Source: Pseudomonas sp. J452 (GTDB lineage: Bacteria; Pseudomonadota; Gammaproteobacteria; Pseudomonadales; Pseudomonadaceae). Taken from it: 64,000 nucleotides of DNA. The stretch lies in assembly GCF_024666525.1 (NCBI RefSeq), contig NZ_CP088294.1, forward strand, positions 4,650,001-4,714,000, read 5' to 3'. The notes under the pieces were generated by a model that was given only the letters and a program-made list of their open reading frames with translations, searched no databases and was not told the DNA's origin. The position numbers and the translations under genes are program-made. Shown piece by piece: positions 1 to 64,000 of this stretch. Numbering within the stretch: position 1 is the first letter of the stretch; the number at the start of each line of letters is the position of its first letter.

Positions 1-200
1 ACGAGACGGGCATCGGCCGGACACTGCAGGGCACATTCGCCGAGCAGCACGCTCTTGCCGCTGCCGGCCGGCGCACAGAGCAGGCGCAGGCGGCAATCGG
101 CCTGCAGCAGGGCGTCACGCAGGCGCGTACGCGGCAGGTGGACGGGGGGTAGCCGGGGCAGATCGGCTGCCCTGGTTGCAGGGCGTGATCCTGGTGCCAT
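1..200 (-). CDS. LuxR-family (MalT-like) transcriptional regulator, N-terminal part only
   Basis: Only the first 66 or so codons are in the window; the gene runs off the left edge. The start is the ATG whose first base is 200. The visible N-terminus contains the P-loop APAGSGKS followed by VLL, preceded by a Leu/Pro-rich stretch (LPRLPPVHLPR). That is the usual beginning of large MalT-type LuxR regulators, which carry an NTPase domain and a C-terminal helix-turn-helix. In pseudomonads such regulators often sit beside DUF1302/DUF1329 genes, as here (332-3659). It may control them, but that is an inference from position. The LuxR helix-turn-helix is outside the window, so the family call rests on the N-terminus and context. 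Confidence 0.7.
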   Translation of the reverse strand, partial: MAPGSRPATRAADLPRLPPVHLPRTRLRDALLQADCRLRLLCAPAGSGKSVLLGECALQCPADARL

Positions 201-276
201 GAGTGCACTCGACTTTATTGTTCTAGGGTGATTCATCCTTGCAGAGCCTGGCGCAACTGCGCAAATGCGCCGGCAT

Positions 277-302
277 AAAAAAAGCGGCCCGGGAGGGCCG
301 CC
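277..302 (-). terminator. Rho-independent terminator after the DUF1329 gene
   Basis: Read on the minus strand, a 7-bp perfect GC stem (GCGGCCC with GGGCCGC, loop of 4) is followed by a run of seven T. It lies 30 bases past the stop codon at 332 and would end the DUF1302-DUF1329 transcript. Confidence 0.85.
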
Positions 303-331
303 AAATCATGGAGTTGTGGAAAGTCGAGGGA

Positions 332-1711
332 TCAGCGCACGCCAGCCTGACGCAGGGCCGCCGGAGTGTAGGCAGAGGCGGTGGTCTTGGCGCCGAACTC
401 GTAGGACTGCTTCTCCTCGTTCTTCAGACCGAGCACCGAGTAACGACCGGCGATCACGTCATACAGCGCTTCGGCGGTATAGCCGGGCACCTGCTTGTGG
501 TAGTACTGCTGGGCATGCGCCTCGGCGACGCGCCACAGCTGACCGCGACCGTCGTAGTGATCGATCAGGGCGGCTTGCCAGGTGTCCTCGTCGAAGTACA
601 TGTGGCGGGTGGCGTAGATATGCCGTTCGCCGTCCTTCAGCTTGGCCACCACTTCCCACACGCGGTGCAGCTCGTAGCGGGTCAGATCCTGGTTGATATG
701 GCCAACCTTGAGGATGTCCTCGTACTTCAGGTTCGGCGAGTCCAGCTTGTAGCTGTTGTAGGGGATGTACATCTCCTTCTTGCCGACCAGCTCCCAGGTG
801 TAGCGATCCGGGGAACCGTTGAACATGTCGTAGTTGTCCGAGGTGGCCAGGCCGTCGGCGGCGGTGGCCGGGCCGTCATAGGCCACCTGCGGGGCGCGGC
901 GCACGCGGCGCTGGCCGGCGTTGTAGAGCCAGGCCATGCGCGGTTCCTTGACCTGGTCGATGGTCTCGTGGACTAGCAGCACGTTACCGGCCAGGCGCGA
1001 CGGAGCCGTCACGTTCTGGATGAAGTAGAACAGGATGTTCTGCGCCTTGGCCTTATCCAGATCCGGCAGGTTGCCCGGATAGGAGATCTCGTCGGTGAAC
1101 TGCACCATGTTGAAGGCGCCGTTGGTCTGCGGCTGCACGCGGGTCATGTAACGCTTGACGTTGCCGCCGCGGTAACGGGTGCTGTGGTTCCACGCTACCT
1201 CGACGCCGCTCTTGGGCAGCGGGAAGGCGTAGTAGCGGCTGTCGCCGAAACCGGACAGGCCATTGCCACCGTCGAGACCTTCGGTATTGAGGGCACTGGT
1301 CTTGATCGCCGCGTAGATATCGTCCGGCAGCGCCGCGCTGCGGTGGGTCGGGTACACCGGGATCTTGTAGGTGTCTGGGTAGCGCTTGAACATCGCCAGC
1401 TGGCCGGCGGACAGTTTGTCCTTGTACTGCTCGGCATTGGCCGCGGTGATGGTGAACAGCGGCTGCTCGCTGGCGAACGGGTCGGCGAGGAAACCCTTGG
1501 CGTCCACTGCACCGGCGTTGGTCGGTAGGCCGCCGGTCCACGCGGGGATGCTGCCGTCGGCATTGCCGGCCTTCTCGGCGCCGATCGGGGTCAGGCTGGC
1601 GCCCAACTTGGCCGCTTCGTCCGGGCTGACCTTGGCCATCACGCTGGTAGCCAGCAGGGACAGAGCCAGGACACCGGATTGCAGCAGGAATTTTGTTGTT
1701 TTCATTTGCAT
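332..1711 (-). CDS. DUF1329 family envelope protein
   Basis: The protein has about 459 residues. It has an N-terminal signal peptide (MQMKTTKFLLQSGVLALSLL..., cleavage probably after VMA) and then the conserved DUF1329 opening with LGASLTPIGAEKAGNADGSIP and PAWTGG. DUF1329 proteins have a LolA/LolB-like fold and are predicted outer-membrane or periplasmic proteins; their biochemical role is not settled. The ATG at 1711 is preferred because GAGGAAAG lies about 6 bases upstream; the ATG two codons later is also possible. The gene lies 25 bases downstream of the DUF1302 gene, so the two probably form an operon, the usual pairing in Pseudomonas. The operon ends at a clear terminator (277-302). 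Confidence 0.9.
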   Translation of the reverse strand: MQMKTTKFLLQSGVLALSLLATSVMAKVSPDEAAKLGASLTPIGAEKAGNADGSIPAWTGGLPTNAGAVDAKGFLADPFASEQPLFTITAANAEQYKDKLSAGQLAMFKRYPDTYKIPVYPTHRSAALPDDIYAAIKTSALNTEGLDGGNGLSGFGDSRYYAFPLPKSGVEVAWNHSTRYRGGNVKRYMTRVQPQTNGAFNMVQFTDEISYPGNLPDLDKAKAQNILFYFIQNVTAPSRLAGNVLLVHETIDQVKEPRMAWLYNAGQRRVRRAPQVAYDGPATAADGLATSDNYDMFNGSPDRYTWELVGKKEMYIPYNSYKLDSPNLKYEDILKVGHINQDLTRYELHRVWEVVAKLKDGERHIYATRHMYFDEDTWQAALIDHYDGRGQLWRVAEAHAQQYYHKQVPGYTAEALYDVIAGRYSVLGLKNEEKQSYEFGAKTTASAYTPAALRQAGVR

Positions 1712-1736
1712 GTCTTTCCTCAAAGGTCCTGAGCGC

Positions 1737-3659
1737 TTAGAAATTCGCGCCGAAGCTGAGTGCTACGAAGTCACGGTCGATCGAAGTGTTGTAGTCGCCA
1801 CCGAAGAAGTCGGTGTAAGACAGGTTAGCCGTGTAGGTGTTCTGGTACTCAGCTTCCACAGCCAGACTCACAGCCTTACGGCCTTCTTCGAAGTTGGCAC
1901 CTGGGCCAGGCGAATAACCGTCAACGTCATGCGACCAGGCCACGCTCGGGCGCAGGTTCACACCGGCGAACACGTCCGGGTAATCCCAGATCGCACGGGT
2001 GCGATAGCCCCAGGAGCTGTGGGTAGTGAAGCCGTCGTCGTTGCAGTCTTTAGTGGCGTTGCTGAAATCAGCATTGCCTTCGGCACCAGCAACGGTGACA
2101 TTGTTCAGTGCTTCGCATGTGCCATTCGGCAGCTCACCTGGCCCGAAGATCGGATCACGGCCATAGCGCGCCTCACTGGAGTGCTCCAGACCACCCACAA
2201 AGGTCGCCCCAACTTCGCCCACCAGAGTCAGACGGCTGGCGCCCATCACCTGATCCACGAAGTGGGTGAAGGTGGTTTGAATCTGGGTCACTTCTTTACG
2301 CTTGTAGCCGTGCTGAACAGCACCGGGGGTAAGTACAGATGCATCCGCGAAGGGGTTACTGAACGCAGGGTCCGAACTCTCAATCGGGCGAACTGCTGAG
2401 TACAGGACGTCAGTAGTGTTGAGCGCCACTGGAGCATTGGGGCGATAACTGACTTCCCCGCTCCAGGCAGTACCTGTAGGCAGAGTGGTAGAGAAACTCA
2501 AACCATAAAGGCGAATATCCTCAGGGTATTCCATGAAATAACTAGAGTTACCTGCAATCGCAAGAGCGGCTGCCGGCCCAGCCAATCCCACAGCATTTAA
2601 CCCAGGACTACCTAAAATCTGACCTGCGGCATCGTATGTTGCTTGATCAGGCGCCACGCCACTAAGAATCGGAGCGCGACTGTGGTAGTTCATGGCGTAG
2701 GCGCCGAACTCGGTGTCCAGAGGCTCGTAGAAGTAACGGAATGCAAGCCCCCACTGACCATCATCACGAGCATCTTTATCGTCACTGCGGCGAACAAGAT
2801 TGCCCTCAACGTTTGAGTCCAACGGATCGATACCATTGGCAGCCAGAATGCCACCAAGTGCGGCGAGTCGTGCCCGGTTATTAGTCAACAGACGCAGATT
2901 GTCATCGCAACCATCTGCCGCCACGTCCACCTGGGAGAAGAAGGTGCCGCAGTTGTCGACTACGGTCTGATCCCACTCCAGCTGATAGAAAGCTTCCATC
3001 GACAGGTTGTCGGTCAGGCTCTGCGAGACGTAGAACATGTTGACCGGGATCAGGCCTTCCTTGACCTCGGCACCCGGACGGCGGAACGCAGAAACGTCGA
3101 CCGGGTTGATGGCGTTGATACTGTTCTGGATGAAAGTACTTTCACCCCAGCTCACCACCTGTTTGCCCAGACGTACAGAGCCCGGCTGATCGCCAATCGA
3201 GTAGTTGTGGTAGACGAAGGCGTCGAGGATTTCGGCGCCGGATGCCTGGGCACCCTCTTTACGGTTGCTGTCGTCGATATCCTTGAACAGGCGGCTCTCG
3301 TCTTTCAGTTCGAAGTCGTACCAGTACTTGCCGCGAACGAACACACCGGTGTCGCCGTACTTCAACTCGAGGTCGTGAATACCCTTGAAGATCTTCGAGA
3401 AGGTCTCGCCCTTCTTGAAGTTCAGGCGACCATCGTCGGTGGTCTGCGACAGGCCTTGGCCGCCGTTGTTGACACCGATCAGATCAGGATCGGCACCGCG
3501 CGCGGACCAGCTGGCACCTACGGAGAGAGAGGAATCGAGCTGCCCTTCGATCTCGCCGATGTTGAAGGTCACGGCCTGCGCCGGGACAGCACAGCTCAAG
3601 GCGATGGCGGCGGCCAAGGCATGGGGTTGGAAACGGATGATTGTTGTTTTTATGGTCAT
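1737..3659 (-). CDS. DUF1302 family outer-membrane protein
   Basis: The protein has about 640 residues with a signal peptide (MTIKTTIIRFQPHALAAAIA..., cleavage near PAQA) and then the DUF1302 opening VTFNIGEIEGQLDSSLSVGASW. It ends in ...VALSFGANF; a C-terminal Phe is typical of beta-barrel outer-membrane proteins. Conserved family segments include RLGKQVVSWGESTFIQNSINAIN. The ATG at 3659 is chosen over an upstream in-frame ATG because it starts the signal peptide and has AGGGGA about 8 bases upstream. It is the first gene of a DUF1302-DUF1329 pair. Function is unknown; lipid or sterol handling has been suggested for such pairs. Codons for roughly residues 240-390 look less GC-rich than the rest, perhaps because surface loops are variable. 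Confidence 0.9.
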   Translation of the reverse strand: MTIKTTIIRFQPHALAAAIALSCAVPAQAVTFNIGEIEGQLDSSLSVGASWSARGADPDLIGVNNGGQGLSQTTDDGRLNFKKGETFSKIFKGIHDLELKYGDTGVFVRGKYWYDFELKDESRLFKDIDDSNRKEGAQASGAEILDAFVYHNYSIGDQPGSVRLGKQVVSWGESTFIQNSINAINPVDVSAFRRPGAEVKEGLIPVNMFYVSQSLTDNLSMEAFYQLEWDQTVVDNCGTFFSQVDVAADGCDDNLRLLTNNRARLAALGGILAANGIDPLDSNVEGNLVRRSDDKDARDDGQWGLAFRYFYEPLDTEFGAYAMNYHSRAPILSGVAPDQATYDAAGQILGSPGLNAVGLAGPAAALAIAGNSSYFMEYPEDIRLYGLSFSTTLPTGTAWSGEVSYRPNAPVALNTTDVLYSAVRPIESSDPAFSNPFADASVLTPGAVQHGYKRKEVTQIQTTFTHFVDQVMGASRLTLVGEVGATFVGGLEHSSEARYGRDPIFGPGELPNGTCEALNNVTVAGAEGNADFSNATKDCNDDGFTTHSSWGYRTRAIWDYPDVFAGVNLRPSVAWSHDVDGYSPGPGANFEEGRKAVSLAVEAEYQNTYTANLSYTDFFGGDYNTSIDRDFVALSFGANF

Positions 3660-4023
3660 GCAGCTATCCCCTGCGGGTATTTGATCGGCGAGCAAAGCTA
3701 ATCAATCCCTCCTGCCGGGGTAACGGACAAAGTAGTGATATTGAAAGTCATCCCAAAGAGTGAGTTTTTCCGCCGCAACCGCCGATCAGCACGGCACTCG
3801 AGCACCTTTCAGCCGGCCGTGCTGGTGCCGAGCGACCTCCAGGTCAGCGGGCAGGCACAAATCCCCCTTGTCAGGGTTGGTCGTCGCGGACAGAGAACCT
3901 AAGACCCTGTTCACGATCTTTTGGACTAGAGCCAGACAAGGCGCCACGCACTCATGCTGGCGTTCAGCGCGGCAGCACGCACTCGGTTTACCATGTGCCC
4001 CCGCGTCTGTTGATCGATTAGCC
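3660..4023. other. Divergent intergenic region with a repeat-end remnant
   Basis: This 364-base gap separates the minus-strand DUF1302 gene from the plus-strand methyltransferase, so it should hold both promoters. Around 3905-3945 it carries CCCTGTTCACGATC followed by an AGCCAGACAAGGCG segment. The 13-mer CCTGTTCACGATC recurs inverted at 11985-11997, and the AGACAAGGCG part also occurs in the 140-bp element at 19338-19477. It is probably the decayed end of a small non-coding repeat. No convincing ORF was found. Confidence 0.4.
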
Positions 4024-4980
4024 ATGCACACCGAAGCCCTGCACACCCTGCACCAGCATCTGAACGCCGCCTTGGCCTGCGCCCCCGATGAGGCCCGCCG
4101 CCTGTTCCACGGTCGTGGCCGCTGCTGGCCGGGGCTGGAGCATGTGACGGTGGACTGGTTGCAAGGCGTGGTGCTGGTGGCGCTGTTCCGTGAGCCGGCT
4201 ACCGATGAGCTGAACGCCCTGAACAGCATGCTGCTAAGCCTCAGCGCATCGCCGCAATGGCTGGCCAGTGGCGCCCAGGCCCTGCTGCTGCAACACCGCT
4301 ACCGGCCGGACAGCGCCAGCGAGTGGCTATGCGGCGAGCCGGTCGAGCACTGGCTGGTCAGCGAGAATGGCCTGCAGTTCAAGCTGGACCTGGGCCGCAA
4401 GCAGAATACCGGGCTGTTTCTCGACATGCGCCACGGCCGGCGCTGGGTGCAGCAACAGGCGCACGGCCAGCGCGTGCTGAACCTGTTCGCCTACACCTGC
4501 GGTTTTTCGGTGGCGGCCATCGCCGGGGGCGCCGAGCATGTGGTCAACCTGGACATGGCCAAGGCCGCCCTGAGCCGCGGTCGCGAGAATCACCGTTTGA
4601 ATCAGCATGACCTGAGCCGGGTCAGCTTCCTCGGCCATGACCTGTTCAAGTCCTGGGGCAAGCTCAAGCGCGAAGGGCCCTACGACCTGATCATCATCGA
4701 CCCGCCATCGTTCCAGAAAGGCAGCTTCGTGCTGACCCAGGACTACCAGAAAGTCCTGCGCCGTCTGCCCGACCTGCTCACCGAGCAAGGCACGGTGCTG
4801 GCCTGCATGAACGACCCCGCGATTGGCGTGGACTTCCTGCTTGCGGGCTTCGCCAGCGAGGCGCCCGACCTGCTGTTCGTGCAGCGCCTGGACAATCCGC
4901 CGGAGTTCGCCGACAGCCAGCCAGAAGGTGGCCTGAAGGCGCTGGTGTTCAAGCAGCGCCAGGCCTCCTCATCCGTGTAG
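4024..4980 (+). CDS. Class I SAM-dependent methyltransferase, RlmI/RlmK-like
   Basis: The protein has 318 residues with a Rossmann-fold methyltransferase core. The SAM-binding motif I is NLFAYTCGFSVAAIAGGA, an acidic residue follows in VVNLDMAKAAL, and the motif IV segment is YDLIIIDPPSFQKGSF. The DPPSF tetrad and TCGFS arrangement match the RlmI/RlmK and YccW-type 23S rRNA methyltransferases. The protein is shorter than RlmI (about 396 residues) and lacks an obvious PUA domain at the start. The ATG at 4024 is chosen because coding character begins there; no strong ribosome-binding site is visible. The rRNA target is inferred from family similarity only. Confidence 0.8.
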   Translation: MHTEALHTLHQHLNAALACAPDEARRLFHGRGRCWPGLEHVTVDWLQGVVLVALFREPATDELNALNSMLLSLSASPQWLASGAQALLLQHRYRPDSASEWLCGEPVEHWLVSENGLQFKLDLGRKQNTGLFLDMRHGRRWVQQQAHGQRVLNLFAYTCGFSVAAIAGGAEHVVNLDMAKAALSRGRENHRLNQHDLSRVSFLGHDLFKSWGKLKREGPYDLIIIDPPSFQKGSFVLTQDYQKVLRRLPDLLTEQGTVLACMNDPAIGVDFLLAGFASEAPDLLFVQRLDNPPEFADSQPEGGLKALVFKQRQASSSV

Positions 4981-5067
4981 GAACCTGACTAGGATCTCGC
5001 AACGCCCTTCTCCCCAACCCTCGGCTTTAGCTTCCTGCATCACTCTACCTCCGCCTCCATGCAGTCG

Positions 5068-5090
5068 TCTCCCGCGAGCGGGAGAGGGGC
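5068..5090. repeat. REP-like palindrome (CTCTCCC family) in a 257-base gap
   Basis: This is a perfect 8-bp inverted repeat, TCTCCCGC-GA-GCGGGAGA, followed by GGGGC. CTCTCCC/GGGAGAGG sequences recur at 16658-16680 and 33254-33290, always between genes. It lies between two convergent genes (4980 and 5238). Nothing else was seen in 4981-5237. Confidence 0.6.
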
Positions 5091-5237
5091 ACCTGACCGG
5101 CGGACTTCCGCGCCTATGAGTTCGGGCTAGACCGGCACGGGGCCTCTATGGTGTGCTGCCCAGGGCCTTCTTCACTGCTCGCCAGTTATTTCCAGGACCT
5201 CCGACAGCGCCTGGCTAACCCAGGCGCCGGGGCTGCG

Positions 5238-5765
5238 TCAGAGTGCGCCTTCAGAGCCGGTGTAGCTGGCCCCTTGCACCTTGCCATCCGGGCTCGACAG
5301 GCACGACCAGGGCGCGTCTGCGCCCGGCACCTCGATGGTGACACCAACACCGGCCTCGGCAGTGAGTACGTCAGTCACCTTCAATTTGGCCTGTGCGACG
5401 TTGGTGCTCTTGGCCACTGCAGCCAGGCAGGCCGCCTCAGCCTTGGCCGTCGGCGAAGCAGCAGTTTCCGCGCCAGCCTTGGTCTCGGCACAGACACCAT
5501 TGGCACCGTGTTTGCCGGTGTAGGACAGCGACGGCGAACCGTCGGGATTGATGCTCAGGGAGAGAATCACTCCCTCGCCCTTGGCCTCGAAGTAGTTGTC
5601 GTTGAACTTCTTCAGCTGGGTTTCCTTGCCGTTGATATAGACAGGACCGCCCTCATCGGCGTGCACGTCTAGATTGCCCGGGCAGGTGGCATTGAGTTGT
5701 GGGATACCCGCCTGGGCGGCACCCGCCAGGAGCAGCATAGTGATGGCAGTCAGGGTTCTGTTCAT
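5238..5765 (-). CDS. Conserved hypothetical secreted protein
   Basis: The mature part follows a short signal peptide (MNRTLTAITMLLLAGAAQA, then GIPQL). Of 175 residues, the first half contains a GGPVYINGKETQLKKFNDNYFEA segment and the second half AACLAAVAKSTNVAQAKLKV, with an APWSCL-type Cys and the end YTGSEGAL. Such two-part small secreted proteins are common in Pseudomonas; I know no established function. The start at 5765 is preferred because GAGGGA lies about 7 bases upstream; the ATG two codons earlier is too close to that site. It contains four Cys after the signal, which may form disulfides. Confidence 0.75.
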   Translation of the reverse strand: MNRTLTAITMLLLAGAAQAGIPQLNATCPGNLDVHADEGGPVYINGKETQLKKFNDNYFEAKGEGVILSLSINPDGSPSLSYTGKHGANGVCAETKAGAETAASPTAKAEAACLAAVAKSTNVAQAKLKVTDVLTAEAGVGVTIEVPGADAPWSCLSSPDGKVQGASYTGSEGAL

Positions 5766-5877
5766 CTGCATTCCCTCGTCGATGGAGTGGTCGCCGCCTG
5801 CTGGGTAACCGACGCTTGAAACACTCAACCCAACACGGCCCATGCAGCTTAGCTGAGCCGCCCGCAAACGCTGGAGG

Positions 5878-6414
5878 CTAGTTCGGTTGCTCCATCTCGG
5901 CCTTCAGCGCCTCATAGGCCGGCGCCGCGTAGATGCCCACGGCCACTGCCAACTCCATGACCCGCGGCAGGTCGCTGGTGTAGACGAGCACGCACTGCAA
6001 CTCATCGTCCAGCGGCTCGCTGAGATCGACCAGCACATAACCGCCCTTCTCCTTGTACATGCTGGAGAGCTGCACCTGGATGCGGTTGAGGGCTTTCAGC
6101 GGCTCGATCTTTGTCAGTTGCTTAGGCTTGATGTTGAAGGGTACGTCCGGGCCAAAGGACTCGATGATGTGCTGCAGCAGCTCCTCGTAGCTGTCGGCCT
6201 GGAACAGCACGGTTTCCGGCAGGCTGCCGATCACCACCCATTCGCCCAGCGGGATGGGGAAACTGTCGTCGTAGTTGATGTCCGGGTTGGCGGCGAGGAA
6301 GGCCTGCGGGTCGGCATAGGCCTGGGCAGCCTCGTCGGCGATACGGGCGATCTCCTCGTCGGTCATGCAGCCGGAGCTGATCAGAGTGATAAGTTCGAGG
6401 AGTTGGGCTTGCAT
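5878..6414 (-). CDS. Conserved hypothetical protein
   Basis: The protein has 178 residues, mildly acidic and without a signal peptide or membrane segment. It begins MQAQLLELITLISSGCMTDEE and has a central segment SFGPDVPFNIKPKQL. I do not recognise a named domain. It may be cytoplasmic. It lies 112 bases from the small secreted protein (5765) and 100 bases from the oxidase gene (6515), all on the same strand, but the gaps are too large to argue for an operon. Confidence 0.7.
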   Translation of the reverse strand: MQAQLLELITLISSGCMTDEEIARIADEAAQAYADPQAFLAANPDINYDDSFPIPLGEWVVIGSLPETVLFQADSYEELLQHIIESFGPDVPFNIKPKQLTKIEPLKALNRIQVQLSSMYKEKGGYVLVDLSEPLDDELQCVLVYTSDLPRVMELAVAVGIYAAPAYEALKAEMEQPN

Positions 6415-6514
6415 GGGGAGAGTCCTGGCGCCTGGATTGGGCGCCTAGGATACAGGGGCAACGCCGGACGGGTGAAACCCTAACGCGGGTTCACCGGCCC
6501 TACTCACCTTGCAC

Positions 6515-7828
6515 TTAGCGCAGCTTTTCCAGCAGCCCGTAGTACCACATGCCCACGGCCAGCATCGGGTTGCCGAACACGTCACCGAGCGGCACCTTGA
6601 TGTGCTTGCAGCTGGCGAAGGTGTCGAACTGGCCGAGGCTGCCGGTCAGGGCCTTGGCCATGATCTCGCCCATGATGTGGGTGGTGGCGATGCCGTGGCC
6701 GGAGTAGCCCTGGCAGTACCAGACGTTGTCCGACAGCTTGCCCAGCTGCGGGATGCGGTTCATCACGATGCCCATAGCGCAGCTCCACTGGAACTCGATG
6801 TCGACGCCCTTGAGCTGCGGGAAGGTCCGCTCGATGCACGGGCGCAGCTCGCCGGCGATATCGCGTGAGTCGCGCCCGGAATAGTTGGCGCCACCGCCGA
6901 ACAGCAGGCGGCCGTCGGCGGTCATGCGGTAGTAATCCAGCACGAAGCGGCAGTCGTACACGGCCAGGTTCTGCGGGTTGAGCTGCTTGGCCAGCTCGCC
7001 CAGCGGCTTGGTGGTGACGATGCCGCCCATGGCCGGGAAGATCTTGCCCTTGAGCTGTTTGGGTTCCAGCTTGTGGTACACGTCGCCGGCCAGCAGCACC
7101 TGCTTGGCGTCGATGCGGCCCTGGGCGGTGATCACCGCCGGATTGGCGCCGTGGACGATTTCCAGCACCTCGGAATGTTCGAAGATCAGCGCGCCCAGGC
7201 TGGCGGCAGCCTTGGCCTCACCGATGCACAGATTCAAGGGGTGCAGGTGCATGTTGCGGGTGTTCTTCAGTGCGCCCATATAGAGATCGCTGCCCAAGTG
7301 GGAACGCACGCCCTCGCGATCCAGCAGGGTCACTTCATCACCCATGCCGCGGCGCTGGGCCTCGGCGTAGGTGCTTTCCAGCTCGCTCATGTGCACCGGC
7401 TTCATCGCCGCATGCAGGTGACCGTGGCGCAGGTCGCACTGGATGCCGTACTTCTCGACCCGGCTCTTGATGATTTCGTGACCGCGCCAGCGCAGGTGCC
7501 AGATGAAGTCGTCGACTTCGTCGCCGAGCTTATTGCGCATCTGCTTGGTCATCGCCGCATCGCCTGACAGGCTGCCGGTGACCTGGCCGCCATTGCGTCC
7601 GGTGGCGCCCCAGCCGATCTTGTGCGACTCGACGATGGCCACCTTGAGGCCGCGCTCGGCCAGCTCCACCGCACTGGCCACACCGGTGAAGCCGCCGCCG
7701 ATGATCACCACGTCGACGCTGACCTGGCCCTGCAGGGTCGGATAGTCGGTCTCCTCGTTGAGGGTGGCGGTGTAGTACGACTTGCAGCGCTCGGCGGCGG
7801 GGATCACGGGCTGGGTGGCGGCGTTCAT
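6515..7828 (-). CDS. puuB: FAD-dependent gamma-glutamylputrescine oxidase-like protein
   Basis: The protein has 437 residues. It belongs to the DAO family of flavin amine oxidases, with an FAD-binding GGGFTGVASAVELAERG near residue 40 followed by the GWGATGRNGGQ motif typical of PuuB and related gamma-glutamyl-polyamine oxidases. The C-terminus contains a second flavin-contact segment, CQGYSGHGIATTHIMGE. The proposed reaction is oxidative deamination of gamma-glutamylputrescine in putrescine catabolism. No other puu gene is visible nearby, so the substrate is inferred from family. The start at 7828 (MNAATQP) has AAGGAA about 7 bases upstream; in-frame sequence further upstream contains a REP repeat and is not coding. 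Confidence 0.8.
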   Translation of the reverse strand: MNAATQPVIPAAERCKSYYTATLNEETDYPTLQGQVSVDVVIIGGGFTGVASAVELAERGLKVAIVESHKIGWGATGRNGGQVTGSLSGDAAMTKQMRNKLGDEVDDFIWHLRWRGHEIIKSRVEKYGIQCDLRHGHLHAAMKPVHMSELESTYAEAQRRGMGDEVTLLDREGVRSHLGSDLYMGALKNTRNMHLHPLNLCIGEAKAAASLGALIFEHSEVLEIVHGANPAVITAQGRIDAKQVLLAGDVYHKLEPKQLKGKIFPAMGGIVTTKPLGELAKQLNPQNLAVYDCRFVLDYYRMTADGRLLFGGGANYSGRDSRDIAGELRPCIERTFPQLKGVDIEFQWSCAMGIVMNRIPQLGKLSDNVWYCQGYSGHGIATTHIMGEIMAKALTGSLGQFDTFASCKHIKVPLGDVFGNPMLAVGMWYYGLLEKLR

Positions 7829-8233
7829 GCGGTGTTCCTTGTTGATAGGGCGTGGCAAGGCGCGAAACCATTTTCCACGGGATAGCGTGTAAGTAGCCCG
7901 GATGCAATCCGGGAACGGCCAGGTATTGGCAGGCAAGCGAATCGGCAATGGCACTGCGGACATGGCGCAGCCGCCTGGTTCAGGATGCTGAGTACAGACC
8001 ATCCGGTGGACGCGCGTGGCGGCAATGCCAGAGCGCCCAGAAGGCGAGAATTTCAGGCAGCAGCGGATCGCCGCGCCGGACCCCGGCCTGGAATAGGCCC
8101 AAACGAGGTGCATGGCGGGAAAGACAGATCGGGGAAATCATGGACAAGGAGACTCGCACGCCGGCGAGCGTTGGTTAAATCGGATTTTTTACACATTCAG
8201 GTTCGGTATCACTAAACAAACATACCTGTATCG
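7829..8233. other. Intergenic region of about 400 bases with one REP half-site
   Basis: It separates two minus-strand genes. A REP-like hairpin lies at 7893-7918 (GTAGCCCGGAT-GCA-ATCCGGG), the same family as 16749-16774 and 33172-33231. Near 8186-8232 the sequence becomes AT-rich. No gene was recognised. Confidence 0.5.
7893..7918. repeat. REP element, GTAGCCCGGAT family (single copy)
   Basis: Core stem CCCGGAT-GCA-ATCCGGG with the GTAG head. The same sequence occurs at 16749 and, as an inverted pair, at 33172. It lies upstream of the puuB-like gene. Confidence 0.75.
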
Positions 8234-9280
8234 CTAACGCGGCGGCTGGTAGCGGAACGGTACCGCCAGCCCGCTATCGATCTGCCAGGAAAGTTGATGC
8301 ACCCCGGCCAGCACGCCGCGATCGGTATTGCGCATCAGCTCCTGCCATTCCGCTTCGAAGGCGCTCTGGAGATTGCGGCGTAGTTGCGCCTCGGTTTCAG
8401 GGCGCTCGTTCGCGCGGGCAATGGCCGTGAAAATCGCCACGCCCAGGGACAGCGTAGTGCCGGCCACCCGCCCGACCATGGCGCCGACGGCGCTGGCCGC
8501 GCTGCTGGTGGTCAGCTCATCCACCAGTCGCTCACTGGTGCGCTGCGCCACCGAGGCAATGCCGGGGTCCGTCGACCAGTCCGCCAAACCGCCGGGAGTC
8601 GCACGAATGCGCTCGATCAGGCCGACATAGGCGGGCAGCCGTTTCAGCGGGTCGGCCTGCAGCAGCTCATAGAGCGACGCGCCGGGCGCCTGGGTGATGG
8701 CGGGAACCGCCTGCAAGCGCTGGTCGAACTGCTCCTGCGGCACCGCATGGCGCTGCGCCAGGCCCTGCAACCGCTGGTCGAGTTCCTGCACATAGAGCCG
8801 GGTGCTGCGCTCCATGATCTGATCGGGGTCATCCTCTTCGGCCACCGGCTCCAGCACGCGTTCCTGGTACTGCTCCTGCAGGTACAGCGCCAGGCGGCTG
8901 ACCGTCGGGTCCTTGTCGCCACCCGCGCTGAGCTTGTACCAGGACACCTTCATGCTCAGCCATTGCTGGGTCCAATAGCCGGAAAACCAGGGAATGAACT
9001 CATCGTCGGTCTGCTGGTAGACCCGCTCCATCCAGTGCTGCATGGACAGCAGGGCATGCTCCCTGGCCTGCTCGGCTGCGGCCTGCGATGCTCGGGCGAT
9101 GTCGCGGTCGACCTGGCGCCAGGTGCTGGCGGAAACCGCCACCGGTGGATCGCTGGCGCAACCGCCCAGCGCCACCAGCCAGGCGACGAGCAGGGCCTGC
9201 AGCGTCGGCCTGCATAGCCACCGTCCAAGCGTTTGGGCACGGCTGACGGCCGAGTCCCTTGCACTGCACATACCGCGCAA
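8234..9280 (-). CDS. Putative lipoprotein of unknown function
   Basis: The protein has 348 residues. The N-terminus has a basic region followed by a hydrophobic stretch (LLVAWLVALGGC), a plausible lipobox with Cys near residue 41; the long leader leaves the true start uncertain (ATG at 9280 or 9271). The body is rich in Gln, Arg and Glu helices, with a hydrophobic segment near residues 270-290 (SAVGAMVGRVAGTTLSLGVAIF) that could cross or touch a membrane. I recognise no named domain. An envelope location is likely; no function is assigned. Neighbouring genes give no clue. Confidence 0.65.
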   Translation of the reverse strand: MRGMCSARDSAVSRAQTLGRWLCRPTLQALLVAWLVALGGCASDPPVAVSASTWRQVDRDIARASQAAAEQAREHALLSMQHWMERVYQQTDDEFIPWFSGYWTQQWLSMKVSWYKLSAGGDKDPTVSRLALYLQEQYQERVLEPVAEEDDPDQIMERSTRLYVQELDQRLQGLAQRHAVPQEQFDQRLQAVPAITQAPGASLYELLQADPLKRLPAYVGLIERIRATPGGLADWSTDPGIASVAQRTSERLVDELTTSSAASAVGAMVGRVAGTTLSLGVAIFTAIARANERPETEAQLRRNLQSAFEAEWQELMRNTDRGVLAGVHQLSWQIDSGLAVPFRYQPPR

Positions 9281-9425
9281 CCGCCTCGCAGCCCGCTACG
9301 GGCCACGCCTCTCCTCCGGCAAGCTGCAGAACACCTGCGCAGCCTTGCCCGCCCCCGCTCCAACGGAACGTCCAGCACGTCCGACCCTGGTGTGTTGAGT
9401 ATAGGGCTCGCCCGCCTACCGACCG

Positions 9426-9866
9426 TCAGCCCAGCCAGCCCTGGGTGGCCAGCAGCAAAACCAGATAACGGCCGACCTTGGCCAGCGTGACGATCAGCAG
9501 AAAACGCCACCAGGGCTCACGCATGACACCCGCGACCACGGTGAGCGGATCGCCGATGATCGGCACCCAGCTCAGCAGTAGCGACCAGCGGCCATAGCGC
9601 TGGTAAGCCTGCTGGGCTTTCTCCAGCTGACTGGCACTGACCGGGAACCAGCGCCGCTGGCGAAAACGTTCGACGCAGCGGCCCAGCCACCAGTTCAACA
9701 GCGAACCCAGCACATTGCCGCTGCTCGCCACCGCCAGCAGCAACCAGGCCGGGTACTGCTCACTGAGCAGCAACGCGACCAACAACGCCTCCGACTGCGC
9801 CGGCAACAGCGTGGCCGCGGCGAATGCCGCAAAAAACAGACCGAAGTAAGCAGACAGTTCCAGCAC
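9426..9866 (-). CDS. YqaA-type small inner-membrane protein (VTT/SNARE-associated family)
   Basis: The GTG at 9866 starts a 146-residue protein, VLELSAYFGLFFAAFAAATL, matching the usual length and N-terminus of YqaA-like proteins; sequence upstream is Arg-rich and looks non-coding. At least three hydrophobic segments are present, along with the family pattern LPAQSEALLVALL, GNVLGSLLNWWLGR and WVPIIGDPLTVVAGVMR. These are DedA-related membrane proteins, probably handling lipids or ions in the inner membrane; the exact role is unknown. No clear ribosome-binding site was seen for the GTG. Confidence 0.8.
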   Translation of the reverse strand: MLELSAYFGLFFAAFAAATLLPAQSEALLVALLLSEQYPAWLLLAVASSGNVLGSLLNWWLGRCVERFRQRRWFPVSASQLEKAQQAYQRYGRWSLLLSWVPIIGDPLTVVAGVMREPWWRFLLIVTLAKVGRYLVLLLATQGWLG

Positions 9867-10205
9867 GCGTGGTGGCTCAGCAAGGGCAAGGCAGGTCGCT
9901 GTCAGCCTGACAGCCAACCCGTGGGCGGCGGATGATAACCAGGATAGGCAGACCCAGGGGCTGTTCCCGCGGCGTTGACGGCCGCGACGAAACGGGAATA
10001 GACGGGGTAAAACGAGTTTGAGGCCGTGCAACTGAGCAAATGACGGGAGTAACGCCTTTACTTACCAGGCGACACTATTGCGCGGCCGCATCGGCAAGCT
10101 GTGCGCAAGGGATATGACGGCAGCTGGCCAGTATGGTTAGACTGCAACTATGTAGGGCCGAACCTGCTGGGCGGCGTCTTTCAATCCTGGCGAAGCAGAG
10201 TCCCA
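9867..10205. other. Divergent intergenic region
   Basis: This 339-base gap lies between the YqaA-like gene (minus) and a GGDEF gene (plus). It includes an imperfect dyad near 9963-9993 (TTCCCG...CGGGAA enclosing CGCGGC...GCCGCG), which could be a hairpin or protein site. No ORF is supported. Confidence 0.4.
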
Positions 10206-11981
10206 ATGCAGCCATTGAGTTCTATCAGGGCGTCAGAAAGCGCCAACGATGAGCTGTTCGATGGCCTGGTCCGTCTGGCCAGGCAACATGTCGGTGTGCT
10301 GTCGGCGCTGGTGATTGCAGGCGCCGAGGATCAGCCACGGATACGCACCTGCGCGGGTGCTGCTCTCGGCAATGCCGTCAGTCATTTCGAAGCCCCCTGG
10401 CGCTGCGCCGATGCGCTGTTGGTGGTAGCCGATATCCAGTGCGATGAACGCTTGCGCGATCTCGACCTGCTCGCCGCGGCACCCCATGTACGTTTTCTGG
10501 CGGCCTGCCCACTGCGGGCACCGGCCGGTGAAGTGCTCGGCATCCTCTATCTGCTGCACGACCAACCCCGCGAGCTGGACACCGCCCAGCAACAGGTGCT
10601 GCACCAGCTTGCCCAGCTGGCCGCGCAGCTGCTCACCCGCGAGGCTGCCGATGCGCAGCGGCAACGGGAGCTGGACCTGCTGCACGAGAACGAACGACGC
10701 ATGGCGCTGGCCATTGCCGGCAGCGGCACCGGGATCTGGGACCGCAATGTGGCCAGCGGGGAGATTCACTACTCCACCGGCTGGAAAGCCTTGCTGGGGT
10801 ATGCCGAGCACGAAGTCGGCAACCGCATCGAGGAAAGCTACACACGCGTCCACCCCGCCGACCTGGCCTATGTCCAGGCGAGCATCCAGGCGCATTTCGA
10901 ACAGCACACCGAGACCTACGAAGTCGAGCATCGCCTGCTGTGCCGTAACGGCAGCTACAAATGGGTCTGCAGCCGCGGCAAGGTGGTCGAGCGCGATAGT
11001 GCCGGCCAACCATTGCGCATGATCGGCACGACCACGGACATCAGCGCCATGCGCACCCTGTCGGAACAGGTGCAGCAGACCGCCACACTGATGACCGACC
11101 TGACCAACGAAATCCCCGGCATGGCCTTCCAGTATCAGCGCCAGGCGGACGGCAGGTCCTTCTTTACCTATGCCAGCGGCGGGGTGCGCGCGATCTACGG
11201 GCTCACGGCCGAACAACTGCTGGAAAACCCGGACCTGCTGCACGAGATCATTCACCCGGACGATCGGGCCGTTTACCTCTCCTCCCTCGCCATATCCGCA
11301 ACAGACCTGACGCCCTGGCACCTGGAGTACCGGGTGCAGTTGCCGCAACAAGGCACCTACTGGCGCCAGGGCGATGCCTGCCCCAGGCAGTTGGAAGATG
11401 GCAGCGTGCTGTGGCATGGCTTCATTGCCGATATCACCGCGCACAAGCTGATCGAAGCCGAGCTGCAGGAGTTCGCCACCACGGACTTCCTGACCCAGCT
11501 GCGCAACCGCCGCAGCTTCATGCTGCAACTCGAAACCGAGCTGTCGCGGGTGCAGCGAACCGCCGGACACTGCGCCACGCTGCTGATGTTCGACCTCGAT
11601 CACTTCAAGGACATCAATGATCGCTGGGGCCACTTCGTCGGCGACCAGGCCCTGCGCCATTTCGCGGCAATCCTCGGCGCGCAGCTGCGCAAGACCGATG
11701 CCGCCGGACGGATGGGCGGCGAAGAGTTCGCCGTGCTGCTGAGCGATACCGATATCGCCCAGGCCATGAATTTCGGCGAGCGTATTCGCAACGAATTAAC
11801 CAGAACACCCCTGGTTCATGACGGTGAACAGATCCCCCTGGCGGTCAGCGTCGGCATTGCCGCCATTCACGCCGGCGACCTGAGCCCCGAGGCCGTGCTG
11901 TCGCGTAGTGACATAGCGCTTTACCGCGCCAAGCGCAGCGGCCGCAACCGCATCGAATGCCACTCGGAAGTGGCGCACTAG
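10206..11981 (+). CDS. Diguanylate cyclase with GAF-like and PAS sensor domains
   Basis: The protein has 591 residues starting MQPLSSIRASESANDEL. Residues 1-160 resemble a GAF domain (DELFDGLVRLARQHVGV, CPLRAPAGEVLGILYLLHD). Two PAS domains with PAC-like tails follow at about 170-290 and 300-425. The C-terminal GGDEF domain (425-588) has the active-site motif GGEEF. An inhibitory I-site (RKTD) sits five residues before it, so feedback by c-di-GMP is expected. There is no membrane segment, so it is a cytoplasmic sensor that probably makes c-di-GMP. There is no EAL domain. The ATG at 10206 has only a weak upstream site (AGAG). Confidence 0.88.
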   Translation: MQPLSSIRASESANDELFDGLVRLARQHVGVLSALVIAGAEDQPRIRTCAGAALGNAVSHFEAPWRCADALLVVADIQCDERLRDLDLLAAAPHVRFLAACPLRAPAGEVLGILYLLHDQPRELDTAQQQVLHQLAQLAAQLLTREAADAQRQRELDLLHENERRMALAIAGSGTGIWDRNVASGEIHYSTGWKALLGYAEHEVGNRIEESYTRVHPADLAYVQASIQAHFEQHTETYEVEHRLLCRNGSYKWVCSRGKVVERDSAGQPLRMIGTTTDISAMRTLSEQVQQTATLMTDLTNEIPGMAFQYQRQADGRSFFTYASGGVRAIYGLTAEQLLENPDLLHEIIHPDDRAVYLSSLAISATDLTPWHLEYRVQLPQQGTYWRQGDACPRQLEDGSVLWHGFIADITAHKLIEAELQEFATTDFLTQLRNRRSFMLQLETELSRVQRTAGHCATLLMFDLDHFKDINDRWGHFVGDQALRHFAAILGAQLRKTDAAGRMGGEEFAVLLSDTDIAQAMNFGERIRNELTRTPLVHDGEQIPLAVSVGIAAIHAGDLSPEAVLSRSDIALYRAKRSGRNRIECHSEVAH

Positions 11982-14373
<2,392 letters not shown>

Positions 14374-14382
14374 TGCTGCACA

Positions 14383-14446
14383 CCAGGCCTTGACAGGCCT
14401 GGCACACCTGGCCAAGACCTGACCCGGGGCAATCCCGGGCCAGGTC
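14383..14446 (+). terminator. Tandem hairpins after katG
   Basis: Two stems lie in the 160 bases between convergent genes: CCAGGCCT-TGAC-AGGCCTGG (14383-14402) and a longer GC hairpin, GACCTG-A-CCCGGG...CCCGGG-CCAGGTC (14416-14446). Neither is followed by a run of T, so Rho-independent function is only probable. Confidence 0.5.
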
Positions 14447-14533
14447 GCGGCTGCACCAGCCCGCAGCGTTTGTACCACGCCTGCCCCGTAATCCTCCCCG
14501 CCTTCTCTGCCCCGCTGTGGCGCTTGAAAACGC

Positions 14534-15499
14534 TTACAACACTGAGCGTGCTTGCTGCTTGCCCTGATCCTCGGCAACCGTTTCCGGTCGCCTGAACCAG
14601 CGCCTGCGACTGACTAGCAACACCCCCGCCAGCACCAGGCCAGCCCCCAGCAGCTGCGCCAGGGACACCGGCTCGCGCAACAGCAGCCAGCCGAAGAAGA
14701 TCGTCAGGATCGGCCCCAGCGTGCCAATCAGCACCGTGCGCGCCGCACCGATACGGTGGATCGCCGCCGACTGCCAGAACACCGGCAATACCGTGGAGAA
14801 GATCGCCATCGCCGCCGCATAGGCATACACCGGCATGGGCTGGTTCAGCGCGGCAAAGGGTTGGCTGGCGACGAAGTGCAGCTGCGTGGCCAGGGTCGAG
14901 ACGATGATCGCCAGGGCGGCAAAACGGAGGGTGCCCAGGCGCTGGATAGCCACCTCGGCGCCAGCGCTGTACAGCGCGTAGGACAGCGCCGAGGCGAAGA
15001 CGAAGGCGCTGCCGATCAGCACCGCACGGATGTCACCGGCCACCTCGAGATCATGCGCAAACGCCAGGCCAATGCCGGCATAGGACAGCAGCAGGGCCGC
15101 CACCTGACGCCTCTGCAAACGCTTGCCCAGCGCGAGGACACCGATCAGCACGGTCAGGGTCGGGTAGATGAACAGGATCAGGCGTTCGAGCGCGGCGGAG
15201 ATGTACTGCAGACCGACGAAGTCGAGGATGCTCGCCCCGTAGTAGCCCAGCAGGCCGAGCGCGAGCAACAGCGCGTAATCCTTGCGGGTCAGCGGCGTGG
15301 CGGCGCGGCACAGCCACAGCACGGCCCAGAGGGCGATCGGCAAGGCGAAGGTCATGCGCAGGGTCAGCAGCGTGAGCGCGTCGACGGGGGCTGCGGCATA
15401 GGCCAGCTTGACGAAAATCGCCTTGAAGGAAAAACCAAACGCGGCCAGCACGGCCAGCATGATACCGAGGCGTTCGGCGGACCAGATATTCCAGGGCAT
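14534..15499 (-). CDS. EamA/DMT-family transporter
   Basis: The protein has 321 residues with about ten hydrophobic segments arranged as two EamA repeats (roughly 15-145 and 165-295). The second repeat has the family signature TLGPILTIFFGWLLLREPVSLAQLLGAGLVLAGV. Such drug/metabolite transporters export small metabolites or amino acids; the substrate is unknown. It is transcribed divergently from a LysR regulator (15593) with a 93-base shared promoter region, the common layout for a regulator and the exporter it controls. Confidence 0.88.
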   Translation of the reverse strand: MPWNIWSAERLGIMLAVLAAFGFSFKAIFVKLAYAAAPVDALTLLTLRMTFALPIALWAVLWLCRAATPLTRKDYALLLALGLLGYYGASILDFVGLQYISAALERLILFIYPTLTVLIGVLALGKRLQRRQVAALLLSYAGIGLAFAHDLEVAGDIRAVLIGSAFVFASALSYALYSAGAEVAIQRLGTLRFAALAIIVSTLATQLHFVASQPFAALNQPMPVYAYAAAMAIFSTVLPVFWQSAAIHRIGAARTVLIGTLGPILTIFFGWLLLREPVSLAQLLGAGLVLAGVLLVSRRRWFRRPETVAEDQGKQQARSVL

Positions 15500-15592
15500 G
15501 GCGGATAGAGTCCTGTAGAGTTTTATCTGGACGAATGATCACGGCAATGGAATCCAGGTTAAATTGGGTTTTACCCAACGCATCGTTCGGAT

Positions 15593-16522
15593 ATGACCAA
15601 CGCTATGCACTATGACCTCACAGACCTGCGTCTCTTCGTGGCGATTGCCGAAGCCCGCAACCTGACCCGTGGCGCCGAGCGCGTGCACCTGGCAGCCTCC
15701 TCGGCCAGTCATCGCATGCGCATGCTGGAACAGTCGATCGGTACGCCGCTGTTGGTTCGCGAGCCGCGCGGGGTGCGCCTGACTCGCGCCGGCGATGCGC
15801 TGCTGCGCCATGCGCGCCAGGTGTTCGCCCAACTCGAACAGATGCATGCCGACCTCACGCCCTACGCCAAAGGGGTGCGCGGGCATGTCAGCCTGTGGGC
15901 CAACACCCACGCCACCCATGCTTTCCTGCCTGACAGCCTGGCAGCCTTCTTGAAACGCCATCCGCAGGTGAGCATTTCCCTGGAGGAACACACCAGCCCG
16001 GAAGTGGTCATGGCCGTAGCTCGCGGAGAAGTGGAGGTCGGCGTGGTGGCCGAATCGATAGAAGGCGCGGAAGTCGAACTGCTGCCCTACCGGGCCGACC
16101 GCCTAGTGCTGATCGCGCCCGCCGACCACCCGATTGCCCAACGCACCAGCACGCCCTTCGCCGCAGTGCTGGACTACCCCTTCGTGATGCTGCATTCCGG
16201 CTCGGCCATTCACACCTTCACCATGAACGCCGCCGCCGCACTGGGCCGGCACCTCGAAGTGCGCATCCAGGTACGCAGCTTCGAGGCAGTGTGCCGCATG
16301 GTCAGCGCCGGGGTTGGCCTGGGCCTGGTACCGCGCAGCGCCCTGGCCGATGGCCCGCCCCGCGAGCCGCTGGCCGTGATCGAACTGGAAGAGCCCTGGG
16401 CCCAGCGCGACCTGAAAGTCTGCGTGCGCAAACGCGAGCAACTGTCGCGCTTTGCCGCCGAGCTGGTGGCCTGCCTGACCGACAGCGAGGTGGAGCGGCC
16501 CCTCCGCCCCTCGCCCTATTGA
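15593..16522 (+). CDS. LysR-family transcriptional regulator
   Basis: The protein has 309 residues. An N-terminal winged helix-turn-helix (DLTDLRLFVAIAEARNLTRGAERVHLAASSASHRMRMLEQ) is followed by a LysR substrate-binding domain. The start is the ATG at 15593 or, more like the family, the ATG at 15605 (MHYDLTDL). It probably regulates the divergent EamA transporter and itself; the inducer is unknown. Confidence 0.92.
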   Translation: MTNAMHYDLTDLRLFVAIAEARNLTRGAERVHLAASSASHRMRMLEQSIGTPLLVREPRGVRLTRAGDALLRHARQVFAQLEQMHADLTPYAKGVRGHVSLWANTHATHAFLPDSLAAFLKRHPQVSISLEEHTSPEVVMAVARGEVEVGVVAESIEGAEVELLPYRADRLVLIAPADHPIAQRTSTPFAAVLDYPFVMLHSGSAIHTFTMNAAAALGRHLEVRIQVRSFEAVCRMVSAGVGLGLVPRSALADGPPREPLAVIELEEPWAQRDLKVCVRKREQLSRFAAELVACLTDSEVERPLRPSPY

Positions 16523-16558
16523 TCCGGCCTGTATTAAGGGATTACACAGCACGATTCT

Positions 16559-16621
16559 TGTAGGAGCCAGCTTGCTGGCGATTCGGGCGTGAAGAGCATC
16601 GCCAGCAAGCTGGCTCCTACA
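16559..16621. repeat. Inverted REP pair (GTAGGAGCCAGC family)
   Basis: Two 24-bp copies face each other: TGTAGGAGCCAGCTTGCTGG at 16559-16582 and its inverse at 16598-16621, with a 15-base spacer. This is a classic Pseudomonas REP doublet, which can form a long hairpin downstream of the LysR gene. REP doublets are mobilised in trans by RAYT transposases; none is in this window. Confidence 0.9.
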
Positions 16622-16748
16622 CCAACCAATCTATTTGCAGGCCGAATCTGTAACCCTCTTACACAAGAGGGAGAGGGGACTGTCCGTGTTGCCAGAAAGT
16701 CCTTATTCCGCTGCATTCAGCGCAAAGAAAACGCCGCCTGCCAGCGTT

Positions 16749-16774
16749 GTAGCCCGGATGAAATCCGGGAGCGG
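16749..16774. repeat. REP element, GTAGCCCGGAT family (single copy)
   Basis: GTAGCCCGGATGAAATCCGG, with one or two differences from the copies at 7893 and 33172. It lies between the LysR gene and the HPF-like gene (16523-16891). A CTCTT...AAGAGGGAGAGG palindrome sits just upstream at 16655-16680. Confidence 0.75.
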
Positions 16775-16820
16775 AGTTGCCTGTTCCCTCCAACTGCGGT
16801 GCCATACAGGCACACCAGAC

Positions 16821-16856
16821 AATAAAAAACCGCCCCGAAGGGCGGTTCTTTTATTG
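16821..16856. terminator. Bidirectional Rho-independent terminator
   Basis: The stem CCGCCC-CGAA-GGGCGG is flanked by A-rich sequence on the left and T-rich on the right, so it can end transcription from both convergent sides. It lies 36 bases past the stop of the HPF-like gene. Confidence 0.85.
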
Positions 16857-16891
16857 CGGATTAAACCTTTGCCAGGGAGGCAATTCGCCGC

Positions 16892-17305
16892 CTAGCCGCG
16901 ATCCAGCTCTTCCTGCTTGGCCAGAAACTCTTCCTCGAGCAAGGCATCGGTGAGGATCACTTCGCCGGGTTCGCCGATGCGCCCGGTGGAGACCACCTTG
17001 GTTTCCAGACGACCGGACAGGTGTTCCAGGGCGTGACGCATTTTCTCGACGGCACCATCCACGGCGATGCCCATTTCATCGGACTTGTGGGTGACGGAGA
17101 TAGGTTGATGGCCTTTCGGGCGGGCCTCGATGTGGCAGCGCTTGTCGTCGGCGCCGGCCTTGTGTGCGTTTTCATCGCTGATATGGACGACCACTCGGGT
17201 GAGGAACTCGTCGAAGTGATCGAGTTTGTCCAAGACGGCGGAGCTGACCCACTCCTGAAGCCGAGCACTGCCTTCAATCTGGTTCGTATGAACTTGAACT
17301 TGCAT
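16892..17305 (-). CDS. HPF/RaiA family ribosome-associated protein
   Basis: The protein has 137 residues. The sigma-54 modulation/S30EA-like fold is recognisable: an N-terminal MQVQVHTNQIEGSARLQEWV, the segment RVVVHISDENAHKAGADDKRCHIEARP and a helix DGAVEKMRHALEHLSGRLETK. Family members bind stationary-phase ribosomes and cause hibernation or block translation. This one lacks the long C-terminal dimerising tail of long HPF, so it is closer to a RaiA-like short form with an extended end. The start has AGGA about 8 bases upstream. Confidence 0.85.
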   Translation of the reverse strand: MQVQVHTNQIEGSARLQEWVSSAVLDKLDHFDEFLTRVVVHISDENAHKAGADDKRCHIEARPKGHQPISVTHKSDEMGIAVDGAVEKMRHALEHLSGRLETKVVSTGRIGEPGEVILTDALLEEEFLAKQEELDRG

Positions 17306-17613
17306 AGGGCTTCCTCGTTTTACTGGGGTGTTGTATCGAGGTACTGCGACTGCAAAGGTTCAGGCTGTGTGACACATCTCCCGTGGTGGCGCCTGCTGCT
17401 GCAAGGGCTTGCAGCGAAAAGGTCTGCGCGTTAGCGAACGGCTCGACCGCCCATCTCCCCCTGCTCTGCCACAACACATCGAAGCAACCCTGGCACTTGG
17501 GCCAAGGCTGGTTGAATTCAGTCCTTAGCTAAGTCTTACTACAGTCGTGGCGGTCAGGCAAACGCGGCGTATTCATAAAGCCCCCGAGACTGTGTCGACA
17601 GTTTGCCGACGGC
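17306..17613. other. Intergenic region, no gene seen
   Basis: A gap of 308 bases lies between two minus-strand genes. It should hold the promoter of the HPF-like gene. I see no repeat, terminator with a T run or supported ORF. Confidence 0.5.
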
Positions 17614-18030
17614 CTACTCCTCCTGCCGTGCATCGCGCAGGTTGGCCAGCACCCGCTCGGCGTTTTCCGTGCACTGCATGCCCTCCGGCTTGCTCTCGAT
17701 GCTGGCGATGATGCCCAGCAGCTGCGCCTTGTTCTGTGCCAGGCGCTGCTGCATGACTTCGATCTCGCCGACCTTGCGCTGCAGGCTGGCCAGCAGTTCG
17801 TCGTGGGCCCAGCCTTGCTGCTCGCTGCCCGGCAGCAGGCGGCGGATCTCCTCCAGGCTGAAACCGGACTGCTGGGCGCAGGCGATAAGGCCGAGGGTCT
17901 GTACCGTCTGCTCCGGATAGCTGCGGTAACCGTTGGCCTGGCGCTGGACGGCGATCAGCCCGCTGGCCTCGTAGAAACGGATACGCGAGGGCGCGAGCCC
18001 TGTGCGAGTGGCCAGTTCACCGATTTTCAT
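17614..18030 (-). CDS. MerR-family transcriptional regulator
   Basis: The protein has 138 residues with an N-terminal MerR helix-turn-helix (MKIGELATRTGLAPSRIRFYEASGLI) and a C-terminal dimerising coiled coil (LLASLQRKVGEIEVMQQRLAQNKAQ). There is no obvious metal-binding Cys pair, so an organic or redox signal is more likely than a metal. It is divergent from the Old Yellow Enzyme gene at 18108, and a MerR-type promoter with a matching dyad lies between them (18049-18079). It very probably controls that gene. Confidence 0.9.
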   Translation of the reverse strand: MKIGELATRTGLAPSRIRFYEASGLIAVQRQANGYRSYPEQTVQTLGLIACAQQSGFSLEEIRRLLPGSEQQGWAHDELLASLQRKVGEIEVMQQRLAQNKAQLLGIIASIESKPEGMQCTENAERVLANLRDARQEE

Positions 18031-18048
18031 TTTGTCTACTCCGGGCTA

Positions 18049-18079
18049 TTGACCTTAAAGTTGACTTTAACCTTAGGCT
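18049..18079 (+). promoter_or_regulatory. MerR-type promoter and operator for the oxidoreductase gene
   Basis: The -35 box TTGACC (18049-18054) and -10 box TAGGCT (18074-18079) are separated by 19 bases, the overlong spacer typical of MerR-activated promoters. The spacer contains a perfect dyad, TTAAAGT-TG-ACTTTAA (18055-18070). The promoter points to the gene at 18108 and lies just upstream of the merR start. Confidence 0.85.
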
Positions 18080-18107
18080 TGCTCCACCTGCTACCCCGGA
18101 GTACGCC

Positions 18108-19337
18108 ATGACTGCCTTCCACGCCCTGCAACTGCCCAACGGTACCGCCATCCCCAACCGCATCGCCAAGGCGGCGATGGAAGAGAACCTGGCCGACGCC
18201 AGCCAGGGCCCCTCCGCCGAGCTGTTGCGCCTGTACCAGGCCTGGGCCGCAGGCGGCGCCGGGCTGCTGCTGACCGGCAACGTGATGGTCGACCGCCGCG
18301 CCATGACCGGCCCCGGCGGCGTAGTACTGGAAGACGAACGCCAGCTGGACAAGTTTCGCGAGTGGGCACGCATCGGCCGCGCCCAGGGCGCGCAGTTCTG
18401 GATGCAGATCAACCACCCCGGCCGGCAGATGCAGGCCAACCTCGGCCAGCAGACAGTTGCGCCCTCGGCCGTGGCCCTGGAGCTGGGTGGCCTGTCGAAG
18501 CTGTTTCCGCTGCCCAAGGCGCTCGGCGACGAGGAGATCGGCGCGCTGATCCAGCGCTTCGCGCGCACCGCGCAACTGGCCGAACAGGCCGGCTTCAGCG
18601 GTGTGCAGATCCATGCCGCGCACGGCTACCTGCTCAGCCAGTTCCTCTCGCCCATCAGCAACAAGCGCACCGACAGCTGGGGCGGCCCGCTGGAGAACCG
18701 CGCGCGTCTGCTGCTGGAAGTGGTCAAGGCGGTGCGCGCCGTGGTGGCGCCAAGCTTCTGCGTGGCGGTCAAGCTCAACTCGGCGGACTTCCAGCGTGGC
18801 GGCTTCGACGGCGCCGACGCCAAGCGCGTGGTGCAGATGCTCAATGAGCTTTCGGTCGACCTGGTCGAGCTGTCCGGCGGCAGCTACGAGGCGCCGGCCA
18901 TGCAGGGCGACGCGCGCGACGGTCGCACCCTGGCGCGCGAGGCCTACTTCCTCGAATTCGCCGGCGAGATCGCCGCAGCGGCCAAGATGCCCGTGATGGT
19001 CACCGGCGGTATCCGCCGCCTGCCGGTGGTCGAGCAGGTGCTGGACAGCGGCGTGGCCATGGCCGGCATCGCCACCGCCCTGGCCATCGAACCGAACCTG
19101 CCGCGCCGCTGGCAGGCCGGCGAGCGGCAAATCAGCGCCGAGTTGGCGCCGATCCGCTGGAAGCACAAGGTCCTGGCCTCGCTGGCCTACATGGCCACAG
19201 TGAAGTTCCAGATGCAGCGCCTCAGCCGTGGCGGCCAGCCCAAGCCGAACGTATCGCCGCTGCGCGCCTTGCTCGCGGAACAGCTGAAAACCGCGCGCCG
19301 TACCCGCCTGTACAAGCGCCTGATGGCTGCCGGCTAA
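18108..19337 (+). CDS. NADH:flavin oxidoreductase (Old Yellow Enzyme family)
   Basis: The protein has 409 residues forming a single FMN-binding TIM barrel. Visible motifs are FWMQINHPGRQ, VQIHAAHGYLLSQFLSP (the HAAHGYL substrate/FMN motif) and VMVTGGIRR near the phosphate-binding end. There is no 4Fe-4S or second NAD(P) domain, so it is the short OYE type. It should reduce activated C=C bonds of enones, often as a stress or detoxification enzyme. The MerR promoter upstream suggests induction by a reactive compound. Confidence 0.9.
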   Translation: MTAFHALQLPNGTAIPNRIAKAAMEENLADASQGPSAELLRLYQAWAAGGAGLLLTGNVMVDRRAMTGPGGVVLEDERQLDKFREWARIGRAQGAQFWMQINHPGRQMQANLGQQTVAPSAVALELGGLSKLFPLPKALGDEEIGALIQRFARTAQLAEQAGFSGVQIHAAHGYLLSQFLSPISNKRTDSWGGPLENRARLLLEVVKAVRAVVAPSFCVAVKLNSADFQRGGFDGADAKRVVQMLNELSVDLVELSGGSYEAPAMQGDARDGRTLAREAYFLEFAGEIAAAAKMPVMVTGGIRRLPVVEQVLDSGVAMAGIATALAIEPNLPRRWQAGERQISAELAPIRWKHKVLASLAYMATVKFQMQRLSRGGQPKPNVSPLRALLAEQLKTARRTRLYKRLMAAG

Positions 19338-19477
19338 CAGGCCGTTGAAAAATGTTGGCGAGGCAGCCGAGACAAGGCGAAAACGGCCGAAAAAGCGCAG
19401 TTTACGTGTTGTAAATGAGCATTTTGAGGTCGTTTTCAACGCAGTATCGGCAACGCAGGTAGTTTTTCAACGGCCTG
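19338..19477. repeat. 140-bp element with inverted ends between two stop codons
   Basis: The element begins with CAGGCCGTTGAAAAA and ends with its near-perfect inverse TTTTTCAACGGCCTG. It starts on the base after the TAA of the gene ending at 19337 and finishes one base before the stop of the convergent cupin gene at 19478. The interior has further dyads (ACGGCCG, AAAACGGCC). It looks like a small non-coding mobile or MITE-like repeat. It may also act as a two-way terminator: each end is a stem of A/T-rich sequence with T runs. Confidence 0.75.
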
Positions 19478-20134
19478 CTAAGCCGGCAGATGCCCGGTCT
19501 TCACCCAGATCAGGCAGCCCGCATCGCTGAACGGCATGTGTTCGGACAGATGCGGATTACGCAGCCAACTGCCGGCCGGGTAGTCGCCGAATTCGTCCTG
19601 GAAGGTGCCTTCGAGCACCAGAATTTCCTCGCCACCCCAGTGCCGATGGCGGTTGAAACGCGTGCCCGGCGCCCAGCGCACCAGCGCCACATGCTCAGTA
19701 CCATGCTGATGCAGCGGCAGCACCTGCAGGCCCGGTACCAGCCCCGGTAGCCAGACGGCCGTGCGGCTGTCGATCACCACCGCCTGCTGATCATCAACGG
19801 CGAACTGCATGAGTTTGACGAAGATCGTGCAGCCTTCCCGACTGAACGGTGCGTGCTGGCTGCCGATCGGGTTGCGCACATAGGTTCCGGCCGGGTAGTC
19901 GCCACGTTCGTCGGAGAACACCCCGTCCAGCACCAGGAATTTCTCGCCCCCCGGATGCGAGTGCGCACTGAACTGCGAGCCGGCGGCATAGCGCACGATG
20001 GACGTGGCGCGCGCCAGCTCCGCACCGATGCGGTCGAGCATGATGCGCTCCACCCCGGCCATCGGCGATGGCACCCAGGGGCTGTCGCCGGGGCGAATCA
20101 CCACTCGTTGGCGGAAATCGGCGTTGAGTTGCAT
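19478..20134 (-). CDS. Two-domain cupin protein, ChrR-like
   Basis: The protein has 218 residues with two cupin domains in tandem. The first carries SAHSHPGGEKFLVLDGVFSDERGDYPAGTYVRNP (about 56-90), the second RHRHWGGEEILVLEGTFQDEFGDYPAGSWLRNP (about 160-195). Both resemble the cupin domain of the anti-sigma factor ChrR, but there is no zinc-binding anti-sigma region. His and Glu residues of the metal site are present in both halves. It is probably a cytoplasmic metal-binding protein; substrate unknown. A good ribosome-binding site (AAGGTG) precedes the start. Confidence 0.85.
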   Translation of the reverse strand: MQLNADFRQRVVIRPGDSPWVPSPMAGVERIMLDRIGAELARATSIVRYAAGSQFSAHSHPGGEKFLVLDGVFSDERGDYPAGTYVRNPIGSQHAPFSREGCTIFVKLMQFAVDDQQAVVIDSRTAVWLPGLVPGLQVLPLHQHGTEHVALVRWAPGTRFNRHRHWGGEEILVLEGTFQDEFGDYPAGSWLRNPHLSEHMPFSDAGCLIWVKTGHLPA

Positions 20135-20208
20135 GGGCTTGGCACCTTGCTCCGGTGTGATGAATTAGAACCCATCCAGCCGGTTTGTCACACCTGGGCC
20201 AAGGCGAC

Positions 20209-21279
20209 TTAGTAGCCAGTCATCTCCAGATAGCCACGCCCACCGACGCTGCCGCGCAGGTGCACCGGGCCTTCCCAGTAGGGGAAGGTGGTGCCCATCC
20301 AGGCCTGCGGCTGCAGCGCCTCGACCTCGATATCCACGCCATGGCCCGCCACCTGCACGCGCCAGCGAGTCGGCAGCCGACGACCGTTATCCAGCTCGGT
20401 AGTGGCCAGCGGGCTGAGCTGGATCTGCTCACCGCGCAGCGCTTGGTTGCGGCCGTCGGCGCCGATCCAGGTGCCGGCGCGATAGGGTTGGCCATTGGCC
20501 TGGCGCACCTGGAACAGCATCAGCTTGGCGCCGCCGTCCAGGTGCAGGGAGAACCAGTCCCAGCCCTGCTGCTCGGCGGCCAGCGGCTGGCTGCTCCATT
20601 CGCGGTCGAGCCAGGCCTGGCCGCTGACCCGATGGCGCTGGCCGCCCTGCTCGATCGTGCCGCTGACCCGGTAGAACGGCTGGCTGTAGTAGTAGGAGGC
20701 CTGGCCCTGGCCGGACTTCTCGCTGTAGCCCTGCGCGCCGTGCAGCACCAGCGGGCCGTCGGCGCGCAGTTGCAGGTCGTAGCCAAAGTCCGCGCCGGCG
20801 GCCTGCATCTGCAGCTGCTGCAGGCCCTCGCCAGCCGTGCTGTGCAGCGACCAGTCGTCGATCCAGGCGCGGAACGGTTGCGCCGCCACCCCGGCCTGGC
20901 CGATGCCGCCACGGCCCAGGCGCTCGGCGAACTGGTGGCCGAACGGCCCGCTCTGGCCGGCGTGGCCCAGCCACAGGTTGGGGCTGTCCCAACCCGCCTG
21001 CTCGGCACCCGGGCGCAGCGCCGAGCGGAACAGCGTCCACTGCACGCCCCAGTCGCGGCCCTGCTCGTCAGTCAGGTTGGCGGTGACGTACCACCATTCG
21101 ATGCGGTAGCCGTGGTGGGCGCCATGATCGAGCGGGAACTGCAGCGGCCGACCCGGCTCGACCGGGACGAAGCCTTCCACCGCCTGGCCAAGGCCAGCGA
21201 AACCGGCGCTCGGCGCGGGCGCGTCGTCACAGCCGCCGAGCAACGTGGCAGCCAGTAGAAGTAGAGCCCTAGCGTTCAT
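20209..21279 (-). CDS. AttH/CrtC-like lipoprotein of an ABC export operon
   Basis: The protein has 356 residues. It begins with a lipoprotein signal (MNARALLLLAATLLGGC, lipid attached to the Cys). The mature protein shows the lipocalin-like AttH/CrtC (hydroxyneurosporene synthase) pattern: FPLDHGAHHGYRIEWWYVTANL, GWDWFSLHLDGG and AWLDREWSSQ. In pseudomonads such proteins are the third gene after an ABC ATPase and an FtsX permease, as here: it overlaps the permease gene by 11 bases. It probably works in the envelope with that transporter. CrtC-type hydratase activity is not implied. Confidence 0.82.
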   Translation of the reverse strand: MNARALLLLAATLLGGCDDAPAPSAGFAGLGQAVEGFVPVEPGRPLQFPLDHGAHHGYRIEWWYVTANLTDEQGRDWGVQWTLFRSALRPGAEQAGWDSPNLWLGHAGQSGPFGHQFAERLGRGGIGQAGVAAQPFRAWIDDWSLHSTAGEGLQQLQMQAAGADFGYDLQLRADGPLVLHGAQGYSEKSGQGQASYYYSQPFYRVSGTIEQGGQRHRVSGQAWLDREWSSQPLAAEQQGWDWFSLHLDGGAKLMLFQVRQANGQPYRAGTWIGADGRNQALRGEQIQLSPLATTELDNGRRLPTRWRVQVAGHGVDIEVEALQPQAWMGTTFPYWEGPVHLRGSVGGRGYLEMTGY

Positions 21280-23737
21280 CAGCGAATTGCCTCAACAGGT
21301 CGGCCGGCTGGCGGCGCGCCAGTTGCCACAGCGGCCCGGCGGCGGCCAGCAGGCTGGTGCACAGGCCGAGCAGGCCCAACTGCAGCAACTGGGTGGGGAA
21401 CACATGCAGCGGCAGGCGCCAGCCGAAGGCCTGCACATTGACCACCGCCACCAGGCACCAGGCCAGCAGCAGGCCCAGGGGCATGGCCAGCAGCACGGTG
21501 AGGCTGGCCAGCAGCAGCGTCTGCCCCAGGCTCAGCCAGGCCAGGCGCACCCGCCCCAAACCCAGCGCCCAGAGCGGCGCCAGCTGGCCCAGGCGACTCT
21601 GGCCAAGGGTCAGCAGGCTGATGAACAGCGCCACGCCGGCCACACCGAGGGTCAGGCTGTTGAGCGCGGCGGTGGCGGCGAAGGTGCGCTCGAACACCCG
21701 AGTCGACCAGCGCTTGAGCGAGGCCTGGTCGATCAGCCGAGTGCCATCCAGGGCGTAGCGTTGCTCCAGCTCGGCCTTGAGCAGTGCGACCCGCGCGGCC
21801 GGCAGGCGCAGGCTGAGGTTGCTCAGGCTGGCGTCCGGCCAGTGCCGGCGCAGCCAGGCGGCGTTCAGCAACAGATGGCCCTTGGGGTTGCCGTAGTCGG
21901 CATACAGGCCGAGTACCGGCAGGCGTTGTTCACCACCAGCCGCCGGTAACGTCAGCGCATCGCCCAGGCGCAGCTTGAGCCGGCGCGCCAGTTGCTCGCT
22001 GAGCAGCACGCCCTGCCCCGCCGCCAGCTGCGTCCAGGCGTCGTCCTGCTGCTCCAGCAGCGGCCAGTGCTGGCGGTAGCTGGGGTGATCGACGATGCCC
22101 TGCAGCTGCGCCGGCCAGCCCTGCAGGCGCAGGTCGACCCGCCAGTGCGGCAGGATCGTGATGCCCGGCTGTGCCTCGAGCCAGGCGCTGATCTGCTCGG
22201 CCTGCTCGGTGTCGCGCGGGGCCAGGTACAGCTCGGCGGACAGGCGCTGGTCGAGCCAGCCGCTGAAGGTCTGGCGAAAGCCCTCGGTCATGCTGCCGAC
22301 GCCGACGCTGGCGGCCAACGCCAGCAGCAGGGCCATCAATGCCAGGGCCAGGGCCGGCAGCTGCTGGCGGCTGTCGGCGACGAACCATTCGCTCAGCGGC
22401 CCGCGACAACGCCGGGCGAGCAGCGCCAGGGCACCATCCAGCAAGGCCGGCAACAGCAGCGCCGCGGCCAGGAGCAAGACGGCGAGCAGGACGAAGGCCG
22501 TCAGCAGGCTGTCGCCGAACCGCCAGCAGGCTAGCGCCAGCACCAGCAGCCCGGCCGCCAGCCAAGCCTGGCGCCGTAACCACAGGCCCTGAGCCAGGCG
22601 CCAGGCCTGCGGCTGGGCCAGCGCCAGCAACGGCAGGTTGGCCGCACGCAGCAGGCTGCTGGCGCCGGCGAGCAAGGCACCAAGCAAACTGATGGCCAGC
22701 CCGGCCAGCCACCACTGCGGCGCCAGGCTGAGCTGGCCGGCCACCTCGGCGCCATACAGGCCGCGCAGGCTGGCGGCGACATCGGCCAGCAACAGGCTGG
22801 CCAGCCCGTAGCCGCTGGCCACCCCGGCCAGGCCGCTGAGCAGGGCGAACAGGCCCAGTTCGATGGCCAGCGCGCCGAGCAGCCCGCCCAGGCTGACGCC
22901 GCAGGCACGCAGGGTGCGCAGCAGGCCACGGCGCTGCTCCAGGGCCAGGCCGATGGCGGCATGCACGATAAACAGGCCGACGATAAAGGCCAGCAGGCCG
23001 AGGGCCGTGAGGTTGAGGTGGAAGCTTTCGGTGAGGCGCTGCAGGTCGTCGCCGTCCGCGGCCGGTTGCAGCTGCAGCACGGCCTGCAGTTCGCCCGGCA
23101 GCACGCGCGTAGCGAAATCCGCTGGCAGCAGCAGGCGCGACAGTTGCCCCGGCGCCTGCAACAGGCGCTGGGCCTGGCCGATATCGACCACGATCACCCC
23201 CGGTGCCAGTTGCTCCTGCACCTGCAGCGGCGGCAGACGCTGGCCGTCTGCCGTGAGCGCCTGTTCGCCCACGCGCAAACCTAGGCGTTGCAGGGTGTCG
23301 GCGGCAATCCAGGCCTGACCCGGACTGCCGAGGAAGCTGGCGATATCCAAGCCATCGGCTGGGCGCCCGGCCACCGCGCTGCCGTGCGGCAGGCTCAGCG
23401 GCTCGATGCCAAGCAGTTGCACGCTCAGCGGTTCCTCGCCGGCGAAGCGCAGGCGCCCTTCCAGCAGCGGCGACACCGGCCAGCCGCTGCGGCGCAGCTG
23501 CACATAGGCGGCCTGGGCAAAGCGTGGGCCCTGACGCGCCACCAGCTGCGCCTGCGCCGGGCCGGCCAGCACCGCACTGGCGCGGGCATAGTCGGCGCGC
23601 GCCTGGCTGTTCAGCGCCTGTACCCCGGTCCATAACGCGGTGGCCAGCCACAGGCCGGTGAGGATGCTGAAGAACTGCAGCGGATGACGGCGCCAGTGGC
23701 TGAGCAGTGCCTGCAGGCTGATGCGCAGCATGCCCAT
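21269..23737 (-). CDS. FtsX-family ABC transporter permease
   Basis: The protein has 822 residues. It has an N-terminal membrane segment, a large periplasmic region and two FtsX domains, with clusters of hydrophobic segments near 250-400, 420-470 and 700-810. This is the duplicated MacB/LolC-like layout of permeases that move lipids or lipoproteins out of the inner membrane, not of importers. Its start overlaps the stop of the ATPase gene by one base (TGATG), and its end overlaps the AttH-like gene, so the three are translationally coupled. The substrate is unknown. Confidence 0.88.
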   Translation of the reverse strand: MGMLRISLQALLSHWRRHPLQFFSILTGLWLATALWTGVQALNSQARADYARASAVLAGPAQAQLVARQGPRFAQAAYVQLRRSGWPVSPLLEGRLRFAGEEPLSVQLLGIEPLSLPHGSAVAGRPADGLDIASFLGSPGQAWIAADTLQRLGLRVGEQALTADGQRLPPLQVQEQLAPGVIVVDIGQAQRLLQAPGQLSRLLLPADFATRVLPGELQAVLQLQPAADGDDLQRLTESFHLNLTALGLLAFIVGLFIVHAAIGLALEQRRGLLRTLRACGVSLGGLLGALAIELGLFALLSGLAGVASGYGLASLLLADVAASLRGLYGAEVAGQLSLAPQWWLAGLAISLLGALLAGASSLLRAANLPLLALAQPQAWRLAQGLWLRRQAWLAAGLLVLALACWRFGDSLLTAFVLLAVLLLAAALLLPALLDGALALLARRCRGPLSEWFVADSRQQLPALALALMALLLALAASVGVGSMTEGFRQTFSGWLDQRLSAELYLAPRDTEQAEQISAWLEAQPGITILPHWRVDLRLQGWPAQLQGIVDHPSYRQHWPLLEQQDDAWTQLAAGQGVLLSEQLARRLKLRLGDALTLPAAGGEQRLPVLGLYADYGNPKGHLLLNAAWLRRHWPDASLSNLSLRLPAARVALLKAELEQRYALDGTRLIDQASLKRWSTRVFERTFAATAALNSLTLGVAGVALFISLLTLGQSRLGQLAPLWALGLGRVRLAWLSLGQTLLLASLTVLLAMPLGLLLAWCLVAVVNVQAFGWRLPLHVFPTQLLQLGLLGLCTSLLAAAGPLWQLARRQPADLLRQFADER

Positions 23738-24402
23738 CAGGCCCGCGCCGCCGCGACCCGGCCCAGGTGCAGGTACAGGCTGTGTTCCAGGCGGGCGGCC
23801 AGACGGGCGCTGTGGGTGACCATCAGCAGACTGCTGCCGGCCTCGTCGACCAATTGCAGGAGCAGGTCGAGCACCGCCTCGCTGCTCGCCTCGTCCAGGC
23901 TGCCGGTGGGTTCGTCGGCCAGCACCAGCGCCGGTCGCGCAGCCAGGGCCCGGCCGATGGCCACCCGTTGCTGCTGGCCACCGGAGAGCTGTTCCGGGTA
24001 GCGCTGCAACAGCGGGCTCAGGCCCAGGCGCTCGGCCAGGTAGGCGACCCAGGCCGGATCATGGCGGCCGGCCAGGCGCGCCTGGAAGGCCAAGTTAGCC
24101 GCCACGCTGAGGCTGCTGATCAGGTTGTACTGCTGGAACACCAGGCCGATGCCTTCGCGGCGCCAGCGCGCCAGTTCGGCCTCACGGCGCCCGTCCAGCG
24201 GCACGCCGTCGACCAGGATGCGTCCGCTGTCAGCCCGTTCCAGGCCGGCGACCAGGTGCAGCAACGTGCTCTTGCCGCTGCCGGACTCGCCCATCAGCGC
24301 CAGGCTGCTGCCGCCGGGCAACTGCAGATCGACCCCACGCAGCACCGCCAGGTTGCCCTGGGCGGTGGCGAACGACTTGTGCAGATTCTCGACGATCAGC
24401 AT
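23737..24402 (-). CDS. ABC transporter ATP-binding protein (LolD/MacB type)
   Basis: The ATG at 24402 gives 221 residues starting MLIVENLHKSF; a GTG six codons upstream is less likely. Walker A is GESGSGKST, the signature LSGGQQQRVAIGRALA and Walker B LVLADEPTGSLD. The family energises MacB/LolCDE-type extraction complexes. It is the first gene of a three-gene operon with the FtsX permease and the AttH-like lipoprotein. Confidence 0.92.
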   Translation of the reverse strand: MLIVENLHKSFATAQGNLAVLRGVDLQLPGGSSLALMGESGSGKSTLLHLVAGLERADSGRILVDGVPLDGRREAELARWRREGIGLVFQQYNLISSLSVAANLAFQARLAGRHDPAWVAYLAERLGLSPLLQRYPEQLSGGQQQRVAIGRALAARPALVLADEPTGSLDEASSEAVLDLLLQLVDEAGSSLLMVTHSARLAARLEHSLYLHLGRVAAARA

Positions 24403-24594
24403 TGGCAGCTTTGCCCCCACGCAATAGCGGTCAACCCCAGCATAGGGTGCGCCGTGTGTTCACCGGAAGATGCGTACCGACCGCTGCTGAACACGGCGCC
24501 CCCTACTGACAGCAACAGCCGGCAAGCATTCTCACCTTGGCGGCACCAGCCAGTCGGCCCATGATCAGCCTTTGCCTTGCCACAGGCCAGCCGC

Positions 24595-25893
24595 ATGCCG
24601 CGTTCATCGCCACCGAATGTTTCCGCCCTGGGCCGCTTCCTGCGCCTCGGCAGCACCGGTGCGCGCATCGCCGGCAACCTCATGCTGCAGGGCCTGACGC
24701 CTGGCAAGGCGGGTCTGGACTGGCAACCGGTGGGCGATCTGCTCGGCGATGTGCTGGGGCAGATGAAAGGCCCGGTGCTCAAGCTCGGCCAGCAGGCCTC
24801 GCAGTGGCAGGGCGTGCTGCCCGAGCCGATCAGCCAGGCTCTGACGCGCCTGCAGAACCGCGTGCCAGCCCTGCCCTTCAGCGCCCTGGAAGACCATCTA
24901 CAGCAGCTCTACGACGGCCAGCTGCACCAGCTGTTCCAGCCCATCGACACCGAGCCATGCGCCGCCGCGTCGCTGGGCCAGGTGCACCGCGCCCGCGATG
25001 CCCAGGGCCAGGCCCTGGTGCTGAAGATCCAGTACCCCGGCATCCGCGAGATCTGCGCCGCCGACCTGCAGCAGTTGCGCCGCCTACTGCCGCTCGGCCG
25101 CCTGTTCCGCGCCCCGGCCGAACAGCTGGAAGCGCTGTACAGCGAATTGCACGGCAGCATCCACGCCGAGCTGGATTACCAGGCCGAGCAGGTCAGCCTG
25201 CAGCGCTTCTGCACGCACTTCGCCGACTGGCCGGGCCTGCGCCTGCCGCAGCCGCTGCCCGAGCTATGCCGTCCCGGCGTGTTGGTGCTGCACGAAGTGG
25301 CCGGACACTCGATGGCCGAAGTCGGCGGCGCTTCGGCTGAGGTGCGGGAACGCCTGGCCCTGAGCCTGTGCGACTGGCTGGGCGAGCAGGTGTTCGGCCT
25401 CGGCTTGCTGCATGCCGATCCGCACCCCGGCAACCTGGCCTGGACCGATGCCGGCGAGCTGGTGGTGTATGACTTCGGCAGCGTGCAGCCACTCGAGCCG
25501 GCGCTGCTCGATGCCTATGTGCAGCTGTTCGCCGCCCTGCGCGGGCCGAGCAGCGACGCCCTGGAGCCGGCCTTCCAGGCCCTCGGCGGGCGCCAGGCCG
25601 ACAGCCCGGCGCCGCATGGCCTGTACAAGCGCATCCACAAGTTGCTTCACCCGCTGCTGCAACCCGGCGCGCAATGGGACTTCCACGGCGCAGCCCTGCA
25701 CCAGCAACTGCTGGAACTGTTCCCGCTGCTGATGGCCGCCCTCGGCAGCCTGCAACCAGCCTCCGGCACCCTGCTGGTCAACCGTACCCTGGAAGGCCAC
25801 TACTGGAACCTCTACCGCCTCGGCGCCTGCCTGCCGCTGGCCGACCTGCTGGAGCGGCATATCAGCCGCTGGGCCGCGCGCAGATCGGCCTAG
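24595..25893 (+). CDS. ABC1 (AarF/UbiB-like) atypical kinase
   Basis: The protein has 432 residues. The ABC1 kinase-like core is marked by KLGQQASQWQG, AAASLGQVHRARDAQGQALVLKIQYPG (Ala-rich loop replacing a normal P-loop, then the catalytic Lys), HADPHPGNLAW (catalytic-loop equivalent) and VYDFGSVQ (DFG-like). UbiB-type proteins are ATPases needed for ubiquinone synthesis or lipid homeostasis. This is probably a paralogue, because true ubiB sits with ubiE and ubiJ and has two C-terminal membrane segments, which are not seen here. The ATG at 24595 is preferred over an upstream TTG. Confidence 0.87.
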   Translation: MPRSSPPNVSALGRFLRLGSTGARIAGNLMLQGLTPGKAGLDWQPVGDLLGDVLGQMKGPVLKLGQQASQWQGVLPEPISQALTRLQNRVPALPFSALEDHLQQLYDGQLHQLFQPIDTEPCAAASLGQVHRARDAQGQALVLKIQYPGIREICAADLQQLRRLLPLGRLFRAPAEQLEALYSELHGSIHAELDYQAEQVSLQRFCTHFADWPGLRLPQPLPELCRPGVLVLHEVAGHSMAEVGGASAEVRERLALSLCDWLGEQVFGLGLLHADPHPGNLAWTDAGELVVYDFGSVQPLEPALLDAYVQLFAALRGPSSDALEPAFQALGGRQADSPAPHGLYKRIHKLLHPLLQPGAQWDFHGAALHQQLLELFPLLMAALGSLQPASGTLLVNRTLEGHYWNLYRLGACLPLADLLERHISRWAARRSA

Positions 25894-26069
25894 CCCGGCT
25901 GCGCACAGGGTTGCGCCAGGCGTCGTTGAACGCGGCGGTCATAGCGATCCGATTGCCGTCGATCTTCAACTGTCTATCTTCAACTAGGCCGACAAATACT
26001 CCAGAATCGCTGGGCCCGCCGGGGCCGAACCGCCCCACGCAATTGCCACCGCACTACAAGGACGACGCC

Positions 26070-26411
26070 ATGACCGGCACATTGAAACTCCCAGCCCTGT
26101 TCGCCATCGCCCTGCTCGCCGCCTGCAGCAGCAACCCGGAAAAGCCGCAGAACCAGGCCCCGGACAGCAGCAAGGCGCTGCTCAGCGAACCCACCGCCGA
26201 CTTCGACAGCCGCTGCGACGCCGACCCGGTGCATGACCTGATTGGCGAGCAACTCGACGACGAGATGGCAGTAGAAGCGCGCGACAAGGCCGATGCACGC
26301 TTCCTGCGCATCACCCGGCCGAACCAGCCGGTGACCATGGACTACAACGCGCAGCGCCTGAACATCGACATCGACGATGCCGGCGTGGTGCTGCAGGTCA
26401 GCTGCGGTTAA
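26070..26411 (+). CDS. I78 peptidase inhibitor-family lipoprotein
   Basis: The protein has 113 residues. It starts with a lipoprotein signal (MTGTLKLPALFAIALLAACSS, Cys19 lipidated). The C-terminal 60 residues match inhibitor family I78: CDADPVHDLIGE..., RFLRITRPNQPVTMDYNAQRLNI and the closing VVLQVSCG, with two Cys that should pair. It presumably protects against serine proteases in the periplasm; activity is untested. The next gene starts four bases downstream. Confidence 0.85.
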   Translation: MTGTLKLPALFAIALLAACSSNPEKPQNQAPDSSKALLSEPTADFDSRCDADPVHDLIGEQLDDEMAVEARDKADARFLRITRPNQPVTMDYNAQRLNIDIDDAGVVLQVSCG

Positions 26412-26415
26412 GCCG

Positions 26416-26865
26416 GTGCGCTGGCTGTGCGGCGCCCTCGCCGCCTGCCTGGTCGAACCCGTTCTGGGCCTGGGCCGCGAGGTCGGCTACGCGGAAGCGG
26501 CCGGCCACTTCGCCAGCCTGCAGGAGCTGCAGCACTGCGGCGAATGGCAGCTAGGCGAACGTGCCGTAGCGCTACGCCTGCTGCGCTTTAGCCTGTATGG
26601 CCAGGACCTGCTGTTCGTCGATCTGCTGCAGCCCGCTGCCGACGGCACCCACCTGCAGGTTGAGCGCGGCTTCGGCTTCATCGAGTTCAACAACGACCAC
26701 GCCGAGATGAGCCTCGCCCAGCTGCGCTGCAGCAGCGACGGCAAGACCGGCGTGCACATCAGTGGCATCGCCGAAAACGGCCACGATGGCTCGCGCCAGC
26801 GCTTTCAGATCAATCTGGATGGCCGTAGCGGCGCCTACCGTTACCAGGCCAGCCCCAGCGAGTAG
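26416..26865 (+). CDS. Hypothetical protein with a hydrophobic N-terminus
   Basis: A GTG at 26416, four bases after the stop of the I78 gene, begins 149 residues, VRWLCGALAACLVEPVLGLG, resembling a short signal peptide. The mature part has two Cys (ELQHCGEW and QLRCSSDG), suggesting a disulfide and an export fate. I recognise no domain. Coupling with the inhibitor gene suggests a shared transcript. The start is inferred from spacing; no ATG lies nearby. Confidence 0.6.
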   Translation: MRWLCGALAACLVEPVLGLGREVGYAEAAGHFASLQELQHCGEWQLGERAVALRLLRFSLYGQDLLFVDLLQPAADGTHLQVERGFGFIEFNNDHAEMSLAQLRCSSDGKTGVHISGIAENGHDGSRQRFQINLDGRSGAYRYQASPSE

Positions 26866-27038
26866 GCCTTCCCGGCGAACGCGGCGCCCGGTTCATCTGA
26901 CCGTCAAACCAGCCACCACCGGGCTAATATTGACTTGGCCATCTTCTTGCCTGTAGATGCTTGGCCGACTGGCGACCTATCCACGCGCGCCGACACGTCG
27001 AACCGCCATTGCGAGCAAGACCACAGAGAGACCGAGTC

Positions 27039-27785
27039 GTGAAGGTCAGCCTGATCGCCCTGCTGTTGCTACTGTCGCCTGGCTACGCCAGTGCCGAACC
27101 CTGGCTGGTCTATACCCATAGCCTGGGCGAGCAAGGCGTAATCATCGATGGCACCCTGCGCGGCAAGGAGCATGGCGGCAAACGCGCCTTCTATCTAGAG
27201 CTGGTGCATGCCCTGCTGGCTGAACTGGGCAGCCCCACGCCGATCAGCGAAGTCCCTCTGGCACGCGGGCTGAAACTGGTTACCGAACAACCGCACGTGG
27301 TGCTGTTCAATCTCAGCCGCACGCCGGAGCGCGAGGGCCTGGTGCACTGGGTCGGCCCGACCCTGCAGGAAACCGACTACCTCTACGAGAGCAGCGACGC
27401 GCCCACCGGCATCCGCAGCCTGAACGATGCCCGCGACCTGCCGGTGTGCATCCTCAACGGTAGCGCTCATGACGAGCTGCTGGGCAAACAGGGCTTCACC
27501 CAGTTGAAGCGTCACAACTCCTACAGCGGCTGCTTCCGCATGCTGGCTGCCGGCCGGGTGCAACTGGTGGCCTCGGCCGATGGCGGTCTGCAGCAGAAGC
27601 TGGCCGAAGCCCAGGTCGACCCCACCCGTATCCGGGCCACTCCGGTGGTGCTTGGCCATGACCGGGGCTTTATCGCCCTGTCGAAAGACACCTCGCCGAA
27701 CGACGTGGCGCGCTGGCAGGCGGCCCTCGACAAGGTGCGCGGCAACGGCCAGTACCAGGCGCTGTACCAGCGCTACGGGCAATAG
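27039..27785 (+). CDS. Periplasmic substrate-binding-like protein
   Basis: The GTG at 27039 starts 248 residues with a signal peptide (VKVSLIALLLLLSPGYASA, cut before EPW). The mature protein resembles the type-3 extracellular solute-binding fold (PBPb): FYLELVHALLAELG, VPLARGLKLVTEQPHVVLFNLSRTPEREG and an ending ALDKVRGNGQYQALYQRYG. Stand-alone proteins of this kind are common in Pseudomonas and are not always part of a transporter; no permease is nearby. The ligand is unknown. The end overlaps nothing, but the next gene on the other strand begins 23 bases away. Confidence 0.78.
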   Translation: MKVSLIALLLLLSPGYASAEPWLVYTHSLGEQGVIIDGTLRGKEHGGKRAFYLELVHALLAELGSPTPISEVPLARGLKLVTEQPHVVLFNLSRTPEREGLVHWVGPTLQETDYLYESSDAPTGIRSLNDARDLPVCILNGSAHDELLGKQGFTQLKRHNSYSGCFRMLAAGRVQLVASADGGLQQKLAEAQVDPTRIRATPVVLGHDRGFIALSKDTSPNDVARWQAALDKVRGNGQYQALYQRYGQ

Positions 27786-27808
27786 CCGGACACGCTGGCG
27801 ACAGGCCG

Positions 27809-28696
27809 TTACCAGTCCAGTTTTAGCCGACTCTCGAAAGCGCGCTCGACACCGCTGAGCGGGTCGACGAAGCGCAGGGCCTGGGCCAGCAGCTTGAGCG
27901 GGCGGCTGTAGTCGTCCGGCGCATCGCGCGCATCGAGCAGCTCGGGGTAGAAGCTGTCGTTGCAGATCCCCGCCCCCAACGCCGCCATATGCACGCGCAG
28001 CTGGTGCTTCTTGCCGGTCACCGGGAACAGGCGGTAGCGCCACAGTTCGCCATTGCGCTCGATGACCTCGATATGGGTCTCGGTATTCGCCTCGCCCGCG
28101 CCTTCCTGCATGCGGAAAAACGGCTCGCTGGCGACCAGACGGGTAGCCCGTTGCAGGGGGAACTGCAGTTCGGGCAAGGCCGCGGCGATGGCCTCGTAGC
28201 GCTTGTCGATGCGCCGCTCGCGAAACAGCGCCTGGTAGGCGCCTCGGCTTTGCGGGTTGGCGGAGAACAGCACCAGGCCGGCGGTGTGCCGGTCGATGCG
28301 GTGCAGCGGCACCAGGTGCGGATTGCCCAGACGCCGGGTCAGGCGCGCCTGCAGGGTTTCCTCGACGTATTCGCCGGCCGGCATCACCGAGAGAAAATGC
28401 GGTTTGTCCGCCACCACCAGATGCTCATCCACATGCAGCACGCTTTCCTCGAAGGGAATGCGCGTTTCCGCCAGCACTTCGCGGTAGTACTGCACGCGCA
28501 GGCCTTCGCGGTAGGGATGCGCGGGGACGATCGGCTGGTGCTCGGCATCCAGCACGCGGCCGCGGGCCATGCGATCCAGCCAGGTGTCGCGACTGATCGC
28601 CGGGAAATGCCCGCACAGGCAGTCAAGCACGGTCGCCCAGGGACCGGCCGGCAGGTGCAGGATGCTTGGGCGAATGCTGGGGGCGGTGGCGGACAT
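27809..28696 (-). CDS. RluA-family pseudouridine synthase
   Basis: The protein has 295 residues. The catalytic Asp lies in HRIDRHTAGLVLFS, the signature of the RluA family (rRNA or tRNA pseudouridine synthases). An N-terminal S4-like region (about 30-75) precedes it, and the C-terminal RLHQL-equivalent is KKHQLRVHMAALG. The RNA target is not evident. It is convergent with the binding-protein gene. Confidence 0.88.
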   Translation of the reverse strand: MSATAPSIRPSILHLPAGPWATVLDCLCGHFPAISRDTWLDRMARGRVLDAEHQPIVPAHPYREGLRVQYYREVLAETRIPFEESVLHVDEHLVVADKPHFLSVMPAGEYVEETLQARLTRRLGNPHLVPLHRIDRHTAGLVLFSANPQSRGAYQALFRERRIDKRYEAIAAALPELQFPLQRATRLVASEPFFRMQEGAGEANTETHIEVIERNGELWRYRLFPVTGKKHQLRVHMAALGAGICNDSFYPELLDARDAPDDYSRPLKLLAQALRFVDPLSGVERAFESRLKLDW

Positions 28697-28785
28697 GGAC
28701 GGGCTCGGCTAACAACACGACGGCGCGCATTATTCCGCAATGCGGCGGCAAATGCCCGGCCACCCGTCATTCACTGCCGGCCCGG

Positions 28786-28830
28786 TACAGCCAGTACAGC
28801 CAGTACAGCCAGTACAGCCAGTACAGCCAG
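28786..28830. repeat. Five tandem copies of TACAGCCAG
   Basis: Exactly five 9-bp units in direct tandem, perfect in sequence, in the gap between the pseudouridine synthase (starts at 28696, minus strand) and the racemase (starts at 28920, plus strand). A repeat of this kind could change copy number by slippage and alter spacing in a divergent promoter region. Confidence 0.95.
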
Positions 28831-28919
28831 GCTGGCAAACGCCACGCTACTGTGACTACAGCAGTCGCGGCGTTTGCCGCAGCATGGCCTGACCTGCACG
28901 TAACGGGAGCACACTCAGG

Positions 28920-29633
28920 ATGAAAACCATTGGCCTGATCGGCGGCATGAGCTGGGAGTCGACCATCCCCTACTACCGCCACCTCAACGAGGCGGTGAAG
29001 GCACGCCTGGGCGGACTGCATTCGGCCAAACTGGTGCTCTTCAGCGTCGACTTCCACGAGATCGAGCGCCTGCAGCAGAGCGGCGACTGGGACCAGGCCG
29101 GGCGCCTGCTGGCCGACGCGGCGCAGGCCCTGGAACGCGCCGGCGCCGAGCTGCTGGTGCTGTGTACCAACACCATGCACAAGGTGGCGCCGGCCATCGA
29201 GCAGGCGGTGGGCATTCCCCTGCTGCATATTGCCGACCCGACCGCGACGGCGATCAAGGCCACCGGGCTGAGCACGGCCGGCCTGCTCGGCACCCGCTTC
29301 ACCATGGAGCAGGATTTTTACCGCGAGCGCCTGGAGCAGCGCCACGGCATCCGCGTGCTGATCCCCGACGCGCCGCAGCGCCAGGACGTGCACCGGATCA
29401 TCTACGAGGAGCTGTGCCTGGGCCAGGTGCGCGAAGAGTCGCGGGAGATCTACCGTCGCATCATCGCCAGCCTGGTGGCACAGGGTGCGCAGGCGGTGAT
29501 CCTCGGCTGCACCGAAATCGGCCTGCTGGTCGGCGCCGGGGATGCTAGCGTGCCGCTGTTCGACACCACCAGCCTGCATGCGCAGCAGGCCGCCGAGTGG
29601 GCGCTGGCCGGGCACGGGGCAAGCGCAGGCTAG
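28920..29633 (+). CDS. Aspartate/glutamate racemase family protein
   Basis: The protein has 237 residues in two Rossmann-like halves of the Asp/Glu/hydantoin racemase superfamily. The two catalytic Cys are visible in LLVLCTNTMHK (first) and VILGCTEIGLLV (second). The opening is MKTIGLIGGMSWESTIPYYR. It resembles YgeA and broad-substrate amino-acid racemases. No pyridoxal phosphate is used in this family. The end overlaps the convergent GGDEF gene by four bases. Confidence 0.9.
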   Translation: MKTIGLIGGMSWESTIPYYRHLNEAVKARLGGLHSAKLVLFSVDFHEIERLQQSGDWDQAGRLLADAAQALERAGAELLVLCTNTMHKVAPAIEQAVGIPLLHIADPTATAIKATGLSTAGLLGTRFTMEQDFYRERLEQRHGIRVLIPDAPQRQDVHRIIYEELCLGQVREESREIYRRIIASLVAQGAQAVILGCTEIGLLVGAGDASVPLFDTTSLHAQQAAEWALAGHGASAG

Positions 29634-31207
29634 CTGGTCAGCTGCTCGACGCCCTGATCAAACAGCATCACGCGGTCGCGCCCGGCGGCCTTGGCGGCAT
29701 ACAGGGCCTGGTCGGCGCCTTTGACCAGCATCTCGGGGCCATCGCCCACTTGCGGCGTCAGTACATGCACACCAGCGCTCAGGCTCAGGCGCAGCCATGG
29801 GCAGCCGGCATGCACGATGGCCTGCGCCTCCAACGCGGCACGCACCTGTTCGGCCACCTGCAACGCCCCTTCGGCGTCGGTTTCCGGCAACAGCAGGCAA
29901 AACTCCTCGCCGCCATAGCGCACCGCCAGGTCCGCCGGGCGCTTCTGCCCGCCGCGAATGGCCTTGGCCACGGCACGCAGGCAGGCATCGCCGGCGGAAT
30001 GGCCGTAGATGTCGTTGTACTGTTTGAAGTAGTCGACATCGAACAGCACCAGCGCCAGTGGCCGCTGGTAGCGCGAGGCACGGGCGAACTCGTCGTCCAG
30101 GGCGCGAATGAAACGCCGGCGATTGCCCAACTGGGTTAGCTCGTCTTCCAGTGCCTGCTTTTCCAGACGCAGGTTGAAGGCACGCAAGGCATCGCGGGTG
30201 GCCAGCAGCTCGGCTGCGGTCTTCTGTCCCTGTTTGATCAGGCGGATCAGGTAAAAACCCAGCAGCAATAACAGACCGGCCAGCAGACTGATCACCACTA
30301 GCTGGCGGGCGGTGTCTGCGCGCCAGTCGGCGAGGATGTCCTGTTTGGCCAGGGCGGCCACCACCACCAGCGGATAGCCCTGAACCTGGCGGTAGCTGAA
30401 CAGCCGCTCGACGCCATCGAGCAGCGACGGCAGCATCGCCGTACCGGCCGGACTCTGCGGCAGCAGACGGCTGAAGATCTGGCCCTGGCTGATATCCGTG
30501 CCGATCGTCGATTCGCGGTAGGGGCTGCGCACCAGCACGATGCCGCTGTTCAGCACCAGGTTGATGGTGCCGTTTTCGCGGATATCGAAGGTGGCATAGA
30601 ACTGGCGCAGGTACTCGACGGAGATGGTCGCCAGCGCCACCCCGGCGAAATTGCCCTGGGCATCCTCCAGGCGCCGCGAGACCGGGATGATCCACTGGTT
30701 GTTGGTGCGACTGCGGATCGGCGGACCAATATGCGGGCCGTGATCATCCGGGTGGTCACGGTGAAAGATGAAGTACTCGCGGTCGGCATTGTTGGCCCCT
30801 TCAGGGATAGCGCCGAAGGAACTCACCAGCCAGTTGCCATCGCGGTCATAGGCGAACAGGCCGTGCAGCTCGGCCTGGCCGAAGACATGCTGGCGCATCA
30901 GGCCACCGAGGCGCTGCAGCTGCGCCGGACCGGTGCCATCCACCTGCAGGCGCTCGACCAGATCGAGCAGCACGGTGTCGGCCTTCTTCAGGCTATCGGC
31001 AGCCTGCCGCGCCAGCGCCGAGGCCAGGTTGGAGGTCTCGATCTGCGCATCGCGCATCTGGATGCTGCGGGCCTTCCAGATCAACCAGGCATCGGTGGCC
31101 ACCAGCGACAGACAAACCAGCACCACGAAAGCCCGCGCCAGCGGCAACACGGCCGGCTTGAGCAGCCAGCGGCGCCAAGGGTGGATATCGCGCGGTTCAT
31201 CGCTCAT
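29630..31207 (-). CDS. Membrane-bound diguanylate cyclase with a periplasmic Cache sensor
   Basis: The protein has 525 residues. The first membrane segment is at about 20-40 and a second at about 305-330. The periplasmic part between them is a PDC/Cache-like domain (YDRDGNWLVSSFG, VSRRLEDAQGNFAGVALATISVEYLRQFY). The C-terminal GGDEF domain (about 350-520) has GGEEF with a preceding RPAD I-site. It should make c-di-GMP in response to a small extracellular ligand. There is no clear ribosome-binding site at 31207. The stop region overlaps the racemase gene by four bases. Confidence 0.88.
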   Translation of the reverse strand: MSDEPRDIHPWRRWLLKPAVLPLARAFVVLVCLSLVATDAWLIWKARSIQMRDAQIETSNLASALARQAADSLKKADTVLLDLVERLQVDGTGPAQLQRLGGLMRQHVFGQAELHGLFAYDRDGNWLVSSFGAIPEGANNADREYFIFHRDHPDDHGPHIGPPIRSRTNNQWIIPVSRRLEDAQGNFAGVALATISVEYLRQFYATFDIRENGTINLVLNSGIVLVRSPYRESTIGTDISQGQIFSRLLPQSPAGTAMLPSLLDGVERLFSYRQVQGYPLVVVAALAKQDILADWRADTARQLVVISLLAGLLLLLGFYLIRLIKQGQKTAAELLATRDALRAFNLRLEKQALEDELTQLGNRRRFIRALDDEFARASRYQRPLALVLFDVDYFKQYNDIYGHSAGDACLRAVAKAIRGGQKRPADLAVRYGGEEFCLLLPETDAEGALQVAEQVRAALEAQAIVHAGCPWLRLSLSAGVHVLTPQVGDGPEMLVKGADQALYAAKAAGRDRVMLFDQGVEQLTS

Positions 31208-31273
31208 GGGTTGCTGCTAGCCGCTCCTGTTTGTAAAACGCTACTGTTTGAATAGAGGAAAGGTCGCCCCGGG

Positions 31274-31705
31274 TCAACCGAACGACCGCAGCACATGCAC
31301 CAGCAGACCGGCAGCGGCGCAGGCCAGCAGCACTTCGATCACCCCGCGTTTGAAGGCGAACAGCGCCACCCCGGCCGCCACCGCGAGTAGCGCCGATAGC
31401 CAGTCGAAGACCCCGGCAAAGCCCTGCGGCCACAGCACATGGTAGGCAAAGAACAGCGCCAGATTGAGGATCACCCCGACCACCGCGACGGTGATCGCGG
31501 TCAGCGGTGCGGTGAACTTCAGCTCGTTGTGGGTCGACTCCAGCAACGGCCCGCCGATCAAAATGAACAGGAAAGACGGCAGGAAGGTGAACCAGGTCAC
31601 CAGGCCCGCCGCCACTGCACCGCTGACCAACGCCGAGTCGGCGCCGAACACCGGCTGCAGGTAGGCGCCGACGAAGGCCACCACCATGATCAGCGGCCCC
31701 GCCGA
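31274..31705 (-). pseudogene. chrA: Remnant of a chromate transporter gene (chrA), C-terminal part only
   Basis: About 143 codons read as the C-terminal membrane part of a ChrA-type (CHR family) transporter: GPLIMVVAFVGAYLQPVFG, TWFTFLPSFLFILIGGPLLE and APLTAITVAVVGVILNL. Full-length ChrA proteins have about 390-450 residues. An in-frame TGA lies at 31706-31708 and no further ChrA-like sequence is seen upstream, so the N-terminal two-thirds is missing. An internal ATG at 31687 could start a 137-residue product, but it would lack the substrate path. The family call rests on recognised C-terminal motifs. Confidence 0.7.
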
Positions 31706-31870
31706 TCACCCTTGCCCCAGATATGCATTGCCAAAAATGCTCGCAAAAAGCCGTGACAGCTGCTCGACGCGGCAGGCGCGGACGGGAAAATGGCATGTTC
31801 GGCAAGGACGCCGGCGCCGCGGATGCATAAACTAGCGGCTATCTGCTTACCCTGCTGCCCGAGGTTCTCC

Positions 31871-33136
31871 ATGACAGACGTTGCTGCATCCTCCACCGCC
31901 ATCATCATCGGCGCCGGCCACGCCGGCGGCGAACTGGCCGTCAGCCTGCGCAACGAAGGCTGGAGCGGACGCATCCTGCTGATCGGCGAGGAAGCGCACC
32001 TGCCCTACCACCGCCCACCGCTGTCCAAGGCCTACCTGGCCGGCACTGTCGAGAAGAACAGCCTGTCGATCCGCCCGCAAGCGGCCTATGACAAGGCCAA
32101 TGTGGAAATCCTCAGTGGCGTGCGCGTCGATTCCATCGACCGGGCTAACAAGAACGTACAACTGGCCGATGGCCGCAGCCTGGCCTACAGCAAGCTGGTC
32201 ATCGCCACCGGCGGCCGCCCACGCCCGCTGGCCGTACCTCAGGCCAAAGCCGCCGAGGCCTGCAGCAACTTCCACTACCTGCGCACCCTCGACGATGTCG
32301 AGCTGATTCGCAGCCAGCTGGCTCCGGGCAAGCGCCTGGTGATAGTCGGCGGCGGCTATATCGGCCTGGAAGTGGCCGCCAGCGCCGTGCAGCAGGGTCT
32401 GCAGGTGCAGATCCTGGAAGCCATGCCGCGGGTGCTGCAGCGGGTCACCGCCGCCGAGCTGTCGGCCTACTACGAGCGCAAGCACCGTGAAGCCGGGGTG
32501 CAGATCCGCACCAATGTGCAGGTCAGTGACCTGGAGCTGGACGCCAGCGGCCAGGCCGTCAGCGCCGTGCTGTGCAGCGACGGCACGCGCATCGCCGCTG
32601 ACCTGGTGGTGGTCGGCATCGGCCTGCTCGCCAACACCGAGCTGGCCGCCGCCGCGGGTCTTGCGGTGGACAACGGCATTCTGGTCAACGAGTACGCGCA
32701 GACCTCGGACCCGGACATCTACGCCGCCGGCGACTGCACCAACCATCCCAACGCCCTGCTCGGCCGCCGCCTGCGCCTGGAGTCGGTGCCCAACGCCTTG
32801 GAGCAGTCGCGCTGCGCCGCCGCCGCGATCAACGGCAAGCTCAAGGCCTATGCTTCGGTGCCCTGGTTCTGGTCCGACCAGTTTGAGCTGAAACTGAAGA
32901 TGGTCGGCCTGTCCCAGGATTATCAGCAACTGGTGCTGCGCGGCACGCCGGACAGCGACAGCTTCTCGGCTTTCTACCTGAAGGACGGCAAGGTCATCGC
33001 CGCCGACACGGTCAACCGCCCGCAGGACTTCATGGCCGCCAAGCGTCTGATCGCCGAAGGCATCGTCCTCAGCGCCGCGCAGCTGGCCGATGACAGCAAA
33101 CCGCTGAAGGAGCTGCTGCCGCCCCCAGCGGCCTGA
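31871..33136 (+). CDS. Rubredoxin/ferredoxin reductase-like FAD-dependent oxidoreductase
   Basis: The protein has 421 residues. It has an N-terminal FAD motif (IIIGAGHAGGELAVSLR), a second NAD(P)H motif (VIVGGGYIGLEVAASAVQQG) near 160 and the FAD-contact DIYAAGDCTNH. The C-terminal domain is of the BphA4/rubredoxin reductase type (SVPNALEQSRCAAAAING, VPWFWSDQFELKLKMVG). It should pass electrons from NAD(P)H to a ferredoxin or rubredoxin; no partner oxygenase is nearby. GAGG lies six bases before the ATG. Confidence 0.9.
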   Translation: MTDVAASSTAIIIGAGHAGGELAVSLRNEGWSGRILLIGEEAHLPYHRPPLSKAYLAGTVEKNSLSIRPQAAYDKANVEILSGVRVDSIDRANKNVQLADGRSLAYSKLVIATGGRPRPLAVPQAKAAEACSNFHYLRTLDDVELIRSQLAPGKRLVIVGGGYIGLEVAASAVQQGLQVQILEAMPRVLQRVTAAELSAYYERKHREAGVQIRTNVQVSDLELDASGQAVSAVLCSDGTRIAADLVVVGIGLLANTELAAAAGLAVDNGILVNEYAQTSDPDIYAAGDCTNHPNALLGRRLRLESVPNALEQSRCAAAAINGKLKAYASVPWFWSDQFELKLKMVGLSQDYQQLVLRGTPDSDSFSAFYLKDGKVIAADTVNRPQDFMAAKRLIAEGIVLSAAQLADDSKPLKELLPPPAA

Positions 33137-33146
33137 GCCAGGCAAG

Positions 33147-33171
33147 AAAAACCGGCCAATAGGCCGGTTTT
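33147..33171. terminator. Rho-independent terminator after the reductase gene
   Basis: ACCGGCC-AATA-GGCCGGT stem, flanked by A5 on the left and T4 on the right, so it can act in both directions. It lies just past the stop at 33136. Confidence 0.85.
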
Positions 33172-33231
33172 GTAGCCCGGATGCAATCCGGGGACGGAGC
33201 TGCGGGCTGCCCCGGATTGCATCCGGGCTAC
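33172..33231. repeat. Inverted REP pair, GTAGCCCGGAT family
   Basis: GTAGCCCGGATGCAATCCGG at 33172-33192 faces its inverse at 33210-33231 with 17 bases between. It adjoins the terminator above. This is the complete doublet form of the half-sites at 7893 and 16749. Confidence 0.9.
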
Positions 33232-33253
33232 GCGGCGCTGGCGGCGGGTGAAG

Positions 33254-33290
33254 CCCCTCTCCCCAGCCCTCTCCCGTAAAGGTAGAGGGG
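33254..33290. repeat. REP-like palindrome, CCCCTCTCC family
   Basis: CCCCTCT at 33254-33260 pairs with AGAGGGG at 33284-33290. It lies in the last 100 bases before the synthase operon's terminal gene. Related sequence occurs at 5068 and 16658. Confidence 0.6.
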
Positions 33291-33341
33291 GTCAACCAGC
33301 CACTACGTACACCAACGCTTATCGCGCGGCGCCTGGCAGCG

Positions 33342-35396
33342 TCACGGAATCCACGACCACAGCTCGACATCGATAAAGCGGAAGATCGCCCGGGTAAAGG
33401 CCTTCCATACCGGCAACTCCTCACTGCCGACCTTGGCGTAGCCGGTCATGCCGGACTTCAGCTCGCCCTTGGGATTCTCGATCACGGTCAGCACCTTGAC
33501 GTACTTGCCGCCGGTCTTCTCGATCACGTTGGCGTCGATCTGCGTGACCTTGCCGTCGAAATAGCGATCGGAATAGGCCAGCGGCTTGACCTTGAGCATC
33601 GCGCCTTCCTGCACGTAGCCGATCTCGGTTTCCGGCACCTCGATCTCGGCAAACACCTGCTCGGACTTCTCGATCACCGCGAAGGTCTCGCCGGGGCCGA
33701 GGTACTTGCCGGTCTTCTGCTTGAGCAGCAGGGTAATCAGCTTGCCGGACATCGGTGCGCGCAGTTGCGAGCGCTCGATCTTCGCCTGGTACATCTCGCG
33801 CTCGCTGCGCCAGCGCTGCACCTGGGCCTCGGCGGCGGCAATCGAGTCTGGCGTGGCGCCGGTCTTGACCAGGGCCAGGTTGGCCTCGGAGACGCGGATC
33901 GCCATCATGTCCACTTCGTACTGGCGCTGCGCCTGCTCGGCCTGCTGCGCGGACACTCCGCCCTTGGCCAGCAGGGTGGCGTGGCGCTTGTGATTGGACA
34001 GGCTGAACTGCGCCTGGGTCCGCGCCATCTGCAAGCTCTGCTCGGCGACGGCCACTTCCTCGGCACGCGGGCGCGCCTTCAGTTCGGCGACCATGGCCTG
34101 TTCTTCGGCAATCCGCGCCTCGGCAATGCGCATCTGGCTTTCATAGTCGCCGGTGGCCAGACGGGCCAGCACCTGGCCGGCCTGGACTTCCTCACCGCCG
34201 TTGAACAGCACTTCAGTGACGATGCCATCGATGTCGGTGGCGACCTGCTGCTGCTCCACCGGCAGGATCACGAAGGAGCCGCCCGGTTCGTAGGGATAGG
34301 GCAGGAACAGACAAATCAGCAGCGACAGCAGCAACATCCGGCGGGTGTAGCGCACCAGCTTGTTAGCCGGCTTGAGGTTGATCTTGTTCTCCACGTCTTC
34401 CGGCAGGCGGCGGCGCTTCCAGCGCTCGTACTGCAGGGCACGCTCGTACATGGCGTTGGCCGAGCTGAACTTGCGGTAGGTCAGCACGCTCAGGTAGCCA
34501 ACCAGCAGCACGCAGACCAGCACCCCGGTGCCATTGAAATTCAGCTTCATCCAGCTGCCAACCATCAGCAGGGCCACCACGAACAGCAGGGTGGAATAGA
34601 GCAGCGAGGCCAGGCCGTAAGCCATCAGCGCGGTGTCGTTGGCCTCGCGGTAGGCATTGCCCTTGATCCGCCCGAACAGCGCCTTGAACGCCTTGCCGCG
34701 CAGTTGCGGCTCGTCCAGCAGCACGGCGATCAGGTGGTAACCACTGCTTTTCGACAGCGGGTTGAGGGTCAACAGCAGGGCCACCGCACTGACCACCGCC
34801 AGCGCCAGGCCGATGGTTGGCAACGAGCCCGTGGAAGAGCGGGTCAGGTACCAGATGAAAGTGCCGAGGCTGAACAGGGTCGCGCGCATCAGCACCGGGC
34901 CGGCATGCAGCCACAGGCGCTCGCGCCGCGTCAGGCCGATCAGGTTGCTGATCTTCGGCATGAAGCGTGGCAGGAAGCCGAGCATCAGCGCCACGGACAG
35001 ACTGTTGACCGTGCCGCGGTACTTCTGCGCGGTCAGGGCCAGGGTCAGGGTACACAGCAGGTTGACGGTGAACAGACTGAACAGCAGTTGGGCGATCGGC
35101 CCCAAGCCGGAGAGCCTGGTGAGCGCATCGCTCTGCACCAGGCTGAAGTTGCTGATGACGATGCCCAGGGCCATCACCAGCAGCAGCGGCAGGACGAAGA
35201 CCATGTACTTCAGCGGCTCGACCCACTCCAGCAGCGTCTTGAGCATGGCGCGCGGATTGAACAGGTGGAACACCGGGATCTGCAGGGTGTCATCCATGCC
35301 GGCGAAGCCGCGCACACCGGCCTGCAGCTTGTCGGCATCGCCCCCCCTTGCCATCATTCGAGGCGCCCGCCCGTGCGGCGGGCGCGGGTGCGGCAA
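33342..35396 (-). CDS. M50-like membrane domain fused to HlyD-type adaptor; C-terminal part of a split protein
   Basis: About 665 in-frame residues follow the G7 run (35341-35347); the open frame extends 5' to 35396 but shows no own start. A membrane region with about eight hydrophobic segments resembles the M50/YydH-type peptidase-like proteins that carry HlyD domains, including NPLSKSSGYHLIAVLLDEPQLR. The zinc HExxH motif is missing: CTLTLALTAQKYRG stands where it should be, and the later family Asp (DGY) is replaced by SGY. The last 310 residues are a HlyD-like membrane-fusion adaptor: a lipoyl half (TDIDGIVTEVLFNGGEEVQAGQVLARL), coiled coil and barrel (SGMTGYAKVG). An internal ATG at 35297 is a possible independent start. 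It is the last gene of the synthase operon and probably handles envelope transport. Confidence 0.75.
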   Translation of the reverse strand: MPHPRPPHGRAPRMMARGGDADKLQAGVRGFAGMDDTLQIPVFHLFNPRAMLKTLLEWVEPLKYMVFVLPLLLVMALGIVISNFSLVQSDALTRLSGLGPIAQLLFSLFTVNLLCTLTLALTAQKYRGTVNSLSVALMLGFLPRFMPKISNLIGLTRRERLWLHAGPVLMRATLFSLGTFIWYLTRSSTGSLPTIGLALAVVSAVALLLTLNPLSKSSGYHLIAVLLDEPQLRGKAFKALFGRIKGNAYREANDTALMAYGLASLLYSTLLFVVALLMVGSWMKLNFNGTGVLVCVLLVGYLSVLTYRKFSSANAMYERALQYERWKRRRLPEDVENKINLKPANKLVRYTRRMLLLSLLICLFLPYPYEPGGSFVILPVEQQQVATDIDGIVTEVLFNGGEEVQAGQVLARLATGDYESQMRIAEARIAEEQAMVAELKARPRAEEVAVAEQSLQMARTQAQFSLSNHKRHATLLAKGGVSAQQAEQAQRQYEVDMMAIRVSEANLALVKTGATPDSIAAAEAQVQRWRSEREMYQAKIERSQLRAPMSGKLITLLLKQKTGKYLGPGETFAVIEKSEQVFAEIEVPETEIGYVQEGAMLKVKPLAYSDRYFDGKVTQIDANVIEKTGGKYVKVLTVIENPKGELKSGMTGYAKVGSEELPVWKAFTRAIFRFIDVELWSWIP

Positions 35397-35856
35397 CCGC
35401 TGCCTTGGCCGCGTGCGAGGCCCCCGGCGCCTGGGTCTTGTCGCGGAACTTGGCGACTTTCTCCTCGAGCAGGCGCTGCAGGTCGGCCTGCAGCCGCTCG
35501 CGGTAGGGCTCGATCAGCGGATGAGAGGCCGCCGCCAGCCCCAGCAGACGCTGGTCGACCAGGTTGACCAGCAGCGCTTGCAGGTCATCGCGGCTGAACG
35601 GCTTGGAGAAGCGCCGCTCGTAGCTGGCCGCCAAGGCGTCGAATTCCTCGTCGACCTGGAGCATCTCGAGAACGAAGAACTGCCGGGTCTCGAACTCCCA
35701 GTGCAGCTCGCTGGCCGGGTCGCGCACCACATACAACGGCTCGTGCTTGCCGTTGCGCAGGTACACCGTAAGGCCCTTGCGCAGCAGCTGCGGCGTGGCG
35801 ATCTTGCGCGCGTCGCCGAGGTCGGATTGTTGCTTGGCCGAAATAGTGCCATTCAT
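35290..35856 (-). CDS. PqqD-like N-terminal part of the split HlyD protein
   Basis: The ATG at 35856 overlaps the TGA of the preceding hydrolase gene (ATGA), so translation is coupled. The first 100 residues resemble a PqqD-type winged-helix peptide chaperone domain (ATPQLLRKGLTVYLRNGKHEPLYVVRDP, FVLEMLQVDEEFDALAASYERRF), followed by a helix and an Ala/Pro linker. After the G7 run the frame goes to RCRQAAGRCARLRRHG and stops at 35290. Removing one G would join it to the M50-like/HlyD frame, giving one protein of about 837 residues. That joined form is the likely ancestral gene. Confidence 0.72.
   Translation of the reverse strand: MNGTISAKQQSDLGDARKIATPQLLRKGLTVYLRNGKHEPLYVVRDPASELHWEFETRQFFVLEMLQVDEEFDALAASYERRFSKPFSRDDLQALLVNLVDQRLLGLAAASHPLIEPYRERLQADLQRLLEEKVAKFRDKTQAPGASHAAKAAVAAPAPAARAGASNDGKGGRCRQAAGRCARLRRHG
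35341..35347 (-). other. Run of seven G at the frameshift site
   Basis: On the coding strand the run reads AAG GGG GGG C in the PqqD frame. Six G would give ...GGDADKLQ... and a continuous protein. A 9-bp stem (GCGCCCGCC/GGCGGGCGC) lies 15 bases 5' of the run in the mRNA (35363-35385). It could be an assembly error, a phase-variable tract or a slippage site; sequence alone cannot decide. Confidence 0.85.
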
Positions 35857-38435
35857 AGCGCAGGGCTTCCTTTTGACCGATCACGGATCCCGGCGCTGGG
35901 CGCGGCGGAGGTCATGGCTTTGCGCGGGGCGAAGAACACTTCGCAGCCGCCGCGCGGGTTGTCGATATAACGGTCGCCACCCAGTGGCCAGACTTTCGGG
36001 CCGAACGGGTTGGCAGCGCCAAGGAACAGGCCGTAGGGCGAGGAAACGATGGTGCGCATGCCGATGTTGTAGGGGTTGCCCATGCCATCGTTGGTCACCG
36101 GCACCCAGTTCTCGCCGTCGTAGCTGCGGTACAGGTCGAAGCCCGACTGGCGATTGAAGATGAACTCCTCGCCGACGCTGTTGACGATATTGAGGAACGG
36201 CGCCGGCCAGCTTTCGCGCCGCGCGTAGCCGAGCAGGCCACTCCAGTCGAAGGTCGACAAGTACAGCCAGCCCTCGTGCTCGGCCATACGCCAGAAGTAG
36301 CCGTTGAAGAAGTTGTCGAAGCCGGGCATATAGCCGGACAGCGGTTCCTTCCAGCCGTCGCTGGTCATCCGCGCGTCGCCGACCAGCAGGTCCCAGCTGT
36401 TGTCCGGGTGGATGCGGATCAGCTCCGGCGCAGCCGGGCCGACCCCGTTCTGCCGGTCGATACCGCCGCCCTGGATCGCACTGCCGACATACAGTGCGCC
36501 CTTGAACGCGTACATGCTCAGCACCGACTGGTTGAGCGGGCCGCGGTCGGCGCCGTCGGCTATCACTCGCTCCCAGTGGTAAGGCTTGCTCTCGCAGGTA
36601 CTGCGCCAGACCTGGAAGCCCTTGAGGTTGAAGGTACCGACGTACAGGTGATCATTGAAGGCGCACATCTCGAAGATGGTCTTGTTGCCATCGTCGCCGA
36701 AGCCGAAGTCGCTCGCTGCCTGCCACTGACCATCCTCCGGCGCCTCGCTCTCATAGACGATGGAGTGCGAGGAGACGTTGGGGTTGCCACCGCGCGAGCC
36801 GGCCGGCGTGGTGTACATACGACCCTTGAAGGCCACCATGGTACGGATGGTGGTCACCGGCAGGCCCATCAGGCCCGGTTCGCAGGTCGGCGTGAAGTTC
36901 AGTCCGTCTTCCGTGCGCAGCAGCAGCGGGCCGGGGCCCTTGGCCGGCGACCAGGTACTGACGAACAGGCCCGGCGGCCGGCCCTTGCTGCCCGGGTATA
37001 CGCACATGCCGCGAAAGCCCAGCTCACGGGGAATCTTCGAACCGTCGCTGCCGATGATGGTCGGCGCCTTGAACACCCGTTTCCATTCGTCCTTGCGCGG
37101 GTTGTAGCGCCAGATCTCGGCGTGCAGGTCGAGGTCGAAGGGGTTGGCCGGACACTCCACCGGCCAGGGATCCATGCTGATCGGCAGGCGCGCCTTCATC
37201 AGCGGGAAGTTGCCGCGGGTGGTGCCGATATACAGGTAATCGTTGAACCAGGCCATGGCATGGGCGTAGGCATTGACCCCGTCGCCGAAGCCGTTGCGGG
37301 CAATCAGCTGGAAATCGTCCTCACTGAGACCGGCTGGCACCCGCACCTTGCTCGGCAGGTTGAACATCGAGCCAGCCTGGACCTTGCGCGCCAGCACCTC
37401 GGCGATGAAGGCATTGAGGTGGTCGAGGGCATCGTCGAAGGCGGGGAATGGCCCCTGCTCCTTGCCCTCGCGGGTGGCATAGAACCACTGCTCCTCACGG
37501 TTGTAGATGCGGTCACTGCGGAAGAATGGCTTGGCGTCATCGTCCTCGGCACGGCCCTCGCGCTTACTGCTGACGCGACGCAGGAAGAACTCGAAAGAGC
37601 GGATCAGCTTCTGCGGCCGTGACGCCGGAAAAAAATGCCCGGCACCACGCACCAGGCGAAAATCCGCCCGCGGCCAGACGCTAAGCAACAGCTCGCCGGT
37701 GGTCACCGCCTGGGAGCGCTCGCCGTAGATGGCCAGCAGCGGGAAATGCAGCTGGTGCAGGCGCTCCACCACCAGACCGTCGTCGCCCATCAATTCATCC
37801 TGGGCAGAGGTGGTTTCCAGCAGTTTCACCCACTGGTCGGCGGTGCGTTTTCCGGAGCTGCCCATCAGCGGGTTGATCAGTTCGCGCAGGGCCTCCGGCA
37901 GCTCGCGCTGGTTCAGCTGCAGGGTCGCCGCCTCCTTGAGCAGGCGGTAACCGAAATAGGGTTCGCGGGTATTCAGCGGTATTCCGTTGTCGTCGAGGAT
38001 GCGCTGGATATGCTCGGCATAGCGCCAGTCGCTGCCCACATTGCGAATGGCGGCGATGTGGGTGTCGGCGATGGTCAGGCTGAGAAAGCGTTGCGGCTGC
38101 TCGCAGGCCAGGTTCAGCGCGATGGTGCCGCCAAAACTGTGGGCGATGAAGTGCGCCCGTTCGATGCCCAGGTGTTCCAGCAGCAGGCGCAGGTCCTCGG
38201 CCTGTTCGGCCGGGGTGTAGCCCGTTGCGCTCATGCTGGAACGGCCGTGGCCGCGCAGGTCATACATGGTCACCCGGTAGTTGCGGGCCAGCGCATGGCC
38301 GACCTGCATGTACCAGAAGGCCAAATTGGCGGCGAGGCCGTGGATCAGCACCACATCCTCGACCTTGCCGCCTTCACGCTCGCATGCCAGCTGCTGGTAG
38401 TGCAGCTTGATGCCATTGACCTCCGCCATCGCCAT
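35853..38435 (-). CDS. Alpha/beta hydrolase fused to a DUF6316-like module and a propeller-like domain
   Basis: The protein has 860 residues. Residues 1-285 are an alpha/beta hydrolase: VLIHGLAANLAFWY (oxyanion HG), MYDLRGHGRSS, nucleophile in AHSFGGT, late His in RGAGHFFPAS. Residues 300-345 match DUF6316 (FFRSDRIYNREEQWFYATREGKEQGPF). Residues 360-850 hold repeated aromatic beta-rich segments (MAWFNDYLYIGTT, CAFNDHLYVGTFNLKG, MYAFKGALYVGSA, HEGWLYLSTFDWSG) spaced like blades of a beta-propeller. No signal peptide is seen. The stop overlaps the next gene by four bases; the upstream gene ends four bases before its start. It may release or modify the synthase product as a thioesterase-like enzyme; that role is inferred. 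Confidence 0.82.
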   Translation of the reverse strand: MAMAEVNGIKLHYQQLACEREGGKVEDVVLIHGLAANLAFWYMQVGHALARNYRVTMYDLRGHGRSSMSATGYTPAEQAEDLRLLLEHLGIERAHFIAHSFGGTIALNLACEQPQRFLSLTIADTHIAAIRNVGSDWRYAEHIQRILDDNGIPLNTREPYFGYRLLKEAATLQLNQRELPEALRELINPLMGSSGKRTADQWVKLLETTSAQDELMGDDGLVVERLHQLHFPLLAIYGERSQAVTTGELLLSVWPRADFRLVRGAGHFFPASRPQKLIRSFEFFLRRVSSKREGRAEDDDAKPFFRSDRIYNREEQWFYATREGKEQGPFPAFDDALDHLNAFIAEVLARKVQAGSMFNLPSKVRVPAGLSEDDFQLIARNGFGDGVNAYAHAMAWFNDYLYIGTTRGNFPLMKARLPISMDPWPVECPANPFDLDLHAEIWRYNPRKDEWKRVFKAPTIIGSDGSKIPRELGFRGMCVYPGSKGRPPGLFVSTWSPAKGPGPLLLRTEDGLNFTPTCEPGLMGLPVTTIRTMVAFKGRMYTTPAGSRGGNPNVSSHSIVYESEAPEDGQWQAASDFGFGDDGNKTIFEMCAFNDHLYVGTFNLKGFQVWRSTCESKPYHWERVIADGADRGPLNQSVLSMYAFKGALYVGSAIQGGGIDRQNGVGPAAPELIRIHPDNSWDLLVGDARMTSDGWKEPLSGYMPGFDNFFNGYFWRMAEHEGWLYLSTFDWSGLLGYARRESWPAPFLNIVNSVGEEFIFNRQSGFDLYRSYDGENWVPVTNDGMGNPYNIGMRTIVSSPYGLFLGAANPFGPKVWPLGGDRYIDNPRGGCEVFFAPRKAMTSAAPSAGIRDRSKGSPAL

Positions 38436-38439
38436 AGCG

Positions 38440-40050
38440 TTATTCCATGTACCCGAGCATCTGCAACTGGGCCATGATCTTTTCCTTCTCGTCGTCGGCC
38501 ATGTCTTCGGCGTTTTCGTCCTTGTTCACCCCGCGGGTCGACTCGCCGATACGGATCGGGTTCTGGTTCAGCCAGGGCTTGATGAACATGTCGGCCGGCA
38601 CCTTGCCCTCGAAGTCGCCGGGCACTTCCAGGCCCTGGCTGTAGAGCAGGGTCGCGCCGACGTCGCAGATGTGCCGACGGTCGATCTTCACACCCTTGCG
38701 GATGCCTGGGCCGCAGGCGATGAAGATGCCATCCGGGTGGTGGGTACCGGCCGGTTCTTCACGCGGCTCTACGATCGGCAGCTTGTTCTTGATCGAGACG
38801 AAGCCGAAGTCGCGCAGCACCAGCAGCAGGTCCGGCGCGTCCATCATCGCCGGGCCGGCGAAGACTTCTTCGCGCAGGTGGATTTCGCTGACGATGCTTT
38901 CGCCTGTAACCGGATCCTTGAGCGCCTTGATGTCGAGGATCAGTTGTTCACGGAACGCCTCGTAGTCTTCCGGCTTGATCCCGGTCTCGCCCGGATTGCG
39001 CGCCACGCGGATATTGATGCCGTTGCTCGACGGCGTGCGGCAGTAGGCGGTGGTCTTGGTCCAGTCGAGGTTGGCGAACATGCTGTCCTCACGACGCTTG
39101 GCGGCCTCGGAGTCCGGATCGAGCACTTCCTTCCAGTGCAGGTAGCCCTTCTCGAACAGCCAGGCATTGATCCGCACCACTTCGGTGGTGGCGGTGAAAC
39201 CGTGGTCGGAGGCCATGAACACCTGCACATCCGGGCCGGCCATGGTCACCAGCTCTTCGATGAAACCATCGAGTTGGCGGAAATAGTCCAGGCACAGGGC
39301 GCGCATGCGCTTGTGGTAGTCGCTGACGCCGTCGTGCTGCAGGGCCGGGTCGAGGAACAGCCAGGCCTGGTGCTGCAGCTTGTCGACGCCGTCGAACATC
39401 ACGGCCATCAGCTCCGGGGCTTCTTCCTTGAGCAGGAACTTGGCGATCTCGAACCACTGCTTTTCGCGCGGCAGGTGGTAACGCACCCAGTTCTCGCGGT
39501 CTTCGTCGGTCAGGTGGTCGACTGCCTGCTTCTCCTGCTCGAAGTCCCAGGCCAGCTCCTTGGGATTGAAGTCCGGCAGCTCTTCCTTGAGGCGATCATA
39601 GAAGTTGGCCGGCACGGTGTTGCGGCGCAGGTGTCGCCACGGGATGAAGCCCGGCACCATGAAACCATTGAGGTCCTTGGGTGGCGGCGCGGTGAATGGC
39701 AGGTTGAGCACCGCGACACGGCGTTCCTGACGGCTGGCGATCGACCAGATGGTTTCCGCCAGGTTGTCGCGCGAATCATAGAGGGTGAAGAACACGTCTT
39801 CGCCACGTTCCTCGGCGCGGATGAAATCCAGCAGGCCGTGGTTGCCCGGGCTGCGCCCGGTCATCAGCGAAACCCAGGCCGGCGGAGTCAGCGGGTTGGG
39901 GGTGGAGCGCAGCTCGCTGCGCGTGCCGCGGGCCATCAGGCCGCCGAGGAACGGCATGACCGCAGGACGCCCGTCCTTCTCTACCGTGAGGTCGTCGAGG
40001 ATGGTGAAGGTGCACCCATCCATCCCGATGAACAATGTACGTGTGGTCAT
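38440..40050 (-). CDS. Alkaline-phosphatase-superfamily enzyme (type I phosphodiesterase-like)
   Basis: The protein has 536 residues. The N-terminal metal site is LFIGMDGCTF (Asp11) and the nucleophile Thr lies in NPLTPPAWVSLMTGRSPGNHG (about Thr55). Further metal ligands appear in FDGVDKLQHQAW and MASDHGF, with HHPDGIFIACGPGI near the C-terminal end. This is the type I phosphodiesterase/nucleotide pyrophosphatase pattern; related enzymes hydrolyse or transfer phosphate or sulfate esters. No signal peptide is seen, so it is cytoplasmic. The start overlaps the ACP stop by four bases, making it part of the operon. The substrate is unknown; a carrier-bound or activated lipid intermediate is a guess. 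Confidence 0.85.
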   Translation of the reverse strand: MTTRTLFIGMDGCTFTILDDLTVEKDGRPAVMPFLGGLMARGTRSELRSTPNPLTPPAWVSLMTGRSPGNHGLLDFIRAEERGEDVFFTLYDSRDNLAETIWSIASRQERRVAVLNLPFTAPPPKDLNGFMVPGFIPWRHLRRNTVPANFYDRLKEELPDFNPKELAWDFEQEKQAVDHLTDEDRENWVRYHLPREKQWFEIAKFLLKEEAPELMAVMFDGVDKLQHQAWLFLDPALQHDGVSDYHKRMRALCLDYFRQLDGFIEELVTMAGPDVQVFMASDHGFTATTEVVRINAWLFEKGYLHWKEVLDPDSEAAKRREDSMFANLDWTKTTAYCRTPSSNGINIRVARNPGETGIKPEDYEAFREQLILDIKALKDPVTGESIVSEIHLREEVFAGPAMMDAPDLLLVLRDFGFVSIKNKLPIVEPREEPAGTHHPDGIFIACGPGIRKGVKIDRRHICDVGATLLYSQGLEVPGDFEGKVPADMFIKPWLNQNPIRIGESTRGVNKDENAEDMADDEKEKIMAQLQMLGYME

Positions 40051-40361
40051 GCCGGCACTCCTGTGAGTTTTGCGTGAACGAAGTCGATCACCTGGCCAAT
40101 GGAAAGATCATCGACGTAACTGCCGTCGTTCATCAGCAGGTCCTGGAAGCCCATTTTCGGGCGGTTGTAGTGCTCTTCGATGGCCACCATCAGCTGAATG
40201 ATGTCGACCGAGGCGAACTCCATGTCGGCAACCAGACGGGTCTGGCTGCTGACAGCCTCATCCAGCTCGATGCCCCAGTCCTGGGTCAGGTCCTCGACGA
40301 TGTGGATCAGGGTCTTCTCGATACTGCTTTTATCCAGACCCATTGCGACAGCTTCAGCCAT
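40047..40361 (-). CDS. Discrete acyl carrier protein
   Basis: The protein has 104 residues (98 if the second in-frame ATG at 40343 is used). The phosphopantetheine Ser is in DMEFASVDIIQLMVAIEEHY, the classic helix-II motif of ACPs. It is acidic overall, as expected. It overlaps the upstream synthase stop by eight bases and the downstream phosphatase start by four. The upstream synthase lacks its own ACP domain, so this free ACP probably serves it in trans. The fused phosphopantetheinyl transferase next door is the obvious activating enzyme. Confidence 0.88.
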   Translation of the reverse strand: MAEAVAMGLDKSSIEKTLIHIVEDLTQDWGIELDEAVSSQTRLVADMEFASVDIIQLMVAIEEHYNRPKMGFQDLLMNDGSYVDDLSIGQVIDFVHAKLTGVPA

Positions 40362-43300
40362 TGGTTACTCCAAATTCCTGATAATCCAACTCGGCCCCGG
40401 CCAGGGCGATCAGCAGATCGCCTTGCACTTCCAGGGCCACACTTATTTGTGCGGACGCCTGCTCGGCAGACCCCGCGACATTCACCGTGGCGAACGTCCA
40501 GTCGTCGCCGAACAGCACCTCGAAACGCTCCGGCGCGCCCTGCAGGCCACAACCCAGGTACTTGGCGGCGGCTTCCTTGGCGCACCAGGTGCGCAGGATC
40601 AGCTCGCCGCGCTGTTCACCCGGTACGCCATCCAACGCCTGCTGCTCGTAAGCGGTAAAGGAGCCGGCCACCAGCTCCGGCCGTTGCAGACGGTCCAGCC
40701 GTTCGGCATCCACACCGACGCGTCCGGCCGGCACCAGCGCCGCCAGGCAGCCGTGACGGTCATGGGTCAGCGACACGCTCGGTGCATCCAGCCACTGACC
40801 GCTCCACCAGCCGTCGACATAGGGCGCGCCGAGCTCGTCGTGCCACACCGAGATATCCGCCGGGCAGAGCAGCTCGCCGGTCTGCTGGTAGAGGTAGTAA
40901 CGCGTCGCTTCCTTCAGGCACAGGCGGCCGTGCAGCCACTCGCGAGCCTGGCGCGTGTGGCGCACGGTTTCCCATTCGGGACGCTCATCCTCGGCGAGGA
41001 TGGCGTGGGCGAGGATGCGCAGGAAGATCGCTGCCGACTGCTTGCAGAAGTCATCCGCCAGGTAGTTGAGCTGCCACAGCAGCACCTCTTCGGCACTGAC
41101 CAGGGTCGCCGCGCCACTCGCCAGCGGCGCGCCGAGCCAACCGTTCATGGGCTCGCGGCGCAGCTGGTAGAAGGCGTTGGGCACCGGGAAGAAGATGTTG
41201 GAGAAACCGCTGGCCCGCAGCAGCAGGCGCCCCTCGTGCAGGCAGTCGAAATCCCACACCCGTGGCGTGCCCAGGCCCTGCTCGGCACCGCCCTGCGGCT
41301 GCTGGCGACCGCGCAGCTGGGCGCCGGCGATGTCCGCCGGCACCTGGCCATGCAGTTCAATGCGGGCGATGTGCGAGGGGAAACTGTTGAAGTCGGTGCC
41401 AACCTGCTGTGCCAGCCAGAAGGCGGCGAGCTGACCGAGGGCATCCAGCAGCACCGGGTTGAGCACCAGGTCGCAGGGCTCGCCGTCCTGGATGAAGCCT
41501 TCCAGGCTGCAGGAAGCCAGCGCCGCGTCGATGCCTTCGCCCGACCAGCCGTGGATGCCGGCGATGCTCTGGAACAACGGGCCATGGAACATGCCGGTGG
41601 TGTACAGCTCGGCATCCGCCCAGCGGTAGGCGTCGGCCGCCGCCAAGGGCGCCAGCGGCGTGCCGGTCAGGGGCGCGGCAATCCGGAACTCGGCGCTCAT
41701 CACCTTGCTGCCGGCGTTGAACAGGCTGGCGCCGTACAGGCGCGCCTGGGCGTCCAGGCACTCGGCCTCGACCTGCAGGGTCAGCTCGCCACGATCCAGC
41801 GCCACCCAGTCGAAGGCACGGACATTCTCGATCAGGTTGATCGCCCGGCTACCGGCCAGCACGGCGCAGGCCTCGGCCATGATCTCCAGGCTGGCCATCA
41901 TCGCCACGCAGGCCAGGCCTTGCAGCTCGGGCTGGTGATAGGAGGACGGACCCGACAGCACATGGTCGGCGAGGAAACGGTCGGTCGACCACAGCGGGCA
42001 TTGCGCACTAAGTTTGTCCGCGCCCAGTTGCTGGATCTCGCCGAGCAGCGGCGTAGCGATCGGCGCCCCCGCCATGGCTACAGGCGCCATAGCGGGCTGA
42101 GCTGCTGCGGGTGGCATGATTTCGCGCAGCAGCTGGGCGATCTCGGCATCGACATGGACGAAAGGCATGGTGTTCTTGATCAGCAGACCGCGCTTGGCTT
42201 CGATCAGCGGCTGCTCGAGGTCGAGCACCCGGCAGTTGCTGCCGCGGAACAGCTTGCCCAGATCGACCGTCTTGCCGTTGACGAACAGCGCGCCGAGCAC
42301 ACTGAACAACTGCTCGATGCCGCTGCGCTTGCGCGCGTTGGAGGCCAGCGCCACGTACTCGCTGCCGCCGAGGATGTCGTTGACGAAACCGGTGAGGTTG
42401 CCCGACGGGCCGACCTCGATGAAGTAGCGCACGCCGTCGCGGTGCATGTTGGCGATGGTTTCGCGAAAACGCACGGTACTCGACCACTGCGCCGCCGCCA
42501 GCTCGCAGACCTGCTCGGCCGCTGCCGGAAACAGGTCGGCGCTGGCGCAGGAATACAGCGGGGTTTTCGGCGTCTGCAGGCCAACCGCCTGGTAGTACTG
42601 GAGGAAGGCCGCGCTGACCGGGGCGAACAGCGGCGTGTGATAGGCACGATCGAATGGCAGCAGGGCGCAGATGCCGCCCTCCTCGCTCAAGGTCTTGAGC
42701 AGGCCGGCAATCGTTTCCTGGCTGCCGAACAGCACCAGCTGGTTCTGGCAATTGTCCATCGCCACCACCACCGCCTCGCCGCTGGCGGCAATGTGCTGCT
42801 CGACCTGCGCGCGGCTCATGGCACCGACGGTGAGCAGCGCGCCGGTGGCGATATCGCCAGCCTCCAGCACGCCACGGTAGACCTTGTTCAGCTCGCGGAT
42901 GAAATCGGCCAACTGCTGGCGGTCGCTGAAAGCCATGGTGCCGGAGGCGGCCAGCGCCGAGGACTCGCCGGTGCTGTGGCCGAGCATCACGTCCGGCTCC
43001 ACGGCCAGGGCACGCAGCAGGCTGAACATGGCCTGGCTGGCGACGAAGATGGCTTCCGAGCCGACATCCATATCAAACAGCCGCGCCTCCAGCTGGCCGC
43101 GCAGCGCATCGTTCAGCTCGCTCTGCGGCGGGAACAGGATGTCGCTGCGCCCCGAGCCGGCCTGTTCGTCGTAGAGGCCCTGCCAGAAATCGAACCACTC
43201 GCGCACTTCGCCGAACTGCTGGGCCAGGTCGCTGAACATGTTCAGGTACTGCGAGCCCTCGCCGGGGAAGATGAAGGCCAGCTTGCCGTCCAGCGGCTGG

Positions 43301-44994
43301 CTGCAGAAGGACAGACCGGTACGGGTCATCCAGCGCGGCGACTTGCCTTCGGCAACCTTCTTCGCCGCCTGTTGCAGCTTCTTGTCCAGCTCGGCCAGGT
43401 CGGCGACCAGCACGGCCAGGCGCACCGGCTTGCCACTGCAGTCGCGGGCGGCCAGGGTGGCGGCCAGGTCGGCCAGGCGCAGGCTCGGGTTGCCGGCGAT
43501 ATAGCCCAGCACCTGCTGGATATCCTGCAGCAGCGCCGCCGTGGAATCGGCGGCGAACACGCACAGTTCGCAGTCGCGCTGACCCAGGCTCGGTGGGCGC
43601 AGGGCCGCGCTCGGCGCCTCTTCGAGAATGGCGTGGGTGTTGATCCCGCCGAAGCCGAAGGAGTTGATCCCGGCGCGCCGCGGCGCATCCGGCTTGGCGA
43701 TCCAAGGTTTGCTGGCGGTGTTGACGTAGAGCGGCGTCTGCTCGATCTGCAGCTCGGGGTTGACCGTGCCACACAGGGTCGGCGGCAGGATCTTGTGGTG
43801 CAGGGCCAGGCTGGTCTTGATCAGCCCGGCGATGCCGGCGGCCGGGATGCAGTGGCTGATCATCGACTTGACCGAACCGATCGCCACGCTGCCGAGCAGG
43901 CCCTGGCGCGCGCCGAGCACGCTGCGCAGGGCGGCGATCTCGGTCTTGTCGCCCAGCGGGATGCCGGTGCCGTGGGCCTCGATCAGCGAGATGCTGGCCG
44001 GTTCCACGCCGCTGCCTTCATAGGCACGGCGGATCGACAGGGCTTCGCCCTCCTCGCTCGGCGCCAGCAGGCCGGTGCCGCGGCCATCGCTGGCCTGGCC
44101 GATGCCACGAATCACCGAATAGATGCGGTCGCCATCGGCCAGGGCGTCGTCGAGGCGCTTGAGCACCACCATGCCCAGGCCTTCGCCGAGCAAGGTGCCG
44201 TCGCTGCCCTGCTCGAACGGGCGGACTTTCTTGCGCCCGCTGAGGGCGCCGAGCTGGGTGAAGATCACCGAGACTTCGGCCGGCAGCGAGGCATTCACCC
44301 CACCGGCGATCATCAGCTTGCTGCGGCCGTTGCGCAGTTCGTCCATGGCCGCGTTGACCGCCAGCAGCGAGGAGGAACAGGCGGCGTCGACTATGTAGTT
44401 CGGCCCCTTGAGGTTGAGGCGGTTGGCGATGCGCCCGGTCATCACGTTGGGCACCAGGCCCGGGGCGATGTCGGTGTTGGACGGCGGCAGCTTCTTCTGC
44501 AGCGCCGCGCGCAGGCGCGCCAGGTCGTCGTCGCTCAGGCTCGGCTGGGCCGCCTTGAGCAGCTCCAGGGTCTGGTCGAGGACGATGTGATTCTGGATAT
44601 GGCTGACCTGGCCACGATGCAGGTAGGTGCTGTGGCCGAGGATGATGCCGGTGTCGCGGTGATCGTGTTCGTCACTCAGGTATCCGGCATCGAGCAGCGC
44701 ATCGCGCGCCACCTTGAGGGCGAGGAACTGATCCGGCTCACCGCCGTCCACCGAGTTTGGCATGATGCCGAACTCGCGCGGATCGAAGCGGTAGAGGTCA
44801 TTGAGAAAGCCGCCAAACTGGGTTTCGATGCGTCCGGAATCCAGGTAACGCGCGGCTTCCCACTCGGCCAGCGGTTCGCTCACGGCATCCGTGGCGGCGA
44901 GAATATTGCGCCAAAAGCTGGCGATATCCGGGGCCTGCGGAAAGATGCAGGCCATGCCGATGATGGCGATCGGCTGGTTGGCTGGCTGGCTCAT
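40354..44994 (-). CDS. Type I synthase subunit KS-AT-DH-phosphopantetheinyl transferase
   Basis: The protein has 1,546 residues beginning MSQPANQPIAIIGMACIFP. KS spans 1-460 with Cys206 (VDAACSSS), His341 (EAHGTG) and His381 (SMISHCIPAAG; the usual Gly before this His is Ser). AT spans about 565-880 with Ser674 in GHSTGES and His786. A DH (double hot-dog) spans about 990-1275 with His1011 in ADHVLSG and an LLDALGQL second-site segment. A Sfp/AcpT-type transferase spans about 1330-1540, with GVDAE (Asp1429) and WCAKEAAAK. There is no ACP, KR or ER domain. The start lies five bases after the stop of the larger synthase, so translation is coupled. The fused transferase is unusual for this class and resembles the terminal PPTase of some Pfa-like systems. 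Confidence 0.88.
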   Translation of the reverse strand: MSQPANQPIAIIGMACIFPQAPDIASFWRNILAATDAVSEPLAEWEAARYLDSGRIETQFGGFLNDLYRFDPREFGIMPNSVDGGEPDQFLALKVARDALLDAGYLSDEHDHRDTGIILGHSTYLHRGQVSHIQNHIVLDQTLELLKAAQPSLSDDDLARLRAALQKKLPPSNTDIAPGLVPNVMTGRIANRLNLKGPNYIVDAACSSSLLAVNAAMDELRNGRSKLMIAGGVNASLPAEVSVIFTQLGALSGRKKVRPFEQGSDGTLLGEGLGMVVLKRLDDALADGDRIYSVIRGIGQASDGRGTGLLAPSEEGEALSIRRAYEGSGVEPASISLIEAHGTGIPLGDKTEIAALRSVLGARQGLLGSVAIGSVKSMISHCIPAAGIAGLIKTSLALHHKILPPTLCGTVNPELQIEQTPLYVNTASKPWIAKPDAPRRAGINSFGFGGINTHAILEEAPSAALRPPSLGQRDCELCVFAADSTAALLQDIQQVLGYIAGNPSLRLADLAATLAARDCSGKPVRLAVLVADLAELDKKLQQAAKKVAEGKSPRWMTRTGLSFCSQPLDGKLAFIFPGEGSQYLNMFSDLAQQFGEVREWFDFWQGLYDEQAGSGRSDILFPPQSELNDALRGQLEARLFDMDVGSEAIFVASQAMFSLLRALAVEPDVMLGHSTGESSALAASGTMAFSDRQQLADFIRELNKVYRGVLEAGDIATGALLTVGAMSRAQVEQHIAASGEAVVVAMDNCQNQLVLFGSQETIAGLLKTLSEEGGICALLPFDRAYHTPLFAPVSAAFLQYYQAVGLQTPKTPLYSCASADLFPAAAEQVCELAAAQWSSTVRFRETIANMHRDGVRYFIEVGPSGNLTGFVNDILGGSEYVALASNARKRSGIEQLFSVLGALFVNGKTVDLGKLFRGSNCRVLDLEQPLIEAKRGLLIKNTMPFVHVDAEIAQLLREIMPPAAAQPAMAPVAMAGAPIATPLLGEIQQLGADKLSAQCPLWSTDRFLADHVLSGPSSYHQPELQGLACVAMMASLEIMAEACAVLAGSRAINLIENVRAFDWVALDRGELTLQVEAECLDAQARLYGASLFNAGSKVMSAEFRIAAPLTGTPLAPLAAADAYRWADAELYTTGMFHGPLFQSIAGIHGWSGEGIDAALASCSLEGFIQDGEPCDLVLNPVLLDALGQLAAFWLAQQVGTDFNSFPSHIARIELHGQVPADIAGAQLRGRQQPQGGAEQGLGTPRVWDFDCLHEGRLLLRASGFSNIFFPVPNAFYQLRREPMNGWLGAPLASGAATLVSAEEVLLWQLNYLADDFCKQSAAIFLRILAHAILAEDERPEWETVRHTRQAREWLHGRLCLKEATRYYLYQQTGELLCPADISVWHDELGAPYVDGWWSGQWLDAPSVSLTHDRHGCLAALVPAGRVGVDAERLDRLQRPELVAGSFTAYEQQALDGVPGEQRGELILRTWCAKEAAAKYLGCGLQGAPERFEVLFGDDWTFATVNVAGSAEQASAQISVALEVQGDLLIALAGAELDYQEFGVTNG

Positions 44995-44999
44995 GCGGC

Positions 45000-47900
45000 T
45001 CACTCGGTTTCCTTGCGCAGGTGGGTGCCACCGAGGCGATTGAGGCGGGCATCGACGATGCACTCCATCTCCTCGATCAGCAGCAGCAACTTGCCGTCGT
45101 CATCGCTGAAAAACACGTTGGCGCGCACCTGCTGGGCCTCGCCGGGCAGGCACTGGAAGTCCATGTGGAAACGCTCCGGCAACTGCTCGACGTAGCGGAT
45201 CACCCGACCGAACTGCGCCGGCAGCGCCGAGCCGTCGTGGAAGGTGCGCGCCCACAGCAGGGCCATCTGCGGCGCCGCATCGAGCACCGCCGGGTCGACG
45301 ATCCACTGCTGCTGGGCCGGCATGCCGCTCAGCCACTGTTGCGGCGAGCTGGGGCACATCAGCGCCGTTGCGCCCTGGCTGGACAGACCGTTGATGGCGC
45401 GGATCACCTGGAAGCGCGGACCGTGGAACAGCCATTCCTGGTAGGCCTTGGCCACCGGCAGCTGACGCTCACGGTATTCGCCGGGACGATGCAGCGGCGC
45501 TTCCGGCAGTTGCTGGGCCATCTTCACCGCGGCGCGGTAGTGGATGCGCTGGGTCTTGCCGCTGCCCGAGCGGATGGTCAGGCTGGCGTCGAAACCTTCG
45601 CTGCTGGCGTAGGTCGGCGGGTTGATCACCACGGCCAGGGTCTGGGTCGGTTCGTTCAGTTGCACGCCCTTGAGCAGGCGGAACTCGGCCACCTCGGCGA
45701 CCACCCAGTCCGGCCACATGACGCTGGCGGCTTCGGCGACGATTTCCAGGGCCACTGCCGCCGGCAACACCGGAATACCATCGATGCAGTGTTCCTGCAG
45801 ATAGGCGTGGGCGGTGTCGATGGTGAAGGTGAGCACCTCGGTGCCCTTGTCACCATGTTCGATGCGGCCGTGGGTCAGCAGCGGCTGGTTGATACCCCCC
45901 TGTGCCGCGCCAGCTTCGGCCTCGACCAGGCGGCCGATGTCGGCCTCGTGCTGCTCCCAGGGGCCGCCGCCGGCGATCACTTCCACCGCATGCGCGCCGC
46001 GCAGGCGCAGGGCCTCGCTGAACAGCTGGCGACCCTGGGCGGCAGTGACCAGGGCCACGCCCTTGTCGGCAAATTTCTTCTCGGTGTCGGCGGTGACCAT
46101 GCCGGCGCCGAACTTGGTCGCACCCCAGGGGCCCCAGTTCAGCGACACCACGTTGACCTGATCGCCCCACTGGCGTTGCAGCTGGCAGCACAGGCGGTTC
46201 ATCAGTTCGTTGGCGGTGGCGTAGTCCAGTTGGCCGCTGTTGCCATAACGGCCGGCCACCGAGCTGAACACGGCGAAAAATTCCAGCTCGGCCACGTCCA
46301 CATACTTCTGCAGCAGCAGCATGCCGTTGACCTTGGTGCCGACCACGCGCATCCAGCTTTCCGCGCTCTTGTCTTCCAGCAGTTTGTCTTCGATCACCCC
46401 GGCGCCATGCACCACGCCGCTGATCTTGCCATAGCGCTCGCGCAGGCCGATCAACAGGGCCTGCACGGCCGGCTCATGGGTGACATCGACGGCGATGTAC
46501 TCGACCGTGGCACCAGCCTGGCGCAGGTCGGCGACATTGCTGTGCATCTCGCGCAGGGCGACGATAGCCGCCACCTTGCGCTGCACCTCCGCCGGGCTGA
46601 GCCGCAGGCGACCGGCACGCACTTCACCGATGAAGTACTGGCGCAGGGCGTTCTGGCTGTCGAGGCCGGAGGTGGCCGGATCTTCCTCGTGCAACTCGCT
46701 GCGCCCGGTGAGAACCAGCACATTGCCCGGCCGGGCCAGGTCGCGCAGCACCTCGGCGGTGATGCCGCGGGCGCCGCCAGTGGCCAGGACCACGGCATTG
46801 TTCAGCGGCGGCTGCAGATCGCTGGCGGCAATTGCATGGGCCTGGGTGCGGAACAGCGTGCGCTGCCCAGCCGGATAGCCGACTTCCTGGCGCCCGCCGA
46901 CCAGCTGCAGCTCGGCGCTGATGATGGCCAGCTGCTCGGCAGCCGCCAGCGCCGGATCGAGGTCGATGGCGCGGGTACGCAGAGTCGGGCGTTCTTCACG
47001 GATGGACTTGATCAAGCCGCTGCTGCCGCCCTGCAAGCTGAGGCTGGCCTCTGCCGGCGCATCACCGCGGCCGAACAGGCCTCCCAGACCACTGACCGCC
47101 ATCACATGGGCATCGCTGCGCAGCTGCGCGGCCAGGGCATGCAGAATCAGGAACAGCGACTTCTCGTTGACCAGCAGCTCTCGCTGCCAGCTGCCCAGCT
47201 GCGCATCGCGCGGCAAAGCATGGGCGCCCAGCGCCGCCAGGTGGATCACCCCGGCGACCACCTTGTCCGGATTGGCGGCGGTCTCCCGGCACCAGGTCAG
47301 CAGCGCTGCCTCATCGGCCAGCAGGCTCGGTGCCAGCAACGACACCGTGCAGCCGCGCTGTTCCAGCCACTCCTGCAGTCGCAGGGCCAGACCGTGGTTG
47401 TCCGCCGTGATGACGAAGTAACCGGGCTCGAACTGGCGCAGGGCGTTGGACGGAATTTCTTCTGCTTCGGCAATCACGACATGCCGGGGCGAATGGCTGA
47501 CCACGGGGGTGGCAGCTATCGGGTTCGCCCCGGCCAAATCAAAAGGGACTGCCGCCTCGCCGACCTCCAGGCCTTGCAGCAACTTGAGCATGTCAGCCAG
47601 CGTCGCTCGCGTGTTCAGCTCGCTACGCGCCTCGCCCAGGGCACTGCCGTAGGCCGGCGGCAGGGTCTGCAGCAGGGCGCCGACGATTTCCACGCGCTTG
47701 ATCGAGTCGATGCCGAGGTCGGCTTCGAGGTTCTGATCCAGGCCGACCATGTCGCTCGGATAGCCGGTGCGTTCCTCGACGATGGACAGCAGGATGTCCT
47801 TCATCTTGGCGCCTGCCACCTGCGCCGGCGCGGCGGCTGGCGCCGCTGCAACGGGAGCCGGAGCCGGCGCCACCACGACCGGTGCCACAGCAACCGGGGC

Positions 47901-50900
47901 AGGAGCAGCAACCACGGGGGCAGCAACCGGCATCGCCACAAGAGCCGGTGCAGCCGCGACACGCGCCGGAGCCACAGCAGCTGCCGGGCGACGCGCCGGA
48001 GCCGCCGCTGCCGGCATGGCACGCGGCTGGCTGGCCACGGCACCACCGGCCATGAAGGTGTTGAGCACTCGTTCCTGGGTTTCCAGGAACTGGCGCATGG
48101 TGGCGAAATACTCCGCCATCACCGATGACATTTCGTCACCGTTGGGAGCCGTTGTTTCAGACATGACCAGCCTCTCCTTGACTCGGGGTGCAGCCTGCGC
48201 TGCGCGTTGGGGGACGGGAATTGAAAGGGGTTGGGCGACCGGCGCGACCAGGGTGCGCGGCTCGCTGGGTGCTGCAGGCATTACTTCGCCCTGGCGTACG
48301 CCGATCTGCCGCTGCGCGGCGCTGGCGCGACGGGCGCCGCTGCCGTTGAGCAGCCAGGCCTGCTTGGGCAGGCTGGCGTCCTGCCACAGGCCGTCGAGAC
48401 GACCATTGCTGCTGCGCAGGCAATCGCGGCGGGCGAACAGCGCCGTCGGCTGGAAGCTGACACCCAGGCAGAACAACCGGGCCAAGGCGGTCAACAGGCT
48501 GGTGATGCCCGCGCCACGCTCATCCAGGGCGATGGCCTGGTGCGCGCGGCCATCGAGGATGCGCCCGACCAGTCGACTGAGTACGGCCTTGGGCCCAACC
48601 TCGATGAAGACGCGGGCGCCGGCGGCATACATGGCTTCGACCTGGGCGACGAACTCGACCGGCTTGACCAGGTGTTCGGCCATGCTCGCCTTGAGTTGCG
48701 CCGTCTCGCTGCTATGCAGCGCGGCCGTGGTGTTGGAGTACACCGGCATGCTGCCTGGCCGCCAGTTGGCCGCCTCGATGGCCGCGGCGAGCAGCGACTG
48801 CGCCGGGGCGACGAAAGGCGAATGGAAGGCCGCTGCCACCGGGATGGCGCTGGCATTCAGCCCGGCCGCCTGGAAGGCCTGCAGGGCGCTGGCGATACCG
48901 GCCTGGGAGCCAGAAATGATGCTCTGCTCCGGCGCATTGTGGTTGGCCACCAGCACGTCCGGCAGATGGCCGATGCTGGCCTCTACCAGCGCCCGCGGCG
49001 CCTGCACCATGGCCATGCTGCCGAGCTCGCTGCCAGCGCTGGCAGCGGCCTCGACGATGAAGCGACCGCGCGCCTCGGACAGGCTGATCAGGGTGGGCAA
49101 ATCGATGTGCCCGGCGGCGAACAGGGCGACGAACTCGCCATAGCTGTGCCCGGCGGCCATGTCGGCGCTGACGCCCAGTTCCTGCAGCAGACGCCACAGA
49201 CCGGCCTCGACCACGCCGAGGGCCGGCTGGGCGATATCGGTGCTGGTCAGCGCCGCACTGGCAGCCTGGCGCGCCGCCTCGTCATAGCAGCTGCGCGGGT
49301 AGATGAACTGGCTCAGCGGCTTGTCGGCAAAGCGCTCAGTGGAGTCCTGCAATTGCTGGTCGGCGGCGGCCAGGGTCTCGGCCACGGCCGGGAACAGCAC
49401 GGCGATTTCGCGCAGCATGTGGATGTTCTGCGACCCCTGGCCGGGGAACAGCACGGCGACCTGACCGGCCTCGACCAGGCTGTCGCCCAGCTGAATGCTC
49501 GGGTCGATCAACGCCTCACCGGCCAGACGCCGCTGGGCCTTGTCCAGTTTGTCGGCCAACTGGTCCAAGCTGGCGACCACCAGGGCCAGGCTGTGCGTAC
49601 CGCTGCCGAGGTTCGCCGCCAGGTGGCAGGCGATATCGGCCAACGCCACCTTGCCCGGCGCCGCCAGTTGCTGCTGCAGCGCGCTGACCTGAGTCTGCAG
49701 CTGTTCGCGGCTGGCGGCGCGCCACAGCAGCAACTCGGCCGCCCAGGCGTCGCTGACGCTGGGCTGCAGCCAGGGGCGGTATTCGCCCGCGTACTCTTCC
49801 AGCACCGCGTGGAAGTTGGTGCCACCAAAACCGAAGGCACTGACCGCGGCGCGGCGCGGCTGCTCGCCATTGACCAACCAGGGCTGCGCCTCGTCCAGCA
49901 CGCAGAGCGGGCTGTCGGCCGCCTTCAATACCGCGTTCGGCGATTGCACGCCGAGGTGCGGCGGCAGGGTCTTGTGATGCAGGGCCAGGGCCGCCTTGAT
50001 CATCCCGGCCACGCCGGCGGTGGCCTTGGTGTGACCGATCATGGTCTTCACCGAGCCGACCACGGCTTGCGCCGGACGGCTGCCGGCTTCGCGCAACAGC
50101 GAAGTGGTGCTGTCCAGTTCGGCGGTGTCGCCGGCCACGGTGCCGGTGCCGTGGGCCTCGAACAGGCCGACGCTTTCCGGGCCGAAACCGGCCTGCTGGT
50201 AGGCCCGGCGCATGGCGCGCAACTGCCCGGCAGGCAACGGCGCGGTGAGGCCCTTGGCCTTGCCGTCACTGCTGCCGGCCATGCCCTTGATCACCGCGTA
50301 AACGCGGTCGCCGTCGCGCTCGGCATCGCTCAGGCGCTTGAGCGCGAGCATGGCGATGCCTTCGGAAATCACGATGCCGTCGGCCGATTCGTCGAAGGTG
50401 CGGCAACGGCCGCGCGGCGACAGGGCCTGAGTCTTGCTGAAACACAGGTAGCCGAACGGGCCCTGCACGGTGTCCACGCCGCCGGCGATAACCAGATCGC
50501 TACGGCCGGAGAGCAGTTCGTTGATACCCTGGTAAATCGCCGCCAGGGACGAGGCGCAGGCGGCGTCGGTGGCGAAGTTGACCCCGCCGAAGTCCAGGCG
50601 GTTGGCGATACGCCCGGCCATCACGTTAATCAGGATGCCGGCGAAGGTGTCTTCGGTCCATTCCGGCAGGCGCTCGGCGATCGCGCTCGGCAGCTCGCCG
50701 GAAAAACGCGGCAGCTCGGAGCGCAGGCCGTACTGCATGCCGACGTCACCGGCGCCACCGCTGGCGCCGATGATCACCGAGGCCTTCTCGCGGTTGAAGC
50801 CGCGCTGCTCATAGCCGGCGTCGCTCAAGGTCTGGCGGGCGATATCCAGAGCCATCAGCTGCATCGGGTCGACCGACTCGATGGACTTGGGCGGCATGCC

Positions 50901-53189
50901 GTAACGGGTCGGATCGAAGACCATGTCGTCGAGGAAGCCGCCCCAGCGCGAGTAGATCTTGTCCGGAGTGCTGCGGTTCTCGTCGAAGTACAGGCGCCAG
51001 TCCCAGCGATGGGCCGGGATCTCGGTGATCGCGTCGACCTTGTTGAGGATGTTGTGCCAGTACTCACGCGGGGTCTTCGAGCCCGGCAGCACCGAGCCCA
51101 TGCCGATGATGGCGATATCCGCCGGATCGCCGCTCAGCGGCGCCAGCTCATCCTGGGCCTGCACATGCGCGTCGAGCAGGGCCAGCGCCTCGTCGGTGAC
51201 GCTGTGGTGCAGGCTGGCGATATCGGTGACGGCGGCGCGCAGGGTGGCGACCTGGCCGATCATGTACATGCCGTCCGCGACCTGCTCGTCCTCGCTGAAG
51301 ACCTTGAGCTTGGCCTCTTCGCCAATGCGCATGCTGCCCTTGGAAGCCAGGCGCAGGCGGCCGAGGATCAGGTCGTCGAGCTGCTCACGGGCCTCGTCGG
51401 CGGGCACGGCCTGCTGCTTGAGCTCGTTGCGGCGGGCGAAGAACGCGGCGGCGAACGGAGTGTAGGCACAGCGGCTGGCATGTCCGGTGCCGGACTCCAG
51501 GTTGACCGTGCGCGCACAGTCGATGGCCTGCTGCTGGAAGGTCTCGACGATGGCGCCGGAGCCGACGATTTCACGGGTGAACAGGTAGGCACTGCCCATC
51601 AGCATGCCGACCTTGACGCCCAGCGCCAGCAAGGGCGCGGCCATGGTCTGAACCATGGCAGAGGAACGGGCATCGTGGATGCCACCGGCGAACAGCACCT
51701 GGATCTCGGCCGCCGGTACGCCGTTTTTGATCTCGTCGAGCAGGCGATCAATCATGCTGCTCCACAGCACGAAGCTACTCAGCGGGCCGACATGCCCGCC
51801 GCACTCGCGGCCCTCGAAGATGAAGCGCCGCGCCCCTTCCTTGAGGAACATCGGGATCAGGTTGGCCGACGGCACATGCAGGAAGGACGGGATGCCCGAC
51901 TGTTCCAGGCGCACCGCCTGGTCCGGGCGACCGCCGGCGATGATGGCGTAGCTGGGCTGATAGGGCTTGGCGGCGGCAATCTGCTCGTCGAGCAGGCTCT
52001 GCGGGGCGAAGCCGAGCAGGCCAATACCCCAGGGTCGGCCGTCGAGGAGTTGGTGGGTCTTGTTCAGCAATTCATCCAGCGGCTTGCCCTTGAGCAGGGC
52101 CAGGGCCAGCATCGGCAGCGCCCCGCCGCTGGCGACGGCCTCGGCGAATTCGGCCTTGTCCGAGACCCGACTCATCGGCCCCTGCACCAGCGGCAACGGC
52201 AGGCCCAGGGCCTGCGCCAGCGGTGCATCGGCCTGGATCGCCCGGGCTTTCAGAGCAGCCTGCGGGTTGTTCTGCACCGCGTTGTCGATGGCCTGGAGCA
52301 GTTGCGCCAGGCTGCCGTACTGCTTCTGCCAGGCAGCCGCGAACGCCACATCCTGGCCCAGCGGCAGCAGCCCGGCGGCTGGATCGCGCCAGCTGATTTC
52401 GGCCAGCACCCGCGCGCGCAATTCGGCAGGCGTGAGGCTTTCCGCGGCGGCGACAAAGGCCTTGGCCGTGGCGAAACCGGGACGCAGCAGCACCCGGCAG
52501 TAACAGCCGAACTCGCCGTTGCCGGCGGCGACTGTTTCGCTGCCGGACAGGCTGCGCAGATGGGGGAACAGCTCACTGGCGACCGGCGACTCCTGCAGCA
52601 GCAGGACCTGACTGTCCAGCACTACGCCGGCACATCCGGCAACGGCGGCGGCAGCAGCGGTATGCGGGGTGATGCCACCGCGCAGGTAGAGCGGCAGGTC
52701 GCTGTGTTGACGCCAGTGCTGGGCGAGGATGAAGCAGCTGCTTTCACCAACGAAACCGGCGGCTTCGTGGCCCTTGAGGATCAGGCCGTCGACGGCGGCG
52801 AGCAGACTTGGCTCAAGCGCCTCGCTGCTCGACAACTCGAGCAGCACGCGCACACCACGGGCACGCAGGGTTGGCAGGCTATCGCGCCACAGGCTGAACT
52901 GCTCGCGACCGACCACCAGCAGGCACAACCCCTTGCCCGCCTGGCTCAGCAGGGCATCGTGCAGCGCGCGATCAAAATCGCCCAGACGCACGCCAAAACC
53001 GTGCTGCCCGGCATGCTGGGCGAGCACAGCCAACTGCTCGACGCCCTGCGCCGCACAGCTCGCGAGCTCCAGATCGAGGACGCCAAGCCCCCCAGCCCGG
53101 GAGGCAGCGATTGCCAGAGCTGGATGCGCCAAACCGCTGGGAGAAAACACCAACGTCTGAAAGCCAGAAGCGTTTCGAGAGCCATTCAT
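45000..53189 (-). CDS. Type I synthase: two NMO/PfaD-like barrels then KS-AT-ACP-KR-DH
   Basis: The protein has 2,729 residues. Residues 1-290 form a weak nitronate-monooxygenase-like barrel (LILKGHEAAGFVGES). Residues 300-690 form a second, clear PfaD/NMO-like enoyl-reductase barrel (PLVQGPMSRVSD, FEGRECGGHVGPLSS, FAGGIHDARS). KS runs about 690-1135 with Cys878 (DAACASS), His1013 (EAHGTGT) and His1053 (GHTKATAG). AT runs about 1245-1560 with Ser1349 (GHSYGE). An Ala/Pro linker follows, then one ACP at about 1795-1870 with Ser1829 in LGIDSIKRVEI, the Pfa-type ACP motif. KR runs about 2130-2360 with GGARGI and Tyr2323 (LDYATAN). The terminal DH has His2467. The single ACP contrasts with the tandem ACPs of true PUFA synthases. 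Confidence 0.9.
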   Translation of the reverse strand: MNGSRNASGFQTLVFSPSGLAHPALAIAASRAGGLGVLDLELASCAAQGVEQLAVLAQHAGQHGFGVRLGDFDRALHDALLSQAGKGLCLLVVGREQFSLWRDSLPTLRARGVRVLLELSSSEALEPSLLAAVDGLILKGHEAAGFVGESSCFILAQHWRQHSDLPLYLRGGITPHTAAAAAVAGCAGVVLDSQVLLLQESPVASELFPHLRSLSGSETVAAGNGEFGCYCRVLLRPGFATAKAFVAAAESLTPAELRARVLAEISWRDPAAGLLPLGQDVAFAAAWQKQYGSLAQLLQAIDNAVQNNPQAALKARAIQADAPLAQALGLPLPLVQGPMSRVSDKAEFAEAVASGGALPMLALALLKGKPLDELLNKTHQLLDGRPWGIGLLGFAPQSLLDEQIAAAKPYQPSYAIIAGGRPDQAVRLEQSGIPSFLHVPSANLIPMFLKEGARRFIFEGRECGGHVGPLSSFVLWSSMIDRLLDEIKNGVPAAEIQVLFAGGIHDARSSAMVQTMAAPLLALGVKVGMLMGSAYLFTREIVGSGAIVETFQQQAIDCARTVNLESGTGHASRCAYTPFAAAFFARRNELKQQAVPADEAREQLDDLILGRLRLASKGSMRIGEEAKLKVFSEDEQVADGMYMIGQVATLRAAVTDIASLHHSVTDEALALLDAHVQAQDELAPLSGDPADIAIIGMGSVLPGSKTPREYWHNILNKVDAITEIPAHRWDWRLYFDENRSTPDKIYSRWGGFLDDMVFDPTRYGMPPKSIESVDPMQLMALDIARQTLSDAGYEQRGFNREKASVIIGASGGAGDVGMQYGLRSELPRFSGELPSAIAERLPEWTEDTFAGILINVMAGRIANRLDFGGVNFATDAACASSLAAIYQGINELLSGRSDLVIAGGVDTVQGPFGYLCFSKTQALSPRGRCRTFDESADGIVISEGIAMLALKRLSDAERDGDRVYAVIKGMAGSSDGKAKGLTAPLPAGQLRAMRRAYQQAGFGPESVGLFEAHGTGTVAGDTAELDSTTSLLREAGSRPAQAVVGSVKTMIGHTKATAGVAGMIKAALALHHKTLPPHLGVQSPNAVLKAADSPLCVLDEAQPWLVNGEQPRRAAVSAFGFGGTNFHAVLEEYAGEYRPWLQPSVSDAWAAELLLWRAASREQLQTQVSALQQQLAAPGKVALADIACHLAANLGSGTHSLALVVASLDQLADKLDKAQRRLAGEALIDPSIQLGDSLVEAGQVAVLFPGQGSQNIHMLREIAVLFPAVAETLAAADQQLQDSTERFADKPLSQFIYPRSCYDEAARQAASAALTSTDIAQPALGVVEAGLWRLLQELGVSADMAAGHSYGEFVALFAAGHIDLPTLISLSEARGRFIVEAAASAGSELGSMAMVQAPRALVEASIGHLPDVLVANHNAPEQSIISGSQAGIASALQAFQAAGLNASAIPVAAAFHSPFVAPAQSLLAAAIEAANWRPGSMPVYSNTTAALHSSETAQLKASMAEHLVKPVEFVAQVEAMYAAGARVFIEVGPKAVLSRLVGRILDGRAHQAIALDERGAGITSLLTALARLFCLGVSFQPTALFARRDCLRSSNGRLDGLWQDASLPKQAWLLNGSGARRASAAQRQIGVRQGEVMPAAPSEPRTLVAPVAQPLSIPVPQRAAQAAPRVKERLVMSETTAPNGDEMSSVMAEYFATMRQFLETQERVLNTFMAGGAVASQPRAMPAAAAPARRPAAAVAPARVAAAPALVAMPVAAPVVAAPAPVAVAPVVVAPAPAPVAAAPAAAPAQVAGAKMKDILLSIVEERTGYPSDMVGLDQNLEADLGIDSIKRVEIVGALLQTLPPAYGSALGEARSELNTRATLADMLKLLQGLEVGEAAVPFDLAGANPIAATPVVSHSPRHVVIAEAEEIPSNALRQFEPGYFVITADNHGLALRLQEWLEQRGCTVSLLAPSLLADEAALLTWCRETAANPDKVVAGVIHLAALGAHALPRDAQLGSWQRELLVNEKSLFLILHALAAQLRSDAHVMAVSGLGGLFGRGDAPAEASLSLQGGSSGLIKSIREERPTLRTRAIDLDPALAAAEQLAIISAELQLVGGRQEVGYPAGQRTLFRTQAHAIAASDLQPPLNNAVVLATGGARGITAEVLRDLARPGNVLVLTGRSELHEEDPATSGLDSQNALRQYFIGEVRAGRLRLSPAEVQRKVAAIVALREMHSNVADLRQAGATVEYIAVDVTHEPAVQALLIGLRERYGKISGVVHGAGVIEDKLLEDKSAESWMRVVGTKVNGMLLLQKYVDVAELEFFAVFSSVAGRYGNSGQLDYATANELMNRLCCQLQRQWGDQVNVVSLNWGPWGATKFGAGMVTADTEKKFADKGVALVTAAQGRQLFSEALRLRGAHAVEVIAGGGPWEQHEADIGRLVEAEAGAAQGGINQPLLTHGRIEHGDKGTEVLTFTIDTAHAYLQEHCIDGIPVLPAAVALEIVAEAASVMWPDWVVAEVAEFRLLKGVQLNEPTQTLAVVINPPTYASSEGFDASLTIRSGSGKTQRIHYRAAVKMAQQLPEAPLHRPGEYRERQLPVAKAYQEWLFHGPRFQVIRAINGLSSQGATALMCPSSPQQWLSGMPAQQQWIVDPAVLDAAPQMALLWARTFHDGSALPAQFGRVIRYVEQLPERFHMDFQCLPGEAQQVRANVFFSDDDGKLLLLIEEMECIVDARLNRLGGTHLRKETE

Positions 53190-54043
53190 GCATGCAGCCT
53201 CATTCCTTAGGCAAACAACCCCGTGTGGCGGATATCCGCACTCACTCGGGGGCCAATTCCAGCTGCAACCACCTGAAGAGCATCCAATGCAAGAAACGGG
53301 CAGAAACCCGAAACAGCATGAAGCCCGCGCGTCGCCCTAGAAACGTTCTAACCCACCCCACGCTGCGCAAACGCTCGCCAGAGCCAGCGGCACAACCAAA
53401 GCAAAGCCGCATCACATGACAGAAAAGTGACGCAGCAGTGAATTTATGCGGGATTTATTTCACGATCATTTTTTTGTCCGAACCATTGCGGCGCAATCTG
53501 CACCGCAAGGAGGCATTTTTTGTAGTGGCTTTTTACCAGCAACCACCTAATAATGTCAAAATTACAACGAAAATCAGAAGCATCTGATCAATAAGTCAAA
53601 ATTACAACACACCCCAAACCCCCAGCTGACAGCCTCGGCGCCAAAGACCCATGCGCCAGGGAGGGTTGCTGTCGGCACGAGGGAACCGCTGGTGGCATGA
53701 TCGGTAATACGCCAGCAACATGGGGAGCGGCATGCTTGATGCACAATTCGCCCAGTACGCCAATGACCATTGCGGCGAAGGCATGCCCAGTGATCGACAA
53801 GGCGCGGGTGAAACGCAGGCAATCAGGGAACAACGAGACGGCCATGGACAGACCCACTACGCAGCGACAAACCGCCCGCCGACCAAGCAAGCGCGCCTTG
53901 CCAGCCGGTACAGCCAACCAACTCGCCCGCACAGTGCATCAGCCATACCCGCGCGATAGACATAGCAGCCATGCCAGGCGCCGCCATCCGGCGATACAGG
54001 ACCATCCACGCTCGATTCCAGCCAGCCCAGAGAGGACAACCCC
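53190..54043. other. AT-rich divergent promoter region, no confident gene
   Basis: An 854-base gap lies between the synthase operon (minus) and the sulfotransferase set (plus). About 53400-53640 is markedly AT-rich and holds two direct repeats (53555 and 53595), so it should carry both promoters. About 53640-54040 is GC-rich with short open frames on both strands; the longest minus-strand one (53588-53932) has a hydrophobic stretch but no recognised domain, and I do not call it a gene. Confidence 0.5.
53555..53608. promoter_or_regulatory. Two direct repeats of GTCAAAATTACAAC, 40 bp apart
   Basis: Identical 14-mers at 53555-53568 and 53595-53608. The 40-bp start-to-start spacing is about four helical turns, so two bound dimers would sit on the same face. 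They lie in the AT-rich part of the divergent region and are candidate regulator sites. The binding protein is unknown; no regulator gene lies within the cluster. Confidence 0.6.
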
Positions 54044-54880
54044 ATGAGTGCACCTATCAACCACATCGTGTTCATCATCATGGACAGCTGCCGCTATGAC
54101 TCCTGCGTGGCGGCCAAGACACCGAATATCGAGCGCGTTGGCGAGATCGAAAAGCGTTACAGCTATGCCTCCTGGACCGCGCCATCGCACTACGCCTTCA
54201 CCATGGGCATGTTGCCGCACAACACCCCGCGCGAGGTCTATGCCTCCGAGGTGTACAAAGAAGAGTTCGTGCAGTGGGTGACCCGCACCGGGATCACCGA
54301 TGTGTCGTTCCGCAACTTCATCCCGGAACTGTCGCTGCCCAAGGTGCTGGGCCAACTCGGCTACCGCACGGTGGCGCGCGTATCGATGCCGGTGCTCAAC
54401 CAGCAGACCGCCATCAACCAGCACTTCGATGACTACAAGCTGATGAGCAACCACAACGACTTCGCCGGCATGGTCGAGGAAATGACCTTCCCCGAAGACG
54501 AACCGCACTACTACTTCCTCAACCTGGGCGAAACCCACTACCCCTACATGCTCACGGACGAAAACCTGCCGCGCATCTCCGGGGTACATGGCGTATTCAA
54601 GACCCTAGGCGGCGAAGCCCAGCACAACGCGGCAGACAGCGAGGCGTTCTTCGATCAGGAGCAGATGGAAATGCTCCGTCAGCAGCAGATCCGCTGCGTC
54701 GAGTATGTCGATGGACTGATTGGCAAGCTGATGGAGAAAGCGCCGGAAAATACCTGGTTCATCATCACCGCCGACCATGGCGAACTGTTCGGTGAAGATG
54801 GCTATTTCGGCCACGGCCCGATCATGCACGAGAAGTGCTTTGAAGTGCCGTTCGTCGAAGGCTTCGCAGGCAAGGCCTGA
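54044..54880 (+). CDS. Alkaline-phosphatase/sulfatase-superfamily enzyme
   Basis: The protein has 278 residues. The metal-binding start is IVFIIMDSCRYDS (Asp14), a Thr/Ser nucleophile segment is SWTAPSHYAFTMG (about Thr45), and the late metal site is ITADHGELFGEDGYFGHG. The C/S-x-P-x-R formylglycine motif of true sulfatases is absent, so a Thr-based phosphatase or transferase is as likely as a sulfatase. No signal peptide is seen. A good ribosome-binding site (AGAGG) precedes the ATG. The stop overlaps the sulfotransferase start by one base (TGATG), so the two act together. Confidence 0.8.
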   Translation: MSAPINHIVFIIMDSCRYDSCVAAKTPNIERVGEIEKRYSYASWTAPSHYAFTMGMLPHNTPREVYASEVYKEEFVQWVTRTGITDVSFRNFIPELSLPKVLGQLGYRTVARVSMPVLNQQTAINQHFDDYKLMSNHNDFAGMVEEMTFPEDEPHYYFLNLGETHYPYMLTDENLPRISGVHGVFKTLGGEAQHNAADSEAFFDQEQMEMLRQQQIRCVEYVDGLIGKLMEKAPENTWFIITADHGELFGEDGYFGHGPIMHEKCFEVPFVEGFAGKA

Positions 54881-55788
54881 TGACTCAGCCGCTGTTCATC
54901 CTGGCACTGCCGCGATCCTATACCTCATTGATCGCCGGCATGCTGGGCCAGCATCCGCAGGCATTCGGGCTGCCCGAGTTGAACCTGTTCACCGTCGATC
55001 GTCTGATGGAAATGTGGGACGGCAAGAGCGACGCTGGTTTCAGCAAGTTCCAGCGCCACGGCATCCTGCGGGCGGTCGCCGAGATCTATGCCGGTGAACA
55101 GACCAGCAATACCGTGGAAATGGCCAACCACTGGCTGGCCGCGCGGCAGAGCCGTAGCGGCACCGAGGTTTTCCAGGAAATCTGCCAGGCGATTGCGCCA
55201 CTGATGGCCATCGAGAAAAGCCCGGCGCATGTCACCAACTCGATCTATCTGGAGCGCCTCTACGCCGCCTATCCCGATGCCTTTTATATGCACCTGACCC
55301 GCCACCCGACCAATCAGGGCAACTCGGTGATGAAGATGCAGGAGGGCGGCTATGCCTTGTCGGTGAACTCAATCGATTACACCGACAACCAGGCGATCAT
55401 CGATCCGCAACTCGCCTGGCATGACACCAACCTGAACATCATGGAACTGCTGGACAAGATCCCCGACCGGCAGAAGATGCATGTACGCGGCGAAGACGTG
55501 ATGGCTGACCCACTGGGCAGCCTGGCGAACATCTGCCGCTGGCTGGGCCTGCGCGATGATATCGAGGCCCTGGAAGACATGCTGCATCCCGAACTGTCGC
55601 CCTTTGCCTGCGTTGGCCCGATCAATGCGCTGTTCGGTAACGACCCCAACTTTCTGCGCGATCCGGTATTCCAGCCCCATGTACCCAAACAGCCGCCCTT
55701 GCGTGCGCCCCTGCCGTGGCGCATGGATGGCGCCGGCCTGAAGGCAGAGGTACAGAAAATGGCCCTGGAATTCGGCTATCAATACTGA
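54880..55788 (+). CDS. PAPS-dependent sulfotransferase
   Basis: The protein has 302 residues. The 5'-phosphosulfate-binding loop is LALPRSYTSLIAG near residue 10, and the 3'-phosphate contact is LTRHPTNQGNSVMKM (Arg near 139, Ser near 147). These are the two PAPS-binding motifs of sulfotransferases; the acceptor is not evident. It should move sulfate from PAPS to a hydroxyl or amine of a small molecule or lipid. It is coupled by overlap to the preceding superfamily enzyme and lies 1.5 kb upstream of cysD-cysNC, the enzymes that make PAPS. Its likely substrate is the product of the divergent synthase operon. Confidence 0.85.
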   Translation: MTQPLFILALPRSYTSLIAGMLGQHPQAFGLPELNLFTVDRLMEMWDGKSDAGFSKFQRHGILRAVAEIYAGEQTSNTVEMANHWLAARQSRSGTEVFQEICQAIAPLMAIEKSPAHVTNSIYLERLYAAYPDAFYMHLTRHPTNQGNSVMKMQEGGYALSVNSIDYTDNQAIIDPQLAWHDTNLNIMELLDKIPDRQKMHVRGEDVMADPLGSLANICRWLGLRDDIEALEDMLHPELSPFACVGPINALFGNDPNFLRDPVFQPHVPKQPPLRAPLPWRMDGAGLKAEVQKMALEFGYQY

Positions 55789-55802
55789 CTGAGAAGCCCA
55801 GC

Positions 55803-56195
55803 ATGCCCACACGCCCGCGCATCGGAAACATCTCCCCCCCCGGCCCTCTCGAGGAGCTGCCGTCGCTGCCGCCACACCTGCAGGTATTGCGCGACGACCT
55901 GCAAAAACGCGTACAGGCACGCCGGGTACGTAGCCATCTGGAGCGGGAGCTGTCACACCTCAACGGCAGTCGCGAGATCGCCGGCAGCGTACGCCTGCTG
56001 TTCGACGGCCAAGGCCGCCCTTCGGAAAACCTCAGCCTCAAGGAAATCGTCAAATACCGGCAGAAGATCGAAACCGATATCCAGTGGCTGGAGGCCATCC
56101 TCACCGAACTGCGCAGCGATCTCTCGGTCGTACGTGAACTGGAAGATGCAGCTCTGGACGTAGCCAGTGTGCAGCAAGCCGAAGAAGACTACTGA
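55803..56195 (+). CDS. Small coiled-coil protein of unknown function
   Basis: The protein has 130 residues beginning MPTRPRIGNISPPGPLEELP. A Pro-rich start is followed by long helices with heptad spacing (LQVLRDDLQKRVQARRVRSHLERELSHL, then EIVKYRQKIETDIQWLEAILTELRSDLSVVRELEDAAL). Neither signal nor membrane segment is seen. It lies 14 bases after the sulfotransferase stop, so it is probably the third gene of that transcript. I recognise no named domain; an assembly or scaffold role is possible. Confidence 0.72.
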   Translation: MPTRPRIGNISPPGPLEELPSLPPHLQVLRDDLQKRVQARRVRSHLERELSHLNGSREIAGSVRLLFDGQGRPSENLSLKEIVKYRQKIETDIQWLEAILTELRSDLSVVRELEDAALDVASVQQAEEDY

Positions 56196-56221
56196 ACCGA
56201 CATTGACCAAGGAGCTGGCAC

Positions 56222-57128
56222 ATGCGCACCACGCTGATCAAAACCCTGCTGTCGAGCCTGTTGCTGCTGGCACCTCTGCTGGCCAAAGCCGCCGGCAATG
56301 AAGGCCAGCTGTTTGAAATGCAGGTCAATGGCGCCACCCGTAGCTACAAGCTCTACACCCCGAGCAATGCACAGGGCCCACTACCTCTGATGATCGTCAT
56401 GCATGGTGGGCTCGGCAATGCCGACGAAACCGAGCGCACTACCGGCATGAACCGCATCGCCGCCAGCAACCAGTTCATGGTGGCCTACCCCAACGGCACA
56501 GGCACCCGGCTGATGAAGAAGCGCCGCACCTGGAATGCCGGCAAATGCTGCGGCCAGGCCGCCGAGCAGAATGTCGACGATGTGCAATTCATCCACAGCA
56601 TGCTCGCGGACATCGCCAATCATCACCCCCTGGACCGTTCGCGGGTCTACGCCACCGGCATTTCCAACGGCGCGATGATGGCCTACCGCCTGGCCTGTGA
56701 AATCCCCCCAGGACATCGCAGCAATTATTCCGGTTTCCGGCACGCTGGCGCTCAATAGCTGCGCCGGGGCAAAGAGCGTAGCGGTACTGCATATCCATGG
56801 CGCGAAGGACAGCAACGTACCCTATGCCGGCGGCATGGGTGAAAACGCCATCGCCGGCGTGGCCCACCGCTCCGTACCGGAGACCCTGCAGATCATGGCC
56901 AAGGCGCATAATTGTGCCGGCTCCAGGGAACAGAACCTGCCTGACGGCTCGCAACTGACCAGTTGGAGCTGCCCGAGCCAGACGCAAGTGCAACTACGCC
57001 TGATCCCCAATGGCGAGCACGTATGGCCCGGCGGTGACAGTCGACGCAACCGCAAGCTGTTTGCCGGCAACTTCTCCGCCAGCCAGGCGGCCTGGGACTT
57101 TGCCAAACAGTTCCAGAAGAACCGCTGA
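56222..57128 (+). pseudogene. Secreted PHB-depolymerase/feruloyl-esterase-like gene with a frameshift
   Basis: A strong ribosome-binding site (AAGGAG) precedes the ATG at 56222, and a signal peptide (MRTTLIKTLLSSLLLLAPLL...) follows. The nucleophile lies in YATGISNGAMMAYRLA. The first frame ends early at 56758 because of a C6 run at 56704-56709; with five C it would continue as EIPQDIAAIIPVSG. The rest follows in the second frame: HIHGAKDSNVPY (Asp), IPNGEHVWPGG (His), ending at 57128. So all triad parts survive but in two frames. The family is LpqC/PHB-depolymerase esterases, secreted. It may be a genuine inactivation or an extra C in the sequence. Confidence 0.75.
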
Positions 57129-57257
57129 GCAGCGCCAGACAAAGACAACCATGCCCGTTATAGTCCGTCGTGGCGAAGGCCTTGCACCGGCCATCGCGGA
57201 CTTGCAACGCACGGGCGCCAGCAGCCGCAGTTATCCGTTATGCACGAGAATGCCACT

Positions 57258-58160
57258 ATGTCGCAGTTGACCCACCTCGAACGTCTGGAAGCGGAAAGCA
57301 TCGATATTTTCCGCGAAGCGGTTGCCGAAGCGGAAAACCCGGTGATGCTCTATTCCATCGGCAAGGACAGCGCGGTAATGCTGCACCTGGCGCGCAAGGC
57401 ATTCTTTCCCTCTCCCCCGCCCTTCCCTCTGCTGCATGTCGACACCACCTGGAAATTCCAGGCGATGTACGAGATGCGTGAACGCATGGCCAAGGAGTCG
57501 GGCATGCAGCTGCTGATCCACCATAACCCGGAGGCGCAGGCCCAGGGGATCAATCCGTTCAGCCACGGCTCCTCGATGCATACCGACATGTGGAAGACCG
57601 AAGGCCTGAAACAGGCTCTGACTGCCCACAAGTTCGACCTGGCCTTCGGCGGTGCGCGGCGTGACGAAGAGAAATCGCGAGCCAAGGAACGCGTGTTCTC
57701 CTTCCGCTCCGCCCAGCATCGCTGGGACCCCAAGGCCCAGCGTCCGGAACTGTGGCGCTTGTACAACGCGCGCAAGCAACAAGGCGAAAGCATCCGCGCC
57801 TTCCCGATTTCCAACTGGACCGAGCTGGATATCTGGCAGTACATCTACCTGGAAGGCATTCCGATCGTGCCGCTGTACTTCGCCGCCAAGCGCCCGGTGG
57901 TCGAGCGCGATGGCACGCTGATCATGGTTGACGATGAACGCATGCCGCTGCGCGAAGGCGAGGTGCCGCAACTGAAGAGCGTGCGTTTCCGTACGCTGGG
58001 CTGCTACCCACTGACCGGCGCGGTGGAGTCGGAAGCCGACACACTGCCCGGCATCATTCAGGAAATGCTCCTGGCCACTACCAGCGAACGCCAGGGACGG
58101 ATGATCGACCACGACAGCAGTGGCTCGATGGAAAAGAAAAAGGTCGAGGGCTACTTCTGA
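57258..58160 (+). CDS. cysD: Sulfate adenylyltransferase subunit 2 (CysD)
   Basis: The protein has 300 residues beginning [15 protein letters not shown]. The PP-loop motif SIGKDSAV and [15 protein letters not shown] mark the ATP pyrophosphatase fold of the APS-forming subunit. It works with CysN to make APS from sulfate and ATP. The ATG at 57258 matches family N-termini better than the one at 57240. Its TGA overlaps the cysNC ATG. In many pseudomonads cysDN stands alone for Cys synthesis; here it follows the sulfotransferase set. Confidence 0.95.
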
Positions 58161-60061
58161 TGAACGCACATACCCACCTCATCGAAGAGGACATCGAGCA
58201 GTACCTCAAGGTGCACCAGCACAAGAGCCTGCTGCGCTTCATCACCTGCGGCAGTGTCGATGACGGCAAGAGCACGCTGATCGGTCGCCTGTTGTACGAC
58301 GCCAAGGCACTCTTGGAGGATCAGATGAGCGCCCTGGAAAGCGACTCGAAGAAAGTTGGCACCCAGGGCGGCGAGCTGGACTTCGCCCTGCTGGTCGACG
58401 GGCTTTCCGCCGAGCGCGAACAGGGCATCACCATCGATGTGGCCTATCGCTTCTTCGCCACCGAGAAACGCAAGTTCATCGTTGCCGACACCCCCGGCCA
58501 CGAGCAATACACCCGCAACATGATCACCGGCGCCTCGACCGCCGACCTCGCGGTGATCCTGATCGATGCACGCAAAGGCGTGCTGACCCAGACCCGCCGC
58601 CACAGCTACCTGGTCTCACTGATCGGCATCAAGCGCGTGGTGCTGGCGATCAACAAGCTGGACATGGTCGCTTACTCGCAGGAAGTCTTCGAGCAGATCG
58701 ACGCCGACTACCGCGCCTTCGCCAGCAAGCTCGGTATCGAGCATATCCAGAGCATCCCGCTGTCGGCCCTGCGCGGCGACAACATGACCGGTCCCAGCAG
58801 CAACACCCCCTGGTATCAGGGCCCGAGTCTGATGCAGCACCTAGAGAACGTACCCATCGACGGCGCCCAGGATGATGCGCCGCTGCGCATGCCGGTGCAG
58901 TGGGTGAACCGCCCCAACCTCGATTTCCGCGGTTTTTCCGGGCGCATCCTCGGCGGCAGCGTCCGCCCTGGCGACGCCATCCGCGTACTACCCTCGGGCA
59001 AGATCAGCACCGTAGAGCGCATCGTCACCCTCGGCGGCGACCTGGCCGTAGCCACTACCGGCCAGTCCGTCACCCTGACCCTGAACGACGAGATCGACAT
59101 CAGCCGCGGCGATGTGATCGCCAGCGCCGATGCACCTCCGGCAGTCGCCGATCAGTTCGAAGCCACGGTAGTGTGGATGACAGAACAGGTCATGCTGCCG
59201 GGCCGCAGCTATCTGGTGAAGATGGGCGCCAGCACAGTCGGCGCGACGCTCAGCCCGCCGAAATACCAGATCGACGTCAACAGCCTCGACCAGCTACCCG
59301 CCAGAACCCTGGAGCTGAACGAGATCGGCGTCTGCACCCTGAGCCTGGATCGCGCCACCGCATTCGACCCCTACGCGGAAAACCGCGACATGGGCAGCTT
59401 CATCATCATCGACCGCTACAGCAACCAGACGGTTGGCGCCGGCATGCTGCACTTTGCCCTGCGCCGCTCGCAGAACATCCACTGGCAGGCCCTGGAAGTC
59501 GACAAGCAGGCCCGCAGCCGGCTCAACGACCACAAACCCTGCGTGCTGTGGCTGACCGGCCTGTCCGGCGCCGGCAAATCGACCATCGCCAACCTGCTGG
59601 AACGCCGCCTGCACGCCATGGGCGTGCACACCTACCTGCTCGATGGCGACAACGTGCGCCACGGACTGAACAAGGACCTGGGCTTCACCGCGGCAGATCG
59701 AGTGGAGAATATTCGTCGTGTCGGCGAAGTGTCCAAACTGATGGTCGATGCCGGGCTGATCGTTATCAGTGCCTTTATCTCGCCCTTCCGCTCCGAGCGC
59801 GAGCTGGCCCGCAACTTGGTTGCGCAAGGGGAGTTCATCGAGGTATTCGTTGATACTTCATTGAGCGAAGTGGAGAAACGCGACCCCAAAGGCCTGTACA
59901 AGAAAGCGCGACGGGGTGAGCTGAAGAACTTCACCGGTATCGATTCCCCCTACGAGGCCCCGGAAGCGGCGGAAATTCACATCGAAACCAGCCGCCAAAG
60001 CGCCGAGCAGGCAGCCGATCATATCGTTGAACAACTGCGCGCCCGCGGCCTGGTGCACTGA
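58160..60061 (+). CDS. cysNC: Bifunctional sulfate adenylyltransferase subunit 1/APS kinase (CysNC)
   Basis: The protein has 633 residues. Residues 1-450 are the EF-Tu-like GTPase CysN: G1 loop [16 protein letters not shown] and NKLD. Residues 455-633 are APS kinase CysC: P-loop GLSGAGKST near 470, [15 protein letters not shown]. With CysD it makes APS and then PAPS, for both Cys synthesis and sulfotransferases. It overlaps cysD (TGATG). Confidence 0.96.
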
Positions 60062-60065
60062 AAGT

Positions 60066-60089
60066 TTGCCGGGCCAATATGCCCGGCAA
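60066..60089 (+). terminator. Hairpin after cysNC
   Basis: TTGCCGGGC-CAATAT-GCCCGGCAA, a perfect 9-bp stem directly after the cysNC stop. There is only a short CCCTTTC tail, so it is a likely but not certain terminator. Confidence 0.65.
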
Positions 60090-60409
60090 CCCTTTCAGCA
60101 ATAATCGGGACGGCACCAGCAAACCGGTGCTTGACCCGCCTGTTGCTGTCGAAAAGATCAACTTATGTTGAACTGTTACACACTCAATACACTCCAACGA
60201 GTGCAATTGATAAGCGACAGACCGTTGTAATAGCGCGCAATTACAGGCACGCCCGTTATAATCACCCCATCAACTTCACCAGTTGATCACCTGCTGAAGT
60301 TGCCCGGTTCAACCCGAACCTTGTTCGCCGGCCCTCGCCTCATTGTCGCAAGCACTGACGATTGGCGAGCCCGACGCATACGCCCCCTGCAACAACCTTG
60401 GATACTCAC
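60090..60409. other. Intergenic region upstream of the small conserved gene
   Basis: About 320 bases, AT-richer between 60150 and 60300, presumably holding the promoter of the gene at 60410. Several short dyads such as TCAACT...AGTTGA near 60270 are visible. No gene or repeat was recognised. Confidence 0.4.
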
Positions 60410-60604
60410 GTGACGAAAGATGAACTGCGCGTTGAACTAGAACGCCAGGCACAACGTTACAAGGATGTATACGGCGGAGAAGTCATTACCTACGCCGCTC
60501 AACCGGATCCCGAGCGCAAACCCTGGCGCAAGAAACCCAGCCTCCTCGATCAGGCGTTCCAGCAAGAACTGCACAAGATCGAACAGGCACGGGAAAGCGA
60601 TTGA
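60410..60604 (+). CDS. Small conserved hypothetical protein
   Basis: The GTG at 60410 gives 64 residues, VTKDELRVELERQAQRYKDVYGG, ending KPWRKKPSLLDQAFQQELHKIEQARESD. It is charged and helical with no signal. The alternative TTG at 60362 adds 16 residues that do not look conserved. I believe similar small proteins occur next to cysNC in other Pseudomonas, but no function is known. Confidence 0.65.
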   Translation: MTKDELRVELERQAQRYKDVYGGEVITYAAQPDPERKPWRKKPSLLDQAFQQELHKIEQARESD

Positions 60605-60631
60605 AGCGTCTTTGCTAGTGCGGCCCTAAAC

Positions 60632-60659
60632 TATAAAGGCGCCTATTGGCGCCTTTATA
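60632..60659. terminator. Bidirectional terminator
   Basis: TATAAAGGCGCC-TATT-GGCGCCTTTATA, a perfect 12-bp stem with A/T ends, placed between two convergent genes. It can end both transcripts. Confidence 0.85.
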
Positions 60660-60676
60660 CTCAGCTCAAAGCAGCT

Positions 60677-62173
60677 TTAGCGACGCTTGCCGCCCAGCAG
60701 AGAGCCCATCAACCCCCGCACCAGCTGGCGACCAATCTGGTTGGCAGCCTGGCGTACAGCCGTCTTCATCACCTGGCTGGCAAGACTGCCCAGCAACTCA
60801 CCAGCCATTCCCCCCAGCCCGCCCTCCTCCGCTGCCTTGCCGGCTGCATTCGGCTTGGCCACAGGAGCCTCGTCCGCTTGCTGCTGTGCACGCGCCATGA
60901 GCATTTCGTAGGCGGACTCGCGATCAAACGGTTTGTCGTAGCGTCCGGCTTGCGGCGAACTGCGCAGCAGTGCAGCGCGCTCGGCCTCGCTCAACGGGCC
61001 GATACGCGATTGCGGCGGGGCAATGGCCACGCGCTGGACCATGGCCGGCGTGCCCTTCTCCTCCAGGGTGCCGACCAGCGCTTCGCCAATGCCCAGTTCG
61101 GTGAGCACACTGAGACTGTCGAACTCGGGATTGGGACGGAAACCATCGGCCACCGCGCGCAGGGACTTCTGCTCCTTGGCGGTGAAAGCACGCAAACCGT
61201 GTTGAATACGCAAGCCCAGCTGGGCCAGCACATCATCCGGCAGATCACTCGGCGACTGGGTCACGAAATAGACCCCCACGCCCTTGGAACGGATCAGCCG
61301 CACCACTTGCTCCAGACGCTCCTGCAGGGCCTTGGGGGTATCAGCAAAGAGCAGGTGGGCTTCATCGAAGAATAACGCCAGCACTGGCTTGTCCGCATCG
61401 CCACGCTCGGGGAGTTGTTCGAACAGCTCGGCCAGCAACCAGAGCAGGAAGGTGGCGTAAACCTTGGGCGCTTCATGAACCAACTGGCTGGCATCGAGCA
61501 GATGGATGCGTCCGCGCCCGTCACCATCGGGACGCAGGATATCCTCCAGTTGCAACGCCGGTTCGCCGAACAGGGCATCGCCACCCTGTTGCTCCAGGGT
61601 CGCCAGGCGCCGCTGCAAGGCCTGCGCAGAAGCACCGGCAAACAGCGCACGATCCTCACCGAGCAGCTCGGGATGCTCCTTGAGGTGGTTGAGCAGCGCC
61701 TTGAGGTCTTTCAGATCGAGCAGCAGCAAGCCTTCGCGATCGGCGACCTGAAAGGCGGCATAGAGTGCCGCCTGCTGGCTATCCGTGAGTTCCAGCAGGT
61801 TGGCCAGCAGTAGCGGCCCCATTTCGCTGAGCGTGGTGCGCAGCGGGTGGCCACTCTTGCCGGCCACATCCCAGAGTGTCACCGGATAGGCCTGCGGACT
61901 GTGTTGCAGCCAGGGCATGCCGGCTATGCGCTCGGCCACCTTGCCCTGTGGATTACCCGCAGCCCCCAGGCCACAGAGGTCGCCCTTGATATCGGCGGCG
62001 AACACCGCCACCCCGGCATCGCTGAACAACTCGGCCAGGCGCTGCAGGGTCACCGTCTTGCCGGTACCGGTGGCTCCGGCCACCAGGCCATGACGGTTAG
62101 TCAGGCGCAATGCCTGGGCAACGGGCTGACCCAGCGGATCGGAACCCAATACGAACGAATCGGTTACAGGCAT
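60677..62173 (-). CDS. HerA-like ATPase (DUF853 family)
   Basis: The protein has 498 residues. Walker A is GATGTGKT (33-40), Walker B LALFFDEAH, and a later VYFVTQSPSDLPDDVL segment resembles sensor motifs of HerA/FtsK-type ATPases. The C-terminus is Gly/Ala-rich with an amphipathic helix and ends GSLLGGKRR. DUF853 proteins are cytoplasmic HerA-like ATPases of uncertain role in bacteria. The short leader before Walker A is typical of the family. Confidence 0.88.
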   Translation of the reverse strand: MPVTDSFVLGSDPLGQPVAQALRLTNRHGLVAGATGTGKTVTLQRLAELFSDAGVAVFAADIKGDLCGLGAAGNPQGKVAERIAGMPWLQHSPQAYPVTLWDVAGKSGHPLRTTLSEMGPLLLANLLELTDSQQAALYAAFQVADREGLLLLDLKDLKALLNHLKEHPELLGEDRALFAGASAQALQRRLATLEQQGGDALFGEPALQLEDILRPDGDGRGRIHLLDASQLVHEAPKVYATFLLWLLAELFEQLPERGDADKPVLALFFDEAHLLFADTPKALQERLEQVVRLIRSKGVGVYFVTQSPSDLPDDVLAQLGLRIQHGLRAFTAKEQKSLRAVADGFRPNPEFDSLSVLTELGIGEALVGTLEEKGTPAMVQRVAIAPPQSRIGPLSEAERAALLRSSPQAGRYDKPFDRESAYEMLMARAQQQADEAPVAKPNAAGKAAEEGGLGGMAGELLGSLASQVMKTAVRQAANQIGRQLVRGLMGSLLGGKRR

Positions 62174-62301
62174 CTTGCCTTCCCTCGGGCTAAAGCTTTA
62201 CTGCAGTTATGTCGTTATAGGTGTTGTTACCTATAAAGCCGGCGCTTCGTCAAACGGCCACTTACAAGACTGCTGCCAGACCTTACCGGACGCAAGCAAC
62301 C

Positions 62302-64000
62302 ATGACCCAGAACCTGAAGTTCAGCCACAAGATACTGCTAGCCGCCTCTCTGGTGGTAATCGCCGCCTTCTCCCTGTTCACCCTGTACAACGACTACCTG
62401 CAACGCAATGCGATCCGTACTGATCTGGAGCATGAGCTGGAGAGCCTGGGTCAGGTCACCGCCAGCAATATCCAGAACTGGCTGTCCGGGCGCATCCTAC
62501 TGGTGGAAAACGTGGCCCAGTCTATCGACGACACCAGCACACCCGACTCGCTAACCAAGACCCTGGAAAGCAAGGTGCTGGCTTCAACGTTCGCCTACAC
62601 CTATCTGGGGTCTGTAGATGGTGTTATGACCATGCGTCCCGCAGACGATCTAGGTCCCGATTACGACCCACGTATCCGCCCTTGGTACAAGGATGCCATG
62701 GCCGCTGGTGGCTCGACGCTTACCGAACCCTATATCGATGCCAGTACCAGCCAGTTGATCATCACCATCGCAACCCCCGCTGGCAGCAACGGGGTGGTAG
62801 GCGGCGACCTCAGCCTGGAAACCCTGGTACAGATCGTCAACTCGCTGGACTTCGGCGGCATGGGCTATGCCTTCCTGGTCAGCTCGGATGGCAAGATCCT
62901 GGTACACCCGGACAAGGATCTGGTGATGAAGTCGCTGAAGGAGGTCTACCCCCAGGACACCCCTCAAGTCAGCAGTGGTTTCAGTGAAGCGGACCTGGAT
63001 GGCGTCCCTCGCCTGCTCACCTTCACCGCAGTCAAGGGCCTGCCCTCGGTGAACTGGTACGTCGGCCTGTCCATCGACAAGGACAAGGCCTATGCCACCC
63101 TCAGCGAGTTCCGCGCCTCGGCCATCGTTGCCACGGTGATCGCCGTCGTGTTGATCATGTTCCTGCTGAGCATGCTGATCAGCGTGCTGATGAAACCGCT
63201 GCGGGTGATGGGCAAGGCCATGCAGAACATCGCCCAGGGCGAAGGCGACCTGACCAAGCGCCTGCACATCCAGAATCAGGATGAGTTCGGCGAGCTGGCC
63301 AAGTCCTTCAATCAGTTCGTCGAGCGCATCCACACCTCGATCCGCGAAGTGTCCTCGGCCACCCAGCAGGTCAACGAAGTGGCCAAGCTGGTGGTCAACG
63401 CCTCCAACTCCTCGATGGTCAACTCAGACGAGCAAGCCAACCGCACCACCAGCGTGGCAGCGGCGATCAACGAACTGGGCGCGGCCGCGCAGGAGATTGC
63501 GCGCAATGCGGCACAGGCTTCCCATGAGGCGTCCGATGCGCGCCGCCTCGCCGAAGACGGCAGTCAGGTGCTGAAGAAGACCATTTCGGCGATGAACGAA
63601 CTGTCGAGCAAGATCAGTGCATCCAGTACCAGTATCGAGGCACTCAACAGCAAGACGGTGAACATCGGGCAGATCCTCGAAGTGATCAAGAGCATTTCCG
63701 AGCAAACCAACTTGCTGGCCCTCAACGCCGCCATTGAGGCGGCACGCGCAGGTGAAGCCGGCCGTGGTTTCGCCGTGGTCGCCGACGAGGTCCGCAACCT
63801 GGCACACCGCACCCAGGAGTCGGCTCAGGAAATCCAGAAGATGATCGAGGAGCTGCAGGTAGACGCGCGCGAGTCGGTCACCACCATGACCGAAAGCCAG
63901 CGCTACAGCAGCGAGAGCGTGACCATTGCCAACCAGGCCGGTGAGCGCCTGGGTAGCGTCACTCAACGCATCGGTGAAATCGACGGGATGAACCAGTCAG
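62302..64000 (+). CDS. Methyl-accepting chemotaxis protein with dCache sensor, 3' end missing
   Basis: The gene continues past the right edge; about 566 codons are visible from the ATG at 62302. A membrane segment (about 11-30) precedes a periplasmic dCache_1-type sensor ([33 protein letters not shown]). A second membrane segment is at about 272-295, followed by a HAMP domain and the methyl-accepting region. The signalling tip [38 protein letters not shown] is intact. The layout matches PctA-type amino-acid chemoreceptors of Pseudomonas; the ligand is not proven. Confidence 0.92.

Follow-up and report, generated by a model that had tools for sequence, protein, structure and literature searches.

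In Pseudomonas sp. J452, we consider it reasonably probable that a Type-O-like gene cluster makes a sulfated, probably exported, polyketide-type lipid. The window, the whole stretch of 64,000 nucleotides analysed here, holds this cluster at positions 33342-60061 as two divergent gene sets, A to F on the minus strand and G to CysNC on the plus strand:

33342..35856, minus strand: F, N-terminal domain followed by an M50-like membrane domain that lacks HExxH and by an HlyD adaptor; two frames here
35853..38435, minus strand: E, alpha/beta hydrolase-DUF6316-beta-propeller fusion, 860 aa
38440..40050, minus strand: D, NPP-type phosphodiesterase of the AP superfamily, 536 aa (PF01663, 127 bits)
40047..40361, minus strand: C, discrete acyl-carrier-like protein, 104 aa (weak ACP matches)
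40354..45003, minus strand: B, KS-AT-DH-PPTase (proposed GTG start at 45003; longest ORF 40354-45063)
45000..53189, minus strand: A, two FabK/PfaD-like barrels-KS-AT-ACP-KR-DH, 2729 aa (Pfam/NCBIfam)
53190..54043, no strand: intergenic region between the divergent A and G
54044..54880, plus strand: G, sulfatase-like member of the AP superfamily whose nucleophile motif, TAPSH, has Thr (PF00884, 50.6 bits)
54880..55788, plus strand: H, PAPS-dependent sulfotransferase (PF13469, 101 bits against a cut-off of 27; both PAPS motifs)
55803..56195, plus strand: I, conserved protein, about 130 aa long, that matches no family (start estimated from alignment with relatives)
56222..57128, plus strand: J, PHB-depolymerase-like esterase (PF10503) in two frames, 56222-56758 and 56697-57128
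57240..58160, plus strand: CysD-like sulfate adenylyltransferase small subunit (NF009214, 542.8 bits against a cut-off of 413)
58160..60061, plus strand: CysNC, sulfate adenylyltransferase large subunit plus APS kinase, second copy (PRK05506, 1054.8 bits against a cut-off of 715)

The cluster extends beyond the Pfa-like operon

Domains, catalytic motifs, synteny and co-occurrence were observed directly in the sequences compared. A sequence-only reading of this DNA had described genes A to F as a six-gene, Pfa-like operon for one product, perhaps an envelope lipid. The operon exists with five of its genes intact, the sixth, F, lying in two frames here, and the class assignment was borne out by protein A, which as a whole scored 1100 bits with TIGR02813 (cut-off 1010). 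The borders were drawn too narrowly, since the sulfation set at 54044-60061 adjoins the operon in six other cluster-bearing Pseudomonas genomes. Overall, the operon and its class were read correctly, the cluster is larger than claimed and has counterparts elsewhere, and the sulfation set, its most informative portion, lies outside the earlier borders.

The gene order cysNC-cysD-J-I-H-G / A was retained in all six of those genomes. Genes B to F continue in four of them (L105, L107, L110 and L111), and for the other two they do so in named loci on contigs of equal length, L026 and L027. Beyond cysNC, the six genomes carry HerA, which was found in 15 of the 16 genomes tested. On the other side, a ferredoxin-reductase-like gene next to F (31790-33136, plus strand) was present in 3/3 cluster genomes and in 0/13 others at E<=1e-100; it is possibly part of the same acquisition as the cluster. 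A tRNA-linked island was unsupported, as the window contains no tRNA. Elsewhere in the genome, a second KS-rich region lies about 95 kb beyond CysNC (C1:4805593-4814252), and a CrtC/lipocalin-like protein (20209-23737, minus strand) beside a MacB/FtsX permease looks ordinary.

Related loci share a two-protein core

Named genomes were searched with 14 aligned B proteins, which gave 93 confirmed loci, and the best 80 of these 93 were analysed. Their hosts include Pseudomonas, Neptuniibacter, Desulfobulbaceae, Nitrospira, Nitrosomonas, Rubrivivax/Ideonella, Brocadia, Scalindua and Myxococcota, as well as many Roseobacters, Bosea/Ancylobacter, Fischerella/Westiellopsis, Synechococcus, an Acidobacteriota MAG, an Actinomycetota MAG and others. 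Within the genus, a full-length B ortholog was found in 7 of 398 sampled genomes.

Gene content was compared in the 58 long loci (at least 22 kb) among the best 80 of 93, with flanks ending 10 kb from B. C was found in 40, D in 43, the hydrolase in 42, the propeller in 46, F in 26, G in 20 and a full-length sulfotransferase in 27. C and D occurred together in 35 of these loci, C, D, hydrolase and propeller in 27, and the same four plus F in 13. The sequence-only reading had named conserved synteny of only some of the six genes as evidence against it, and outside Pseudomonas this was in part the case. Because gene content differs among the 58 loci, we regard A and B as the core and the remaining genes as a varying but recurrent set.

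The core itself can be split: in L062 and L065-L068 (Fischerella, Westiellopsis, Pelatocladus), A is divided into proteins of about 1870-2070 aa and about 820-880 aa, the smaller being the KR-DH part in L066 and L068. A deep-branching A+B pair on a plasmid of Streptomyces sp. NBC_00984 (L154) is accompanied by an ACP, a hydrolase and a glycosyltransferase.

A sulfotransferase and PAPS genes accompany the synthase

H qualifies as a PAPS-dependent sulfotransferase: it exceeded the PF13469 cut-off and carries the motifs PRSYTS and RHPxxxxxS, which we take to be the 5'-PSB and 3'-PB motifs. Its sole named match was a weak one of 16.3 bits to NoeE, the Nod-factor sulfotransferase. The neighbouring G has homologues in which the TAPSH pattern was present at 19 of 22 loci.

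CysD and CysNC both scored above their NCBIfam cut-offs, and the pair probably supplies PAPS for the cluster. A mere housekeeping role for the pair was ruled out because the same genome encodes a further CysNC, full-length and about 50% identical, at C1:373573-375462. All seven cluster-bearing genomes have a close copy of CysNC beside the cluster (86-97% identity in the six others) and each has an additional copy of about 50% identity. By comparison, the full-length CysNC of 13/13 picked genomes without the cluster was only of the kind about 50% identical, four of these genomes having an extra short match to APS kinase only.

A profile search of the best 80 of the 93 loci detected H-family proteins in 35 of 80, locus-end fragments counted. 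Full-length H was present as 38 copies in 27 of the 80, all 27 being among the 58 long loci; Pseudomonas, Fischerella, Nitrospira, Desulfobulbaceae and Roseobacters are among their hosts. The 5'-PSB pattern was found in 25 and the 3'-PB pattern in 33 of the 38 copies. Some of the misses are conservative variants (e.g. RSYSS) and others are degenerate-looking second copies in Roseobacter-type loci. L051, L052, L063, L075 and L102 each have a second sulfotransferase-like protein with a degenerate-looking PAPS loop alongside an intact one.

PAPS genes are found less often. Within 10-kb flanks, 1 of the best 80 of 93 loci has CysD, and 7 have CysNC or an APS-kinase half. Bosea L061 combines H with CysD and a 646-aa CysNC. 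In Westiellopsis, Pelatocladus and Fischerella (L062, L065 and L067), H occurs with a protein of about 200 aa that matches the CysNC profile over the C-terminal half, the kinase; L066 has this kinase-half protein without an H match and L068 has H alone.

These data bear on a different reading, according to which the product of the A-F operon is a secondary lipid lacking sulfate and the G-J/CysD-CysNC neighbour sulfates something else, e.g. a surface glycan. The sulfation set is transcribed separately and divergently, and the weak match of H to NoeE would suit this reading as well. Moreover, at 25 of the 58 long loci among the best 80 of 93, including the Rubrivivax loci, two of them in Rubrivivax gelatinosus, and those of Ideonella and Scalindua, no H-family match lay in reach of the synthase (six Pseudomonas loci in which H is cut by the locus end are excluded from the 25), so that sulfation is either not universal or encoded elsewhere there. 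However, proteins of the H family turn up repeatedly next to the synthase in several phyla, and the gene order varies. The seven cluster genomes contain 29 PF13469 matches in about 33 Mb, hence about 0.02 would be expected per 24-kb locus with these seven genomes only as background; any PF13469 match was found in 5 of the 13 cluster-free genomes. We consider an unsulfated product unlikely and favor a sulfated lipid.

It is also conceivable that H activates a beta-hydroxyl for hydrolase-assisted decarboxylation, which would give a terminal alkene and not a sulfate ester. Such sulfotransferase-assisted decarboxylation is carried out by CurM and cyanobacterial Ols, where the sulfotransferase domain is embedded, whereas H is a discrete protein. 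The sulfotransferase and alpha/beta hydrolases do share the locus here, and the synthase is iterative and partly reducing. Yet in 12 long loci among the best 80 of 93 a sulfotransferase occurs where the E hydrolase is not present at full length, with no match to it at all in 10 of these, many loci have E without a sulfotransferase, and L045 and L059 have three sulfotransferases each. Other hydrolases, e.g. J, could replace E. Since the sulfotransferase and E are not coupled, sulfate-activated decarboxylation becomes less likely, and we regard it as quite improbable.

Accessory genes with possible roles in tailoring and export

The conserved motifs of the accessory genes were examined in their homologues. 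The [FLYM]xS[VIL]D pattern of C was present in 47 of 51, TPP[AS]W and SDHG of D in 50 and 53 of 53, respectively, and GxSxG of the E hydrolase in 46 of 51. The hydrolase and propeller of E occur together in 46 loci among the best 80 of 93, as separate open frames in 40 and fused in 6. They lie on one strand less than 600 bases apart in 30 of these 46 loci, which links their functions. They are fused in the window and in six other Pseudomonas loci; in the two closest named relatives, L028 and L030, they are separate frames about one codon apart.

The HExxH zinc motif was absent from F in all 28 homologues inspected, which rules out an active protease, and the membrane half of F is probably a scaffold. 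The sequence-only reading had named a PqqD domain in F; at its N-terminus, neither the frame in the window nor two relatives gave a PqqD match at E<=5, and a divergent domain is possible. The F protein of a relative matched DevB weakly (42.5 bits against a cut-off of 129). J begins with a signal peptide, as read by eye, and an OEP (TolC-like) gene adjoins the cluster in Neptuniibacter L034, the OEP family being present in 4 loci. The HlyD adaptor, the signal-peptide esterase and the TolC-like neighbor in Neptuniibacter would together favor export.

F is a single frame in relatives and two frames in this assembly, and J is likewise unbroken in relatives. With F and J broken, the strain may lack export, and the cluster could be decaying in this strain, with no exported product. 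Against decay, the frames of A-E, G, H, CysD and CysNC are uninterrupted, and both breaks fall within homopolymer runs, where errors of sequencing or assembly typically arise, which suggests such an error as their cause. Decay has in our view a slim chance.

The synthase pair resembles Type O

Protein A contains the catalytic residues KS C878/H1013/H1053, AT S1349, ACP S1829 and KR Y2323. In B, numbered on the 1569-aa ORF, KS C229/H364/H404, AT S697, DH H1034/D1207 and PPTase D1452/K1496 are invariant in 14 aligned proteins, the window's included; because the KS triad is invariant, the KS of B is not a chain-length factor, unlike PfaC. A has the KS, ACP and KR, at least one of each, by which secondary-lipid synthases are defined (PMC3098273, available text). 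The multiple tandem ACPs usual in these synthases were absent, Pfam detecting a single PP-binding stretch in A; the same text describes tandem ACPs in most types and accepts single-ACP types.

A KS tree was built from 93 rows, comprising 92 KS hand-chosen from 205 domains and the strain's own FabF. The window's A fell within a clade of 34 rows (support 100/95) and its B within a clade of 33 rows (100/99). The two clades, which span several phyla, group together as sisters (67 rows, 98/93). Canonical PfaA, identified by a KS-CLF protein next to it, formed a separate clade of 17 rows (100/98) with the KS of Fischerella L137 and L139, which we take to be HglE-like. The long branches were those of FabF and the chain-length factors. 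A second, quick tree omitted four long rows and added Gloeobacter violaceus, Gloeobacter kilaueensis and the Scalindua japonica B; it recovered the same groups with SH-aLRT values of 94 (A), 100 (B) and 97 (PfaA/HglE-like) and placed both Gloeobacter proteins inside the B clade.

Type O has been listed for Dinoroseobacter shibae, Gloeobacter violaceus and Parvularcula bermudensis with its product uncharacterised (Shulse & Allen 2011, PMC3098273). The Gloeobacter violaceus ortholog of B aligns with the window's B at 40% identity along almost the full length and has the same architecture, and the family has a comparable spread across Alphaproteobacteria and cyanobacteria. B also shares both PPTase motifs, VSLTH (P1b', hShxH) and LGAP (P1a, x(G/D)xP), given in the available text of that paper for the group that holds Type O; since several types share them, they are not specific to Type O. 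Host, architecture and PPTase motif make it likely that the pair belongs to Type O. In KS trees, which the sequence-only reading had proposed, neither KS groups with the PUFA or heterocyst-glycolipid clades, and the B clade includes a KS from Gloeobacter violaceus, a Type O host. The system is only partly unusual, since the A+B pair is widespread and resembles the published type (PMC3098273, available text).

It is very unlikely that the system is a variant PUFA synthase serving membrane phospholipids, for although A exceeds the TIGR02813 cut-off and has a FabK/PfaD-like barrel, one ACP domain was detected, the KS of B is active with no KS-CLF pair, and both KS lie outside the PfaA clade.

Comparison with known systems

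The pair shares with the PUFA synthases (pfaABCDE, Types A/B) an iterative type I KS-AT-ACP-KR, a PfaD-like ER and a PPTase in the system; it differs in the ER fused to A, in DH on both proteins and in its KS clade. Types A and B themselves were rejected, as neither a PfaC-type KS-CLF with two DH nor 4-6 ACPs are present. The heterocyst glycolipid cluster (hgl, Type F) likewise joins a Pfa-like synthase to an HlyD-type adaptor, DevB being the exporter adaptor for the heterocyst envelope lipid, whereas here we found a sulfotransferase and PAPS genes and no glycosyltransferase among the genes examined; a heterocyst-glycolipid synthase was ruled out by KS lying outside the HglE-like clade. Enediyne PKSEs resemble A in the order KS-AT-ACP-KR-DH and include a PPTase, but here the PPTase is on the second protein and no enediyne accessory genes were seen among the genes examined. 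A PKSE was excluded, its domains not being in one protein here and the only PKSE KS used (L150) falling outside both clades.

In the mycobacterial sulfolipid-1 pathway, an iterative PKS, a PAPS sulfotransferase and an exporter yield a sulfated lipid. The present cluster would operate in a similar way, although synthase family and organism differ and no trehalose or acyltransferase genes were seen among the genes examined.

The Ottowia thiooxydans cluster is similar in that its PfaD and PfaA form a fusion and its fused PfaBC lacks the KS-CLF heterodimer, according to the available text of a 2026 hybrid-lipid survey (PMC13291983), but it is joined to NRPS/PKS genes, of which none were seen here among the genes examined. 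Neither the available text of that survey nor that of Calteau et al. 2014 (PMC4247773) mentions a sulfation set, although both describe related synthases. The Type O paper (PMC3098273) describes the synthase genes alone; in its available main text the phosphodiesterase and hydrolase are absent, and passages containing 'sulf' concern sulfate or sulfur reduction. A literature search, mostly of non-subscription papers, returned no report of a sulfotransferase-bearing Pfa-like cluster, and the product was named nowhere in it.

Proposed pathway and significance

From the gene content we infer how the chain may be made, sulfated and exported, and what structure and what roles for C to G this would imply. 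A and B, activated by the PPTase of B, would assemble a long chain from malonyl units in iterative rounds with their KS, AT, KR, DH and ER domains. The chain would pass to the free ACP C, the putative carrier for late steps, and be released or transferred by hydrolase E. D and G may tailor a phosphorylated intermediate or headgroup, and H, drawing on PAPS made by the CysD-CysNC pair of the cluster itself, would sulfate a hydroxyl. F, with its dead M50-like domain and its HlyD part, may help the product across the envelope together with an outer-membrane channel, and J could trim it outside the cytoplasm.

The recurrent sulfation set and the cluster-linked PAPS pathway lead to a specific product prediction, sulfate esters. 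We suggest, more tentatively, that bacteria of several phyla (Pseudomonas, Roseobacters, Nitrospira, Desulfobulbaceae, Fischerella) may place on their surfaces or in their secretions sulfated polyketide-type lipids made by one old two-protein synthase, a class unrecognised in the literature found, for which PAPS supply was apparently recruited more than once. The orphan Type O family, listed in 2011 without a product (PMC3098273, available text), could thereby become a known class of surface or secreted lipids.
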